From: Nereocystis luetkeana
Taxonomy: Eukaryota > Sar > Phaeophyceae > Laminariales > Laminariaceae
Reading direction: 5' to 3'
Assembly: GCA_031213475.1 (NCBI GenBank)
Contig: JARUPZ010000021.1
Coordinates: 4,502,438 to 4,566,437, forward strand
DNA: 64,000 nucleotides
Under the pieces are notes generated by a model. The model was not told where the DNA came from and searched no databases. It worked only from the letters and a program-made list of their open reading frames with translations. Shown here one piece after another: positions 1 to 64,000 of this stretch. Made by a program: the position numbers and the translations under genes. Numbering within the stretch: position 1 is the stretch's first letter; every line of letters starts with the position of its first letter.

Positions 1-225
1 CTCACCCTTCATGCGACTCGCCCAACACTGCACGGGGCTTCGCGCTTGGTGCAAGCAATGTCTGTCTGTTCGGTGAAAACCCGACGTGCTCCGTCCCGAC
101 ATTGTAGGGATGCGAGGGTCTATGGTCATACGACTACGGCCATGCATGATAGTGAGTACACCCCTCCCCACGGTATTGTGGCTCAGCACGCAAAATGCTC
201 AGCACAACCCGTCTACCCGCCATGT
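1..225 (+). repeat. Family A repeat (C-run-ended), truncated by window edge
   Basis: Family A consensus features are CTTCATGCGACTCGCC, GCTTGGTGCAAGCAATGTC, CGTGCTCCGTCCCG and CTACGGCCATGCATGA, then GAGTAC and a C-rich run. This copy keeps the 3' half and the conserved tail after the short C run (GCTCAGCACGC). Confidence 0.9.
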
Positions 226-228
226 GTA

Positions 229-818
229 TAGGTTGGGTTGGCGTCGGCTAGCGACGACGCTGAAAAACACGTATCTCTGCGTGAACTAGACAACCCGGGT
301 ACCGTTTCGTTTTGCTTAGTTTTTTTTGTGCTGTCACTCACCGCGGCTGGCGGCCGAGCTTTGGATCATTTGTGCGGGGTGGAGAACCTTAACTCCGCAC
401 AAGGAGAATGGTCGTATCACGTAGTGTATATGGTGAGGCACCCACGCGGCAGTTACGTAGTACACCCATTCCTGTCTCTGGAGGTAACCACACCAAGAAA
501 ACGAATCAATTCGTTCGAAGCTGTCATCCATATGCAAGAAAAAGTCACAGGTGGTGGTTTTTGGTAGGATGCAAGTCCATCCTTCACGCGATTCGCCGAA
601 CACCTCATGGCGCTTCACGCTTGTGCAAAGCGGTCAATGTCGGCCTGGTCGGTGAAAACCCGACGTGCTCCATCCCGGCATTGCAGGGATGCTAGGATGC
701 GAGGGTCTATGATGATACGACTACGGATATGCACGGTATGAGGTACGACTACACCCCCGCCTTGCCGTCGGATTACTCAGCACGCTAAACACTCAGGACA
801 CTACCCCCCCCCCCCCTC
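229..818 (+). repeat. Family A repeat, near full length
   Basis: The copy begins GGTTGGGTTGGCGTCGG, the 5' terminus shared with the copies at 7638 and 27755. It contains the ATCACGTAGTG and GAGGCACCCACG internal block and ends in a long C run (about 805-822) that lies directly before the 844 acceptor of the TOG gene. Confidence 0.9.
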
Positions 819-843
819 CCCCCGACGGATTTCGCATTTTCAG

Positions 844-3800
844 TGCGTGGACGAAGTCGTCGCAGCCGCCACCGACTCGCGGGCGCTGTCAGCCTTCCTC
901 TCGTGTGGGAACCACCGCAACCCGGCGGTCCGCGCTAAATCCGCTCTGGCGACTCTCCTGTGCGTGCGCCGACGGTGTGCTGCCGCCGCCGTGACTGCGA
1001 AGTCGTCGGCGTCAGCTCGTAGGGGTGACGATTGGGGTGGGGGGGGAGGAGGAGACGGTGGTGGTGCGAGGAAAGGGAACAGGGGGGGTGTGGGGGTGGG
1101 TGCTAGGGAAATGGACAGGGTGCTGTCTACGCTGCCGAGGTTCTTGCAGGCAAGTGGTGTGTGCGATTGTTCTATGTACGAAGTGGTGGTGGAGCGTTTA
1201 TTCATTTTTTATTTTCCCAGCAGAGAGGGTCAAGGGCCAATGTCGGTTGACGGTCTAATTGGTAATAGGTGTGACCCGTCAAGGTCTCTTAGTACACTGT
1301 TTCTAGTGTGCGGAGTTCCTTGACGGCTGTCCGTCATCCCAGTCAAAGCCTCTATACATACCAGGTACTAGTTTTAGCGTGAATGTTTCCTTGACGGCTG
1401 TCCGTCAAGTCCGACAAGGGTTGACGGCTGTCTGTCAAGAGAAAACATCGGTGTCAACCTGCGTTTCTTGTCAAGAGGTGTCGTAAAATTAGGAACCACG
1501 ACACCGGTATCGCCAATAGCCGTAACAAACGTATGCTCACACCTGGTATATGTCACTATCTATGTATTTTCAAGTTACACCTACCAAACCTACCCGACGT
1601 GCCCTGCCCCAGCATTGCAGGGGTGTGACGGCCTATGGACATATGAGTACGCCCTCGCCCATTTACCGCCGTAGGACGGCTTTTCAATGTCCTGGCACCT
1701 GTTCGTCGTGGCCAAACGGTTTTTGCCGCGTAACCTGTTTGCCTCGTAGAAGGGGAACCGATTCGTAACCGTTTTCGCCGTGCGCTTTCCTGCTTTCGTT
1801 TTTTTGTAGGACGGGAACCAGGAAACGCGGCAGCACGCTAAGGCTCTCGTGGCCCTGCTCCTTGAATCGGTGAGAACTATCAAACTCCTCCAGCCAACAA
1901 ATCGCATCGTCCGCACAAGGGTCCTTCCTGCTGTAGTATATATATATAATATTATACCTGGTACTGGTATATATTAATGAAACAAAAAACACCGCAACTG
2001 CTGTGAGACCCATCTTTGGAAAAGTCATCTTTACAAGCTGTCTGCAATGATTCGGTCGTGCGTTTCGTAGGGACCTCACCGCGTGTCAAGCCTGTCTTTC
2101 GGCGACTCTCCTGGCTGATGCTACCTCAGAACCCTGCTAACTTTGAAGCCAACAAATTTAGAAGCCCACCAGGGACAAATTTAGAAGCCTGCGGCACCAA
2201 TCTAGAAACCTGTTTACCAGGTACACCTGTACCACATCTCCAAAGGTATATAGAAACTTACATACAATTAAGTGGCCTCTAAGTGCCGGTAAATATGCGC
2301 CAGCCAACAGCAATACCGGCACTATATATATATAGCGTCAGCCCGCACTATATGTTCCGCACACTGCGACACTGGTGTATCCCGTCTGTGCCGAGCGATG
2401 TCAAAGGCACTATAGCGGGCAGGACGGCACTATACGTAGAGGGCCCACTACTGCTGTAGTGAAAAGCCTGACTACACATCCGGACGCCCTCCAACGTTAA
2501 CCTCGATCGGACTGGACTACTGCGAAGTGCGGGTCTGCAGCCTATCGTATCAACCTGTTGCGAGACAACCACCACTTCTCCCCCGAGCGCGCGATATGCA
2601 CCTGCCGCAAACCTGTCACGGGTGGGCATATGTAGTAAGAATCGGAACCCACGATGGACCCAAACACCATGTGTCCCCTTAAGATTTACACATCATACTT
2701 GATTCTGAATGTTATGTTCCCCCATAAGAGTAAGGAACAGGGGTGGTGGTCCACGCTCGATTTCGTATTTTGAGAATGGGTGCATTCTGCGCTGAGTTCA
2801 GCATGATGACTCTTGCATTTCTTATTTTAGTGTTAATCTCTCAGCCTGGATTTCTTACAACTTCCGCGTGACGGCTCTCAAGTTTCCTATTTTAGTGTAA
2901 ACTTTTCAGCCTGATTTTCTCACGAGTTCGGCAAAATGGCTCTCGATTCTCTTGATTTAGTGCAAACCTCGGCCCGGCTTTCTGATAACTTCAGCGTAAT
3001 GGCTCTCGAATTTCTTATTTCAGTGGAACCCTCGGTCTGGCTTGATCAAACTTCAGCAGAATGGCTCTCGAATTTCTTACTTTGGTGTAAACCTCGTCCT
3101 GGTTTTATCAGAACTTCAGCATAACGGCTCTCGAAATTTCGTTTTGTAGTGCAAACCTCAGACTTGGCTTTAATACAACTTTCAGCAGCGGCTCTCGAAT
3201 ATATTGTTCTGCTGTATATCCCAGCCAGGCGCTATTGTGTTGTGCTCGTTTTTTCGTTACGGAGGGGGTGTACGAAGTAATCAGAACCCACTGCGGGCCC
3301 AGAAACCATGTACCAGGCATCCCTTTGTTATATGTTTAAACGCCACATTTGGTTCTAATTATTACCTTATGTACCCCCGTAAAACAGTAGGTGTGGCCTG
3401 TACTGCTGTACACCGTCCTCCAGGAATTAGAAGAGTGTTCAGGGTCATCCAGCTTTCTGGTATGTTCCGCACGGCAGGCACGTTTAGCACCACTCCCGGA
3501 CAGTACAGAGGTGTTCAAGCTAAACCTACCGCACGAATTTCGTCCACTATTCCACCCTACACCCTAACACAGTGCCTGTTCCGCGCGGCACACAAATCCG
3601 TTCGTCCACCACTACTTTCTAAACAAACTTTCTGCTCCGCACGGCACGCACGCGTGTTTATCCGCCACTCACTATTCCTTCCCCCCCGCGATCGTTCGCC
3701 CCCCCCCCCAACCACCCCAACCCTCGTCCCCACCCTGCCCCCCCCCCCCGCCTCCCCCCTCTGGCTGCTCCTGGTGAAACAAAACAAAAACTCCAAATCC

Positions 3801-6800
3801 CTTTCTCTGTATAGGGTGAGGTCGATGAGGCTCGACTCCGAAGAGAAATACCACCCCCTATCCTTGGCCGCCTCCGCCGGGATCTTTTGAACTCCGCCTT
3901 GCCTACCGGCCCGGCCTTTAGCGCCGTGGCAGGTCGAAAAAAAGAAGGCCGGCGCTTTGTAGACGACGACGATGGCGGCGACGGCGGCCGTGGTGCGCGG
4001 TCATCCGACCGAGATTACTCACTTGGAAACAATCCATTGGTTGCTGGTGGTGGTAGTGGTGGTGGTGGTGGAGTTAGCGGCGGTGGTACGAGCGGCGGGG
4101 GTACCAGCAGTAGGGGTGTGAGCGGGGGGAGTTCCCGAAGCCCTGGAGGAGGGGGGGGGGATGGAGGGGAGAGGTGGGTGGCCGCCGGTGGATGGCAGCA
4201 GGAACGAACAATACGCGATGGCGAGTGCTCACGGGAAGGATCGGGGCCATCGTCGTCGTCGCGACCACCACCCCAATCAAAACCGAGGCATCGGGACGAA
4301 GAGGTGAGCAGCACAAAATAAGTAGCAGGCCCTGGAAGGGTGGCGTGATCGGCCATCGGTGAGCAGTAAGTACGTACCGTACAACAACACTAAAAATAGT
4401 ACACTTTCCTCGGACAATTTAATTTTAGGCCGATTCTTTCGATCACCGGGATAACCGGGAGAGTGCAACCGCCGAGCGGGATGCGTCTATCTTTTGCAAC
4501 GTGGAGAGTGAAAAAAACACATGAGCGATGCGCCCGTGGAAAGGTCTCGACGAGACAAATCTATTTAATAAACGCACCCTTCTTGGGTGTGTACTCCCCT
4601 TGTTTTGGAGAAAGCCGTCTAAAAAACAACGCCCTAAGGGGGGAAGGTGCCAGGGACCACGAAACAAATAACAGAAACGACACTATACTCCAAACGGGTC
4701 ACACTGATGGAATACAGCAGTGAGGTAGGATTATAGTATACTCCCTCCGCCTAGGTCTGAAAACCACACCAATCACTGCGTGAGCTACTGTTGTAGACAA
4801 CCAGCGTACACAACGTTTTTTTTTGTTTGTGTTTGAATTTGGCGATCGCCATGACTGGCGGTCGAGCTAGATATTTCCTATGCGGGAGGTCCGCAAAAGG
4901 GAACCATAGTACCACGTAGTGTGTACTACCTGGCGTATGATAAGGCATCCACGAGGCAGTTACATAGTACACCCACTGCTATCTCTGGAAGTGGCCACGT
5001 CAGCGAACACATCAATTCATTCGAAACCGTCATGCATATGCAAGAAAGTCCGCCCCCCAAGCGGTTCCTTTTGCGGGGTGCAGCTCGCCCTTTATGCGAT
5101 TCGTCGAACACCTCACCGCGCTCCGTGCTTGGTACAAGCAATGCCCGCCCGCCCCTTTCGGAGAAAACCCAATGCGTTCCGTCCCGGCACTGTAGGGAGG
5201 GGCAATTACTCCACCCCCTCAAGAAAAATAGCCTTCCCGAAAAGGCGGGTGCTACGCCTACCGCATCACGCGGTTCAGGGTGAAAACGACGGTTACAAAA
5301 ACGACAGTTACAGTGCCGGTCGGAAACGCGAAAATCTGCCCGCGCAGGCGAACTTCCTTAGAGCACCCCCTATATGGACGTTCTCGCGACCAGAACACAC
5401 ACACACACCGCCGACCGAGAAGCAGCGATCTTCTGTGACGAGAGTTCGTAGGCTGCGCCGCGAAGTGGACGGTGCAGTGTGTGGTGTGGGTGGAGATCTC
5501 TGGTTTTTCCGCTCCGAAATGGCTGGTATGCTTGACCTGACGATCGAACGCGCAGATGTGCCCGCTCAGCGACCATTACGGGGGAGCTTAGCAATCAGAG
5601 TCATTTTGTAAACATAGCGGCCAATACGTGGCTTTTGGAGTCCATCGTGAGTTCTGATTTTTATGAACCCCCCCCTCGAAAAAAGCCTTTCCAAACACAA
5701 CGACCCCGCAGTCACACCAACCAAGCAGGCCTCTTGTCAGGGATAGGGTTAGGATTAGCGTTAGAGTTCCGGGTGCGGGGACGAAACCGTAACTCGGTCA
5801 CTCTTTGATTTTTTGTTTTATCATCGCACGACGCCACTCCTTGCACGAACCTACATGCAACAAAACAGCGTTTTGTCAAGAGCGCGGAAAAGCCTATTAG
5901 GGGAGGAGGCACAGCCATAAGCCGCATCCAAGAAACCGGCCACGACGTCGCCCGAAAAGCACGCAGCCCATACGAAAGCGGGGACGTCACCGGTTCCAGC
6001 GGGGATGGTCGACGGCGAGCGAGGGTGGTCGGTGCTAAAGAGGTATGCAAGCGCGCGACACAGCACTTTTTCAGAGGCATGTGTTACGATTAGTGCTACA
6101 TAGCAGAGAGGCAAGCGTGTGAGCACGAAACACAGTCACAGCTCTAGATGCACGTGCTGCAATGAGGAGCAAGAGGTTGAGGCAGCGGAGCCCTCCAAAC
6201 TGACCCTGGATGCACTTACATACAAATCACCGGGTACACAGTAGGTAGCCCTTGTCAACGGACTTCACGATGAAGGAAAAGAGCGGGCATGGGGCCTCAA
6301 TTTTTTACCCACCGTTTTTACCGACTACTGACTGTAGAGGGTCCGGCAACCAACTCTGATAGGGGACGCTGGTGCCTATATAAGGGACCTCTAATACGCT
6401 AGGGCCCCTTAAAAAGGGGTCTACCTGCCTTATAGGACAGGTGTTGGTGAAAATGAATGACTCGGGCTGGTAGTGTGAAAAATTAATTATATGAAACAGA
6501 AGTTGGACCGCCTTGAGAACAGGCTATACGAAAGTGAGACGCGACACGGAGGGGGGCATACCAGGCGATGGATGTCAAAACGCGTCCGACACGATAAAAC
6601 GAAAAACTCGATATTTCGATACGGTTTAGTACCCACTTGAAGGCCATCTGTTTTCTTATTTCCCGAGACTTTTTTCGAGAGATGAGATCACACAGGTAAA
6701 ATCGGCTTTGTCACGAGAGAAGCAACTACTTGGGATTAGTATGGCCAGCAGTAAAAGCTAAACACCATATTGGAGATAAAACCACGTCCATTGGCTCGTC

Positions 6801-9800
6801 GCAGGGCGGTCTTCAAGTGGGCACCCCACTGTTTATCGAAAATTTCGATACGATAGCCGACACAATTATCGTATGTCGCTTTCTGGAAGCAGGGGTCAGG
6901 ACGAGGACCCAACGAACGGAGATCGAGCTCGCCCCCCCGAGGCCACGCCGGGACGAAGAAACGACCGAAGGCGTTTTTTTGTCGAGAGGCGGAGCTGCTG
7001 CCGGCGGTGTTTGCGAATCTCGATTCGGGCGACTGGAGGGAGCGAGTGAAAGGGCTCGAGAACGTGAGATCGATTGTAACCGTGCCACAAGGGGTTCTTA
7101 TTCGTCGTCACGTTAAGGTCCCTGTGGAACAGAGGGAGTGTTGGTGTTGGTGTGGTTGGTGTTGGTGTTGGTATTGCTGTTACTGTTGTTGGTGTTGGTG
7201 TTGGTGTTGTTGCTGCCGCTGCTGCTGCTGCTGCTGCTGTTGTCATTCTTGTTGTCGTTGTTGTTGTCGGTGCTGTTGGTGCTGTTCCCATTGCCATTGT
7301 CATGGTTGCTGTTACTGTTGCTACTGTGTTGACAGTGTTGCGGCTCATACCTCGGGAATTAACTGCTGACGTGCGGAACCCTGACACCACCCGCACGATG
7401 AAGTTCATGGGGGAAATCACCTTCTTCCCCTTGCACGCAACAAATGCTTGGGTGCATTGTAGCCTGCATCGCACGGATCAAGAGAAAAAGTCAGACCGGA
7501 TCAATACCATTGGCCTTACTACAGAGGACGGCGTTGCATGAAGCTGAATATTTAATATTCACTCTGGCCGATAATGGCCTGAAATATAATCCCCGTTTGA
7601 TTTGCCGGGAATTTAACCCCCCCGAACTTTATAGATAGGTTGGGTTGGCGTCGGTTGGCAACGACTCTGCAAAACACGCCGCTCACTATTCGAGCTAGAC
7701 AACCAGGTCATCTTTTTCGTTTCTTCGGCGGTCGGTCACAGCTGGTGGTCGAGTTGAATCATTTGAGCGGGGTGGAGAGCCTTCACTCAGCACAAGGGGA
7801 ATTATCGTATCACCTAGTGGATATGTTCCGTCACCCATGAGGATGTTACATAGTACTCACATTGCTGTCTCTGGCAGTGGCCACACCTCAAATTAAATTA
7901 ACTCGCTGAAGCTGTCGTCCATGTGCAAGTCCACCTCACAAGCGGTTCTTAGTAGGATGAAACTCATCCTTGATGCGACTTGGCGAACACTTCACGGCGC
8001 TTCGCGCTTGGTTCAAGCAATGTCTGCCTGGTCGGTGAAAACTCGACGTGCTCCGTCCCGGTATTGTAGGGATGCGAGGGCCCATGGTCATCCGACTACG
8101 GCCATGCATGATATCGAGTACACTCCTTCCCCGTTTGGACTCTCATGTGGACACCAAAAGGTCAATTGTATTCCCGGCCACATCTGGTCGGGAAAGTTGA
8201 CGGGAATATATTTCCCGGCCCGCTTGGGCTCTCATTCGAATATCAAACGGGTGTTATAGTCCGGGTCAGCGTGGTCGGGAATATACTCCCCCCCGTTTGG
8301 CCTCTCCATGTCCATAAATACGGCCAAGAATGATTACTATCTCCAGAAACATGAGTTGTAACCACCTACCCATCCCTCCACCCACCCGCCTAACAACCAA
8401 CCCACTCTATACTTACGTACGTACAGGCGACCGCCCTGCTGGAGGATCACGGGAACGAGCTGCACGCGGTGGGAAAGTCGGCCCGTCTCGTCGATCGCAT
8501 GTCGGAGCTGCTTGCGGACGGGAACCTGAAGGTGAAGGGGGGGGGGGTGCTTTTTCATGGAGGCGTGCTATGGTAGGGTTACGCAACATATTTCGACCAA
8601 CATCGTGTGCCTCGGAGGTGAAAAACTAACTATTGATACAAAATGGTGTACCCAGTTTAAGGCCCTCCGGTTTAAGGCTTTGGAGTAGATGCGTAAGATC
8701 AGGTGTATCGGCTTGTCCCGACAAAGAAAAAAACACTATATGAATTAGTATGGGGTTATTTTTTCAGTAACAAAAGATAAGACCTACACGGAGATGAGAT
8801 CAACCTAAAGTGCCTTCCTTCCCGACGTGGTCTTGAAATGGGTATATCGCTGTAATAATAATAATAGCTTGAACCATTACTGATTCAACATTTTTTTGGC
8901 GTTGGATCATACCTGGTAGGCTTGTGTCCATGTGCCAAGCGGGGACGGTGTGGTCCACGGGGGTGGCGACTAATGGAATCTCTCTTGAACTAGCATGAAT
9001 CAACATCGAAAACGTCTTTTCTCTCTTTCAAGATATCTAGATATGCTGCTTCCCGCGACCCTTTAGCTCGGCTGAAGCCGTTTTCGCCGCCGGTTTCGAT
9101 ATTACAATAGGGTTGTCGGCAAATCATTAGGTGGGGTTGGGTTTCTCGTAGTCTGTTTCCTATGTAATAACGGTATGTAGCAGTCGAAACCCACGAAAAA
9201 TCAATTGCTGTGTGGGGAAAAGTGACCAAAATGACGCACTGTAAAGCAGGCATCGCTGGTCTGGGTAAACTCTACATCACTCTGTGGGTTGGCTATCAAT
9301 AGGAAACGGGACAGTTTCTGATTGGCTACGTAGTGCTTGCGGGTTCACCTTGTTTAAACCAATCAGCTTTCCTCATGTTTGTCGGTTTCAACTATTAATA
9401 CAATATTTTCATATCCCATCAACCTGGACTATCGCAAACACCCTATTTTTTTAAAAGAGGGGGCTATACTTGACGGAGAAACTACCCAATACCGTTGTTG
9501 TACATACCGTTTGTACTGTATGCCAGAAAAACCACAAGAACAGACCTAGCCTAGGCCTATCCATCGGCGGCGGGCAGTCCCGTGCCGTCTGCTCGTGTTA
9601 TACAGTACCCGTACCAGGGTATAACAAGTAAAATAGAATACCCCCAGGGATGATTTTCAGAATTCTACTTACTCCCTGGGTAATAATTATCATGCCCTAG
9701 TCGTACCACCATAGACCCTCGCATCCCTACAATGCCGGGACGGAGCACGTCGGATTTCCACCGATCAGGCAGACATTACTTGCACCCAGCGCATGGGGGG

Positions 9801-12800
9801 GGGGGGGCACTCGATAGATCGTGCATGGCCGTAGTCGTATGACCTTAGACCCTCGCATCCTGTCGAGACCTTTCCCCATAAACGCGTCGCTCGGCGTTGA
9901 CCCTTCCGGGACTGCAGTCCCAATGTGAGGACAAACCACTCTAATTCTAAGTAATTTGTCCCCGAAACGGGACTGCAGTTCTAAAAGGGTTAACACTCTC
10001 CTCGTTGTCGGGAACATCAGCTCCGAATTTTTCATTCGAGGGGGGCGCGTTACCCTGCGTGTTACACAAGTACGCTACGATGTGCTGTACCTGGTAGTGT
10101 TTTACGTGTACGGTTCGTGGTATACCTCCAGCAGTAGACCAAGCGATTGCTCATCAGGTTTTAGTTTTTAGTTTTCATCTCCAAAAACAGATTTTGGGTG
10201 AGGTGTATAAATGAAGCCCCTTATGTGAGGGGAGGAGCCTCAGAAAATGTCAGGTGCAACCCTACCTTAGTACGCGCCTCATTCTTACGTGCGCAGATGT
10301 ATATATCTATACAAGTTCTCCCTTCGGAATGGCATGAGCGTAGCGTGTAAGACTCTCTTGTCGAAATACGCATTCGGTTATTAATGGTTAGGTTTGAACT
10401 ATTCCACCAATAATTGGAGTTATGTGCTGCAATTGGGACAATAGCTGCAATGTACCTGTTGGCAACCAAATATTTATTAGGATAAGGAAAATAGGAGTGG
10501 AAGATGCAGATGAGAGTGATGCAAGAGAGCACTTCTAATGTCCGAAGAAACAGGTAGTATTTATGTAGTACAGTTGCTATGAGACATGAAGGCGGCATGA
10601 GCGTGATATGTAACTACTACAACAAGCACTTCTTCAACGAACCGGAGCAATACATATATATACCAGATAGGAGCCGGCGGCCCCAGTGGCTTGGTAGGTG
10701 GTCCGCGCGCCTACTAAGATCGATTTCGTGGGTTCGATTCTCACCGAGTGCATACACCTAGGGACTTTTTGGGTGCATGAAAATTGATTAGCGGAAAGCG
10801 CGAGAGCATATTCGATGAAAGCCGACGAGCAGTGGGAATGCTGAACCCTATGCGCGATAAAAATAAAGGCACGTACCGGGGGGAGAAAGGGACGACACCT
10901 GTGACCACGGCTTGTCCAGAAGAAGGCCGCTGAGGGTAACGCCTGCTGCGAGTAAAGATGGAGAGTATAAGCCACACAAATACAACGGAATACATCAGTA
11001 ATACGTACCAGGAATATGTATAAAATATCTGGTATATTTTAGGGACTGAAAGGGTCCTCTCCGCCCCAGTGGCGCATCGTCCGTACTTTGGATTTAGCAG
11101 CTCGCCCGAACGAATTACGGATTACGGGCATGAGGTGCATTGTAATAAGCATATATGAGCCGTCAACACTATATCCTACTGCGGGTAATACTCTTTGAGC
11201 ACTCCGGTCGACATATTAGCTGTATTGGGTTAGCATTATATGCCAGGTACATACATACAAGGGCTTGCGTCTAACGACGCCCGCTCATTAAAGCGAGCCC
11301 CTAGGCCTTGGTATTGGTGGGTGTGGAAGGACGGGCGTGCGCAGACAGATACACGATGAGCGAATGCCGAGCACTACCACCGGGGTTGCATCTGGGCGTC
11401 GCACATAGGGGGCGCTATGTGCTGGATGGGTGGGTGGGTGGATGAGGAACATACGCATGATCATTCTGCACACTTGTAGTTGCTATGATACCAGGTACGT
11501 ATTTACACATACGCTGCACATGGCATGTGGTGCAGCTAGAATAGAAGGCCTCCAGCATACGAATACGACATTATATGGCAAGAGTAATCATACGTAGAAA
11601 AAGGGACCGCGGAGAACGAAAGGCGGGGGCTCTAGAGCGCTTCTGCATGTCTTGGAACGTTGCGGTGAAGGCACCGACCGAACGAATGCCGTGCGTCGCA
11701 GGGATGAATCTCACCTAAACGATAAAGTTAGGTATTATTATTCCGGCTAGCAACAGCCTCTCCACGTATGGTTGTGCTCGTCATACAGAAGTACGATCGG
11801 TCGTACCCAGTACGATGATTTGGCGTCGCATCGTCTACTCTCTTTACTGCATTACACTGTTGTATCTCTGTGGTGCGGCTTTGTTACTAAAATAGCTTGC
11901 AGCTCTATATAATAGGATTGAAGAATCGGCACGGACACTGGTTGTGCTGGATGTCGACGGGTAGAAAGAACCGTTGAATGTGAAGAAAACACAACATACG
12001 CTCACGTGAGACCGCTATACATGCCCCCCCGAGACAACGGAGCATAACGTGTACCTCGTCCGCCGCCACGCGCGCGCGCTCTGCGCTTTATGCGCGCTCT
12101 GCCCCCCGTCCGCGCGCGCGAAGGTGAACCTTCACGCCCTGGACAGCGTGGTCCGGGTGGCATCTATGATGGGGGACAAGCTGGAGCCAGTCGCCAACAC
12201 GCTCGTACCAGCCGTTTGCAAGAATCTCGCCTCGTCGAACCAGCAGGTGTGACAGGGACCCCCACGTAACGAACATGCACCTCCGCAAAGAGTATACGAA
12301 ACATATTTTTTCCGCCCTCACTGCACCTATTTTGAAGGCCTAAACAGCGGGGGGGGGGGGGGGGGGGGGGGGCGTACTCATTTGTTGTTTGCCTTAGTCA
12401 TTTGACCATTGACCACGCATCCCTTTCGAGACGGAGCACCGTTCCTACTCCTAATAGAGACACCTCCCACAATTGGGCGCTCATTACGTTGTTTCCATAT
12501 ATTACTCAGAAACTTTTTGCTAATCTTATCCCCTTCCTGTTTGGCCGCCTGTGGCCACCATCTGTCTCCTAGGACAGCGATTGTTTTCTAGCGCGCGTGG
12601 GGGGGGGGGGGGGGTGAATTCATGTCAGGCATGACCGTAGTCGTACGACCATATAACTTCGCATCCCTACGATGCCGGTGGTATGGATATGTTTTTACGG
12701 ATCCCACCCGGCAACATGAGCTATTACCGGGGGCCGTAGTAATAGGACCACATATTGTGAAAAAAGGTAAATATATAGGTTTTTGTGTGTACGGTAGGTC

Positions 12801-15800
12801 CTATTTACTGCGGTCCCCCGTGATAGAGCAAACAGATCAGGAGTTATCCGTTCTAAAATATTCAGATAACGAAGTGCTAATGATCTGTCTGATCTATCCG
12901 ACGTATTCGCTACAACTATACAGTCCCGAAAACGCAGGACCCCCCCCCCCCCCTCGCCCCTACAAAATGGGCAGGCGCCCTTGTTTGCTCTTCTCCATGA
13001 TGCAACATCACTCCCCCCCACCTACCTCCCTTACGCAGTGGAAAAGAGCCGTTGTGTGTTCTTCTCCATGATGCAAAAAATCACCCATGCAGTTTACCCT
13101 TCATGCGACTCGCCCAGCACCTAACGGTGCTTCGCACTTTGGGGCAAGCCCCTCCTGCCTGATGGGTGGACACCCGATGTGTTCCGTCCCGGCATCATAG
13201 GGATGCGAGGGTCTATACGGTCATACGACTACGGCCATGCATGACAAAGAGTACACCCCCCCCCCCCCCCCCCGCTCCCCGACAAAGTTAACTAGCATCG
13301 TCGTTTGCTCATCGTAAACGTCGACAGCGCGTTGCTTTGGCGGAGGAAGCTCTGGACGCTTTGTGCCAGGCCGTCGACCCCTGCCTCATGGTGCAGCCCG
13401 TCGCCTCCCTCGCCCAATACGGGAACGCCCGTCTCAAGGTAAATCATACAGCCCCCTTTTTTCTCTGTTGTCTTGGGATGGTGAACGATTCGCTTCAGCG
13501 ATTATGTGCCGTACTTTGCAGGCAATTCCTTGCGTTCGGGTGGCGGGCTTGACGGAGGGATAGGGGTAGGGAGGGAGTGAGGGAGGGAAGGAGGAAGGGA
13601 GGGAGGGGAGGGAGGGTGGGCGGCGCGTTCCTTTGTTTGCATGGTATCGCAGACACGTGCCTACGGTAAGGGGCAGCACTGCAACTGGGGGTATGTAGCA
13701 CTTCATTGCCCAAAAAAACATTCATGACCGTCGGGGATTCCACCTCAACCAATGGATCGATAGAACACCACCTACGTTTTGTGTTTTTGTCACGTGACCT
13801 AGTCAGCCAGCAAGGGTCGCGCCTTATGTCGTACGTGAATATTACCCGGGGACTACTACTGTATATCCCTGGTCAGAGTGGTTTAAGCTTGTTGACTACA
13901 AGGTGCTCTCCATTGGCCTACTTAAGTGATGAGACGTAGTCGGCCAGTGGGGGGTACCCGTTGTTACTGAATATTAAACGGGGATTATCCTCCCGGTTAG
14001 AGTTCTATAAGTTTGTTGAGTACAATGTGCTATGCACCGGCCTGCTTAGGTCACGCGGCTTAGTCGGTCGGTGGCCTGTTACAGTCCAGCGACCTCATCG
14101 GCCAGTCTGGGACTGTTCAAGTCATACGACTTCGTCCGTCAGCGGCGGACACCAAATAGCCAACAGCGACATGTCTCATAGCACATACTGAACCCCCCTT
14201 TCTGGCTCTTACCCCGCACCCGCTCTTCTCGTTTTCGTGGCCAGGTGCCCATGTTGGCTCTGCTGCGGGATCTCACGCCAGTAGTGGGACGCTTGAAGCC
14301 TATCCTGCTGCCAAAGTGAGTTCAACGCCCCATGCACGCACAGCGCCCCCCCCCCCCCCCCCCGCCCCGTCCCCCCCCGCGCGCGCCTGATCTTTCTCGC
14401 ACACGTAAAGGGGTGTACACCCTGTATGGGGTGATATAAAACCCGTAGTACGCGCGATCGAAGTATCACACACACAGCTTGCTGCAAAGTTGACTTTCGA
14501 CGAAATTCTCGATCTCACAGCTGACGTTGTTTTTACTTTTTCATTAAAATAGTATCCGTTGCTGGATTGGCCACACTAAACACGTGGTTTATATCGTGTG
14601 TCTAATTCGCCCCCCGGCTCAGTGGTACGACTTGGGTGGATTAGGACGTACGTGTGTGCGCGTGCTAAGGGCTAGGTTCAAATCCAACGTGTATGTAACG
14701 TCTACATTTTTATTTGTTCGGGGGCATTCGGACGTGGGGTGACGCAAGGTAAGCTACGCTGATGTTTCGTGCAGCTGACAAAGACGAAAGGCCCCACCAG
14801 CCGTTGCAGGTTGCAAAGTCTACACCAATCTGATCGAGAAGACAACCTACACTTGAAATTTCACAATATTTACTAATGTACATTATATTTACGATCGGAC
14901 TGATACAGCCCAAACAATGAAACGCATAACGACCAGCGAAATAAAATCGGTACGCGTATATATCTGTATACTACCGCCAACGTTCCAGCCTAGCGCCGCC
15001 CCACCCCTTGCCCACTGTTTCCACACCCAACGTGCATACTCTACACCAGGTATGTATGTACCGCGCTCACATCTCAGCCCACCAAAACCGGAAATTGAGC
15101 TCCTAAATGTTGGAGGTGTCTCTATTAGGAGTAGAAACGATGCTCCGTCTCGAAAGCTGGTCAATGATGAAAGGATAAAGGCAAGCAACAAATGAGTACG
15201 CCCCCCCCCCCCTCCCGCCTCCCTACTCCCCCTGTTGCCCCCCTCACCATTCATCATTGTGCTGCCGACAATGTACGCCTGGGGGTAGTACTACATACCT
15301 AGCGACCAATGACACGCCGCTTGCACAAATCGCCCTATCCCCTCTCCCCCCCAAAACAACATGCTGTCTTTATCACTATTCATCATTGTTCTGCCGGTTA
15401 TGTAGGCTGAAAAAGAGTAGGGTGTTGCTATATACGAAGCAACCAACCAGCAACAATATACCGCCTCCACAGTACTGCACGAGTCGACGAGGGACGAAAG
15501 TGATGAACCATTTTCCCGATAAAAGTGCAAGCCTTGTACCGTAGAGGGAAGGGGGGGCGGGAGCTGCTATGTAACCCTGGATATGATTCACTACTGTTTA
15601 GTAAGGGGGGGCAGGAAAAAGAAGGGTGAATATAGTAGATCGGATGGAAGGCATAGACAGAACAAATATTTAGCCTAACCCCTCACCCTGCCCCCCCCCC
15701 CCCCCACACCGCTCATCGTTGTGTTGTCGACTATGCAGCCTAGTGGGGTACAGGTATATATACCTGGTTGCCAACGATACACCGCTTGCATGATTCAGCT

Positions 15801-16762
15801 TGCCCATCCAATGCAAGAAGCCCGTCTCTAAAACGGTTCTTAGTAAGATGCAGCTCACCCTTCATGCGACTCGCCCAACACTTCAGGGCGCTTCGCGCTT
15901 GGTGCAAGCAATGTCGGCCTTGTCGGTGAAACCCCGACGCCGACGTACTCCGTCCCGGCAGTGTAGAGATGTGAGGGTCTATGGTCATACGATTACGGCC
16001 ATGCATGGCATGAGTACCCCCCCCCCCCCCCCACCACACCCATTCCCGGCTGCGCCCCCAAGACCGATTAAACGCGATTCGCCTCCGACCCCTCTCCGCT
16101 AAGCCTCTAATAACGCCATAGCAGAAGCAGCAGCAGGTGACAGCGTGCGATCGGTACCATCTCTAAGTTATTCAAACTTTGACTGTACCCCCCCCCCCCC
16201 CCCCCCCCCACCCCCCACCCTCCTCACTCATCGTGTACTATACCGACTATCTCGACTAGTCGGCAGTGCTATATGCCAGGTAATCAACAACATTAAACCG
16301 AATCCACAAATCAGCCTACCCCCCTTCCCCGTCTCGAAAGCGATGCGTGGTCAATGGCCAAACTATAAATAGTAACGTAGGCAACAACTGAGTACGCCCC
16401 CCCCTCTCGCCCCCCCCCCCCCTATTCTGCCACGTATACAACAAACAACCCACGGCGGCAGGTACGTTCGGCCGGCGGCGCTCTCCCTCGTCCGCGAGAA
16501 CCACCCCAGCATCCGAGATGCGGGGCTGTCGCTCTTGCGGGCGATAGAAATTGCGCTCGATCCCGCTGTCTCCAGGACCAGCAGGAACGGCGACAACAAC
16601 GACAGCGTCCCCAGCAACGCGCGGAAGGTCGACGGCCCAAGCGGAAGCGGTGGCAGCAGACGCCGTCCGTATTACCTTCGAACTGGTTCGACTGCTGCCG
16701 GTAGTAGCGATGACTATAGTGGTGCGTTGGGGAGGTTAAGCGACGCGGGACGAAGCCGATAG
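844..16762 (+). CDS. TOGARAM: TOG-array (crescerin/TOGARAM-like) microtubule protein, 3' nine exons, 5' partial
   Basis: Exons by splice signals and phase: 844-1149, 1810-1869, 3815-4303, 6989-7063, 8427-8531, 12124-12246, 13328-13438, 14245-14315, 16462-16762 (TAG stop); 546 residues visible. Residues 1-122 form the end of one TOG/HEAT domain: a helix with NPAVRAKSALATLL, a Gly-rich insertion, then FLQDGNQETRQHAKALVALL. Residues 123-285 are a low-complexity linker (acidic run, Gly/Ser, Pro). Residues 286-470 form a second TOG domain beginning LDSGDWRERVKGLEN, with HEAT helices ADGNLKVNLHALDSVV, NQQRVALAEEALDAL and VRPAALSLVRENHPSIRDAG; a Ser/Gly/Arg tail follows. The arrangement of TOG, linker and C-terminal TOG, with the QDGNQETR-type helix, resembles TOG3-TOG4 of crescerin/TOGARAM/CHE-12, proteins that regulate axonemal microtubules in cilia. 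The family assignment is inference by eye; CLASP or XMAP215 relatives are the alternative. The first visible exon is entered in phase 0, so more exons lie upstream. The 7063 donor was chosen over 7075 because it keeps the TOG spacing. Confidence 0.75.
1315..1480 (+). repeat. Family N: TTGACGG...CCGTCAA palindromes
   Basis: Three near-identical 18-base palindromes (TTGACGGCTGTCCGTCAA type) occur near 1320, 1391 and 1421 within the first TOG intron. A related segment at 37795-37965 carries the same TTGACGG units and the same TACCAGGTA-GTTTTAGCG junction. Confidence 0.6.
2288..2445 (+). repeat. Family M palindromic MITE
   Basis: GCGCCAGCCAACA and CGGCACTATATATA recur in inverted orientation at 25030-25200, and a fragment lies at 26530-26590. 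Confidence 0.55.
2640..2735 (+). repeat. Family E MITE
   Basis: This short imperfect palindrome has ends reading (T)CAGAACCCA and TTCTGATTA/GTACCCCC. Copies lie at 3274-3402 and 52630-52745, with half a copy at 60735-60835. Confidence 0.5.
2785..3215 (+). repeat. Tandem array, ~63-bp unit, about 7 copies
   Basis: Units recur at about 2810, 2874, 2939, 3001, 3064, 3126 and 3190. Each has GGCTCTCGAATTTCTTATTT and AGTGTAAACCTC, then a CTTCAGC block. The array lies inside the TOG intron between exons ending 1869 and starting 3815. Confidence 0.9.
3274..3402 (+). repeat. Family E MITE copy
   Basis: It starts GTAATCAGAACCCA and ends TATGTACCCCCGTAA, an imperfect inverted repeat matching 2640-2735 and 52630-52745. 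Confidence 0.5.
3665..3775 (+). repeat. C-rich tract before TOG exon 3
   Basis: Several C runs of 8-12 bases occur within about 150 bases of the 3814 acceptor. They probably act as part of a long polypyrimidine stretch. Confidence 0.7.
4775..5215 (+). repeat. Family A repeat, internal + 3' part
   Basis: The order of blocks matches family A (GTAGACAACC, T run, GTCGAGCTAGA, TGATAAGGCATCCACGAGG, GCTTGGTACAAGCAATGCC). The 3' end is diverged. Confidence 0.8.
5216..6988. other. TOG intron 3, remainder
   Basis: No convincing exon is visible. It contains a degenerate telomere-like stretch (GGGTTAGGATTAGCGTTAG near 5747) and a minus-strand ORF at 5712-6080 that shows no domain. Confidence 0.5.
7138..7335 (+). 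repeat. (GGTGTT)n/(TGCTGT)n minisatellite
   Basis: G/T-rich hexamer and trimer repeats begin about 75 bases after the 7063 donor. All long ORFs here are homopolymeric (Val, Leu or Cys) and are artefacts of the repeat. Confidence 0.9.
7636..8135 (+). repeat. Family A repeat, near full length
   Basis: It starts ATAGGTTGGGTTGGCGTCGG and ends CATGATATCGAGTACACTCC. Internal blocks are collinear with 229-818. Confidence 0.9.
9706..9870 (-). repeat. Family A repeat, two partial minus copies
   Basis: Two copies of the CCATAGACCCTCGCATCC end are separated by a G run and GTGCATGGCCGTAGTCGTAT, consistent with one copy inserted into another. Confidence 0.8.
9895..9993 (+). repeat. Family C palindromic MITE
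   Basis: The inverted ends are ACCCTTCCGGGACTGCAGTC and ACTGCAGTTCTAAAAGGGTT, with GGACAAACCACT/ATTTGTCCCC inside. This is the same ~100-bp element as the other family C entries. Confidence 0.85.
10672..10745 (+). other. tRNA-like sequence (SINE head or tRNA pseudogene)
   Basis: It has a D-arm-like CAGTGGCTTGGTAGG, a 7-base loop CTACTAA with consensus anticodon-loop form, and a perfect T-arm GTGGG-TTCGATT-CTCAC. The acceptor and anticodon stems do not pair properly, so it is not a functional tRNA. A tRNA-derived SINE is the simplest reading. Confidence 0.4.
11828..11968 (+). repeat. Family L repeat copy 1
   Basis: GAAGAATCGGCACGGACACT and GCTGGATGTCGACGGGTAGA are shared with 22645-22795, together with upstream CTTTACTGCATTAC and GTACCTCTGTG blocks. 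Confidence 0.75.
12349..12515 (-). repeat. Family K repeat with 24-G run
   Basis: The G run is followed by CGTACTCATTTGTTG, CTTAGTCATTTGACCATTG, ATCCCTTTCGAGACGGAGCA and GAGACACCTCCCAC. It is the reverse complement of the copies at 15085, 40330 and others. It starts about 100 bases after the 12246 donor. Confidence 0.9.
12600..12680 (-). repeat. Family A terminal fragment with G run
   Basis: A G run is followed by GACCGTAGTCGTACGACCAT and CATCCCTACGATGCCG. Confidence 0.75.
12723..12832 (+). repeat. Family B palindromic MITE
   Basis: The inverted ends are TTACCGGGGGCCGTAGTAAT and CGGTCCCCCGTGATA; the interior has AATATATAGGTTTTTGTGTG. Confidence 0.85.
13091..13278 (+). repeat. Family A repeat, 3' half, C-run-ended
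   Basis: It ends GAGTACA plus a run of about 20 C, 50 bases before the 13327 acceptor of the TOG gene. Confidence 0.9.
13550..13622 (+). repeat. (GGGAGG)n purine tract
   Basis: G/A-rich hexamer-like repeats near the start of the TOG intron that follows the 13438 donor. Confidence 0.8.
15085..15235 (+). repeat. Family K repeat, C-run-ended
   Basis: TTGGAGGTGTCTCTATTAGG, CCGTCTCGAAAG and GGCAAGCAACAAATGAGTAC, then a C run. Confidence 0.85.
15236..15800 (+). repeat. Family J and I repeats
   Basis: Three copies of a CATTCATCATTGT-GCTGCCGA...ATGTA-GCCT block lie near 15250, 15375 and 15705. A family I segment (GAGTCGACGAGGGACGAAAG, GATAAAAGTGCAAGCC) lies at 15480-15600. Confidence 0.55.
15836..16033 (+). 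repeat. Family A repeat, 3' half, C-run-ended
   Basis: The order is CTTCATGCGACTCGCC, GCTTGGTGCAAGCAATGTCG, CTACGGCCATGCATGGCA... in family orientation, then GAGTAC and a C run. Confidence 0.9.
16188..16209 (+). repeat. 22-base C run
   Basis: One of the longest homopolymers in the window, inside the last TOG intron and on the sense strand. Confidence 0.95.
16318..16436 (+). repeat. Family K repeat, 3' part, C-run-ended
   Basis: CCGTCTCGAAAGCGATGCG and GGCAACAACTGAGTACG, then C runs, ending 25 bases before the 16461 acceptor. Confidence 0.85.
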
Positions 16763-18629
16763 CACCGAAAAAATTAGAGCGGCAGGGGCGGTTTGATCAA
16801 CCCCGTGATAGAGCTTCACCCCCCCCATTTCTGGGGCAATGTGCCTGTGTTTAGGGATGTGGGATACTTGTTGTAGCTGTGTTAAAAAGGACCGGCTCCG
16901 AGACACAGCGATGTATGGCACCGACCTGTTAGGTGTGTGCTGTGTTTGCGGGGGGCCGACGACCGACCACACGGCTAGTTTTTGCGATAGGGCTTCATTA
17001 AAATACTACTGTATCCTCCGTCATCGAGAAGGCCTCCCTGATGTGTTGTTGATACCGTTGTACCTACGGTGGTAACTGGTAACAACGGATATACATCGCA
17101 CACGACTTCTTTCCTCCTCCTGCTGAGGAACTGTGATACGCACCCGTGGGGATGATAGATACGTACACGTTTTTTTTTTCCCTTCTGGTGTGATGTATAT
17201 ACGATTAATCTCCTCCTGGTGTTTGCTCGTACTACTGTTGTTGTTCTATTCTTATCGATAAAATAATCTATGAAATCGTCCGTGGTCATTGGAGAGGCTC
17301 GCAAAACTTCTCGAGGAGTTGAAGAATACCTCAGGACAAAATTGCACGCGCACGAATATTTGCTTACTGGTTTAGCTCTGCACGCACAATGCTTCTTCCT
17401 GGGCTTACTGTATATCAGGTACACGTACGCGGTGTATCGGGTACCACTCTGAGCGAAGAATTAAGGACCGTTTCACGTTCATATTTATGTTCCAACACTC
17501 ATCATATTTTCCTTTCAGGGTGGTACTTGGGACGTGCCAGGGATGTCTTTGGATGACTGTGCGTCCGCCGTTTCTGCTACAGTAGTTTTATGATGGCACG
17601 GCTTTCCTAGTATACTGGCAGAACCTCACTCACTCGGGATATGACGTCTACAGACGACTGGTTGTTGAGGTTCTCCTCATGTTTCGGCCAGCTGAAATCG
17701 ATCATTTCTCATATAGCTATAAAATGCTACCAGGTAGGTCTGAATACGAAGCAAATCATACACGTACGCTCTGCCCTGTTGCCGCACCACTACCTCCCAG
17801 CCACCACACCAATTTCCCCACGATAGCGCTGGCATGAAAAAAATAACAGCCCACCTACTTTTTACCCTATGCCGGGGTACGCCGCATCGCTAACTTATTG
17901 TGCTGCTAGCGCGGTGGCAATCGAACAGAAAAACCGCGAATAGGCGCACACGCATTTGACAGTGCCCCTGGCTTTCCAGCCGAAATCAATTGAACGATCA
18001 ACCAATCCCATCAATTCATCATCAATAACAAATCAATCCACCCATCCATCCATCAATACTCAGTATATCATCAATTCAGATGTTTTCGTCAATCAATCAA
18101 TGAATCAACGCCATCTGACAATGTGCAGCATGAGCTTCAATGTTGATCACTCCTAAACATTAACATTCCCCAAAAGAAGTAAACCGAGGGGAACCGATGC
18201 GAGAAAGGAAACCTACAGCATGCGAAAAGCCAAAATTATTTTACGTGCCTACTTCCGGCGTAGCCTCCGTCTACTTTCAATTGCTGTATTTACTCCTCTA
18301 GTCTCAATACATGATCGTCTACCTTCTACTCTTGAAATCCTAAGCCACGTCCAGGCTCCATCCCCACCCGATCGGCGTGGGTCTGTCCCCCCCCCCTTCC
18401 CCCCCCAGCCTCCTTCTTGCTTCTTGGCGACCCCTAAGCTGGAGCTTGAATGAAGTGCGAGACCCTCCGCGAAAGCCGAACTGTGTGGCCACCGAGACGA
18501 CTTTCAGTGGAGGCGTTCCTTCAACACTTCCTTTTCTCCCCGTCGACCCTCCCCCCCCCCTCCCCCCACAACGCTTACCGCCAACAAAGTCGATGGGTGT
18601 GAGCTACCCTCTACCCAGAGGGAGGGGGG
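16763..18629. other. Intergenic region TOG gene - retroelement
   Basis: No supported gene. It has an (ATCA/ATCC)n-rich patch (about 17990-18110), a family G copy (18115-18200) and C runs near 18395 and 18550. Confidence 0.5.
18115..18200 (+). repeat. Family G repeat
   Basis: AATGTGCAGCATGAGCTTCA, GTTGATCACTC and ACATTCCCCAAAAGAAG match copies at 33095, 50235, 50385, 53470 and the array at 56590. Confidence 0.8.
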
Positions 18630-19890
18630 CTAAAGTTTTCCATCGCTAAGTATGGTGGCAAGTTTATGACTCCGTTCGTCGAAGGACACGCGTGTCCTGC
18701 ACAAACGTAGCGCTGACGCGTGCGCGCGTCGGAGGTAGAGGCAGCTTATTGATGCCTCGTGGTCAGCATTGCCTCCTCGCAGTTGTGTACCTACGCTTGC
18801 TATTGGGGTTTGCAAGGGTGGCGTTCAGTATGACTTCTCCCCGTACCCTCAGCTCGGAGCGCCCCGAAGACCGCCTCTCCGCGCGACGATGTCCACGCGC
18901 AGGTTCCTGTCCGTCGTGAAGGGTCCCCCCCCCCTCAACATGGCGAGAAGTCTCAAGTCGCTTGAGCCTACCGGAAATCGGGTGGAGAAACGACTGGTGT
19001 TGCTTCTCCTGCGCCCCCCGCCTCTGGGGCAGATGAGTGCACGCGTGTCCGGCCTCTACGTCGATTGAATCACAGCAGGGACACCTCCTTGCCACGTGTT
19101 CCTCAATCCCCACGAAGCACCTCCCAATAATTCCCACGAATTCTGATGCGGGTATGACACGGAGCGAGCCCGTTAGCCGCGCCCGAATGCATGCGGCCGC
19201 TCCTGCCCCTTGTAGGCTTCTGCGTCGACCCTTGGCGAAGGCCTTGGTTTCCACCCCCCCCAAGCGGGGGTCGTCCGGTGTCCCGGCGTGCATGCCGTCG
19301 CCGGCAACTGCTCCAGAGAAGAAGCTGTGTACACGGCGTGCCGGCCCTGGTTGACCAGCTTGCCTTCCTGGAGTTGGTGTACTGTGGTGATGGTTGTCAT
19401 GCGCCGCTAGCATATGTCGGCCTCTGAGGGCCTTGGGGTCTGCTTCGTCTCGACCCCGTTCCAACCAAGATTCGAGGACGATGCCTGCCTTCGCTTTCCT
19501 TCGTTCCCCCCCCATGTGTCTCGAATCTCCCATAAGCTACCTCCGAGCTGAGCAATAAAATTGACGCCGGATTCGGGAAGCCCACTCCTCACGCGGTCTC
19601 CGAGCAGGACAGCGAGGTCTGCCAGGACCTCCGACAGAATCCCAACCCTGTTGCCAGCATGTAGAGATAGGCATTCGCCCCGCTTCCGTCGACGGCAGCC
19701 CTGACCCTCCTGCCCCCGTAGGAAGTCGTGCTTGGGCTTGCCGGCGAGGTTGCAATGTCAGCCGATTGTCCGGGCACCCCTCCCCGAAAAGCGACTGACT
19801 GCTGTGCCTTTGCTGCACCCGGCTGCTCGAGGATTTTCTCGTACGCCCGCCTACCTGCACCCCACTGCCTGCTTCTTCTCCTGCACACTT
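18630..19890 (-). pseudogene. Degenerate reverse-transcriptase-type retroelement, C-terminal fragment
   Basis: On the minus strand, coding-like sequence runs through at least three frames (about 19888-19589, 19533-18763, 18815-18630), so it is frameshifted and not functional. The longest open piece (18763-19533, 256 codons) contains a Cys/His cluster, RRCPCCDSIDVEAGHACTH, followed by QHQSFLHPISGRLKRLE, and ends in ILNATLANP. The next frame continues with RVSFDERSHKLATI. A CxxC-x-H knuckle followed by a nuclease-like tail is typical of the C-terminal end of non-LTR reverse-transcriptase ORFs. I also recall similar blocks in brown-algal repeat proteins, but could not check this. The RT catalytic YxDD region is not visible, so this is a 3' fragment. 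It lies between the TOG gene and TBP in opposite orientation. Confidence 0.55.
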
Positions 19891-20309
19891 CGAGAGATAT
19901 TCACTGTTTTAGGAGACGTGGGCATACCGATGTGTAAACTGCAAACAAGCAAACGCGCATACAACCACGGAGCATCACGAAATTAAATCCCCGGTCTGTA
20001 TTTATGTATTTATGTACAAACATGACACCCGAATGGTGCATTTACGTGCTGTACTGACAGTTTTAGCATCTGCAGCTTGTATGCTGGTGTAGAAGTAGTC
20101 GGTAGCCCCTCCCACGACAACAATTTCCCTCTCACCGCTCGAGGGCTTGCGTACGTCTGCGTTGGGCCGTAACTCGGGGTCACGCTCCACGCTCCCCGGT
20201 AAAAACAAGCAAACTTATCGTTGGAACTCCACCATTTTGGGAGACGGGAGACCCTCAAACACAACGAAGCACGGACGTAGGAAGCAGTACAAAGCCACCA
20301 CGCTTAACC

Positions 20310-20430
20310 ATGGCGTCGCTGCCAGGCATGCCAACTACTCAAGGCGCTGGATATGGTACTCAAAAATCCGCGACGGTCGCAGTGTCAACTCCTTCGGCTG
20401 AGGTGACCCAGCAGCAGCAGCAGCAGCAGC

Positions 20431-20482
<52 letters not shown>

Positions 20483-23400
20483 GCAGCAGGTGACTACGTA
20501 CCGAACCAGCTTTCCTCGAAGTGTGGCGGAGGGTAGTGTGTAGTGTACCTATTGACAGGTCGGTATATCAGCAGTACTTAGCCCTTGAGCTATGATACCT
20601 ATGTAATGGCCAAGACTACTCTGCCTGTTATGGTTGTGTGCGGCCGTTATTGGTCATTGCGTACGGCTGATCATTACTCATCATGACAATGGATGCCGAG
20701 GGTTTCACGTCCACATCGATCATGCCGGCAGCAAGGAGGCTTGATGATCCTGCTGGTACGAGCACCCACGACTACCTGTAAACAGCAGCAGTAGTACGCT
20801 GCTTGCTATGCTGAAGCGCGGACATTCCTGACCATGGCTCACGGCTGGTTTTGACGATGGGTGTCGATGTTCCAGAGCTACTGCAGTAGCAATGCAGTAC
20901 GAGTATGATAGGTGATGGGCGTACCGCGCGGCCGGGTTTTCACGTTTTCACCATGTACATTTCGTCTAATTTTCGACCTCCAAAGCACATATCGGACAGA
21001 TCAGATCACCGCTGCCCAGATATATCACTCATTTTTTTTGCTGATCTGCATCATCCGTACTCGTACCAGGTACAATCTGCCAAAGGGCTGATCTATGTAC
21101 AGGATCCGAGCGATCTGTACATGTTTCCGCAGTGGTGTGATCATGTCAAAATATCGGGCTTAATTATGTGCACCCGGCTTTGTGTGCCCGTTGTACTCTG
21201 ATCTGGCACGATCTGTGTACGTACGACTCACGAGAGCGTCTACAAACTACTTTACAAACGCTGGTTTTATTAATTTGTTTTGTCGTTGTGGTCGCTTCTT
21301 GCCTCTGTTTTCTGTCTTTCTGTATGTTCTTACTGTACAATACGAGCTGGTTCCAGCAAGATGCCCTGAGAATGAAGAAAACAAAAATGACAAAGGCAAA
21401 TACTCAGTTTTTTTACGGTCCCATTAAGAACAACCGTGCCAAGTTTCGTGTTTCAACTCTCAAAAACCAGAAGGCAATGTTCCGGAGCCGAAACCTTCGG
21501 CGGGTCGCTGGAACCAGGTCGTAGCCTTTCTTCATTTGTATCAGTTACACATGCGTATTTGTTTACCAGGTATTTGTATTTCGTGTGCCCGAGTTCGGAA
21601 AATCAAGAGTGGCTTTTGCCAGGTGTTTTTACGGACAAGAATGGTGCGAGAGCGTGCCAGAAAATTCGCGCGGTGCTGCGTGTTCCTCCAGCCTGAACCA
21701 GGGAGTTAGTTATAGCGGTTCGGGGAGATGCAGTCTTCAAGACGCAAAAAAACGATCCGGGAGAGGAGCACCCCCCCCCTCTCCCCACCACTCTCGCTCT
21801 CACTCATCCATCTCCCAAGTAAGCTTTCCAGCTCGCTAGCCATCGCACGCCTCTCAACCTCGAGATACCTGCGGTAGTTCTTGGGCGCCTGGATGTCAAC
21901 CTCCTCATCGTCAGTCGTGGTCTCCAACGTCCTCCAAGGAACTGGCCTCGTGGCCATGGAGCATATATAACCCGTACGCGACGAGCTAAAGAATTGAGGT
22001 GGCACCTTCTTGCGCGAAGGGTGCGGGAAAATTCTCAAGAAGAGCGTCTGGGTCATCCCGACGCCAGCGGAAGAGCAGGCCCGCACGGGGCGCGAAGGCG
22101 CCAAAGAAGGGAGCGAATGGTTTATTTTCCGAATTCGGGGAGACGAAAATATTTTGGTGTTCCCTTCTTTTCTTTCGCCCTGTGTCTTTCGTGTTTGGCA
22201 CGAAATTGAGTAGGAAGCGCCACACATCCGTTCGGTAAGTGGCGGTCAAGGGAATGGGGAGGGGGGGGGGGGGGGGGAACCGTCGTAGGGAAACCGCGGT
22301 TGACGAAAGCAGGAACGAGACGGCAGACAGGGTAGAGGTACCAGACCGACTAAGTAGAACCTGTCTGGGCTACTCGTACCACGAACTGCTGCGGCTACCT
22401 GCGGGGGGGCTCTTGTTGTGCTCCGGTTTGCCTGTCGTTTCCTTTCGTTCTTAGTCTTACTGTGTGTGTTATCTGTTGCTGTAGTTCTTGTCCGTCTCGT
22501 TTGTTTTGTATTGGTCGTCACATCTACAAGGGGGAGCACCACACTTTTTTTTGTATTTGTTCTCCTCTGTTTCGTTTTTTTTTTCTCTCATTCAACGCAG
22601 GCTAGAATGTGGTGCCTGTCGTATGCAGTACAACAACATGGCATTGCGTTGTCTACTCCGCTTACTGCATTACGATGTGGCACTGCCGTACCTCTGTGTT
22701 GTATTTTCATGGCCACAGAGCTTGCATCTCTTCAGGACTGAAGAATCGGCACGGACACTGGTTGTTGTGCTGGATGTCGACGGGTAGAAATAACGGTTTC
22801 ATACGAAGGTCACACACACGCACGTTTCGATGTGATCATATGCAGAATACGTACAATGCGTGTCCCAACCCACTGATCTGTTCGACCTAATTCAGGAAGG
22901 TCCTACAGTAATTTTGTACGTGTACAACATTCCGTCTTTGGCAATTGATCGCTCTTTCCCGCCGTTCTACCCTCGATACCGTTGACGACAGCAGCAGCAA
23001 CAACAACAGCAGCAGGAACAGCAGGAGCAGGAGCAACAGACGCCGCCAATGCCGCCACCACCGCCCCTACCACCGGCACCCACGCCGCCGCCTCAAGTGC
23101 GGGTTGTGCTCCAGAATGTGACGGCTTCCGTGAGCATGCGAATAGTCATCGACCCCGCCTCCGTGGCCAACAAGATCAGGAACGCCGAGTACAACCCCAA
23201 GAAACTGCCTGCTTGCGTGAGTCTTTTTTTGTTCTGCGTGTACTCTACTTCGCGGCCGCCGCCGCCGCCACCACCACCACCACTCACCCTTCCGTGGTTG
23301 TCCGAATGCGATAATGACCGCAAGCCTGCGTTTTACCGGGTGTACTCGGGTAGTGCCGGGGGTACGTTTATGATCGTTTAGGACTTTTAGGACTGCAGTC

Positions 23401-26400
23401 CCGTTTTGGGTGCAAACCACTCAAATTTGAAGCAGATGGTCCCCAAAACGGGACTGCAGTCCTAACAGTCCCAAAAGGGTTGAAAGCGCAGCTATTAATA
23501 CCATGCGCGTACTACGGTGCAGGGGTGCACCCTGAACTCTCTGAGGTTCCTCGCTCGATTGTAGTGTAGAAGTTCTCTCACCGCCCAAAAACGCACGAAA
23601 GACAGACCCCCAAGATAGATAATCCCACGACCTGGCAACGTTTGGCGGGTATGAAACGAATGCCTGGTATATGTCAACGCCACAGTAACGGTATTTTCAG
23701 CGACACTAGGTGCTTCCTCGGTGCCTTCAAGGGTGGCCGTCGGTCGGAAGTGTCTTGGCCCTTGGCCCACAATGGTACGGTACGGGCCCGCCAACGACAA
23801 ACTCCTCATCTGGGACGCCATCTTCACACAACCTTGAGCATAGCATATAATGTAGGATTTAGTCTAGAGTTCACCACTGAGCCGTTTTTTTCTTTAGCCG
23901 ATTTTCTTAGGGGAGACCCAAAAGTGGGCACTATGTTCTTTATTGGACACTTTCTTATTGGCGGGCCTGTTCTGTGTAGCGTTATCTCCCTCGCAGCACG
24001 CGTGTCATCGTAATCGTATGCGCTGCATGCGGCGGTAGCACTGAACCCACCCTCCCTTTCCCTTTGGGATGCCGCTGTGATGCGACGAACGGACCTCTAC
24101 CCCAGAGCCGTTGGTGTACCACCCTGTCTCGAAACGTAAGGGCAGTTTGTATGTTCATTTTTTAGTCCCAAAAGGTCCTTGAATTTTGGGACAAGAGAGG
24201 TTCTACGGGGGGCCATAGTAAATAGGACCTACGGTACACACAAACACCTATATATTTACCTATTTTTACTAGCATTATTTGGTCCTATTTAATATGCCCC
24301 CCCGTGAATGGGTGTTTTTGGCTACAGCAGCGCACCAGTAGCCGGTAACTAGCCTTGTAGCCTCTTACCGGGTCACTGGTGGGTCACGGCATCTTCTACA
24401 GCAGGCAGGCGCATTTCGCAGGCCTATCTGGTCGAGTACAGCACGGAGTGCTATTAAAGCGCTGACAAGATCAGGTCATCGCTTCCCACTGTTCACGATC
24501 TAGATATTCCAAGGCAGATCCGCTCCCGGTATTGTAATGTCTGGTTTACGATGAAGCTCATGTCGCCGGCGGGTGGGACCCGTAAAATCCGTATGATCTA
24601 CAGTACGTAACGCAAGTTTCCTGGGTTGGATCTGTTCTATATACTCGTATGCAGATTATGCACAACCTCTTCACAGCGGCAGGTGAGGAACTGATATAGA
24701 TGATCTATCTGTAGATCACGATCTGTGGATGATCAGTTCGAGGTGTGCAAGAGTACTATGAGCTGCATCGCAGCGCCGGCGCCGCTAGTGTATTCGTGAC
24801 GCCGTGACTGCCTTGTGCCCGCCCGACAGGTTATGCGAATACGAGAGCCGCAGGCTACCGGCCTCCTGTTCCAGTCGGGCAAGCTGGTGGTGACAGGGGC
24901 TACGGGCATCGAAGCTGCGAGGGAAGCGGCGCAAAAGTTCGTCGCCGTGGTGGAAAGCTTGGGGCTGAAGCCTTCTTTCGCGTGAGTCACGAGGCTAGTC
25001 GGTGAACTGCAGGTCGTACGGTAGTGGCCCCTCTATAGTGCCGGTTGAGTTACTGCCGGCGTGCCCGCTACAGTGCCTGTGGAGTCGTTTGGCACAGATG
25101 AGACCCACCAGTGTGGCAGTTACGTGTGCGGAGTTGGGCCGGCCGCTATATATATAGTGTCGGTGTTGTTGGCTGGCGCGTGTACCTGCAATGTAGCGGG
25201 ACCACCGCTGTAACCTTCTCCCAGCGCTCGGACCACTACAAGGAGGGTGGGTGGTGAGTGGTGTTGGTGGTGATATGTGGCAAGTGCTATTACGGGGGAC
25301 CGTAGTAAATAGGATCAAATATTGTGAGTAAAAATACGTGAATGTACAGTTTTTTTTGTGTGTACTGCAGGTCCTATACTATGGCCCCCCGTAATAGTAC
25401 GATGGGTGTAGATCCTGATCCTGTCAATATTGTTTTCCTGGGTCTCCTCCTCACTTGAGGAAGTCTTGTGCCTCCATACCTGCAGTAGGCTTTGAGAAAC
25501 CATACGATCGCAACCCGATGGCCTGTACAGGTACACAACGAACAGCATGTACCAGGCGAAGCACAAATAGTGTCCTGACGATATTGGGTACCAGCCACCT
25601 AGTTGAGGAGGTACGGCAGTCACGAATGACTTTAGGCCAGAAATTGCCACACCCTTCGTAACACGCGCCTGGCGGGTGGTGGTGGTGGTGGCAGTAGCGG
25701 AGGGTGGTGGTGGTCTGATTCTGGCTGGTGTGCTCTCGCCGCCGGAGCAGATCGATGAGACAGCTTAGACGTAACCGCAGACTCTACGTATTCATAAATT
25801 GCTACCTGGTTAACTTACACTTCAATACCCTGTTTTTATTTATTTATTTCTACCTGGTAGTAGCTTAGCCTTCCAGCTTTCACGGCAGACGTTTCAACGT
25901 GGAAAATTCAAGAAAGGAAATATTCGCGTACCGCAGTGCAGGTATACCTCGTACCTGGTCTAACCCTCGAGCGACGGCGAAACACGTCGTATATGAAGCT
26001 GAGGCGGTGGAAACGTGGTCGTAGTTCTAAAGGGGATCAGCAGCAAGCAATAGCTACAACTAAAGCGGCTACAACACAATTTCTTGTCCTTGCGTACCGA
26101 TGGCGCGCTGATCGTTCCGCGATGATCCCTCCCCCTTGTATGCCGCGCCGCTACCGCTGCTGCACGTTGTCGGGCGGTGCCTCCCTTATCATTCTTGCCA
26201 GAAACTTTGCCATACAGAACATGGTGGCCACGGCAGAGATGGACTACGGGATCAACCTCGAGCTCATGGTGTACTCGCACGCAAGGTTCGAGGATGGGAG
26301 AGGGCGGCTGTGTACCGTCAAAGCGAGAAAACAGAAGCAAGAACAAGGAACAAGAAACAGCGCCGACGATGTCGACAACTACTGCACGTTAGGGTTGAAA

Positions 26401-29400
26401 AAAAAACCACGTCCTCCCCGTTTTCCCGAGTGCACGGGAGTCGGACGCGTTACCGCTGCGCACTGAAAGGCTGATTCTACTATAATTCCAAGTATTCCGT
26501 CCCCGAAATATGGTTACAATTCTATTATTACAGCAGTAGCGCCGGTTGAGTAGTGCCGTTTGCCCGCTTAGCACGGCTCGTATGTCGTTCGTCAGTTTCG
26601 TGGTTCACAGCTTAGACTTGCCTGATAGCCATACCAGGTAGCCCCGAACCCCGGCTTTCGGGAGTTCTCATGTGTAAAGGCGTCACGTTGGTGCACAAAA
26701 GTACCGAAGTAAGGCACATGAGGCACGAAATGGTGTCTTAAGTAAACCCTTCGCACGGAAAAAATAGGCATGCCTTAGCAGGCAGGTCTTCAGAGTACTG
26801 GTCCGTTTGCTCTCCTCCTCCGCACGTTCCCGTACGGTACGAAACCGTTTTCGTTTTCTACGTTTCTCCGCGCCACGTTGTGCTATCTACATACGTACAG
26901 GTGGTGCATGTACGAGCCGGAGCTGTTTCCCGGGTTGGTGTACCAGACCGCGCAGAGGGGTGTGGTTGCCCACGTTTTCTCCTCCGGACGCGTGAGTCAA
27001 CTTTCTATACGTAGATAGAGAGTCTCGCTCTCGGGCGTGCGTTGAAGCTGGATAGTACTTCTCGAAGCCCATTAGTGCAAAAATGGTAGTCAGGGGGAGG
27101 GGGGGCGGGCGAACTCCTTGTTACTTGCCTTTGTCAATTTACCACTGATCACGGATCACTTTCCATCCTTAAGGGACACCTCTAACATTCGGGCCCATGT
27201 TACGTATGTTTCATGTAGAGGCGGCGGGGGGGGGGGGGGGGGGGTACTCGATAGGATGGATGTACTCGATCTCATGCATGGCCGTAGTCGTATGACCATA
27301 GACCCTCGCATCCCTACGATGCCGGGACGGAGCATGTCGGGTTTTCACCGACCAGGCAGACATTGCTTGCACCAAGCGCGAAGCGCCGTGAGGTGTCTGG
27401 CGAGTCGCATGAAGGGTGAGCTGTATCCCACTAAGAACCGCTTGTGAGGCGGACTTGCATATGGACGACAGCTTCAATGAGTTGATTTAATTTCCGGTGT
27501 AGGCATTTCCAGAGACAGCAATGGGAGTACTATGTAACTGCCTCTTGGGTGCCTTACCTTGAACACTACGTGATACGATCATTCCCCTTGTGCGGAGTAA
27601 AGGTAATTTACCTCGCACAAGTGATCTAACTCGACAACCAGCTGTGGGTAACCGCCAAAAAAACAAAACAAAAAAACGGTGCCTTGGTTGTCTAGCTCAC
27701 AGCGGCATGTTTTACAGTGTCGTTGCCAACCGACGCCAACCCAACCTATATAAAATTTGAGGGGGGGGGGGGGTCCGAGACATGTCCTAGTTTTGGGTGT
27801 TGCATTTTCTTATAAAAACGGCGGGGAAGGGGGGGGGGGGGGGGGTCCGAGTCAAGTCGTAGCTCTGAGTATTGCGTGTTATCACTGGTAGCCAGGTATA
27901 GCCGAACCAACTGGTGTGACGGCGGCCGAAACAAACGCTGGCGACTTCCCGAAAAGCGCAGCCGTGACTTTGAGTACCATCGTCCCATTGACCCTGGTAG
28001 CATCCAGGGGAGGAGGTACGTACTACCTGTAGGACACGCGCGACCGATTTATCACGAAGCTTTTGCAAAGTCCAGTATCGATTGATCGGGAGAACTCGCA
28101 GCTGATGGATGTGTGTGCGTTTTAGTTTCTTAATAAACACGTACCAGGTATTATACTGATGGCGGAATCACAAGCTCGGTAGTCGGGTAGCTTGGGCTTT
28201 CAGTGACCATGTGCGGTAAGACGTCTCTGGCGGCGTGAACGTATTCTGTCGGGACCTCCTGCTTCAAAAAATAAAAAATAGGTTTTGTGTTTTTTCGTTT
28301 CCCATGTCGGAACCTCGGCTGCATTGTTCCCGAGCCGAGACGTCCGCGTCGTGATCTCCAAAATCCCCTTCTTGTTCGTGTTCCCTTGACGCATGCTACG
28401 GTATGTAGGATTACTGGACTTCTTCATTTTCTGAGGCTCTGTATATATGATATTGTATCGCGCTATAGATTTGGTTATGAGATAGCCCGTAGTATCAAAG
28501 CCCTGAGTACCCTTGGAGTATTATCGGGGCTCTGAAGTTTCCCTTGCAGTACACTGGTTATGTCAACCGATAGGAGGAGAGTAGACAAGCGCCCGAGGCA
28601 AGTTCCTCGGACAAGCGTATTTTCCCGTCTACCGGATTAGTAGAATGAGAGCAGAGTGGGCTTGATGCCTCGAACCTCTCAACAGCTTTCCTGTCTCTCA
28701 TCATGAAGAGGAGTGATACGACAACACAAAAAGAAGTCTCCTGAACAAGAGAAGCTGCCTTCCTAGCCGGTTCAGGTAGTCCCTGCTTTCCATCCCCTTA
28801 CCACGATACTCGGGTTCTACTACAGCTCCTTGACATTAAGGAGATTTTATACTGCTGTTAGTACTATTACAGTTGTGCTATTAGTGCCCCACCCGAAAAC
28901 TGATTTTTGGAGAGAATTGAACGCTTAGCCGGATGACCAGCCCGTATATATAGCCTGGCCTGTATCGGGAATGGTACTGCTGTAAAGCATTCACTTCTGC
29001 ATTGCAACGATAGTGAATGGTAGTTCCTCGGTCGAGAAGCCCCGCCCATCTGAAGTATCAGCCTTGCAAGGCAAAATGTGCGACGTTTGCCTTGCAAGGC
29101 AAATGTGCTATAGGGCATGCCCTATCGTACCACGCGTGTCCCCCTTTCAACCAAGTGTTTTGCGGTGCGCGCTGGGCGTTGCGTTCGACTACTGTATGTT
29201 TTTGCGTTGTGAGGTCAGCGTAAATCGAAGGCGGATGGTTGTGGGTCAAACCGCGTGTGTGTCGTGCTAATTTTCGGATGGCTACCCACTCGAAATTCCT
29301 CGTGTGGTCCGAAAATTCATGTCTGTGACGAAGCGCGCGCGCACGACCCGATCCCTCGTCACGTGTAGTATGTCGCACACCAACGCCTATATATTTGCCA

Positions 29401-30114
29401 ATAGCTTTTGAAATGCAAGGACCGTTTGTGTATTAATATTGTATACCAGGTATACAGATGTTCATAACTTTTCGGGACAGATTGGCCAGTCTGACCGTGA
29501 ACATTATTTTGGATACACCCCTCAAATCCTTCGAATATCCCTTGTATTTTGCGATCAGGGGGTACCAGGTTATCCCTTGTAATCGGCGATCAGGCTGGTC
29601 CCAGCTTCATCCCTTGCATTCACGATCAGGCTGGTGCCAGGTATAAGAGGCTATCCTTCCAATTTCCCTCATGACATATTTACGTATTTACGACCAAATA
29701 GATGCCAGGTAGGGTACATGAATACTCCTAGGCTATGACGAGCTTTTTTGTTTTGTGATCGTCTTGAGTTCGTGTACAGGCACTCGCTATATCATCACCG
29801 CAATTGTATATCATCCGTGGGAGCCCTAACTAACCCCAACCCTTTCCTCTGTATAGTGCGCTGTAAAAAAAAAACTGGTATGACTGTAGTTCCACGTGTT
29901 TGGTCCCCACAAGCGGAGTGCAGTCCTTGAGGCCTAAATTATTATTAATCGCCTTCTGGTATCGTACGCGCGACGGAATTCCACGTCTTCTGTTTTTTTT
30001 TGCAATCAGGTGGCGCTAACGGGCGCGAAGCACGAAGACCATCTCAACGACGCATTGCTTCACTTACTGCCCATCCTAGAGATGTACAAGCAGCCGGACG
30101 CTCCAGCGTTGTAA
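20310..30114 (+). CDS. TBP: TATA-box-binding protein (TBP), six exons, polyQ N-terminus
   Basis: Exons 20310-20489, 22992-23216, 24830-24981, 26202-26285, 26901-26991 and 30010-30114 (TAA) join in phase to 278 residues; all introns are GT-AG. The ATG at 20310 has a strong context (accATGG). Residues 34-68 are glutamine (27 in exon 1, 8 in exon 2), followed by Gln/Glu and a Pro-rich stretch. The core begins near residue 96 with two imperfect repeats. Repeat 1 shows NAEYNPKK, MRIREP and LLFQSGKLVVTGA. Repeat 2 shows FAIQNMVATAEM, YEPELFPGLVY and VFSSGRVALTGAK. These are TBP hallmarks: the saddle binds the TATA minor groove and nucleates Pol I, II and III initiation complexes in the nucleus. Of the four intercalating Phe, three are present (149, 223, 240) and the first is Leu132. 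The core is divergent, so a TBP-related factor is a less likely alternative. Confidence 0.93.
20409..20489 (+). repeat. Coding CAG/CAA microsatellite (TBP polyQ)
   Basis: The tract is CAG x7, CAA x17, CAG x3, all in frame and ending exactly at the exon 1 donor (CAG|GTGACT). The CAA interruption in the middle would be expected to stabilise the tract against slippage. The next exon resumes with eight more glutamine codons (22992-23015). Confidence 0.95.
21706..21957 (-). CDS. Small antisense ORF in TBP intron 1, unknown
   Basis: An 83-residue minus-strand ORF begins with ATG in good context (ccATGG) just downstream of a TATATAT sequence. It has a protein-like acidic/basic composition, including TTDDEEVDIQAPKNYRRYLE and MASELESLLGRWM. 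It runs into the complement of a C run, after which the reading becomes basic and uninformative. I do not recognise it. It could be a truncated transposon ORF, a nested gene exon, or chance. Confidence 0.25.
   Translation of the reverse strand: MATRPVPWRTLETTTDDEEVDIQAPKNYRRYLEVERRAMASELESLLGRWMSESESGGERGGVLLSRIVFLRLEDCISPNRYN
22645..22795 (+). repeat. Family L repeat copy 2
   Basis: See the copy at 11828. It lies in TBP intron 1. Confidence 0.75.
23384..23484 (+). repeat. Family C palindromic MITE
   Basis: GACTGCAGTCCCGTTTTGGG and CCCCAAAACGGGACTGCAGT are inverted arms; it lies in TBP intron 2. Confidence 0.9.
24204..24307 (-). repeat. Family B palindromic MITE
   Basis: TACGGGGGGCCATAGTAAAT and GGTCCTATTTAATATGCCCC arms; it lies in TBP intron 2. 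Confidence 0.9.
24595..24735 (-). repeat. Family F repeat
   Basis: GGGTTGGATCTGTTC, CAGCGGCAGGTGAGGAAC and ATCTATCTGTAGATCACGAT recur, inverted, in 46100-46425 and 60925-61190. Confidence 0.6.
25030..25200 (-). repeat. Family M palindromic MITE
   Basis: TATATATAGTGTCGG and GTTGTTGGCTGGCGCG are the reverse complement of the 2288 copy. Confidence 0.55.
25285..25397 (+). repeat. Family B palindromic MITE
   Basis: ATTACGGGGGACCGTAGTAA and TATGGCCCCCCGTAATAG arms; it lies in TBP intron 3. Confidence 0.9.
27085..27225 (-). repeat. Family K repeat, G-run start
   Basis: A G run is followed by TTGTTACTTGCCTTTGTCA, CACTTTCCATCC and GGGACACCTCTAACATTCG. It begins about 95 bases after the TBP exon 5 donor. 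Confidence 0.85.
27225..27757 (-). repeat. Family A repeat, full length
   Basis: It starts with a G run and GTACTCGAT and ends CCGACGCCAACCCAACCTAT. This is the best full-length copy (about 530 bp) and defines both termini. Confidence 0.92.
27760..27885 (+). repeat. Duplicated G-run unit
   Basis: Two consecutive segments each consist of a G run followed by GTCCGAGnCA(A/T)GTC and a T/A-rich tail (27763 and 27829), another short repeat with a G-run end. Confidence 0.6.
28150..30009. other. TBP intron 5, right part
   Basis: No exon candidate fits phase 0. It has a palindrome TTGCCTTGCAAGGCAA near 29080, a short repeat of CCTTGTAATCGGCGATCAGG type near 29530-29640, and a degenerate family C half (29877-29935). 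Confidence 0.5.
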
Positions 30115-31149
30115 CGCGGCTGGGCTAGCGAGGCGCACTCCGCGGAGCTATGTACTCGCGCCACGCAGCACTATGTGCACCTACGTCTCTTGCAAGTATT
30201 TTTTGTTGTCCAGGCTTCAGCTTGACACCGATGCTCAGCGATAACTTTGTGGGGGTATTGTGGCGTATTTCGGTCAAGCTCCAATGTGAGCGCTCTTTGC
30301 CCTGGTTGATGTGAGAGGGGTCACCAATGTCGTTACGCCTTCCTCGAATATTTGTAGGTGTGTTGATACTTTGTATGGCATTTTGAGGGTGGTTGTTAAC
30401 GACAATTATTTATACTTTGTATGGTATTTTGAGGTTGATTGTTAACGGCTGTCACGCCCAATCCAACTCTAACTCCGAGTAGTTTCCCCCCGGAAAGGGG
30501 GTGCGGGTATGACGGGCTAAACGACCGCCGCAAGTAAATACTCTAAGCAGCCCCTCTGTGTTTGCGTACGATTGCGCAGTAGGAATAAAATACGGTGATG
30601 ATGTAGGTACTGCAACGAAACTGTTCACCTTTTTGGTACCTACAGTTGACATAGCGACCTACAAGGCGGTTTCGAAGGGATGAATGACGGGCGCAAGAAT
30701 CTAAGCAGCCCCTCTGTGTTGTGTGTACACGATCGCGCAAGAATCAAGTGCGGTGATTGTGTACAGTGGGCACTGCTAACTGTTCGCCCTTTTGGTACCC
30801 AGGCAGGGTGACCCACTAAGCGATATGCCCGGTCTTGTCGACGTTTTAGTCAGAGCGTCCAACAGAGTTAAATTTTGTAGTTTTTTATTTGATCATCATG
30901 CTACGCCCATATTTACACCGACCTATGTTGCAAATTCGGACGCATACGTCCCCTATCCCCTACCCCGTCGTCGCTCCTAGCGTTCCTTCCTGTGACCGAT
31001 GGTTGATGCCGTAACCGCCCTTTTTTTTCGGACGTTATCCCCCCTCTGAATCCCCGAGAGGTTTAGTTTAGGGCAGTTGAACGAAACCGACCCGTCTTCG
31101 TTGTACATACCGCGGCCTGAAACGCATTTCACAACGTGAGCGTATTGTG

Positions 31150-31268
31150 TGTAGGGGGGGTACTCGTTCGGTGCTTGCCTTGTGTCATTCGATCATTGAC
31201 CACACATACACCCCTTTCAAGACGGAGCACCGCCCCTACTCTCGATAGAGCTACCTCCAACAGAGCGT
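31150..31268 (-). repeat. Family K repeat
   Basis: GGGGGGGTACTCGTTCGGTG, CATTCGATCATTGACC, CCTTTCAAGACGGAGCACC and AGCTACCTCCAACAG. Confidence 0.8.
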
Positions 31269-33016
31269 GGCCTGGGGGGTGGTTCTTGGCACCGTGTTGT
31301 AATGTGTATGCCTGCTGGGCCAGGCGGTATTATTCTCCGCGTAAACGCATGCATGGCAATGACCCGTCGGCTTTTCATTGCCGTTCAAAAATGTTGTGGG
31401 ATATCCCCAACTTTGGTTGTCGTGATCTATCAGGACGTCAGGAACATCGAGCGAGTGTGCCGTTGTTGTGGTTGTTGATCTAACACTATTGGCTCATGGC
31501 CTTAATCTAGCCCATGATCACGAAAAAGGCTCAACAAGTGCATGAAGATGACCAGGGGGGTTTCACTGGTTTTCCTCGAAGAAAGCTTTCGTGGCTGCTT
31601 GTGTTCCGTACGGGAAGGACGTTCATGCCGATATTTTCTTATCTCGACGTGAATGCCGGTAGTAGTATTATAGTCTACCATGTGGTAGGCCCGACGGTTT
31701 GGCAATACGAACAGTCACACGGTTTTGGGGACAAACTACTTGAAATCGACTATTAAGAGGCTCATACTTGCAGTAGTAGTGCTGAAACGGCCAAGCAGGA
31801 CGAAGATAATGTAGCGAACAGCAACGACAACGTAGTGCGTACGTAGGGAGCCGTAACCTTATACTTGCTACTTTCTGGGGGAAGAACCTGGCTGGGCAAA
31901 ACCTGTAGAGCCCCTCCCTGTCTGGCGGTGCTTTTTTTCTTGCGGCGCACGACTTGAAAATCTCAGCTAGTTTTTTACCAGGTAAACCACCAGTACTTCT
32001 AGCGTCGACAACTGATACTTTCCATCTGTGTATCGGTACGGTTCACCAGCATGCTATGTCATTGACTATTTCCCAGCGGCAGGAGTTAACCAGGGGCGTT
32101 CTGAACTTTCTCCTTTTTTTGTATCTGCTCAAAACATATTACTCCGGAGTATGTATTATATATTCCGATACTTTCGTTTGTGCTTTGTCATGCAAACCAG
32201 ATAGAAGATGATCAATCGCGCCGTTCGTCCCATGTTATCACAGATTCCTGTCCTCCACGATAGATTTGAACTGTACCCACTCGAGTCATATATATGCCAG
32301 ATTCCTGCATCCCTACCTTTTAATCGGGTGTCACCTCGTCGTAGATTTCGAACGCCACTCACATTCTTGGGACCACTTTGTGTGGGTTGGATTTCGCTTA
32401 TAATGGCAAAAAGTGCACGACCTGTCATGGGTCTCTCTCCACACAGGCGGACTTTCGCGCCCCCCGTCCTGCCGACGACGCCATGTCTGATAGTATAGGG
32501 TATAGGGGATATATATAGCTGACAAACGGATAACAAAAGGGGCAGTATGGGGCAGGCCCGACTACTGTAATGCAGGTCGGCGTAGACGCGTGTACTTGCT
32601 CACAGAGATTGATGTCTTATCTTGATTCCCACTTTCCTGGCTCTCAGAGAGTTCTGAGAACAGGGGGGGGCTATATAAATTATTTGCGTGGCGCGTTTCA
32701 TCAGAAACACGCCACCTCGACAATAATAGAGGGAAACGGGATCATGAATACCATGACATTACTCACATAGGGCCGCAGGTGGGCGACAATATAGGGAGAT
32801 ATACCACTCGCGCGCAGCATAGATAGGTGGATTGTGATGCTCACACTCACTCGTGCTGTACTTGAAAAGAACGACTCGACGTGTATTGGTTGTTTTGTAT
32901 GCCAAACCTACCTGTCTGTGTGGTAATAGTACCAGGTAGGTATAGTACGTACGTGATTGACACAAAAAGCACACCCTGTTACTTCGCATTCTATAAATTC
33001 TTTAATTTTTGTTACC

Positions 33017-33026
33017 GCTACTGCTG

Positions 33027-33061
<35 letters not shown>

Positions 33062-33095
33062 GCTATTAAATACTATTATTATTATTATTATTTAT
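33017..33095 (+). repeat. (CTA)n then (TAT)n microsatellite
   Basis: About 14 CTA units are followed by about 9 TAT units. Confidence 0.95.
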
Positions 33096-33195
33096 CTTGC
33101 CATCCGACAATGTGCAGCATTATATTCAACACGGGTCACTCATAACTTTCCCGAAAGAAGAAAACCTCGGAAACAAAAAGAAACCCATACACGAG
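33095..33195 (+). repeat. Family G repeat
   Basis: CCGACAATGTGCAGCAT, GGTCACTCATAA and CCGAAAGAAGAAAACCTC. Confidence 0.8.
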
Positions 33196-33993
33196 TCTCT
33201 ACCTCCCTTCTGTGCCAACTTTCGGCTTGTTTGTCTACTCTTCTATTTATTTGCTGTCTTTGCTCCTTCCTTCTCATTACGTTCTATTCTTCTACAACAA
33301 CAGCAGTAAGTGTTGTACTACACTGTTGTTGTTGTTGTTATTTTAGTGAAGCTTTACCATACATACCCCTATACCCCTGCTGGTTGCTGCTGTATTCTAT
33401 GATTTGCTGCCGTTACAAGTTGTTGTGTTGGTTGCTGCTGTCGATTGTGGTTGTGGAAGCAGAGCGGAGGTATCGCGTGTTGACGTATCATCATCATTTA
33501 TTACCTGGTATTCGTCGCAACGTTTTGCTGACCACGGCAGGCGCGACATTCACCAGCGCCAAGACCAGGTGTTTACAGATAATAGACGTTGTATAATTAA
33601 TATTAATCGATAGATACAACGCCCACAGACTGAGTGGTGACTGCATCGGTGAGCATGGCCGCTACCGTCTCGTAGCGTTTGTCCTACGTACTTGCTACTC
33701 TATCCATACATAATAACATGAGTCGTCGTGCTGTAGGGGGAGAGTAGGACGAGGGGCGGGGGCAAGAACTGAGTCTCTCAGTTGGGGCGAGAAATGGGCG
33801 AGAAATTCGGGGGGGGGACTACCTGGTATTTATTTTCTGGATTCGGGGAGGCGAAAATCCATGGATTATGACTCTATTATCCTAAATGAGGCGTTTTCTT
33901 AGCCGGGGTCCGGGGTGATATCGGGGATTTCCATTTTTTCGCAGTCCGGGTCTGGTCTGGTTGACTCTCTCAACCAACCTTTCTTTCTTCCAG

Positions 33994-35002
33994 CACTCCA
34001 GCGTACTTTCCACCACGCCACGTACGAGGTATCTCCCCAGCCCCCAGTTGTCGTTGCAACCTCTGTACAACAGCTGGACAAAAGAACTCTACGGAGCGTC
34101 TGACCCCGGAGCGACTGACTGCTGTCGGTTTTTGTCCCTCGACCGGGTGCTCTTTGTGAGTATCGATCGGGTCCCCTGTTGCCCACTGTTGTAGAGAGAC
34201 CAAAAAGAAACACGAAAAAAAACGAAACCAGCAAGCCAGGAGGCCGAGTCGGAAACCAGCGGTGGCGGCAGCGGTGGCGGCGCAGCAGCAGCAGCAGCCG
34301 CGGCTGGAGACGGGGCGGAGGGAGAGCGTGCTGAGGGGAATGTGCAGCGCGAGGAGCAAGAGCGGCCTCGCGGGTTTCTTCCGGTGGAAAAAGGTACCAG
34401 GGTACGGCTTTTGTCGTACAGCAGCAAGCAGCAGTACAAACAAGTTCGAGTTTTTTTTCTTTCTCTCCCCTTGTTTTTATCTTACTTTTGTGACTGCCGT
34501 TACTGGTGTGTGCTCTGTCACGCAATGCCAGAAGACGGGTCTTTCGTATATATTGACGCGTCATGGCGTATTTTGGCATTAATATACTACGTTTAGATCA
34601 ATGCGAGCGGTCAGCCAGGGAGTCAAACCGCGGTCTAGAGCTGCTGTGTTGAGGAGCTGCAACCCACTCAATATTTTTCTGATATAACTCTGTCTGTAAA
34701 TGTAAACACCGTTTTCATATTAATATTCGAAATCGGACGGTCCTTACATTTACGTACAAGCAGTTTTAGGTTCCAACAAGCTCTCCTTTCTGTCGTCGGA
34801 ATATGGTATGTATGAATGTGGCTATTATTGATAATAACGCACCGCTCCTGCTGCCGCCCGGCATCCGAGGGCAGCGGTGAACGCTCCGTCACCAACATGG
34901 AAGGTCAGGCACGCGCCAGCTGGCAAGCTCGCGCGGGGTCCAAAGCCGAAGCTTGTCCATCGAGGAGGACCCGAAAGAAAAATCATCTTCGATTCTGTGT
35001 GA
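33994..35002 (+). CDS. Unidentified gene, three C-terminal exons (tentative)
   Basis: Three candidate exons join in phase: 33994-34155 (acceptor with a TTTCTTTCTTCCAG tract, donor TTT|GTGAGT), 34240-34393 (CCAG acceptor, donor AAAG|GTACC) and 34875-35002 (TGA). Visible blocks are LYNSWTKELYGASD and CCRFLSLDRVLF, then an acidic Gly/Ala-rich stretch ending ERPRGFLPVEK, then a basic tail with GKLARGPKPKLVHRGGPERK. An AATAAA lies five bases after the stop. No domain is recognised. Upstream exons must exist; an open stretch near 33460-33570 (YRVLTYHHHLLPGIRRN) is possible but its phase does not fit. Competing frames are open in exon 1, so the model is provisional. Confidence 0.35.
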
Positions 35003-35144
35003 AAATAATAAAGCGCCGCGTTTCGCAACACAATCTCCTGTGTGCTGTGTGACGTGTACCTCGTGTTCACGACCCAGCTCAATGTTGCGTATGATACGGT
35101 ATGATACGATATCATATCATATGATTAAGCAGTTGCCACGTACC

Positions 35145-35236
35145 GTAGCGGGAAGGGGGGAGAAGAGCCTGCTATGTGACCCCGGATCTGAGTTACGAGT
35201 TGGAAGGAGAGAGAGAAGAAGATGTGCGAAGATAAT
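35145..35236 (+). repeat. Family I repeat fragment
   Basis: GGGGAGAAGAGCCTGCTATG and GACCCCGGATCTGAGTTACG match 58660-58800 and 61805-61990. Confidence 0.7.
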
Positions 35237-35247
35237 GAATGGGATAG

Positions 35248-35270
35248 AAAAAAAAAAAAAAAAAAAAAAA
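35248..35270 (+). repeat. 23-base A run
   Basis: The homopolymer directly follows a family I-like segment (GAATGGGATAG), so it could be the tail of a retroposed element. Confidence 0.7.
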
Positions 35271-35483
35271 TATGATACACTAACTGTTGTTACGTTCGCA
35301 TTGTCTCGTCCCGAGCAGTCGAGCAGCCATCCCAGTTATTAATGTTAATACCATTTTGGTAGTTGCTACTCGTATGGAGATAATATTCGATGTTTACAGC
35401 AAGCAGCCGACATTTTCACATGCTTCTTGTACGTACTCACTTAAGTATATACCTGGTACCTGGTATGAGTATACCAGGTATCC

Positions 35484-35573
35484 CTTTTAGAACCGCAGTC
35501 CCGTTTTGGGGGCAAACCAGGCAAATGCTAGGTAGTTTGTCCCCAAAACGAGACTGCGGTTCTAAAAGGGATA
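35484..35573 (+). repeat. Family C palindromic MITE
   Basis: GAACCGCAGTCCCGTTTTGG and GAGACTGCGGTTCTAAAAGG arms. A TACCAGGTA sits 4 bases before the left end. Confidence 0.9.
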
Positions 35574-35835
35574 TATACATGCGAAATCTCCTTTCAGCCT
35601 TCAACAGCAGCGTCGTCAGCACTACTACTATCAATAATATCGTGACTCACTGCTGTAACTCTCCTGGCGCAGAAGACGATCATACACCAAAACCGGCATC
35701 CATTTACGATTTACGAAATAATATCCAGAATAATATCATACCAGGTATTGACACGGGCGGGGCTGGGCCTGGGGCCGGGCCTGGTTATACCTGGTACCAG
35801 GTACCCTTTTATAGTACCGATATATATTTCTGTTT

Positions 35836-35933
35836 AACCCTTTTTTAGTACTGCAGTCCTGTTTTGTGGACAAACCAGTTTAATTCCAAGTGTTTTGTCC
35901 CGAAAACGGGACTGCGGTCCTAAAATGGTTAAT
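35836..35933 (+). repeat. Family C palindromic MITE
   Basis: TAACCCTTTTTTAGTACTGC and ACTGCGGTCCTAAAATGGTT arms. Confidence 0.9.
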
Positions 35934-36059
35934 TAGTACCAGGGGTGCTCGTACATAGTAGCTCGTAACCACGTCATCTAGCATACTCCGTCTACCACAA
36001 TTAATCAAGTAATACGAACTGAGTTGTTCCATTGACGACAGCAATTATTATTATTCATA

Positions 36060-36170
36060 TTACGGGGGGCTATAGTAAATAGGACCAAATATTGTTAGTA
36101 AAAATAATTAAATGTGTAGGTTTTTGTCTGTACCGTAGGTCCTATTTACTATGGCCCCCCGTAATAGTAC
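36060..36170 (+). repeat. Family B palindromic MITE
   Basis: TTACGGGGGGCTATAGTAAA and TTTACTATGGCCCCCCGTAA arms. Confidence 0.92.
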
Positions 36171-36427
36171 CTTACGCACTCGTACAAGCAGTTAATAGTA
36201 TTAATATTATTATAGTGGTACTGGAAGATGCGACTCGCCAGCGCAAGGGGAGGCGCAAGCATGTATTCTGGGTTCGAATTCGAATCTCGAGAGTCAAGAA
36301 CCAGTTACAAGCACGTGTACGAGTATTCACAATCCTCTTTTTGATGACGAATGTGAAAAGTGCCCTATGATAGGTATAAATATGATTATTTGATACTTCG
36401 ATCTGATCGAATCTAACGTACCAGGTA

Positions 36428-36524
36428 TTAACCCTTTTAGGACTCCAGTCCCGTTTTGGGGACAAACTACTTGAAATTTGATTGGTTTGTCCCCACAACG
36501 GGACTGCGGTTTTAAAGGGGTTAA
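36428..36524 (+). repeat. Family C palindromic MITE
   Basis: TTAACCCTTTTAGGACTCCA and GACTGCGGTTTTAAAGGGGT arms. A TACCAGGTA abuts the left end. Confidence 0.9.
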
Positions 36525-36675
36525 GAAGCGGCCTATATAGGCAGCTCTGTCGTATCGTATCATATTCTACGAAATTACGTATCATAAACGGTACCTGGTA
36601 CCTACTACTGTAGTATGCAGGTACGTCGTACAGAATTAACGGTGGTACTGACATCAATACGTGTATTTATTAGTA

Positions 36676-37300
36676 GGGTGTTTGCGAAAGAACCGATTAT
36701 TATTGGGTCGAGAACCACAGGCTGTTCACCAAACCAAAACATGATCGGGTTTAAAACTGCTTGGGAGAACCCAAAACGATTTCGGTTTTGAGCTGGAAGT
36801 GGAATTCTAGGAATTCGGAATACAGCAACAAATGGCGAACACGATGTAACGAAATGAAAGTACGAAAAATGGAACACCAACGGCTTCGTGCGAGATGCTG
36901 CTCGCTGCTGCTGCTGCTGCTGCTGCTGCGTTGACACGGACTCGCTGAATGGGCCGTGCGCTTGGTTCGATAGCTTGGTGTGAGGCAACCCATCTTTTAT
37001 GCCTCCCTCCTTCTGGCTGCTGGGGTACGCTGTGCGTATGAGTGCGTGACGTAGACGATTATGGTTTCTTGCTAAATACGATATTTTCATTCGCCCGGGG
37101 CAAAACTCCGGGTTATCTTGGTCAATATATTTATGATCCTAATCGGAACCCAAGAAGCCAAAGCCAGTCCGATTTTGTTGCGAAGATATGGGCCATATCG
37201 GCCGAGTTTGTATCCTTATTTTGGGGAGTTGATCATTTTTTGGGATAGGGAGGATAGAAATAGGCAAAACCAAACCATAGTCTGAACTTCGCAAACACCA
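36676..37300. mobile_element. TA-flanked mariner-like non-autonomous element (625 bp)
   Basis: Terminal inverted repeats GGGTGTTTGCGAA (36676) and TTCGCAAACACCA (37288-37300) match at 12 of 13 positions. The element is bounded by TA on both sides (36674-36675, 37301-37302), the target duplication of the Tc1/mariner superfamily. No transposase ORF is present, and the interior includes a (CTG)n microsatellite near 36902. Confidence 0.65.
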
Positions 37301-37327
37301 TAAGAAATTCCTACCAGGTATCAAGTT

Positions 37328-37738
37328 GTGCAGTCGGAGATTCATGAACCGATCGCTCTGCCGTTGTCGCTCAGCAACGTCGGCCTGTGCAGCAGTTGGT
37401 GCAAGTGGGTGTGTTGGTATAGGTACCAGGGATGTAAAAAAAAATGTGCCAAAATCGGGCGTTCGCATCTAAATGGCCACTTGTGCGAACGTCATCCGCG
37501 AACGTCAACCGCAAAACCTATCGTATCCTTCGCAGCAAACGCAGCCACAACAAACATGAAATGGGTTTCCACAATATATGGAGGTTTTTTTCCTTCAGCG
37601 GTCATTTTGAGAAAAACGCCGAACGTCATTTTTGTTGTTGTATGTGGAACGCAATCGAACGTGCAACGCGTAACACACTACTTGCTGCATGATTTCGAGG
37701 GAATGCGATTTTCTAATTTACGCCGCGCCAATAAGTAG
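37328..37738 (+). other. Cys-rich ORF, possible zinc-binding remnant
   Basis: An open frame contains a Cys/His cluster GCKKKCAKIGRSHLNGHLCE followed by RHP, reminiscent of a BED-like or other small zinc finger. It lacks a good ATG, starts 28 bases after the mariner-like element, and soon becomes featureless. It is probably a transposon or gene relic. Confidence 0.25.
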
Positions 37739-37794
37739 GGGCCTCTTTTCGAGCTGGATGAAGTCAGGATCTACGACGTAAGATGACAGGGGAC

Positions 37795-37965
37795 GGTATT
37801 TTCACCCCTTGACAGACAGCAGCGTTGCCTTGACATGCCTTGACTGACACCAAAATTCTACCAGGTAGGTTTTAGCGTGGAACACTCCGCGCTACACCCT
37901 TGACGGCGCACTTTGTTTTCTTGCTTGACATGTGTCCTGATATCTTTGTCTACAACCGCCGGCCG
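37795..37965 (+). repeat. Family N repeat, second copy
   Basis: CCTTGACAGACAGCAGCG, TACCAGGTAGGTTTTAGCG and CCTTGACGGCGCAC correspond to blocks of 1315-1480. Confidence 0.45.
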
Positions 37966-38865
37966 ACATTTATCTATACGCTTCTCAACCAACGCGCTCA
38001 AGTTGACGACAGATGCAGATGTATCCTGCTGCGCGAGTTCCTGTACTTATGCAGTAGGTGTCCCCCGTGAAGGCGGTGGTGTGCCGACGCAATATGACCA
38101 CCTTATTCATTCCAGGTTATGAGTGCCATTCCCCAGTCGCGCCAAGCGATTTTGACCGCCTTACGTCGGGATGCCGCATCACTTAGACCGTCTTGTTGGG
38201 GGGGGGAGCACTGCTGCGTGTACGTACTGTAGCTAGTAATACTATTAATACTAGCCCCTGCAGCTATTAATACTATTAATACTAACCCCCTGCAGGACTC
38301 GCTCCCGGTGTAGAGACAAAACGTCTGAGACTGTAAGAGTCAGGTCCAGGATTTTGTAAAGAGGTGCAGCATTATTAATATAGTAGCATTTGTAGCGACG
38401 TATCTACACCAATACGTACTCTACTGCCGATCTGCAGCTGATAGCGCTTGCCTGCCTGCCTGCAGCTGATAGCGCTTGCCTGCCTGCCGGCCTGCCGGCC
38501 TGCCAGTACAGCAGTTCTTTCTAAACGGTCGCCGGATCTAAGAGGGTAGCTCTTATTGGCAACCAAAAGAGGTTTGTTTAGAAAATTCCCAGCAAATTAC
38601 TCGAGAACCACCCGAGCGCGCCCTGCTCCCGCTTGGCACCCTGTTCCCACACGCCGACCTGATCCTGATCCCACCCGGACCTGAGCTCTCCAATCTGATC
38701 CTGGATACATAATGTGCCGCGGACAGGGTCCATCAAGCACACCCCGATCCCACGACGACGGCCGCAGCCATCCCATACCAAAGGTCCTAGCGACCATATT
38801 TTAGTAGGGAGTCGCGCCTGCACCTACTTGCCCCCCCCCTCCCCCCCCATGCTCTCCTGCACGCC

Positions 38866-38943
38866 TCCGTTTCGAAAGGGATGCGTTGCCAATGGTCGGT
38901 ATAGGCAAAGAGCAGGTGAGTATGCCCCCCCCCCCCCCCCCCC
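38866..38943 (+). repeat. Family K repeat, C-run-ended
   Basis: CGTTTCGAAAGGGATGCG and GAGCAGGTGAGTATG, then a C run that abuts the next family A copy. Confidence 0.85.
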
Positions 38944-39285
38944 CGATCGTATCACGTAGTGTGTATATGGTAAGGCACCCACGAGGCAGTTACATAGTAA
39001 ACCCATTGCTGTCTCTGGACGTGGCCACACCAGATAATATGTCAACTAATGTACCCTGTCATCCCTAAGCAAAAAAACGCCTCGAAAGCGGTTCTTGGTA
39101 GGATGCAGCTCACCCTTCATGCGACTCGCCCAACACCTCACGGCGCTGCGCGCTTGGAGCAAGCAATATCTGCCTGGTCGGTGAAAACCGGACGTGCTCC
39201 GTCCCGGCATTGTAGGGATGCGAGGGTCCATAGTCATACGACTACGGCCATGCATCGTAACGAGTACCCCCCCCCCCCCCCCCCC
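38944..39285 (+). repeat. Family A repeat, C-run-ended
   Basis: It starts GATCGTATCACGTAGTG and ends CATCGTAACGAGTAC plus about 19 C. The run ends some 30 bases before the acceptor of the first visible Nudix exon. Confidence 0.92.
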
Positions 39286-39318
39286 GCCCCTGGTGTCGCC
39301 GCCTCTTTTCCGCCACAG

Positions 39319-42300
39319 AGCCCGCAAAACGCCACCGCGTTCGACGCCACCAGCCCGGTCTCCAAAACCCCAAACCTAACCCCTGTAGTTCGTAAGGAGA
39401 CCATGGTGGACCCACCGACATCAAGGGAGCTCAAGTACCAGTGCATCAGCGAGACGCCGGTGAGACGGGGGGGGGGAGGGAGGGCTGGGGGGGGGGGGGT
39501 ACTCACGTCATGCATGGCCGTAGTCGTACGACCATAGGCCATAGATCCTCGCATCCCCACGGGGGGAGAGTGAGGGGAGAAGGTAGAGGAGATTGCGGAT
39601 ATAGGAGAGGTGAGAGGGAGGGTAGATAGATTGAATGCCATGTAGGAGTGGGGGAGAAAGAAGCCTCTTCTGGTGTTGGCGTTATTTTATCGCTCTGGCC
39701 AGGAATATAGGCACCATTTGGAATCGTTAATAATCTAAAACGTAGATTATATTATCGGTCAGAGTGGTAGTGGTTTTGGTGCTGGGAGGGGAACAATGAC
39801 GGGGCTACCCCGCGGTCTCCTGGCATCATTTGCCACGATAGAATGCCCAGTGGAGGGAGTTCCGAGAGAGCTGGAGGGAGGATGTATTTACCATCGGGTG
39901 GTGGCGACCCGTTCCAAGCAAATATGCTACGTAGGAGGCCGCTGTTTGACCCTTGACTTAACCGCCTCCCTACACTGAAACCAGTATAGCAAAGCCTACA
40001 GAGGCGTTATCGCGCCCAAGAAGACAAATCTCCTCTTAATATCGTATTTCCATGAAGACTCCCTTCGTAGATTTCGTAGGTAGGCTAGATAGCGTACGCT
40101 GATAATGTTGCTGCTACTGTGGTGGTTTCGGGGCTTAGTACGTAGGCTTTCGCTCAGTGTGTTGATAGGCACCGGCAGGCTTCCACCCCCCCCCTCTAGA
40201 AAGCATGCCTTTTGTTTTAGTCACCCCCTTTCGTTAGGCGTACAGAGGATGGCGGAGTATCACTCACAACCCCCTAGGAGGTAAATGGTGGCCTCAGGCG
40301 GCGAAACAGGAAGGGGATATGACTAGCAAAAACGAATCAATGTAACAATATGGAAGCAGCGTATTGAGCGCCCGACTGTTGGAGGTGTCTCTTGCAGGAG
40401 TAGGAACGGTGCTCCTTTTCGAAAGGGATACGTGGCCAATGGCCAAATGACTAAAGCAAAAAACACATGAGTACCCCCCCCCCCCCCTTCCTCGAAAACA
40501 CGCCTTGTTTCAAACACGCCTTTTCGGTAGACGTACAAAGGATGACGGCGTATCTCTCACGGCCCCCATCCCCCCCCGCACCCACCCCTCGCTTTTTCGT
40601 TACAGGCGTACAAGGGATGGCGGAGTATCGTTCGACGAAAAATCCGGGGGCCTCAAGGCAAGGTTCGGACGTACGACGTGATCACGCAGGAGCACACCTC
40701 GGTCCTCGTCTTCACGTGGGATACTCAGGTGAATGAGATGCTTTGGAGCTTTTGCGGCCGGCGGTTTGCCGCGGGCTGACCCTTCTTTTCAACCTTGCCA
40801 CTCTCGGCGTGAATGTAAGGAGCGTACATCCCCTATTTTCTACAGTCCTACCCTACCAGCGCAGCCAAGCCCGGTTGCTGCGTGCGGCCGATGCTGTACC
40901 ATATTAATGCTGTGCCATATTCAAGTCAATTTTAGAGTGGACAGTTTTTCTCCAGGGCCGTGCACGGGTCGGGTCAAACCTCGCTGGTCGGGTCGGGTTA
41001 GGTTGACCCGAACCGACCCGAACCGACCCGTGAGAGTTTCACCTCCTGACCCCACCCGACCCGACCCGATCCGGCCCGTGACGTTGAAAAAAACTTCCTA
41101 AACCGACGCGCGGGCCGGGTCGTCACCGTCAAGAGCCCTGTTATAACCCCTCTGGAGCGTCCCAAAGGGGTTGTGATGCACACCCATTCGGGACCGATAA
41201 AGACGCGACCCTTCATCCTAGCCCGCGTCGCAAACGAAGTTTGTCACGTTTAGATACCGAGTGGGCGGGAAGAAAACCACCGGCCACCCCCCCCCCCCTC
41301 TCTCTGCCCTCAACCAGCAGTAAAAGAGCTGGCCAAGAGTGTTCTCAGCCGTTGTCCTGCTACGTACTGTAGATAGGAAGTCAAGAGGGTTCTCAGCCAT
41401 TCTCCTGCTGCTTGGAAAAATAAAACACCAGATACGGGATGTACGGTACGTAGTATTAATACGTAGCAAGCGGCTCGTACTCGCGCTTTGGCTCTGCTTG
41501 AGACCACCCGGTGGGCCGAAGGGTCTCTCGAAGTGTTGGGAATATCGAACGAGAGAATCGAGTGCAATACGATGCGTCACCGACGAACGCAGAAACTGAT
41601 ACGATACGATACAACACGATTTCGATATTTGATACCTGGTCCCTGGTACATACGAAGTACATGGAAGGTTTCGTTCAGCCAGTATCTGCATAGCAAAACA
41701 CGGGCATGTCACAGGGGTATGGATGGCAGAACACGCTCGATACGTATACGATACTATACGTACGATATACCGAGAGTTCGATGTTGTGATCTATTTATTT
41801 AGATCAAAACATTCGATGCGATATCCAACACTTGACTATTAATATTGTCTCCCCTCTCTCTCGGCCTCTCCCCCTGACGAAGTCGCGCCTCGCTATTGGA
41901 AAAGTCGCGCCGCTCTCATGAATTCGCGCCGCACTAATAAAAATTTCGCCGCGTTGCGAACGTAACCGAAGCCACACAGGCGTTGCCTTATTTCTACATA
42001 CACCTGGTATTATATGTTTTTAACCCTTTTATGTTAGGACTGCAATCCCGTTTTGGTGACAAACGACTCGAATTATAAGGAATTTGTCCGCAGAACGGGA
42101 CTGCTGTGCTGAAAGTTTTGAACAATCGAGCCGTGCTCACCAATCTCGCCGCACTGTTGTTTCTCTTCCCCAGACGAACACGACCACGATATTGAAGGAG
42201 TATTATCCGGGGCTGAACCGTCTTATGTATGGCGTCGTCGGCGGGAACTACGAGCCGGATAAGCACACGTCGGCGTTGCAGGTGATGCGTGGCGTGTCTG

Positions 42301-44023
42301 TCCCCGTTTTTTTTTTGTGCGGGATTTTTGTTTTCATTTTTTTATTTCCAACCATTTTCTTCGTCGTTTTTATCGAGTTTTTTGTTTTGTTTTTAGCCTT
42401 TTACGGTACGTACTGTAATTCAATTGGTGTATGTGTGAACATCATGTTCTTTTTTTTTTTTTTTTTGCTTGTGTTTGGGTTATATATATATATGCACCGT
42501 CATTGTCTTTTTTTTTGTATTTCAACTCATTTTTTGTACGAGTATCCACCTCGTGTGTTGATTGTTTGTTGTGTGCTAGGCCGCACGCAGCCCGCAATAA
42601 CTTGCGCCTCGTCTGTGTGTGTGCTTTGTGTGTGTATGCGTGTGTGTGCGTGTGTGTTGTTTTGTTTTTCCTCATCCATTGTATGCGCTTCGTGGTTTGC
42701 TGGATTCACGTTTCCGCCAGGCCGCAGCCTGTGAGTTAGAGGAAGAGGCCCACCTCCACGAAGGCACCTGGCATCCCCTCATGCGAAACGCAGAGACTGT
42801 CGCGGGAGCGGGCAAGTACTCGACGCAGATCTTCCACCCTTACTTGGTCGTGGACCCTGTTGTAAAAGGGGAGCCGAGAGCGCTGGACGACGGGGAGTTC
42901 ATCGAGTACATCCGAGGCGTTTCTCTGGAAGAGGTGGGAGGGGGGGGGGGGGGGGAAGGGCGTGCTCATTTCTTGCCTGCCTTAGTTATACCATTAACCG
43001 CGCATTCCTTTCGAGACGGAACAGGTTATTGGGGGGGGGGGGCAGGCAGTTCCCGCATTTTTTTTTTTGTTCCTTTGATCGATTGTCGCTGGGAAGAAAG
43101 CGGTGGTGGGGGAGATTTGGTGTTGTGTTCGTTTGCTTGAATCGATTGTGGCTGGGGAAGGTGGAGATGGGGAAGAGGTGGAAGAGATGTTGCCTGGCTT
43201 TTTTCTCCGACCGATTGTTGTCGGGAGGAGTTTTTTTTTTCCGCTGAGCGAGTTTGGCGAGCGGCGCTTGAGACGCTTGTATTTTGGGGGTATTTTGGGT
43301 TTTTGGTGGTTCTTCGGGCGTTGACGAGTTTTGTCGAGTTTGTTCGGGCGAACCCATTGAACGGGTGAACTCCGTTTGTGTCGGCTGTGGCGAGGGAGTG
43401 CTCCCGCCGGACGTTTTCTGTGTTATTCGCTGGGCTTTCCTGGTTTTTCCTGGGCTGAGGTGTGCCGAGGGGCTGCTTTTGTTTTTGGCTGTTGTTGATA
43501 GTGGCCTGGACTGGGATGCACTGAGTTGCTGTTTTTATGTTGTTGGTGATGGTGATGGTGATGGTGGCGATGGTGGGTTTCGTTGTTGGTGGCGGTGATG
43601 GTGAGGATGGTTCCCTCGGTGTTGCGGCAGCTCTGTCTTTGCAGGCGCTGCTTGCCTTTTTTGTTGCCAACGTCCCCAGCAGCTATCTTCTCACGCTGCT
43701 GTAGGTATGCGAGGGTCTATGGTCATACGACTACAACCATGCATGAACATGAGTACACCCCCCCCCCCCCCCCCCCCCCTCACGCTAAGCACCTCCAACG
43801 TGTCTCTCTCCGGCTATCTCTCTCTCCATGAACATGAGTACACCCCACCCCTCTCACGCTAAGCACCTCCAACGTCTCTCTCTTTGGCTCCCTCTCTTCC
43901 CACCACGTGACTGGCTGACCACAGGTGCGCGCGATGATCTACGCGGGGGACATGAGCGTCACTTCCGGCTTCGCTGCCCTCATGGCTATCGAGAAGCTCA
44001 GAGAGCTCGGGCACATTATGTGA
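39319..44023 (+). CDS. Nudix hydrolase, ADP-sugar/ADP-ribose pyrophosphatase type, five exons
   Basis: Exons 39319-39459, 40606-40728, 42174-42281, 42721-42933 and 43925-44023 (TGA) are all phase 0 and give 227 residues. The N-terminal part of the fold reads YKGWRSIVRRKIRGPQGK and VLVFTWDTQ. The Nudix box follows as GGNYEPDKHTSALQ then, across an intron, AAACELEEEAHL. The metal-binding ExxEE glutamates are kept, while the usual Arg before them is Cys and the box glycine is His. The C-terminal helix MSVTSGFAALMAIEKLREL is typical of the ADP-glucose/ADP-ribose pyrophosphatase group that includes the plant NUDX14 type. The expected reaction is hydrolysis of a nucleoside-diphosphate sugar to NMP and sugar phosphate; the substrate is not determinable here. 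Translation may start at ATG 39403 (ccATGG context, 199 residues), or the first exon may continue an upstream targeting-peptide exon. The strong acceptor at 39318 favours the latter. Confidence 0.85.
39470..39562 (-). repeat. Family A terminal fragment, G-run start
   Basis: It begins about 10 bases inside the Nudix intron (donor 39460): G runs, then GGTACTCACGTCATGCATGG and AGATCCTCGCATCCCCA. Confidence 0.88.
40330..40495 (+). repeat. Family K repeat, C-run-ended
   Basis: CAATATGGAAGCAGCG, TGTTGGAGGTGTCTCTTGCA, CCTTTTCGAAAGGGATACG and AACACATGAGTAC plus a C run. It is collinear with the reverse complement of 12349-12515. Confidence 0.9.
40953..41140. mobile_element. Short hAT-like GGGTC-rich element (188 bp)
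   Basis: It begins CAGGGCCGTGCACGGGTC and ends GTCAAGAGCCCTG, with GACCCG/CGGGTC repeats inside. It is related to the 951-bp element at 58885. No clear 8-bp target duplication is seen here. Confidence 0.5.
42020..42123 (+). repeat. Family C palindromic MITE
   Basis: TTAACCCTTTTATGTTAGGA and AACGGGACTGCTGTGCTGAA arms, just before the Nudix exon at 42174. Confidence 0.85.
42934..43045 (-). repeat. Family K repeat at intron 5' end
   Basis: The donor GTGGGA leads directly into a G run and CGTGCTCATTTCTTGCC, CCATTAACCGCGCATTCC and TTTCGAGACGGAACAGG. Confidence 0.88.
43060..43240 (+). repeat. ~65-bp minisatellite, about 3 units
   Basis: GATCGATTGTCGCTGGGAAG, GAATCGATTGTGGCTGGGGA and GACCGATTGTTGTCGGGA mark successive units in the last Nudix intron. 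Confidence 0.6.
43700..43900 (+). repeat. Family A terminus duplicated before the last Nudix exon
   Basis: GAGGGTCTATGGTCATACGA is followed by ATGCATGAACATGAGTACAC, a long C run and CACGCTAAGCACCTCCAACG. The ATGAACATGAGTACAC to CTCCAACG block then repeats at 43828-43874. Confidence 0.85.
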
Positions 44024-44037
44024 TGGGGGTGTTATGG

Positions 44038-44226
44038 GTGGCTGGCGTACGGCGTATACCGTACAGTACGGCTAGCACCGTACGTTGTATACCGTACAGT
44101 ACGGCTAGCACCGTATGGTACGGCTAGAACCGTACGGTACGGCAAGAACCGTACGGTACGGCTAGCACCGTACGGTACGGCTAGCACCGTACAGTACGGC
44201 TTATACCGTACAATCCGTACAGTCCG
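44038..44226 (+). repeat. 20-bp tandem array with CCGTACGG palindromes
   Basis: About eight variants of a GTACGGCTAGCACCGTACGG unit begin 15 bases after the Nudix stop codon, within the presumed 3' UTR or just beyond it. Confidence 0.92.
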
Positions 44227-44959
44227 TTTTTTTTCATGTTTTTTTTCCGGCCACTCGGTTGGTCGAGTCAGATCGGACACGCTCTCACCCAACTTTTGGT
44301 CTGTAAAGCGGGTGTTGCAAGGCGACCGGGCGTGTTCACACTATGCTGTTTATACCCCCCCCCCCCAGGCAAGTCTCTCCTTCTTTTCCAGTCCGGCCCC
44401 GTGCGTGCGTCAAGAGACGCTGTGAAGGTTCTGTAGGCAGTACGGCGGTTGGTTGGCTTTCCGTGTTTGCGGCGTTGAGCTCGCAGCGCTGCGATTTCAT
44501 AGGGCCTTTCTTGTGTCTGATGGTTGATGGAACTGGGCGAGAGATGAGGGGGGTGGTAGTGGGAGGCGAGACTGAATGTATGCTGGAAAATTTGCTAAGA
44601 GGCCGCGGTTTTTATACCCCCCTGACAGAACCGCTGAACCAGTCTATTATGGCCTAGCGAGGTCTTGACGCGCCCCACTAAAACCCGTCTCCATGCGTAC
44701 TTGTATGCTGGGGAGGGACACCGGGGTGCATTGCGAAGGGGCGTGCAGTCATCCGCCGCTCGAGACAAAAGGTCGGTGGACGACTAAGCATGTGGCTTGA
44801 TTCGCGTCGGGTGCCTGTGGCGGCCGCGTTTCTGCTATAAATCAGAAGGTCAGTGTGTCGCTCGCTTAACGGCAAGGCACGGCGGCACATTAAAGCGCGA
44901 GGTCGGGGGGTGGGGGGGGAAAGGGAGCGGCAGGCGTGACATTGATTGATGGCGGCTCG

Positions 44960-45290
44960 TGTGTGAAAGTAAAACGTGGTGCGAAAGAAACAAAGGTTTT
45001 TGTTTTTGTTTTTGTTTTTTCTTGCTCTTTGCCACGCTGCCTTCGAGCAATAACATTGTGCGGACGAAACAGAGGGTTATGTTTTTTTTTTTTTTTTTGC
45101 GTTTTGCCACGCCGTCTTCAAGGAATGACGTGGTGCGGAAAAAAAAAACAAATATTTTTCTTGTTGCTCTCCAATTTTTGCCACGCTATCTGCCTCTCCA
45201 GCAAAAACGTGATGCGAAAGAAATACAAGCATTTTTTTTTGTTTTTCAATTTTTGTCTTCTTTTTTTTGCCACGATTTCGACGATACTGT
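44960..45290 (+). repeat. ~80-bp tandem array, four units
   Basis: Each unit has GTG-CG(A/G)AA(A)GAAACAAA, then a long T run, then TGCCACGCTGCCTTC(A/G)AGCAATAACG. Units begin near 44978, 45058, 45135 and 45213. Confidence 0.85.
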
Positions 45291-45299
45291 ACCAACAAG

Positions 45300-47220
45300 C
45301 GCTTTTGATGCTGTGGGTTGCTTCTGGGCCTGGTGGGTTGGAGGTGGGCGTTAGGGATTGGGAGATGGGGGGGGGGGGGGGGGGGGTCGTCTCGCTCGTC
45401 TTTCAGACCTGAGACATTTCGGTACAGTGGGACCTGAGACATTTCGGTACAGTGGTTTGTTGTATGTTTCTTTTTCCTCATTCCGTTGCATTATCTTTTG
45501 GTGGTTTGGTCGTGAATGATTAGTTTTTTTTCTTTTGGCCGTGCAAGATTTACGCGGACTTTTTTGTATCTTCTAACGGGAGAACGTGACTTGTATTACC
45601 TACCTTACGTACGTTTTTCGGAGGAGGGGAGGCGGCGGCGGCGGCGGCGTCGGTGGGGGGGGGGGCAGGCGGGAAAGTGTTCTGGTTACTTGTGGAACTA
45701 TACTTCGTAGTTGATTGATTTTTTTACTGTAACGGGGCACACTATTGGATTGAGGCGTGTTGCTTTCGCTGTCCGCGGTTGTAGCATGCCCGACGTTGTC
45801 GTGTTTCGTTGTTTGCTGGCTCCAGTGCCGTTTCATCGAAACGCTGGTGTTCCGGTTGGGTGGGGCCGGTCACCACAAGTTTCTACAAGAAACGAGGCCC
45901 CAAGCGGACGGGTGGATGTCTTTTTTGCGTTTTGCGTAAAAAAACACCCTTTTCGAGGGGCAGAAAAAGGGAGGGAGAAGGCCGAACAATTGGGGGGAGA
46001 ATCCGCCCCCCCACCCCCATGTATACAACAGTTTTGCAGATGAAGCGAAGCTGTTCTTGTCGTTGTTGCTGGGCGTGTCAAGTGTTACACACACCTCGGA
46101 CAGACAGATGATGACCTGTCTGATCTATCTGTCTACAGATAGATCAGATAGATCATCTTGTTCCCCACCTGCCGCTGTGAGAGGTTGTTGTGCAGGATCT
46201 GCGTGAGTACAGACCCAACCCGGGAAATATGTGCTGGGCCACGCGGATTATACGGCTCCCACCCGGCAACATGAGCCACTACTACTACTACTACTACTAC
46301 TACTGCTGTAGATCTTTTGCAAGGTCAGGGGAAGATCTGGGGAATATGTGCCATGAAAGGTCTACAGTAGATCACGAAGCGGGAATCGATTGCACGTCCG
46401 AGGTGTGGAAGTGTGCACAGCAGTAAGTACAGCCGCAGCACGCCCGTCCGTGGCATACATTGCGATACGCGAGTTGCGGTTGGTTGTGCTATAAAAGGAG
46501 AGGGGGAGCACTGGCTGGCACAAGGGTAGCTTCGATTGGGTTTCCATTGGGGTCGGGTCACGCGAGAGGGATCCGGGGACGGGGGGATGGGATGGGAGCT
46601 TCCCGCCGGCAACTAAATTCATTATATTTTTGTATTCGCTCGTTGTACGAGTCGATATATTGATACGCGTACGCACGGTAGTAGCACTTCGGAAGGAGAA
46701 GGGGTTTGACCTGATGTCTGCTCGACCTCCAGCATGCCACAAGGTGGCTTCCAGTCAGCAGGCAACGATGAGGGTGTGCGCCACCCATCCATTTTTTTCG
46801 TCGGCCTAGCGAAAGAGAGGCTACGCTTGCTTATTTATGGCAGGCAGTGCTTGTGGGACTAGCTTTGTTACCCCGATTTTAGTTACTTTTTTAAAGGCGA
46901 GGGCCACTTGTATCCCAATATTTGTTTGCGTTTCGAAATATATCTTTTATGGCCAACAAGGGAGAGCCGGTGATTCATGCGGTTTTTCTTTTTCGTTGTC
47001 CGTGCGTAAATAGGAGCGAGACCCTGCTGAGGTGCGAGCGAAATGTTTAATAACAACTTTGTTTGGTCTGTAACTACCCGTGGGCTGTAGCGACGAGGCG
47101 CCGCAGCTCTTTCTTTACCCTCTAGGCAGAGAGACCCACCCTCCAGGCGAAGTGCCCGCTCGCTGCTGCTGTGGCATGCGTGACGGGCAAAGTCTACCAA
47201 GGGTGGGTGTGTCCAATGGG
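45300..47220. other. Repeat-poor intergenic stretch
   Basis: A 24-G run near 45367-45387, a duplicated ACCTGAGACATTTCGGTACA (45408/45432), a GGCGGC microsatellite (45630), a family F copy and a (CTA)n tract (46277-46305). No gene is supported. Confidence 0.5.
46100..46425 (+). repeat. Family F repeat with (CTA)n interruption
   Basis: CATCTTGTTCCCCACCTGCC, GATCTGCGTGAGTACAGACC and CTCCCACCCGGCAACATGAG correspond to 60925-61190, but a (CTA)n tract has expanded inside. Confidence 0.75.
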
Positions 47221-47234
47221 ATATGTTGCACTTT

Positions 47235-47472
47235 GTTCTAGAGATACCCGAGTATCTACCCGAGTATGGACAATGTCATAGCGACCAGGCAAGTTTGGTA
47301 CCCGAGTACCTCAGAGTTTACCCGGGTACCCCAGAATATACCCGGGTACCCCTGAGTATATACTCCGAGTTTCCCAGAATACCCGAGTATACCCGAGTAT
47401 CATCAGAGTATACCCGGGTACCCCAGAGTATACCCAAGTACCGCAGAGCATACCCGGGTAATACCCCTGCGT
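47235..47472 (+). repeat. ~21-bp minisatellite (CAGAGTATACCCGGGTACCC)
   Basis: About ten degenerate units, each with palindromic CCCGGG or CCCGAG cores. One frame stays open through it and reads as PEYTRVP-like repeats. Confidence 0.92.
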
Positions 47473-47604
47473 GTATACCCTACTGAACATTCCCCTGAAG
47501 TTTACATGAATTAATTGCGGAGTTGACAGGGGGCTCTACATGATTTTGTGATGCGTCCTCTATTGTTGTACCCACCGCCATTAATAAGAGGATAAACGCA
47601 CACT

Positions 47605-47700
47605 AACCCATTTAGGACTGCACTCCCGTTTCGAGGACGACCTATTTAGAATGTGCGTGCTTTGTCCCCACAACGGGAATGCAGTTCTAAACCGATTAAC
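47605..47700 (+). repeat. Family C palindromic MITE
   Basis: CCATTTAGGACTGCACTCCC and ACGGGAATGCAGTTCTAAAC arms. Confidence 0.85.
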
Positions 47701-48011
47701 GCGGCGTCCATGGCGCAACGGGCGACCTCTACGTATTATTACGGAGTTGGTCTTCAGGGAGGGGTCGCCCATTTTGTTTTTGCATGTATGTATCTGTTCA
47801 CCACCGTGCGAGATGCACGCACAGAACGGCGTCGTACTATATGATAGTAGTACAGACATGGCATTCGGCATGCGTGCGTGACGAAGCCTACATACATAAT
47901 GCCAGGTAATAAATACTAATACCAGGTACGTAGGAGCTGGCGAGAGGTTCTCCATGTGAAGCATGACTCTTCCACAGCCTAAGATTTACCTTTCTTACCA
48001 ACCCACCGGAG

Positions 48012-48044
48012 GATATATATATATATATATATATATACCTGGTA
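48012..48044 (+). repeat. (TA)n ending in TACCTGGTA
   Basis: A TA dinucleotide run of about 13 units is directly followed by CCTGGTA. Confidence 0.95.
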
Positions 48045-48187
48045 TTTTTTTTACATAATCTCCACCACCATGGGCGAAGAACGCACCAACAACAGCCCTC
48101 TCATCGGCGTAGTGCATGGCACAACCGACGACCTCGGCGTAATACGGATGAATTTGATCAAGTTTCCCCCACATGTTTTTATAAAAT

Positions 48188-48264
48188 TGTGACATACGTC
48201 AGCTGTGAGTTCGACTGATTAAATAGTTGATGCTCAGCTTTGCAAGCTGCGTAATACGTCTCGT
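48188..48264 (+). repeat. Family H ~70-bp repeat, copy 1
   Basis: GGCTGTGAGTTCGACTGATT-type sequence and AAATAGTTGATGCTCAGCTT, with inverted ATACGTC/GACGTAT ends. It is about 90% identical to 62022-62092. Confidence 0.8.
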
Positions 48265-49534
48265 CTATGTGTTGTGATGCTTCTTTTGCCCTCGGCCATG
48301 CGAATGAACGCGAATATTACCCCCCCCCCCCCCGGTGTTCACATAATGCATGGCGAATGACGGGCGACCTCTACATAAATATATTGCGGAGTTGATCAGG
48401 AATTAATTGTCTAACATTTTTTTTGTAAAAATATTTCATTGTCCAACACAATGCAGATGAAAGCGCATAATAACTTCACGATTCGACCTCATTACTATTG
48501 AGTAATAGAAGGGTGGGATCAAGGTAAGTCTGTGTGGTACAACGGAAATTATTTGACGGACGAAAACCGGAATAACGTAGCAGGGTATTGATGCACAGGG
48601 CGAAGCCTTTTCAACTCCAAGAATATCTACAAAAATATCTACAAAAAATACAAAACGTGCACAACAACGTGGGGACAGACTTCATTCAGTAAAACACTTC
48701 GAGACACCACAAGCAATAAGATGTACCAGGTAGGAGTTTTGCGCTGAAAGGGGAGTCGTTCGATGTGTGTCGTCGGAAGAAGAGCAGGGGGGGTCACAAC
48801 TGCAAGAATGTTGTATTAATAAGGGCCCGTCCTAGTGAGCGAAAAAAAAATCACACCTCGAACAGATCATCGATCCCCACACAGTTCATGATCTACTAAT
48901 AGATCGCCCACGGTTGTCAGCCCAGAGTCTGCGGCGGATTACGCATCTCCCGATAGCTATATCTCCCGAGGACGGGTCTACACCGTCAATGACGTGAGAC
49001 CGCTCGTGACCCGAGGTTTGATATTGCTTGTCCGGTGACGTGTCCTTCGCGCATGCGTGTTACGAGATCTACGATATCTCCGACCCTGGCTTCCATATCA
49101 GGGCAGATAGATTCGACCCCTGGTCCGTACCTGGAATGCATGTGTGATCTAACTCTTCTCATATGAGAAGAGTTTGATCACACACCGTGTTGTCGCGTGC
49201 GAGAGTGAGTAGGTTTAGCAGTCTGGGAGAAGGGATATTTAGGGATGCTTTTTACTTGAAAAATGCGTAGCTTGGTCTGCACTTCGGAATCGTCGTCCGC
49301 ATCTGAGAAATTTCCTTGTTCGATGCAAAGTCGGCGTAGCCGCGTTTATGGCGAGTTTTGGCCCGTTTTGGCTGCGGTTTGGGGTCAGGGTTAGGGTTGG
49401 AGTCGGGGTTGGGTTGTGGGTCTTCGCCCGAACCTTGATCCCAACAGGAACCAAAACATCCGAACAGCCTACCAACCTAAAGATCCCTTCTCCCAGATTG
49501 TTAAAGGTCCTCGTATGCATGTTCTCCATGATTT

Positions 49535-49612
49535 GTCTCTTGGGTTGGATCTGTACTGTACAGTTGTTCCTGCCCTGCTCAACCTCTCGCAACGGCAGGC
49601 GAGGAACTATTA
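49535..49612 (-). repeat. Family F fragment
   Basis: CTTGGGTTGGATCTGTACTG and CAACGGCAGGCGAGGAAC match 24595-24735. Confidence 0.65.
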
Positions 49613-49830
49613 CGGGGGGCCACAGCTAATAGGACCAAATATTGTTAGTAAAAACGTTTACATGTATAGGGTTTTATATATACCATGGGTCCTATTTAAT
49701 ATGGCCCCCCGTAATATTACGGGGGACCATAGTTAGTAGGACCAAATATTGTAGGTTAAAAAGGTTAAATATATGGGTGTTTATGTATACCATAGGTCCT
49801 ACTCCGTATTAACCATGGTCCCCCGTAAAT
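49610..49830 (+). repeat. Two tandem family B MITEs
   Basis: Two complete palindromic copies (49610-49716 and 49716-49830) share their junction, ...CCCGTAATATTACGGGG... Confidence 0.92.
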
Positions 49831-50234
49831 AGATTATCCACTACTGCAGATATGCAGTACTATTAATAGATAGATAGATCATGATCTGCCCGGGGTGTGA
49901 AACGTTTGCCTTGAGAGGTTTCGCGTCGTTCGTGCCGGTCTTTGATGCCTCGGCGGAGAGTGGAGGCCGCATTTCATGCCGACGCTGACCTCCGCCCAAT
50001 TTATAATGACGAAATGAAAAACCTGGCGCAAACGGGTTGGAACTAAGGGCGGAGTGCTCAAAGGTTAACGCGAGAAGCTCCGCTGCGAGAGGATGCTCGC
50101 GAACTGTGTCGTACGAGCGCTGCTGCTGACGGCCTTCTACCGCTATAGGCCACAATGTGCGAGAACTGATCGCGGGGCAATCTGTGATATTCGGCGACCT
50201 CGGCGCGTTCGAAAACCGTGAGAGCGAGGGAGGG

Positions 50235-50450
50235 CAATGTGCCGCATGAGCTTCAACGTTGATCACTCTGAAACATTCCCCGAAAGAAGAAAACCGAGGG
50301 AGACAAAAAAAAAAAGAAACTTGTTGGTCTTCAGTAGACTACTGTTGGACTACAATAGCCTACTGGACTACTACAGTAAGTAGTGGGTTCAATGTTAACC
50401 ACTCATAAATATTCCCCGAAAAAAGAAAAAAATAGGGGGAAACCACGAAA
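50235..50450 (+). repeat. Two family G repeats
   Basis: GCCGCATGAGCTTCAACG, GTTGATCACTC and CCCCGAAAGAAGAAAACCG, then the second copy at 50385-50450; between them is a GGACTACAATAGCCTACTGG block also found in the 56590 array. Confidence 0.85.
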
Positions 50451-50727
50451 CATTGAGACCGTTGTCATTGCGCGTATATATGAATAGTGTTCCCCGATAG
50501 GCGGGAGCACTCGACACCGTCGGGCACACCCTTTTAAAGCCTGCCGGTAACTAACCTCCGAAGGAGAAACACCCGACACACCCACGGAAAAACGAAAAAC
50601 AGGCATACGTAACCGGCTCCTGTAAGGGCAGCAATGCCTTCCGAACAAAGTATAAGGGATACGGGGATGCTGTATCACTGACCCGAGCTTGACTGCTCCA
50701 CCCTTCCCCTATGGGGCTGACTACTGT

Positions 50728-50843
50728 TACGTGGGACCATATTGAAAAGGACCAAATATTGTTAGTAAAAATAGCGAAATATATACCAGATAGGTGTTTG
50801 TGTGCACCGTAGGTCCTATTTACTACGGTCCCCCGTAATACTA
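50728..50843 (+). repeat. Family B MITE carrying a 7-bp insertion
   Basis: Arms TTACGTGGGACCATATTG and TTTACTACGGTCCCCCGTAA. CCAGATA follows TA at 50784-50792, where sister copies have a single TA. Confidence 0.9.
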
Positions 50844-51309
50844 CAATAACTCTACTACATTCGACTTTTACTACCGGGTGCAACAGCACAGGGTGGCTCT
50901 CACACCAACAAGCAAGGCCAAAAATATTACCAAGTACGAGTATTATTTCCTTCGGACAGTGTCCAGATCTTACGGCCAGTGGGAGCGAACAACAACAAAA
51001 CAACTACAAGGTACCTGTTACATAATCAAAACAATAACCAATCCTTCTTACACTCTGTTACCCCGGCATCGCCAGTGCCGCGGGGAACCATTGTTCTCCC
51101 TACGTCTCACGTCATGAAAGAAGCTCGAAACTTCCATCGCGTGAACTGGATTTAATCCAATCCCCAAGATACCTTGCTGCGCCGAAAACTGCACGCCTTT
51201 TCCCCCTCGCCCCGTTGACATACCACTACTTACCCAGCCCTGGACACTCTCTCGCCCCCCCCCCCCGACCCTCCATTCCCCTCCACTACCTCCCCTGCCC
51301 CCCGCCCTA

Positions 51310-51590
51310 TGGCCACACCGGAAAATAAATTAACTCATTCATGTGCCAAGTCCACCTCGCAAGCGGTGTTTGGTACGTAGAGGATGCAGCTTGCCCTTAC
51401 GGATGCAGCTTGCCATTCGTGCGACTCTCGCCGAAAACCTCACGGCGCTTCCCGCTTTGGTGCTAGCAATGCCTTCCTGGTCGGTGAAAACCAGACGTGC
51501 TCCGTCTCGACAATGTAAGGATGCTATTAATAGGGCCTACGGTCACACGACTACGGCCATGCATTATATCGAGCACACCCCCTCTTCTCC
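51310..51590 (+). repeat. Family A repeat, 3' half
   Basis: CCACCTCGCAAGCGGTGTTT, GGTCGGTGAAAACCAGACG and CTACGGCCATGCATTATATC..GAGCACACC; the C run is short. Confidence 0.88.
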
Positions 51591-51802
51591 CCAAAATTCT
51601 TGAGCGAATCAACAAATTGCTGTGCTTCGGTTTTGTCTCTACCGCTGCCTTCCCACCATTGCCAGCACTGGATTTGTAATCCCAAGACATCTTGCTCCGA
51701 AATATGCGAATCCTCCCCCTCCCCCCTTTCCTCCGATACATTCCGAGCGAAGCAAGAAACTGTGCGTGGATCTCGTCTGTACCGCTACCTCCCACCATTG
51801 CT

Positions 51803-51913
51803 ATTACGGGGGGCCATAGTTAACAGGACCAAATATTGTTAGTAAAAAATGGTTAAACATATAGGTTTTTATGTATACCATAGGTCCTGTTAACTATGGT
51901 CCCCCGTAATAGC
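51803..51913 (+). repeat. Family B palindromic MITE
   Basis: ATTACGGGGGGCCATAGTTA and TAACTATGGTCCCCCGTAAT arms. Confidence 0.92.
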
Positions 51914-51959
51914 ACTGGATTTGAAACCCCGACGTACCATGCACCAAAGCCTGCGTACC

Positions 51960-52222
51960 CCCCCCCCCCCCCCCCCCCCCCAACTAATTCGACGCTGTCA
52001 TTCACATGCAAGAAAGTTCGCCTCGCACGCGGTTTTTAGTGAGCATGCAGCTCATCCTTCATGCGACTCGCTAAACACCTCGAGGCGCTCGCACTTGGTG
52101 CAAGCAATGTCTGCCTAGTCGGTACAAACCCGACGTGCTCCATCAACGGCATTGTAGGGATGCGAGGGTCCATGGCCGTAGTGCGACTACGGCCATGCAT
52201 GACATAAGTACACCCCTCCCCC
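51960..52222 (+). repeat. C run plus family A repeat, 3' half
   Basis: A run of about 22 C precedes GACGCTGTCATTCACATGC, AGCTCATCCTTCATGCGACT and CTACGGCCATGCATGACATA. Confidence 0.85.
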
Positions 52223-52629
52223 TTAATTTCCACCATCACCACCACCACCACCACCACCCTCCGACCCATTCCGAGCGAAGCAAAAAACTGCTGTGCCCGG
52301 CTCTAGTCTCTACCGCTGATTCCCACCATTACTCTCCCTGGATTTTTATCCCCAAGATACCTTGCACCAAAAAACTGCGTACCCCCCCCCCCCCCCCCCC
52401 CTCCCCCCCGCGCGCCCTCCTCCCCGAGTAAGCAAGAGACAGTGCCTGGGACACTGTCGCTGCTTCCCACCATGGTTAGCACTGAATTTTCAATCCCAAG
52501 GTACATTGCCCCGAAAGCTGGGCACCCCTCCCCCCACCCGCCCCGACCCATCCCGAGCAGTGCCGAAGGTGTTGGGGCCTCTACCGCTGGATCCCATCAT
52601 GACCAATTTTTCATAGCGTCAACTATTAG

Positions 52630-52745
52630 GGGGGGGGGGATAGCAATTATAACCCACGATGACACCCAAAACCACGTATCCCCCCATGGTTTTCCTACAA
52701 TATTGGGTTCTGATTACTATGTCCCCTCGTATGACCGTCAAGGCC
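52630..52745 (+). repeat. Family E MITE
   Basis: ATAACCCACGATGACACCCA and TGGGTTCTGATTACTATGTC arms. Confidence 0.55.
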
Positions 52746-52984
52746 GCTAATATTTTACCGTCTCCGTAGGGGGTGGACAGTTTTCCCCCCCCCCCCCCCC
52801 CCCTCCGGGTGGCGAACGCCTCATCGTCAAAAAGAGCGACGCCCGCTCTTAGGCTCTTCACCACTGCAAAAATGATCCCACTGTAGTCCCAAGTAGGTTG
52901 TTCCCTAAAACGTGGGTACAATGTTGAGGACAATAAAATTGCTTCGATCGAGAAGATTCTCGAAGCGCCCCCCACCCCCCCCAC

Positions 52985-53130
52985 CGCCTCTTATGGTCAT
53001 ACGACTTCGGTAATGCACGACATGAGTACACCCCCCCCCCCTTATTCCGTCTCGCAAGGGATGCGTGGTCAATGAATGGTCAATGACTAAGGCAAGAAAC
53101 TAATGAGTACTCCCCCCCCCCCCTCCCTCC
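52985..53130 (+). repeat. Family A end plus family K repeat
   Basis: ATACGACTTCGGTAATGCAC..GAGTACACCCC is followed by CCGTCTCGCAAGGGATGCG and ACTAATGAGTACTCCCC. The two families abut and both end in C runs. Confidence 0.85.
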
Positions 53131-55670
53131 CACCCCCGGCGTCCGCGACATATATAAAACCCCTGACATTAACCCTTAACCCCCCCGTATGCCGCCAGAA
53201 CGTTTTCCCACATCCAGGCAGGCAGTCATGCAGTAACGCATTTCACACACGGTGAGGATACACACAACATTCAGACGCCATCAGGCCGAGATGAGCTCTC
53301 CTAGACCAAACACACTCATGTGAGTGAACCCCGACATGAACAAACACACCGAAGGAAGAAAACTGAAGCTCACCATGCTTGGACAAACTCAACAATAGCA
53401 ATACAATCAGCAGCAACAAAAACAACGGGAAAACAAAAACTAAGGATTCTGTTTTGCACGACCGACAACGTGCAGCGAGCGGCATGAGCTTCAACGTTGA
53501 TCACTCATAAAACATGCCTCCACGAAAAAAGAAAAAATAACGCCAAAGAAAGGGGAAACGAAAAAAAGGCAATCTATATTATAAACGACTCACACTCCAC
53601 TCTGTACCCTAACCTACTGCAGAAACAACTTAGGAGTTGTGCGTAAAAGGATAAACACCAATCTGCTCCACTTGCTGCCGCCGTTACCCTGTCCTCATCC
53701 CGATATACGTTCATCTATCTTCCAGTAACAAATGCTTGGGGGGGGGGGAAATGAGTGCCGTTGTAGGTACGTACGTAACGTATAGCCTCTCGCTGTTTTG
53801 TTTCTGGTGCACAAACACGATAAAACATCGGCACGCCTTAAACAAACTCCAGAGACGAAAATCGGAGAGCGCCGATAAACGTTACCACTCTGTCCCGTAA
53901 TATCAATATCATTTGCATACTCATAATTCATCGCAAAGTTTCTTATTCCGGGACAGAACGGTACGTTGTTAGGTTCTCGGTAGTATATAATTCAACCAAG
54001 ACCCCCCCCCCCCCCCCCCACGAAACGGAATATATTATATCCTCCTTAGGAGTTCCACTCACATTCATTCGCTAAACAATCAAGACGCTTTTTCCCACCG
54101 TCCCCGGCCATGGTTAGGCGGGGAAATATATATATATATATATAAAATACACACACGCCAACTTATAAACATTGTCGGATGGGAAAAAAATACCTGGTAC
54201 ATACATGAACCAGGTACGTACGGTACGTCAAAAAAAGAAATTAATCAATATTGGCCTTCCGACAAGTGTCCGGCTCAAATCTCCTCTATCACTCATACAC
54301 CTCCCCTCCCTGAGTTACACAGCGCACATTTTATTATCTCCAACAAGGGGTAAATACCCTGGATGATTTTGTGAAAAAATCCGTATCATACGTATTGCGC
54401 GGGATAGAAGTGTCACACGCGGCTTGGAAACACGGGTGTCGGCGAAAACCTCGATCTCACAGACGGTGGGTTTATTAAAGAAACAAACATGTCGCGTACC
54501 CTGGTACATAAATATCCACATTGTAACCAGTAGGAAAAACGAGACACACGAAACTAAAAAACGAATAGGGACGCCATGTTCTACATGATACGTTGTCTAG
54601 AAAAAAAACTTACACTCACATTATTTACACCTACCTGCCTTTGATTATCACGGCAAAAACATCTAGGCGACACCAACACCCACACTCTAACCAACAAAAA
54701 TGGCCTACACAATACCTAAAAAACGTAAGCCCACATACACACACTAAAAAAAAAATACTGTCGGGGACGAACATAACCCTTTAAGGCCAAACAACCCTCT
54801 CTCAACATTTGCTACTCAACCCAGGGCATAATACAGCACTATTAAAAGGCCAACAACATCACTCCTCAATCAATGGACAAAATAAAAACGAAAATCAAAC
54901 AACCCAACGACAGCAACAGCAGCAACATCGCTCCTCCAACCAAGCAACCAATGAAACAACGATCACAAAAAAATGGAAGAAAACAAAACGGACAAAAACG
55001 TGTTCAAGAGCCCATGCCGGGATGCTAGCCCCGCGCGAGCGTCTCCACAGTAGCCAAGCTGGCTGCCTCGTCCATGCACGTATCCCCCCCCCCCCGTCCG
55101 TCCGTCTTCTGCTCCTGAGGGGTCAAGAGGGCGTGAGAGGAAAAAAGTTCCACAGGTCGAAGAGATGACATAAATCAGATTGATCAGAGATCCCCGCTTC
55201 TTAGGGCTGGACGCTGACTGACTCCGTCGGTAGCGATTACTCACACTGTCGTCAAATTCAGTCAGTACACTGGATTACAGCAGCGTACTGCTTGTTGTCT
55301 CCCCTCTCGACTCTACTCCTCCCGAAACGCATTCACTGTAGAGGGTCTCCGTACTATTTAATGTAATGTTGCGTGTTTCTTGGGCGTGCGCGATATAAAA
55401 ATAATTGGCGAATATACTGGCCAGGTTAATCAATAGATTACCACTGCCAGTAGATGACCAGTGCCAGTAGATTACCACTGCCAGTACATACTGTGCCGGT
55501 GCCCAGCCCTACCACTTGACGCCTCGTACAGATCAGACCCCCCCTTTCACAAATCGTGCACACCCGATCACCATTTTACAGATCGGACGCGTGCTAGTAC
55601 ATATTATAGGTACATGCCACTTTTCTGGCTAAACTATTTCCCTGAATGGCAGGGCAGCCTTTTTATTGAA
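53131..55670. other. A/C-rich intergenic stretch
   Basis: A family G copy (53470-53570), a C run (54001-54018), (TA)n (54128-54146) and long AAC/ACA-rich sequence (54590-54990). ORFs here are low complexity. Confidence 0.5.
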
Positions 55671-55671
55671 T

Positions 55672-55764
55672 AGGACTGCGGTCCCGTTTTCGGGATAAAC
55701 CAAGATTTTGCATTTTTAGCGGATAGTCCCCAAATCGGAACCGTTGTCCTAGAGGGGTCAAGTT
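55672..55764 (+). repeat. Family C palindromic MITE
   Basis: AGGACTGCGGTCCCGTTTTC and CGGAACCGTTGTCCTAGAGG arms. Confidence 0.8.
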
Positions 55765-56074
55765 AACCCAAAATCGTCGGAATGCCAATTCCTTTTTTTT
55801 TTTTTGCAAACATTACTTTTTTGTGTTCATCGGGGTTGCAATTTCTTTTTCTTTTTCTCAAAAATCATTTTTTTCACTTACTATTAACATATAGCCCCTT
55901 AAGGTCATGTGTGGAGACTCAGAAACAAAAGTGGAGCACCTCTACCTTATAGCACGTCTTGTCGGACACACCAGACCCCCGTTAACGACCTATACATGTA
56001 GACGTTTTGGACAGACATATCCCTGATTTGGAGTACGATCTGCATGACCCCTCCGAAAACCACCCTATTTACGG

Positions 56075-56180
56075 GGGGAGGGGGGGTGTACTCGCATGGC
56101 CGTAGTCGTATGACCATAGACCCTCGCATCCCTACAATGCCGGGACGGAGCATGTCGAGTTTGCACTGACCAGCTATTTT
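56075..56180 (-). repeat. Family A terminal fragment, G-run start
   Basis: GGGGGTGTACTCGCATGG, CGTAGTCGTATGACC and TACAATGCCGGGACGGAGC. Confidence 0.85.
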
Positions 56181-56194
56181 ACGGGGGGTGGGGA

Positions 56195-56450
56195 ATTAGG
56201 CGCGAGTCGACGAGGAAAGAAACGGCTGGAGTCTTCTCGCGATAAAAATGCCTCCCAAGGCAAGAACCGTAGTGGGCCCGGGAGGTGGCGGGGGGAGGGG
56301 GGGGGGGGGTGGTGTACTCGATATCACGCATGGCCGTAGTCGTATGACCATAGGCTCCCGCAGTGTGGATGGGGGAAGAGAGCCTTTTATGTGACCTCGG
56401 ACTCGGATCTACAGCAGGTTACGACTGTTAATAGGACGGAGAGCGAAAAT
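56195..56450 (+). repeat. Family I repeat split by a family A end
   Basis: GAGTCGACGAGGAAAGAAAC and GATAAAAATGCCTCCCAAGG are followed by a G run plus GTACTCGATATCACGCATGG (56300-56360, minus A), then GAGAGCCTTTTATGTGACCT of family I. Confidence 0.7.
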
Positions 56451-56569
56451 TAGATGATAAATGGGAAGAGAAAGAAGAAGAAAAAAAGTTACCACTCTGT
56501 CCCCAAACACAAGGGCCTCTTGTACTATTATTACTATTACTATGACTACTATTATCATTACTATTATAT

Positions 56570-57040
56570 TACGGGGGACCATATTAACTAGGAGCTTCAA
56601 CGTTGGTCACTCATAAATATTCCAGAGAGGAGAAAACCAAAGGGAAACAATAACGAAAAAACCAAACCTGTTGGCCTGCAGTAGACTGTTGGACTACCAC
56701 AAGCTATTGGACTACAGTGGTTTCGACGTTGATCGCTCATAAAACATTTCCCGAAAGGAGAAAATCGTAGGGAAAAAAGGCCTGCAGTGGGCAGTCGGAC
56801 TACAACAGCCTATTGGACTACAGTAGGTTCGATGTTGAGCACTCCCAAACATTTCTCGACAGGAGGAAACCAAAGGGAAACAAAAACGAAAAAGCAAACC
56901 TGTTGACCTGCAGTAGTAGACTATTGGACTACAACAGCCTATTGGACTACAGGTACAATAGCTTCAACGTTGATCGCTCATAAACATTCTTTCCCCGAAA
57001 GAAGAAGAAAACCAATTGAAACAAACGAAAAGGAAAGCCT
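56570..57040 (+). repeat. Family G tandem array plus family B stub
   Basis: A truncated B arm (56570-56593) is fused to four units of about 115 bp. Each has GCTTCAACGTTGATC(G)CTC, ACATTTCCCGAAAGGAG, GGGAAACAAAAACGAAAA and GGACTACAACAGCCTATTGG. Confidence 0.88.
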
Positions 57041-57095
57041 CTCCATGCATGCAGTCCTACTCCCTTCTGAGCCTACTCCTGCTAATAGCCCTTCT

Positions 57096-57183
57096 TGTCC
57101 TGCAGTCCCGTTCTAGGGACAAACTACTTAAATTTTGAATGGTTTGTCCCCGAAACGGGACTGCAGTCCTAAAAGGGTTAATC
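57096..57183 (+). repeat. Family C palindromic MITE
   Basis: CCTGCAGTCCCGTTCTAGGG and AACGGGACTGCAGTCCTAAA arms. Confidence 0.9.
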
Positions 57184-57195
57184 TCTATATATCGT

Positions 57196-57305
57196 ATTAC
57201 GGGGGGGCATAGTTAATAGGACCAAATATTGTTAGTTATAAATAGCGAAATATGTAGGATTTTGTGTGTAGCGTAGGTCCTATTTACCATGCTCCCCCGT
57301 AGTAG
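57196..57305 (+). repeat. Family B palindromic MITE
   Basis: ATTACGGGGGGGCATAGTTA and CATGCTCCCCCGTAGTAG arms. Confidence 0.9.
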
Positions 57306-57415
57306 TTCAATTGCTGTCCTTGCTCCTTCCTTCCCATACCATGCTCCTCTACCTTCAACGACTATCACTACTACTGCTACTACTACTGACTTCACTAATA
57401 CTACTATTACTACTA

Positions 57416-57538
57416 TCACGGGGGGCCATATTAAATAGGACCTACGGTGCACACAAAAACCTACCTGGTACATATTTCGCTGTTTGTACTATTAATAATA
57501 ATATTTGATCTTTTTGCCTATGTTCCCCCGTAATACTA
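57416..57538 (-). repeat. Family B MITE carrying CCTGGTA insertion
   Basis: CACGGGGGGCCATATTAAAT and CCTATGTTCCCCCGTAATAC arms. TACCTGGTA at 57462-57470 replaces a single TA of the consensus. Confidence 0.9.
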
Positions 57539-58659
57539 TTGCTGCTAACCTACTACAACTGTTGATTGACCAGTCATCTCTGATGGTCAGAGTTGTAACA
57601 TTTTCTGCCTACGACTGACAGAAGCTCATGAGAAATTCCGTCTGATACATACTGGTACACTCTGTTCTGTACACCAACCTTACACGGTAGGGCTGGGCAC
57701 TGGCACAGTATGTACTGCCAGAGCAATCTGCTGGTACCAAGTAAGTATCTACTGATTTAGCCGGCCAGTGGATGCTGCCAGAATAATTGATACCACGCAC
57801 GCCGAAGAAACACGCCACGTTATACGACGGAAACCCATCGAAAAGCGTTTCGAAAGGAGAGCGGAGACTGGAGAGGGGGAGGAGGGGAGTCTTGTGCTTT
57901 CTTTTGCGCTTCCTCTGCTGGTGAGGGTCTACTACCCTGTATCGCAAGGGGAGGATCGATCGATCAACTTCAAAATGGATAGTAAACGTACGCAGTGTTT
58001 TACGATGCACCTGCACGACGACCATGACAGTATATACTGGTGCAACCCAGCATACTGATTGCTGACGGTCAGTATGCCATCTACCGGTATACCAGGTACA
58101 CTGTGATAGTTTTATTTCCCATCTGACAATGTATAGTGTTTGTTCCAATCCTACCATCCGCACAAAAAAGGGAATCCAGAATTCAACGACTACAGCCATA
58201 GATGTTACCATCAGACCTGAGTACTTGACGAAACTAGAACCAAGAACGTAAACCTCCTTGATAAAAAAATATCTGCGGCAATCACTTCTGCCCCCCCCTT
58301 TCCCAAGTCCCTCGATGTCATAATGTATTGAGGCTGCCAGTACCCAGCCCTACTTTTGAGGCTTAAGATCGAAAAGGCTACTAAAAAATGACGATTTGGG
58401 TCATATAAGGTCATAGCGGGGCAGGGTTAGACAACTGTTCTGCACACCAGATTTAGTGGCTTGAAAGCAAGGAAGGCGCTCGAAAATAACGACTCGAGAG
58501 CGTAAAAGGCGTTGAGAAGAAGAAAAGAAAAAGATTCTGAGAGGGGGGGGAAAAAAAGGCATTCACAAATGACGACTTGAGAGCGCAAAAGGCGCTCAGA
58601 AAATTACAAATTTGAGAGCAAAAACAGGCATTTCAAAAGCAGTTTATCAACAGAAGCAT

Positions 58660-58800
58660 GGGTAGGCGCGAACTATGGACGAATCGACGAGGGAAGAAAA
58701 GGTCAAAGTCTTCTCGCACGATAAAAATGACTTCCAAGGCAAGAGCCGTAGTGGGGAGGAGGGAGAAGAGCCTGCCTTGTGGCTCCGGAAATGAGTTACC
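58660..58800 (+). repeat. Family I repeat
   Basis: CGAATCGACGAGGGAAGAAA, GATAAAAATGACTTCCAAGG, GCCGTAGTGGGGAGGAGG and GAAGAGCCTGCCTTG are collinear with 61805-61990. Confidence 0.88.
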
Positions 58801-58803
58801 ACT

Positions 58804-59883
58804 ACTACGAGGGACCATATTATATACCTGGTAGGACCTACGGTACACACACAAACCTATACTTCGTATATTTCGCTATTTTACCAGGGCTTTTCGCGGG
58901 TCATGACCCGACCCGCGGGTCGGGTCACACGGTGTTCAAAATGTCACGGGTCGGGTCGGGTCGGGTCCTAAAGTGTTCAAAATCTCACGGGTCGGGTCGG
59001 GTCAAGAGGTTTTCAAATCTCGTGGGTCGGGTGAGGTCGGGTCAAGAGTTTTTCAAATCTCACGGGTCGAATCGGTCGGGTCAAGAGATGATGAAAATCT
59101 CACGGGTCGGGTCAGGTCATGACCCGCGAGAAGCGGGTCACTCGCGGATCCGGCCAGCATGACCCGCGAGTTGTTTTCTACTGACCCGCGGGTCGGATCC
59201 GCGCATTCGGCTCGCGGATCCGACACTTGGATCACTTGCCGCTCCCTTACTCAAAGGCTTCTCTTGTACCAATACTCAATAATACTCCTTTGATATCATA
59301 TTAAAACCTTATGACATCACCAAAATCATATACGCATGCCCACATCCATTCATACCCACTACAGCCAGGTCAAATATCGCTGAGGGGTACTAAAATGAGC
59401 GTCTATTGTTTTTGAAGTGCCGCCCCGCGGGCTGGGTCCGCGGGTCGAACCTTCGGGTCAAGATAAATGGTTCCGCGGTTCAAGGTGACCCGACCCGCAT
59501 GAAACCCGTGTCTCACGGGTCAATCAAAAGATGGCGGGTCGGGTCGGGTCGGGTCGGGGGTCGAGTCAGGAGGTTCTGAAATCTCGCGGGTCGGGTCGGG
59601 TAGGGTCGGGTCAGGAGATTTTCAAATATCACGAGTAGGTTCGGGTCAGGAGATTTTCAAATCTCACGAGTCGGGTCGGGTCGGGTCAAGAGGCCTTCAA
59701 AATTTCGCGAGTCGGGTCGGGTCAGGTCAACATACCTCAAAATTTTCGCGGGTCAGGTCGGGTCAGCTGACCCAATCCGACCCGACCCGACCCGACCCGA
59801 CCCATGAGGTTTGACCTGACCCGCAAAAAGCCCTGAATTTTACAAACAATACTTGGTCCTATTTACTATGGCCCCCCGTAATA
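58804..59883 (-). repeat. Family B MITE split by a hAT-like insertion
   Basis: The left part 58804-58884 and right part 59844-59883 together make one complete B element (CTACGAGGGACCATAT ... ATGGCCCCCCGTAATAG). The left part also contains TACCTGGTA at 58825. Confidence 0.92.
58885..59835. mobile_element. hAT-like non-autonomous element (951 bp), GGGTC-rich
   Basis: Termini are CAGGGCTTTTCGCGGGTCA and TGACCCGCAAAAAGCCCTG. The flanks are TATTTTAC and AATTTTAC, an 8-bp target duplication with one mismatch, as expected for hAT transposons. The interior is mostly irregular tandem CGGGTCGGGT with phase changes, and there is no transposase ORF. Confidence 0.8.
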
Positions 59884-60114
59884 GGAAGGAGAGAAGAAAC
59901 AGAAGGACAAAGAAAAAAAATGGGATGGAACAGAAACAAACGCACGAAAACAGGTAAAGTGCGTCGGGTTGAGGTTTTGAGGATGCTGTATGTAGAGTTC
60001 CAACAACAATGCGGGACGCGTTTTACGGGATGGGTATGTACGTAGCATTTTTTGGCCAAATCAGTTCCGACTGACGGGGGACTATCCTCTCTGACCGCGA
60101 ATACAAGCCCCGTT

Positions 60115-60212
60115 TTGACCCGTTTAGTAGCGCAGTCCCGTTTTGGGGACAAACTACCTAGAATTCGAGTGGTTTGCCCCCAAAACATGACTGCAGTACT
60201 AAACGGGTTAAG
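60115..60212 (+). repeat. Family C palindromic MITE
   Basis: AGTAGCGCAGTCCCGTTTTG and CATGACTGCAGTACTAAACG arms. A decayed copy follows at 60380-60478. Confidence 0.88.
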
Positions 60213-60734
60213 TCTGACATTACCATCCCACGAAGCTCTGTGTTCCCCGTCAAGGTGGTTGCCAAGCAACATTTTTTTTTTCACAATCGTCTTTGTTACA
60301 GGCCTTAAGGTGATGGGATTCGATCCACTCGTCGGGTTTTTCAAGTGTGATTTATTATCTTAAACCTCTCGTACTGCACTGCACTGCGGTCCCTTCCCAG
60401 GTAAAACATCCATCTCTGACTCTAATTCCAAGTAACTCGCGCCCAAAACGGGCGTAAGCGCGGTGCTAAAAGGGTGGAAAGTTAGAAGCCAGTGCTTGGG
60501 CGAGACGTAGAAGAGTTTCTCTAGTGAAGAAAAAAGAGCCTCCCGAAATTTCCCAGGGTGTGGTAGCCCTATATTCTGATGTAAGCATGTGCCGCGGGGA
60601 TATGGAGGGCTAACGCAGCAGCACGGCTCGTGATACGGCGCGAAAAAAGGCGGACAAAATGTTAGCTAGGGATACGTAGGCATGTCTACTTTCTACTACT
60701 ACTGCTACTACAACGGTGGGGCATACACACAGCA

Positions 60735-60835
60735 GTAACCAGGACCAAATATTATGTGTGAACTGAGGGGGATACGTGGATTTTTTTTGGGGGGGGTCTA
60801 TTGCGGGTTCTGATTACTGTGGTATGTTACACTCG
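60735..60835 (+). repeat. Family E MITE, partial
   Basis: CGGGTTCTGATTACTGTGG and CCAAATATTATGTGTGA; the left arm is decayed. Confidence 0.4.
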
Positions 60836-60924
60836 TTGATATACTCCTAATGCTATTCTACTCGTTTATACCACAACTGTGTTGGCTCGACGCGCCCCGA
60901 GATTTTCGAGGAGGCCAATAGTGC

Positions 60925-61190
60925 ACAGCTCGGACAGATAGATCATGATCTATCTATCTGACCTGTCTGCTGTAGATCACATAGTTCTTTGCCTGCCGTT
61001 GTGAGAAGGATCTGCACAGTACAGATCTAACCCCGAGAAACATGCGCTGAGTCATGCAGAATATACGGGTCCCACCCGGCAGCGCGAGCTAGATCATGCA
61101 GATCATACAGATCATGAGTTCATGACTCTATGGGATCTAGACCATGAACTGTGGGAACAGATGATCTGTTCGAGATGTGCAATATTTTTC
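60925..61190 (+). repeat. Family F repeat
   Basis: It begins GGACAGATAGATCATGATCT, runs through GATCTGCACAGTACAGATCT and GTCCCACCCGGCAGCG, and ends GATCTGTTCGAGATGTGC. Confidence 0.75.
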
Positions 61191-61582
61191 TCAACAGCCG
61201 GAGTATCCAAGGGAAGAAAAACAGTGACTGTGCGAAGAACAGCAGCAACGGGTTTCACCTTTCAAGCGCATAGGTGTAATTCTCAAGGCTCGTAAAAAAT
61301 TCTCTCGCCTGATTGGCCGAAAACTTCTGTCTTCAGTAGCGGCCTGTGTACAGGGTTAAGGGCTAGGTTTAGGGGCTGGGAATAAGGATTCGTGCTGGGG
61401 GTCTGTGCCGACGTGCGAGATATAAAGCGACCTGGCTCGAGTGGTCTTGCACGAGGATTGCTGCAAGGTCGGTGTTGCAAGGGCAGGTGTAGCAAAATGC
61501 GGCGTTGCTTGCCGCATCGGCACTATTGTCTGGCGGTACTTCTGTTCCAGACACGCGGCGGGGAAACCTTTCTGGTGGTCAC

Positions 61583-61640
61583 CCCGGTGGTCTAGTGGTA
61601 TGTACCCTCGAATGAATGCTGCTATTATGACGGGGGGGGA
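61583..61640 (+). other. tRNA-like A-box cut by a family B MITE
   Basis: GGTGGTCTAGTGGTATG resembles the 5' end of a tRNA or SINE. It is interrupted 40 bases later by the B element at 61629, and no convincing T-arm follows on the far side. Confidence 0.25.
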
Positions 61641-61738
61641 TAGTGAATAGGACCTACGGTACACACGAAAACTCTACATATTCACATATTTTTACTGACA
61701 ATATTTGGTCCGATTTACTCTAGGTCCCCCGTAAATAG
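61629..61738 (-). repeat. Family B palindromic MITE
   Basis: ACGGGGGGGGATAGTGAATA and CTCTAGGTCCCCCGTAAATA arms. Confidence 0.9.
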
Positions 61739-61804
61739 CGTTGATCCTGGAGTGCGAGAGGTTGCGGATTTATTTGCAGAAAGTTGAAAATAATAATCGG
61801 CTGC

Positions 61805-61990
61805 CTACTAATAGCGTGGGTAGGCGCAATCCGACGCAAGTAGACGGGGGAAGAAAGGACTGAAGTCTTCTCACGATAAAAATGCCTTCTAAGGCAAGAG
61901 CCGTAGTGGGGAGGAGGGGGAAGAGCCTGCTTTGTTACCCCGGATCCGAATTACGACGGTAGAGACAAAGGAAGGGCGACGACAAAAAAA
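61805..61990 (+). repeat. Family I repeat
   Basis: CGTGGGTAGGCGCAATCCGA, GATAAAAATGCCTTCTAAGG, GAAGAGCCTGCTTTG and CCGGATCCGAATTACG. Confidence 0.88.
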
Positions 61991-62021
61991 TATGGAGGAA
62001 AAAGAGATTAAAATTATGAAA

Positions 62022-62092
62022 TACGTCGGCTGTGAGTTCGACTGATTAAATAGTTGATACTCAGCTTAGCAAGCTGCGTAGTACGTCCTGTA
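62022..62092 (+). repeat. Family H ~70-bp repeat, copy 2
   Basis: It is nearly identical to 48188-48264, with inverted ATACGTC/GACGTAC ends. Confidence 0.8.
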
Positions 62093-62596
62093 TATATCCC
62101 ATTTTTCACTCAATTTACAAATTGTATGCTAAGCCCTTCGCGCGTATGATGTAATAGGTGTTTCCTTGTCAAGGATATAGGCCAGTGGCTCGCCTGGATG
62201 CTACCCGGGTCAACACGACTCTTAAAAAAAAAAGTGACTATAGACGTCAGCGGTTGATGCTATTACCAGGTACCAGGTATTATTCAAGCTTCGACGATAG
62301 TTCACCCTTACCGGGTTAAAAATTACGAACAGGACGACACGAGCGGGCCACCACACAAATATAAAACCTGCATACCAGGTGTAACGGAGTAGTCCCTTGC
62401 TATGACGCTGCTTATCAACCTTTCTGTTCCTGCCTTCCTATGACACCCTTTCTTTCTGTTTGGTCAACTGTCGCTCACCATATAGACCGGGGTCGGCGAA
62501 ACCGACAGGCAGGTAGGTAGGTGTAGTCGCCGCCCTCTGTGAAAGGCAGAAGACGCAGAAGAATCCGTTTTCACCAGTTGTTCTCGTTAGTGGCGC

Positions 62597-62647
<51 letters not shown>

Positions 62648-62662
62648 CGTTGTTGTTGCAGC
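62597..62662 (+). repeat. (TTG)n microsatellite
   Basis: About 20 TTG units with one TCG interruption. Confidence 0.95.
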
Positions 62663-62869
62663 TGTCGTCATCATCGATGCATCCGCACTGGCGCCGTGAC
62701 ACATACCTGGTCCTGGTAGTTACGCACCTTGCCCCTCCCCATGCCATCGCCCCAATGATTTCACCTGAGCCGTGCGACTCTAGCTTCCCGAGGTCCCCCC
62801 TCCCCTCTTCCACCTCCCCCCACCTCCCCCTCCTCCGCTTCCCCACCTCCTTCCTTCCACCCCTCCCCC

Positions 62870-62950
62870 CCACCGACTACGGCCGTGCATGATATCGAGT
62901 ACAACCCCCCCCCTCGCCCCCTGCCCCCCCCCCCCCTCCTTCCACCCCCT
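62870..62950 (+). repeat. Family A terminal fragment, C-run-ended
   Basis: CGACTACGGCCGTGCATGAT ATCGAGTAC followed by C-rich sequence, just downstream (on the minus strand) of the CCCH gene's stop. Confidence 0.8.
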
Positions 62951-63008
62951 CCCCCCGCACGCGGGCTACTCCTCCTGCTGTTTCCGGGAGTAGTAGTGGT
63001 GACTGCTC

Positions 63009-63046
63009 CTACAGCAGCAGGTGCAGCGGTCGCGGATGCAGTCGCA

Positions 63047-63083
<37 letters not shown>

Positions 63084-64000
63084 CTGCTGTCTCTGCGGTG
63101 GGGGGGGCGGGGGCTGGGGTGCAGCAGCCGCCGCCGCCACCGCCGCCGCCACCATCGCCTCCGTCGGTCGCCCCGCCCCAGTATAGAAAATGGGAGCGAC
63201 ATGGCAGTGAGTAAACGGGCAGCCTTCGCGACGGCAACGTTGTCCCCGCCAGGTGTAGTCGCACGCTCCCGCCGGCGTGGCCCACGCACGCATGCGCGCC
63301 CTGAAAGAATCACTCCCTGAGGGCGCCCATGGGAGGGGGCGGGGGAGACCCCCCACCCCCCCCATGGATCCCTCGCCGTCTTGCGAACTGTGCCCCCCTC
63401 CCCTGGATGGTGCTGCTGCTGCTGTTGCTTCCTTGTTACTGTCGTTGTTCGCCTCGTTCTTTCCTCCCGACCCGCCCCCGCCTATCCAAGTCACTAGAGC
63501 GTCCCGGGCGGGGCTGGGCCGCCGGGCACGCTCGTCCAAGAAGAAGAGCGCCTCAAGCCGCGCGAATCCGGGCGGTTTCTTCACTGAGATCTCCGTCCGC
63601 GAGCGGGGCTCTGCGACGTAGTGCTTCTTCCAGAACGAGCTCGCTTCCGCGGAGAGCTCGTGGAACGCCGGGGCCACCCCGATGATGACAGCCGCCAACA
63701 CCATGTCGCGCACCCTCTCCGGGTGGAGGACGAGCCCGTCGCGGTGGAAAAGGAGGTAGCTCTTCAGGTCCCTCCCGACCTGTTCAAGCTCTTCCCTCAG
63801 CGACCCCACCCGGTCTCGCCACTCCTGAGCGCACTCCGACGCGCCATACTCGAGTACCGCCAGGAGGGTGAGAACGAGCGTGCCGAAGTGGGTTTCCATA
63901 TGGGGCATTGCTCCCACCGGGGGTGCCGCCCCTGTAGGAGCGGGCAGGTGGAAGTCGCGGGGGGCGTAATAGGACAGGGTCTGCAGCTGCCTCACGCCCA
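63009..64000 (-). CDS. CCCH zinc-finger protein, 5' partial
   Basis: This minus-strand ORF of about 330 codons is open at the right edge, so the start lies outside the window (the GTG near 63995 is not a believable start). The N-terminal half is helical: ALEYGASECAQEWRDRVGS, then LREELEQVGRDLKSYLLFH and MVLAAVIIGVAPAFHELSA. A Gly/Asn/Ser-rich linker follows. A single CCCH finger of spacing C-x8-C-x4-C-x3-H (CDYTWRGQRCRREGCPFTH, about 63207-63263) lies near the C-terminus, then Ala, Pro and Gln runs, and a TAG stop at 63009. C-x8-C-x4/5-C-x3-H fingers usually bind single-stranded RNA. The helical half is not recognised. The low-complexity tail could be altered by an unseen splice. Confidence 0.65.

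Follow-up and report, generated by a model that had tools for sequence, protein, structure and literature searches.

The window, i.e. the whole stretch of 64,000 nucleotides analysed here, lies on contig C21 (C21:4502438-4566437) of the 465 Mb genome of Nereocystis luetkeana, which is assembled in 1,987 contigs. It contains 36 exact copies of the nonamer TACCWGGTA, some of them joined in tandem, adjoining palindromic MITE ends or located within copies of a repeat termed MITE A (Table 1). A sequence-only reading of this DNA had listed 34 start positions, each of which was verified as an exact match, while two further copies at 8910 and 10088 had been overlooked.

Table 1 Positions of TACCWGGTA sites and of an unoccupied MITE A copy in the window
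Feature	Position	Strand	Basis
Exact scar TACCAGGTA	1359..1367	.	exact match
Exact scar TACCTGGTA	1955..1963	.	exact match
Exact scar TACCAGGTA	2215..2223	.	exact match
Exact scar TACCTGGTA, absent from earlier list	8910..8918	.	exact match
Exact scar TACCTGGTA, absent from earlier list	10088..10096	.	exact match
Exact scar TACCAGGTA	11489..11497	.	exact match
Exact scar TACCAGGTA	17728..17736	.	exact match
Exact scar TACCAGGTA	21064..21072	.	exact match
Exact scar TACCAGGTA	21564..21572	.	exact match
Exact scar TACCTGGTA	25851..25859	.	exact match
Exact scar TACCAGGTA	26632..26640	.	exact match
Exact scar TACCAGGTA	28142..28150	.	exact match
Exact scar TACCAGGTA	29444..29452	.	exact match
Exact scar TACCAGGTA	31976..31984	.	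exact match
Exact scar TACCAGGTA	32930..32938	.	exact match
Exact scar TACCTGGTA	33502..33510	.	exact match
Exact scar TACCTGGTA	33820..33828	.	exact match
Double scar TACCTGGTACCTGGTA, sites 35450 and 35457	35450..35465	.	exact matches
Exact scar TACCAGGTA, adjoins palindromic MITE end	35472..35480	.	exact match
Exact scar TACCAGGTA	35739..35747	.	exact match
Double scar TACCTGGTACCAGGTA, centres differ, sites 35788 and 35795	35788..35803	.	exact matches
Exact scar TACCAGGTA, adjoins palindromic MITE end	36419..36427	.	exact match
Exact scar TACCTGGTA	36592..36600	.	exact match
Exact scar TACCAGGTA	37312..37320	.	exact match
Exact scar TACCAGGTA	37859..37867	.	exact match
Exact scar TACCAGGTA	47920..47928	.	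exact match
Exact scar TACCTGGTA	48036..48044	.	exact match
Exact scar TACCAGGTA	48724..48732	.	exact match
Exact scar TACCTGGTA	54191..54199	.	exact match
MITE A copy with bare TA, control for scar at 57462	57200..57306	-	repeat comparison
Exact scar TACCTGGTA within MITE A copy	57462..57470	.	TA empty in copy 57306-57200, reverse
Exact scar TACCAGGTA	58090..58098	.	exact match
Exact scar TACCTGGTA within MITE A copy	58825..58833	.	TA empty in 22 homologous copies listed
Double scar TACCAGGTACCAGGTA, sites 62264 and 62271	62264..62279	.	exact matches

Abundance, target preference and decay of TACCWGGTA

By chance, about half a copy of the nonamer is expected in the window, as had been estimated before: 100 dinucleotide-preserving shuffles gave 0.57 (sd 0.88; largest 4) and a first-order Markov model gave 0.53. 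The excess recomputed against these expectations is ~63- to 68-fold, in agreement with the roughly 70-fold over-representation claimed in the sequence-only reading. For wider comparison we used a 264-kb sample consisting of the window and twenty other 10-kb stretches taken from contigs C1-C19, which contribute 62 further copies. TACCWGGTA is the most over-represented 9-mer of this sample (98 seen, 1.7 expected) in a ranking that required at least 20 occurrences and excluded repeats of one to three bases. Among all TA-N5-TA strings in the 264 kb, CCWGG stands 56-fold above expectation and the runner-up class, GGACC, 17-fold. In the whole 465 Mb genome the pattern occurs 182,395 times versus 1,744 times for the same pattern read backwards (~105-fold). 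A genome-wide count and a comparison with other TA-N5-TA strings had been proposed as checks on the reading. Per kb, there are 0.39 sites in the genome as a whole, 0.56 in the window and 0.31 in the other twenty stretches; mean occupancy in the sample is 98 sites per 14,593 TA dinucleotides.

When 180 scar flanks were compared with all TA flanks in the 264 kb, a bias became apparent at +1, +3, +5, +6 and +7 outward from the TA (p down to 8e-17 at +7). It is weak at +2 and +8 (p ~0.02), not significant at +4 and absent from +9 to +12. The resulting outward preference reads YNWNTTW on both sides, with Y favoured at +1, T at both +5 and +6, W at +7 and G avoided at +3, i.e. the target is locally palindromic around TA, strongly so up to +7. 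The earlier statement that flanks are mostly unrelated beyond the outer TA consequently applies from +9 to +12 and has to be corrected for the bases up to +7/+8. Tandem doubles make up seven of the 91 scar runs in the sample, possibly because the scar itself partly satisfies the target preference.

One-mismatch variants are indeed numerous: outside the centre, ~83 above expectation are present beside the 98 exact sites in the 264 kb, and decay at these positions averages ~10.6% per position, to a similar degree in the outer TA and the inner CC/GG. This suggests scars that were inherited and whose age is mixed or moderate. The centre behaves differently. A change from W to S affects 5.0% of W sites genome-wide and is near nil in the 264 kb (4 seen, 3.7 expected). 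Thus, the centre changes about half as often as the other positions or less, a discrepancy with the excision reading developed below.

Presence and absence of a seven-base unit at TA

Each site was reduced to one TA between the flanks of that site, and the collapsed form was searched for in the 264 kb, with adjacent tandem sites merged into runs. A copy was regarded as empty when it aligned without gaps, retained the TA and had at least 17 of 22 bases alike. A homologous copy across the site was found for 18 of the 89 scar runs with full flanks, and empty copies existed for eight of these 18, as compared with 18 of the 233 control TA-N5-TA sites with copies (980 controls in total; Fisher p = 1e-4); the eight cases are not independent, as three share one tandem array and one is of low complexity. 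Of the scar-site copies taken together, 109 are empty and 10 scarred; 8 have a different 7-bp insert and 72 have other gaps, while 35 ungapped copies are less alike and 10 copies are poor. Some of the empty matches of control sites resemble decayed or other scars (TACCAGATA, TACGAGGTA, TACTTCGTA, TACTCCGTA).

A selection blind to sequence led to the same unit. Comparison of repeats gave 190 indels of 3-14 bp, and 37 of these are TA-duplicating inserts, the commonest being CCAGG/CCTGG (6), followed by CAG (4) and by TTAA, C and A (3 each); among the seven-base indels, 11 of 22 duplicate TA. Other 7-bp inserts at TA are CTTCG, CTCCG and CTTAA. MITE A, which is abundant, contains a hot spot that is empty (AAAACC-TA-YATATTT) at 11,920 places genome-wide (5,954 + 5,966) and scarred (AAAACC-TACCNGGTA-YATATTT) at 1,503 (754 + 749), equalling 11.2% of the two states together, while reversed control patterns occur 0 or 1 times.

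A related insertion is found between three paralogues. Locus L027 shares 97% identity with L028 and 91% with L029; L028 alone carries CATACCCTGGTAGC, where both L027 and L029 have CATAGC. As judged from this alignment, TACCCTGGTA in L028 is a derived 8-bp insertion, that is, a sister scar made up of CCCTGG and a duplicated TA. Insertion at TA with duplication of TA is hence seen in repeat copies as well as in paralogues. TACCWGGTA is an inserted 7-bp unit (CCWGG plus the duplicated TA) and not a conserved site. The empty sites in repeat copies and the derived insertion in the paralogue lend strong support to the central proposal of the sequence-only reading, namely that the nonamer is a scar left at TA by an excised transposon.

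Join variants, the search for a parent element and rival explanations

Of the 1,503 oriented hot-spot scars, 100 were listed: 64 have A at the centre, 33 have T and 3 have G or C. The presence of both centres at one oriented target would be expected from an A:A mismatch repaired either way; the excess of A, with a ratio of 64:33 (p = 0.002), counts against this reading. The near-equal count on the + strand (48:49) was discarded as evidence: it follows from strand symmetry, so that only the oriented hot-spot count is informative. Variants with a six-base core, TACCNNGGTA, number 28,845 versus 4,918 genome-wide. The first 100 listed matches consist of CCAGGG/CCCTGG (34, of which eight stem from one cluster at C1:1304145-1308362 with mostly 528-bp spacing), CCTCGG/CCGAGG (16), CCCGGG (14), CCATGG (13), CCGGGG/CCCCGG (9) and others (14). 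In the 264 kb, TACCCTGGTA is present 10 times and TACCCGGGTA 12 times, with ~0.5 expected for each, and TACCATGGTA does not occur. Among hot-spot matches with a non-T base after CCWGG, of which 100 of 344 were listed, the most frequent continuation is CCAGGG; CCAGGGG, CCATGG, CCAAGG and CCA were also found among the matches listed. The joins are thus heterogeneous, as end joining of the same termini would make them.

Two overhang geometries can be considered. Tails of 5'-CCAGG paired in register would yield CCWGG via a central A:A mismatch and, if slipped by one, CCAGGG, CCCTGG, CCCGGG or CCATGG. Tails of 5'-CCA would yield CCATGG when both are filled in and CCWGG when they overlap by their last A. 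The model with CCAGG tails predicts more of the observed joins, while the CCA-only scars favour short tails: CCATGG and CCA fit a 3-nt overhang, CCAGGG/CCCTGG a 5-nt overhang, and CCTCGG/CCGAGG (16 of 100 listed) is predicted by neither. The 3-base overhang with an A:A pair favoured by the sequence-only reading therefore has a competitor, as CCAGG overhangs of five bases account equally well or better for CCWGG and CCAGGG/CCCTGG. Its proposal of element ends CCA...TGG agrees with the minority joins CCATGG and CCA, but no such element was found.

That element was sought in several ways. TA-flanked inverted repeats (12-mers with up to one mismatch, 24-6,000 bp apart) form 494 pairs in the 264 kb; nine begin with CCA or CCT, and all nine look like scar pairs or part of the MITE A interior. 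No element of the form CCAGG...CCTGG or CCA...TGG was found among the pairs in the 264 kb; the sequence-only reading had proposed to search the genome for elements with CCA...TGG termini. The parent may be of low copy number. Looking for paired TACCWGG...CCWGGTA ends yielded nothing better. One of the nine pairs, at window positions 35797-36598, agrees over ~13 bp (CCAGGTACC[C/G]TTT), only a few bases past the scar word, and was taken as chance given the many scar pairs. Shared sequence following AAAACC-TA-CC was sought genome-wide, and no convincing common element start emerged among the hot-spot continuations listed (100 of 344, 100 of 109, 100 of 642 and 100 of 104, the 104 matches being a subset of the 344, and the 642 being accompanied by 272 reversed-control matches). 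The continuations listed are scar variants, decay and single cases. A three-fold shared start among the 642 turned out to be a segmental duplication and provided the paralogue comparison of L027, L028 and L029, and a two-fold start, CCAGGTTTGAGT, was rejected as an element since it matched over 23 bp only. Two similar starts, CCTGG-RTYTTCG-TATTTTT, were noted among the listed continuations of the 344-match set, and four variants of one repeat (TAGTAGTATTTTGGTGT) as well as a neighbouring pair on contig C5 among those of the 642-match set.

At the protein level, the DDE_3 (Tc1) model has no match in the genome (30 candidates scored), nor has the Transposase_1 (mariner) model (3 candidates scored), the silence of which means little because it matched no control genome either. 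The DDE_1 (pogo-type) model has 28 matches. The assignment to a Tc1/mariner type made in the sequence-only reading finds no backing in the transposase models of Tc1 and mariner; the TA target features would fit the wider IS630-Tc1-mariner (ITm) group. TA-flanked inverted repeats around DDE_1 matches were searched for at loci L021-L026 and L032-L038 and are clear at L032, L038 and L033 (= L034). L032 begins with CAGTGGGGGGCCC... and L038 with CAGTACCGGCCCG..., both having CAG ends; the 4,310-bp element in L033 has CGCGACA ends and is identical in L034 over 6,979 bp. L035 is an inverted duplication, and the remaining loci searched have weak or no inverted-repeat pairs. Since none of the candidates begins with CCA, L032, L038 and L033/L034 were rejected as parents and are not the source of CCWGG as they stand. 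For a pogo-like protein encoded outside the window, seven named relatives at 34-62% identity belong to Ectocarpus sp. CCAP 1310/34, and further matches reach 94%, as would suit a brown alga other than Ectocarpus.

We consider it very likely that the nonamers are inherited scars which a cut-and-paste transposon targeting TA left behind on excision, and we are confident in regarding TACCWGGTA as the heritable footprint of such an element of the ITm type, the parent of which was not found. The element would have inserted at TA, thereby duplicating it, and excision by staggered cuts would have left some of its terminal bases, CCA or CCAGG, on both sides of the gap. During end joining, the two tails may then have annealed around a central A:A mismatch, the repair of which to A or T would give TA-CCWGG-TA. 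Slipped or incomplete joins would give the minority forms, and the scars would later have decayed by point mutation. We infer the transposon itself, its ends, the length of the overhang and the mismatch repair; the variant joins, the double scars and the palindromic preference, which fades beyond 7-8 bp, are in keeping with the repair of breaks left by cut-and-paste excision. A more daring idea, which we regard as rather unlikely, is that of a hit-and-run transposon which hardly ever remains in place, or of a transposase that acts on such elements. If so, scars would outnumber residual copies by orders of magnitude, and the genome would preserve the traces of some 200,000 or more excisions but little or nothing of the element. 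This could be due to very fast or developmental excision, to an extrachromosomal source or to recent extinction.

The near-palindromic core with its biased palindromic flank would also suit a conserved site at which an abundant DNA-binding protein, be it a regulator, an insulator or an origin factor, recognises an extended palindromic consensus, the alternative named in the sequence-only reading, and so would a centre in which W changes to C or G more rarely than other positions change. A bound site should be conserved in place and vary by single bases, which is not what we observed: the core is present or absent at TA as a whole 7-bp unit in repeat copies, the sister core is an 8-bp unit present or absent between paralogues, multi-base variants (CCAGGG, CCCTGG, CCATGG, CCCGGG) lie between the same TAs, and outer TA and inner CC/GG decay alike. 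As it fails to explain the 7-bp presence and absence at TA, we regard a binding site as very improbable. Even less credence is given to the idea that the 9-mer belongs to one or more repeat families and was copied along with them. Some sites do reside in MITE A or in the tandem array of L005, but the flanks share no base preference past ~8 bp, and within one family the scar is the minority state (1,503 versus 11,920).

It is conceivable, albeit with the odds against it, that several unrelated TA elements with a CCA end, or resident pogo-type elements, left the scars. The 28 DDE_1 matches, the TA-flanked candidates L032, L033/L034 and L038 and the existence of other 7-bp TA inserts (CTTCG, CTCCG, CTTAA) point in this direction, whereas one sharply defined core dominates and the candidates begin with CAG (L032, L038) or CGCGACA (L033/L034) instead of CCA. 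Programmed DNA elimination, by which germ-line elements would have been removed in the sequenced tissue and only junctions assembled, is highly improbable. TA-bounded eliminated elements are known from ciliates, and no filled site was recognised among the hot-spot continuations listed. However, ciliate excision restores one TA, and inherited scars are what would fit the tandem doubles, a sister scar that differs between paralogues and the point mutations, which affect the outer and CC/GG positions as well as, in the genome as a whole, the centre.

Comparison with known transposon footprints

The footprint of Sleeping Beauty in its W form is TA-CWG-TA and is thus a direct analogue of TA-CCWGG-TA in the kelp. 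Sleeping Beauty is described as integrating at TA with TA duplication and as leaving its terminal bases CAG after end joining of 3-nt 3' overhangs, and both its transposase and mariner transposases are described as nicking three nucleotides inside the element (PMC7827188, PMC8151067). The kelp differs in that the core has five instead of three base pairs, the element was not found and scars amount to ~180,000. Mos1 has CCA as terminal bases at one end, and the CCA-only scars at the kelp hot spot resemble footprints of such mariner-type elements (Mos1, Hsmar2). For Hsmar2, footprints of varying size are described (PMC3770610). In contrast to the mariner type, the main kelp product retains bases attributable to both ends, and Transposase_1, a weak test, has no match. 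The pogo superfamily (Passer, Tigger, Fot) is described as duplicating its TA target in most families and as occurring in stramenopiles (PMC7386202), and footprints of Passer as comprising 0-4 bp (PMC9976928). DDE_1 genes in the kelp genome constitute a likeness to this superfamily, whereas the TA-flanked kelp candidates examined start with CAG or CGCGACA.

In the brown alga Ectocarpus, 17 Mariner-Tc1 families with almost 12,000 mostly non-autonomous copies are reported, and no other named superfamily of DNA transposons in the respective table has as many families; the words footprint and excision are absent from the main text of that paper (PMC12477816). In the open-access literature, no transposon paper by title was among the matches listed for the exact scar strings, and no footprint report describing such a genome was found by title or abstract. 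Given the precedents of Sleeping Beauty, mariner and Ectocarpus Mariner-Tc1, the kind of scar is already known, and novelty seems limited, within the open-access literature searched, to its sequence, its scale and the missing parent. An element or class known only by its absence would be missed by copy-based repeat annotation. As each scar would be an end-joining product at a defined break, the set would document how double-strand breaks are naturally repaired in a brown alga, and the scars are likely to serve as presence/absence markers for strains and species. Single transposon footprints are familiar; here, one footprint leads the 9-mers of the sampled genome, simple repeats aside.

MITE A, MITE C and probable excision scars

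MITE A is a short element of about 100 bp that is flanked by TA on both sides and ends in TTACGGGGG...CCCCCGTAA. It is very abundant, its internal hot-spot word (AAAACC-TA-YATATTT with the TA empty) alone giving 11,920 matches in a genome-wide count. The word CTATTAATAG (TA-TTAA-TA) was observed 30 times versus 0.33 expected on both strands of 264 kb (the window plus twenty other 10-kb stretches of the genome), and three insert events were seen as indels between repeats. Such inserts resemble what MITE A would leave behind on its own excision. MITE C is a palindromic element of about 90 bp with the ends (TTAA)CCCTTTTAG; the CCWGG scar (TACCWGGTA) adjoins one end of the copies at 35481 and 36428, and a double scar at 35788 is followed by a fragment, CCCTTTTA.

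Coordinates of elements, inserts and arrays (L032, L033, L035 and L038, loci with DDE_1 matches; L005, locus with a tandem array)
Feature	Location	Remark
MITE A	window 36059-36167	
MITE A	near window 24203-24292	
MITE A	near window 49608-49827	
MITE A	near window 50730-50843	
MITE A	near window 51807-51912	
MITE A	near window 57200-57306	
MITE A	near window 57407-57533	
TA-TTAA-TA insert	about window 51524	
TA-TTAA-TA inserts	L005 near 8790 and near 8850	
MITE C	window 35481-35570	
MITE C	window 35839-35930	
MITE C	window 36428-36522	
Pogo-type element	L032 3224-5831	TA both sides, CAG ends
Pogo-type element	L038 1611-3584	TA both sides, CAG ends
TA-flanked stretch, 4,310 bp	L033 619-4928	identical in L034
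Inverted duplication	L035 1704-3591 and 5205-7092	around two DDE_1 frames
Tandem array from TA-bounded words	window 44047-44212	GTACGGCTAGTACCGTAC
Tandem array from TA-bounded words	window 47299-47466	TACCCGAGTACCCCAGAGTA

Loci with DDE_1 (pogo-type) matches

TACCAGGTA immediately adjoins the pogo-type element of L038 and TTCCAGGTA adjoins that of L032. The stretch shared by L033 and L034, a further locus with DDE_1 matches, has the inverted ends CGCGACA[G/T]CACTTAAGAAT, which enclose a broken DDE_1 frame, and the inverted duplication in L035 is near-perfect (99.5% over 1,888 bp).

Further TA-bounded words

On C1, one contig of the assembly, telomere-like CCCTAA repeats come immediately after AAAACCTACCAGGCATATAA at G000:C1:21794862-21794896; the end of the contig lies about 75 kb away. 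On both strands of the 264 kb sample, TACTTCGAAGTA (n=6, 254-fold), TACTCCGAGTA (n=12, 147-fold), TACAGCAGTA (n=30, 77-fold) and TACAGTA (n=94, 3.7-fold) are in excess. Some of the TA-bounded words that are over-represented besides CCWGG may be scars of other elements and some may be microsatellite.
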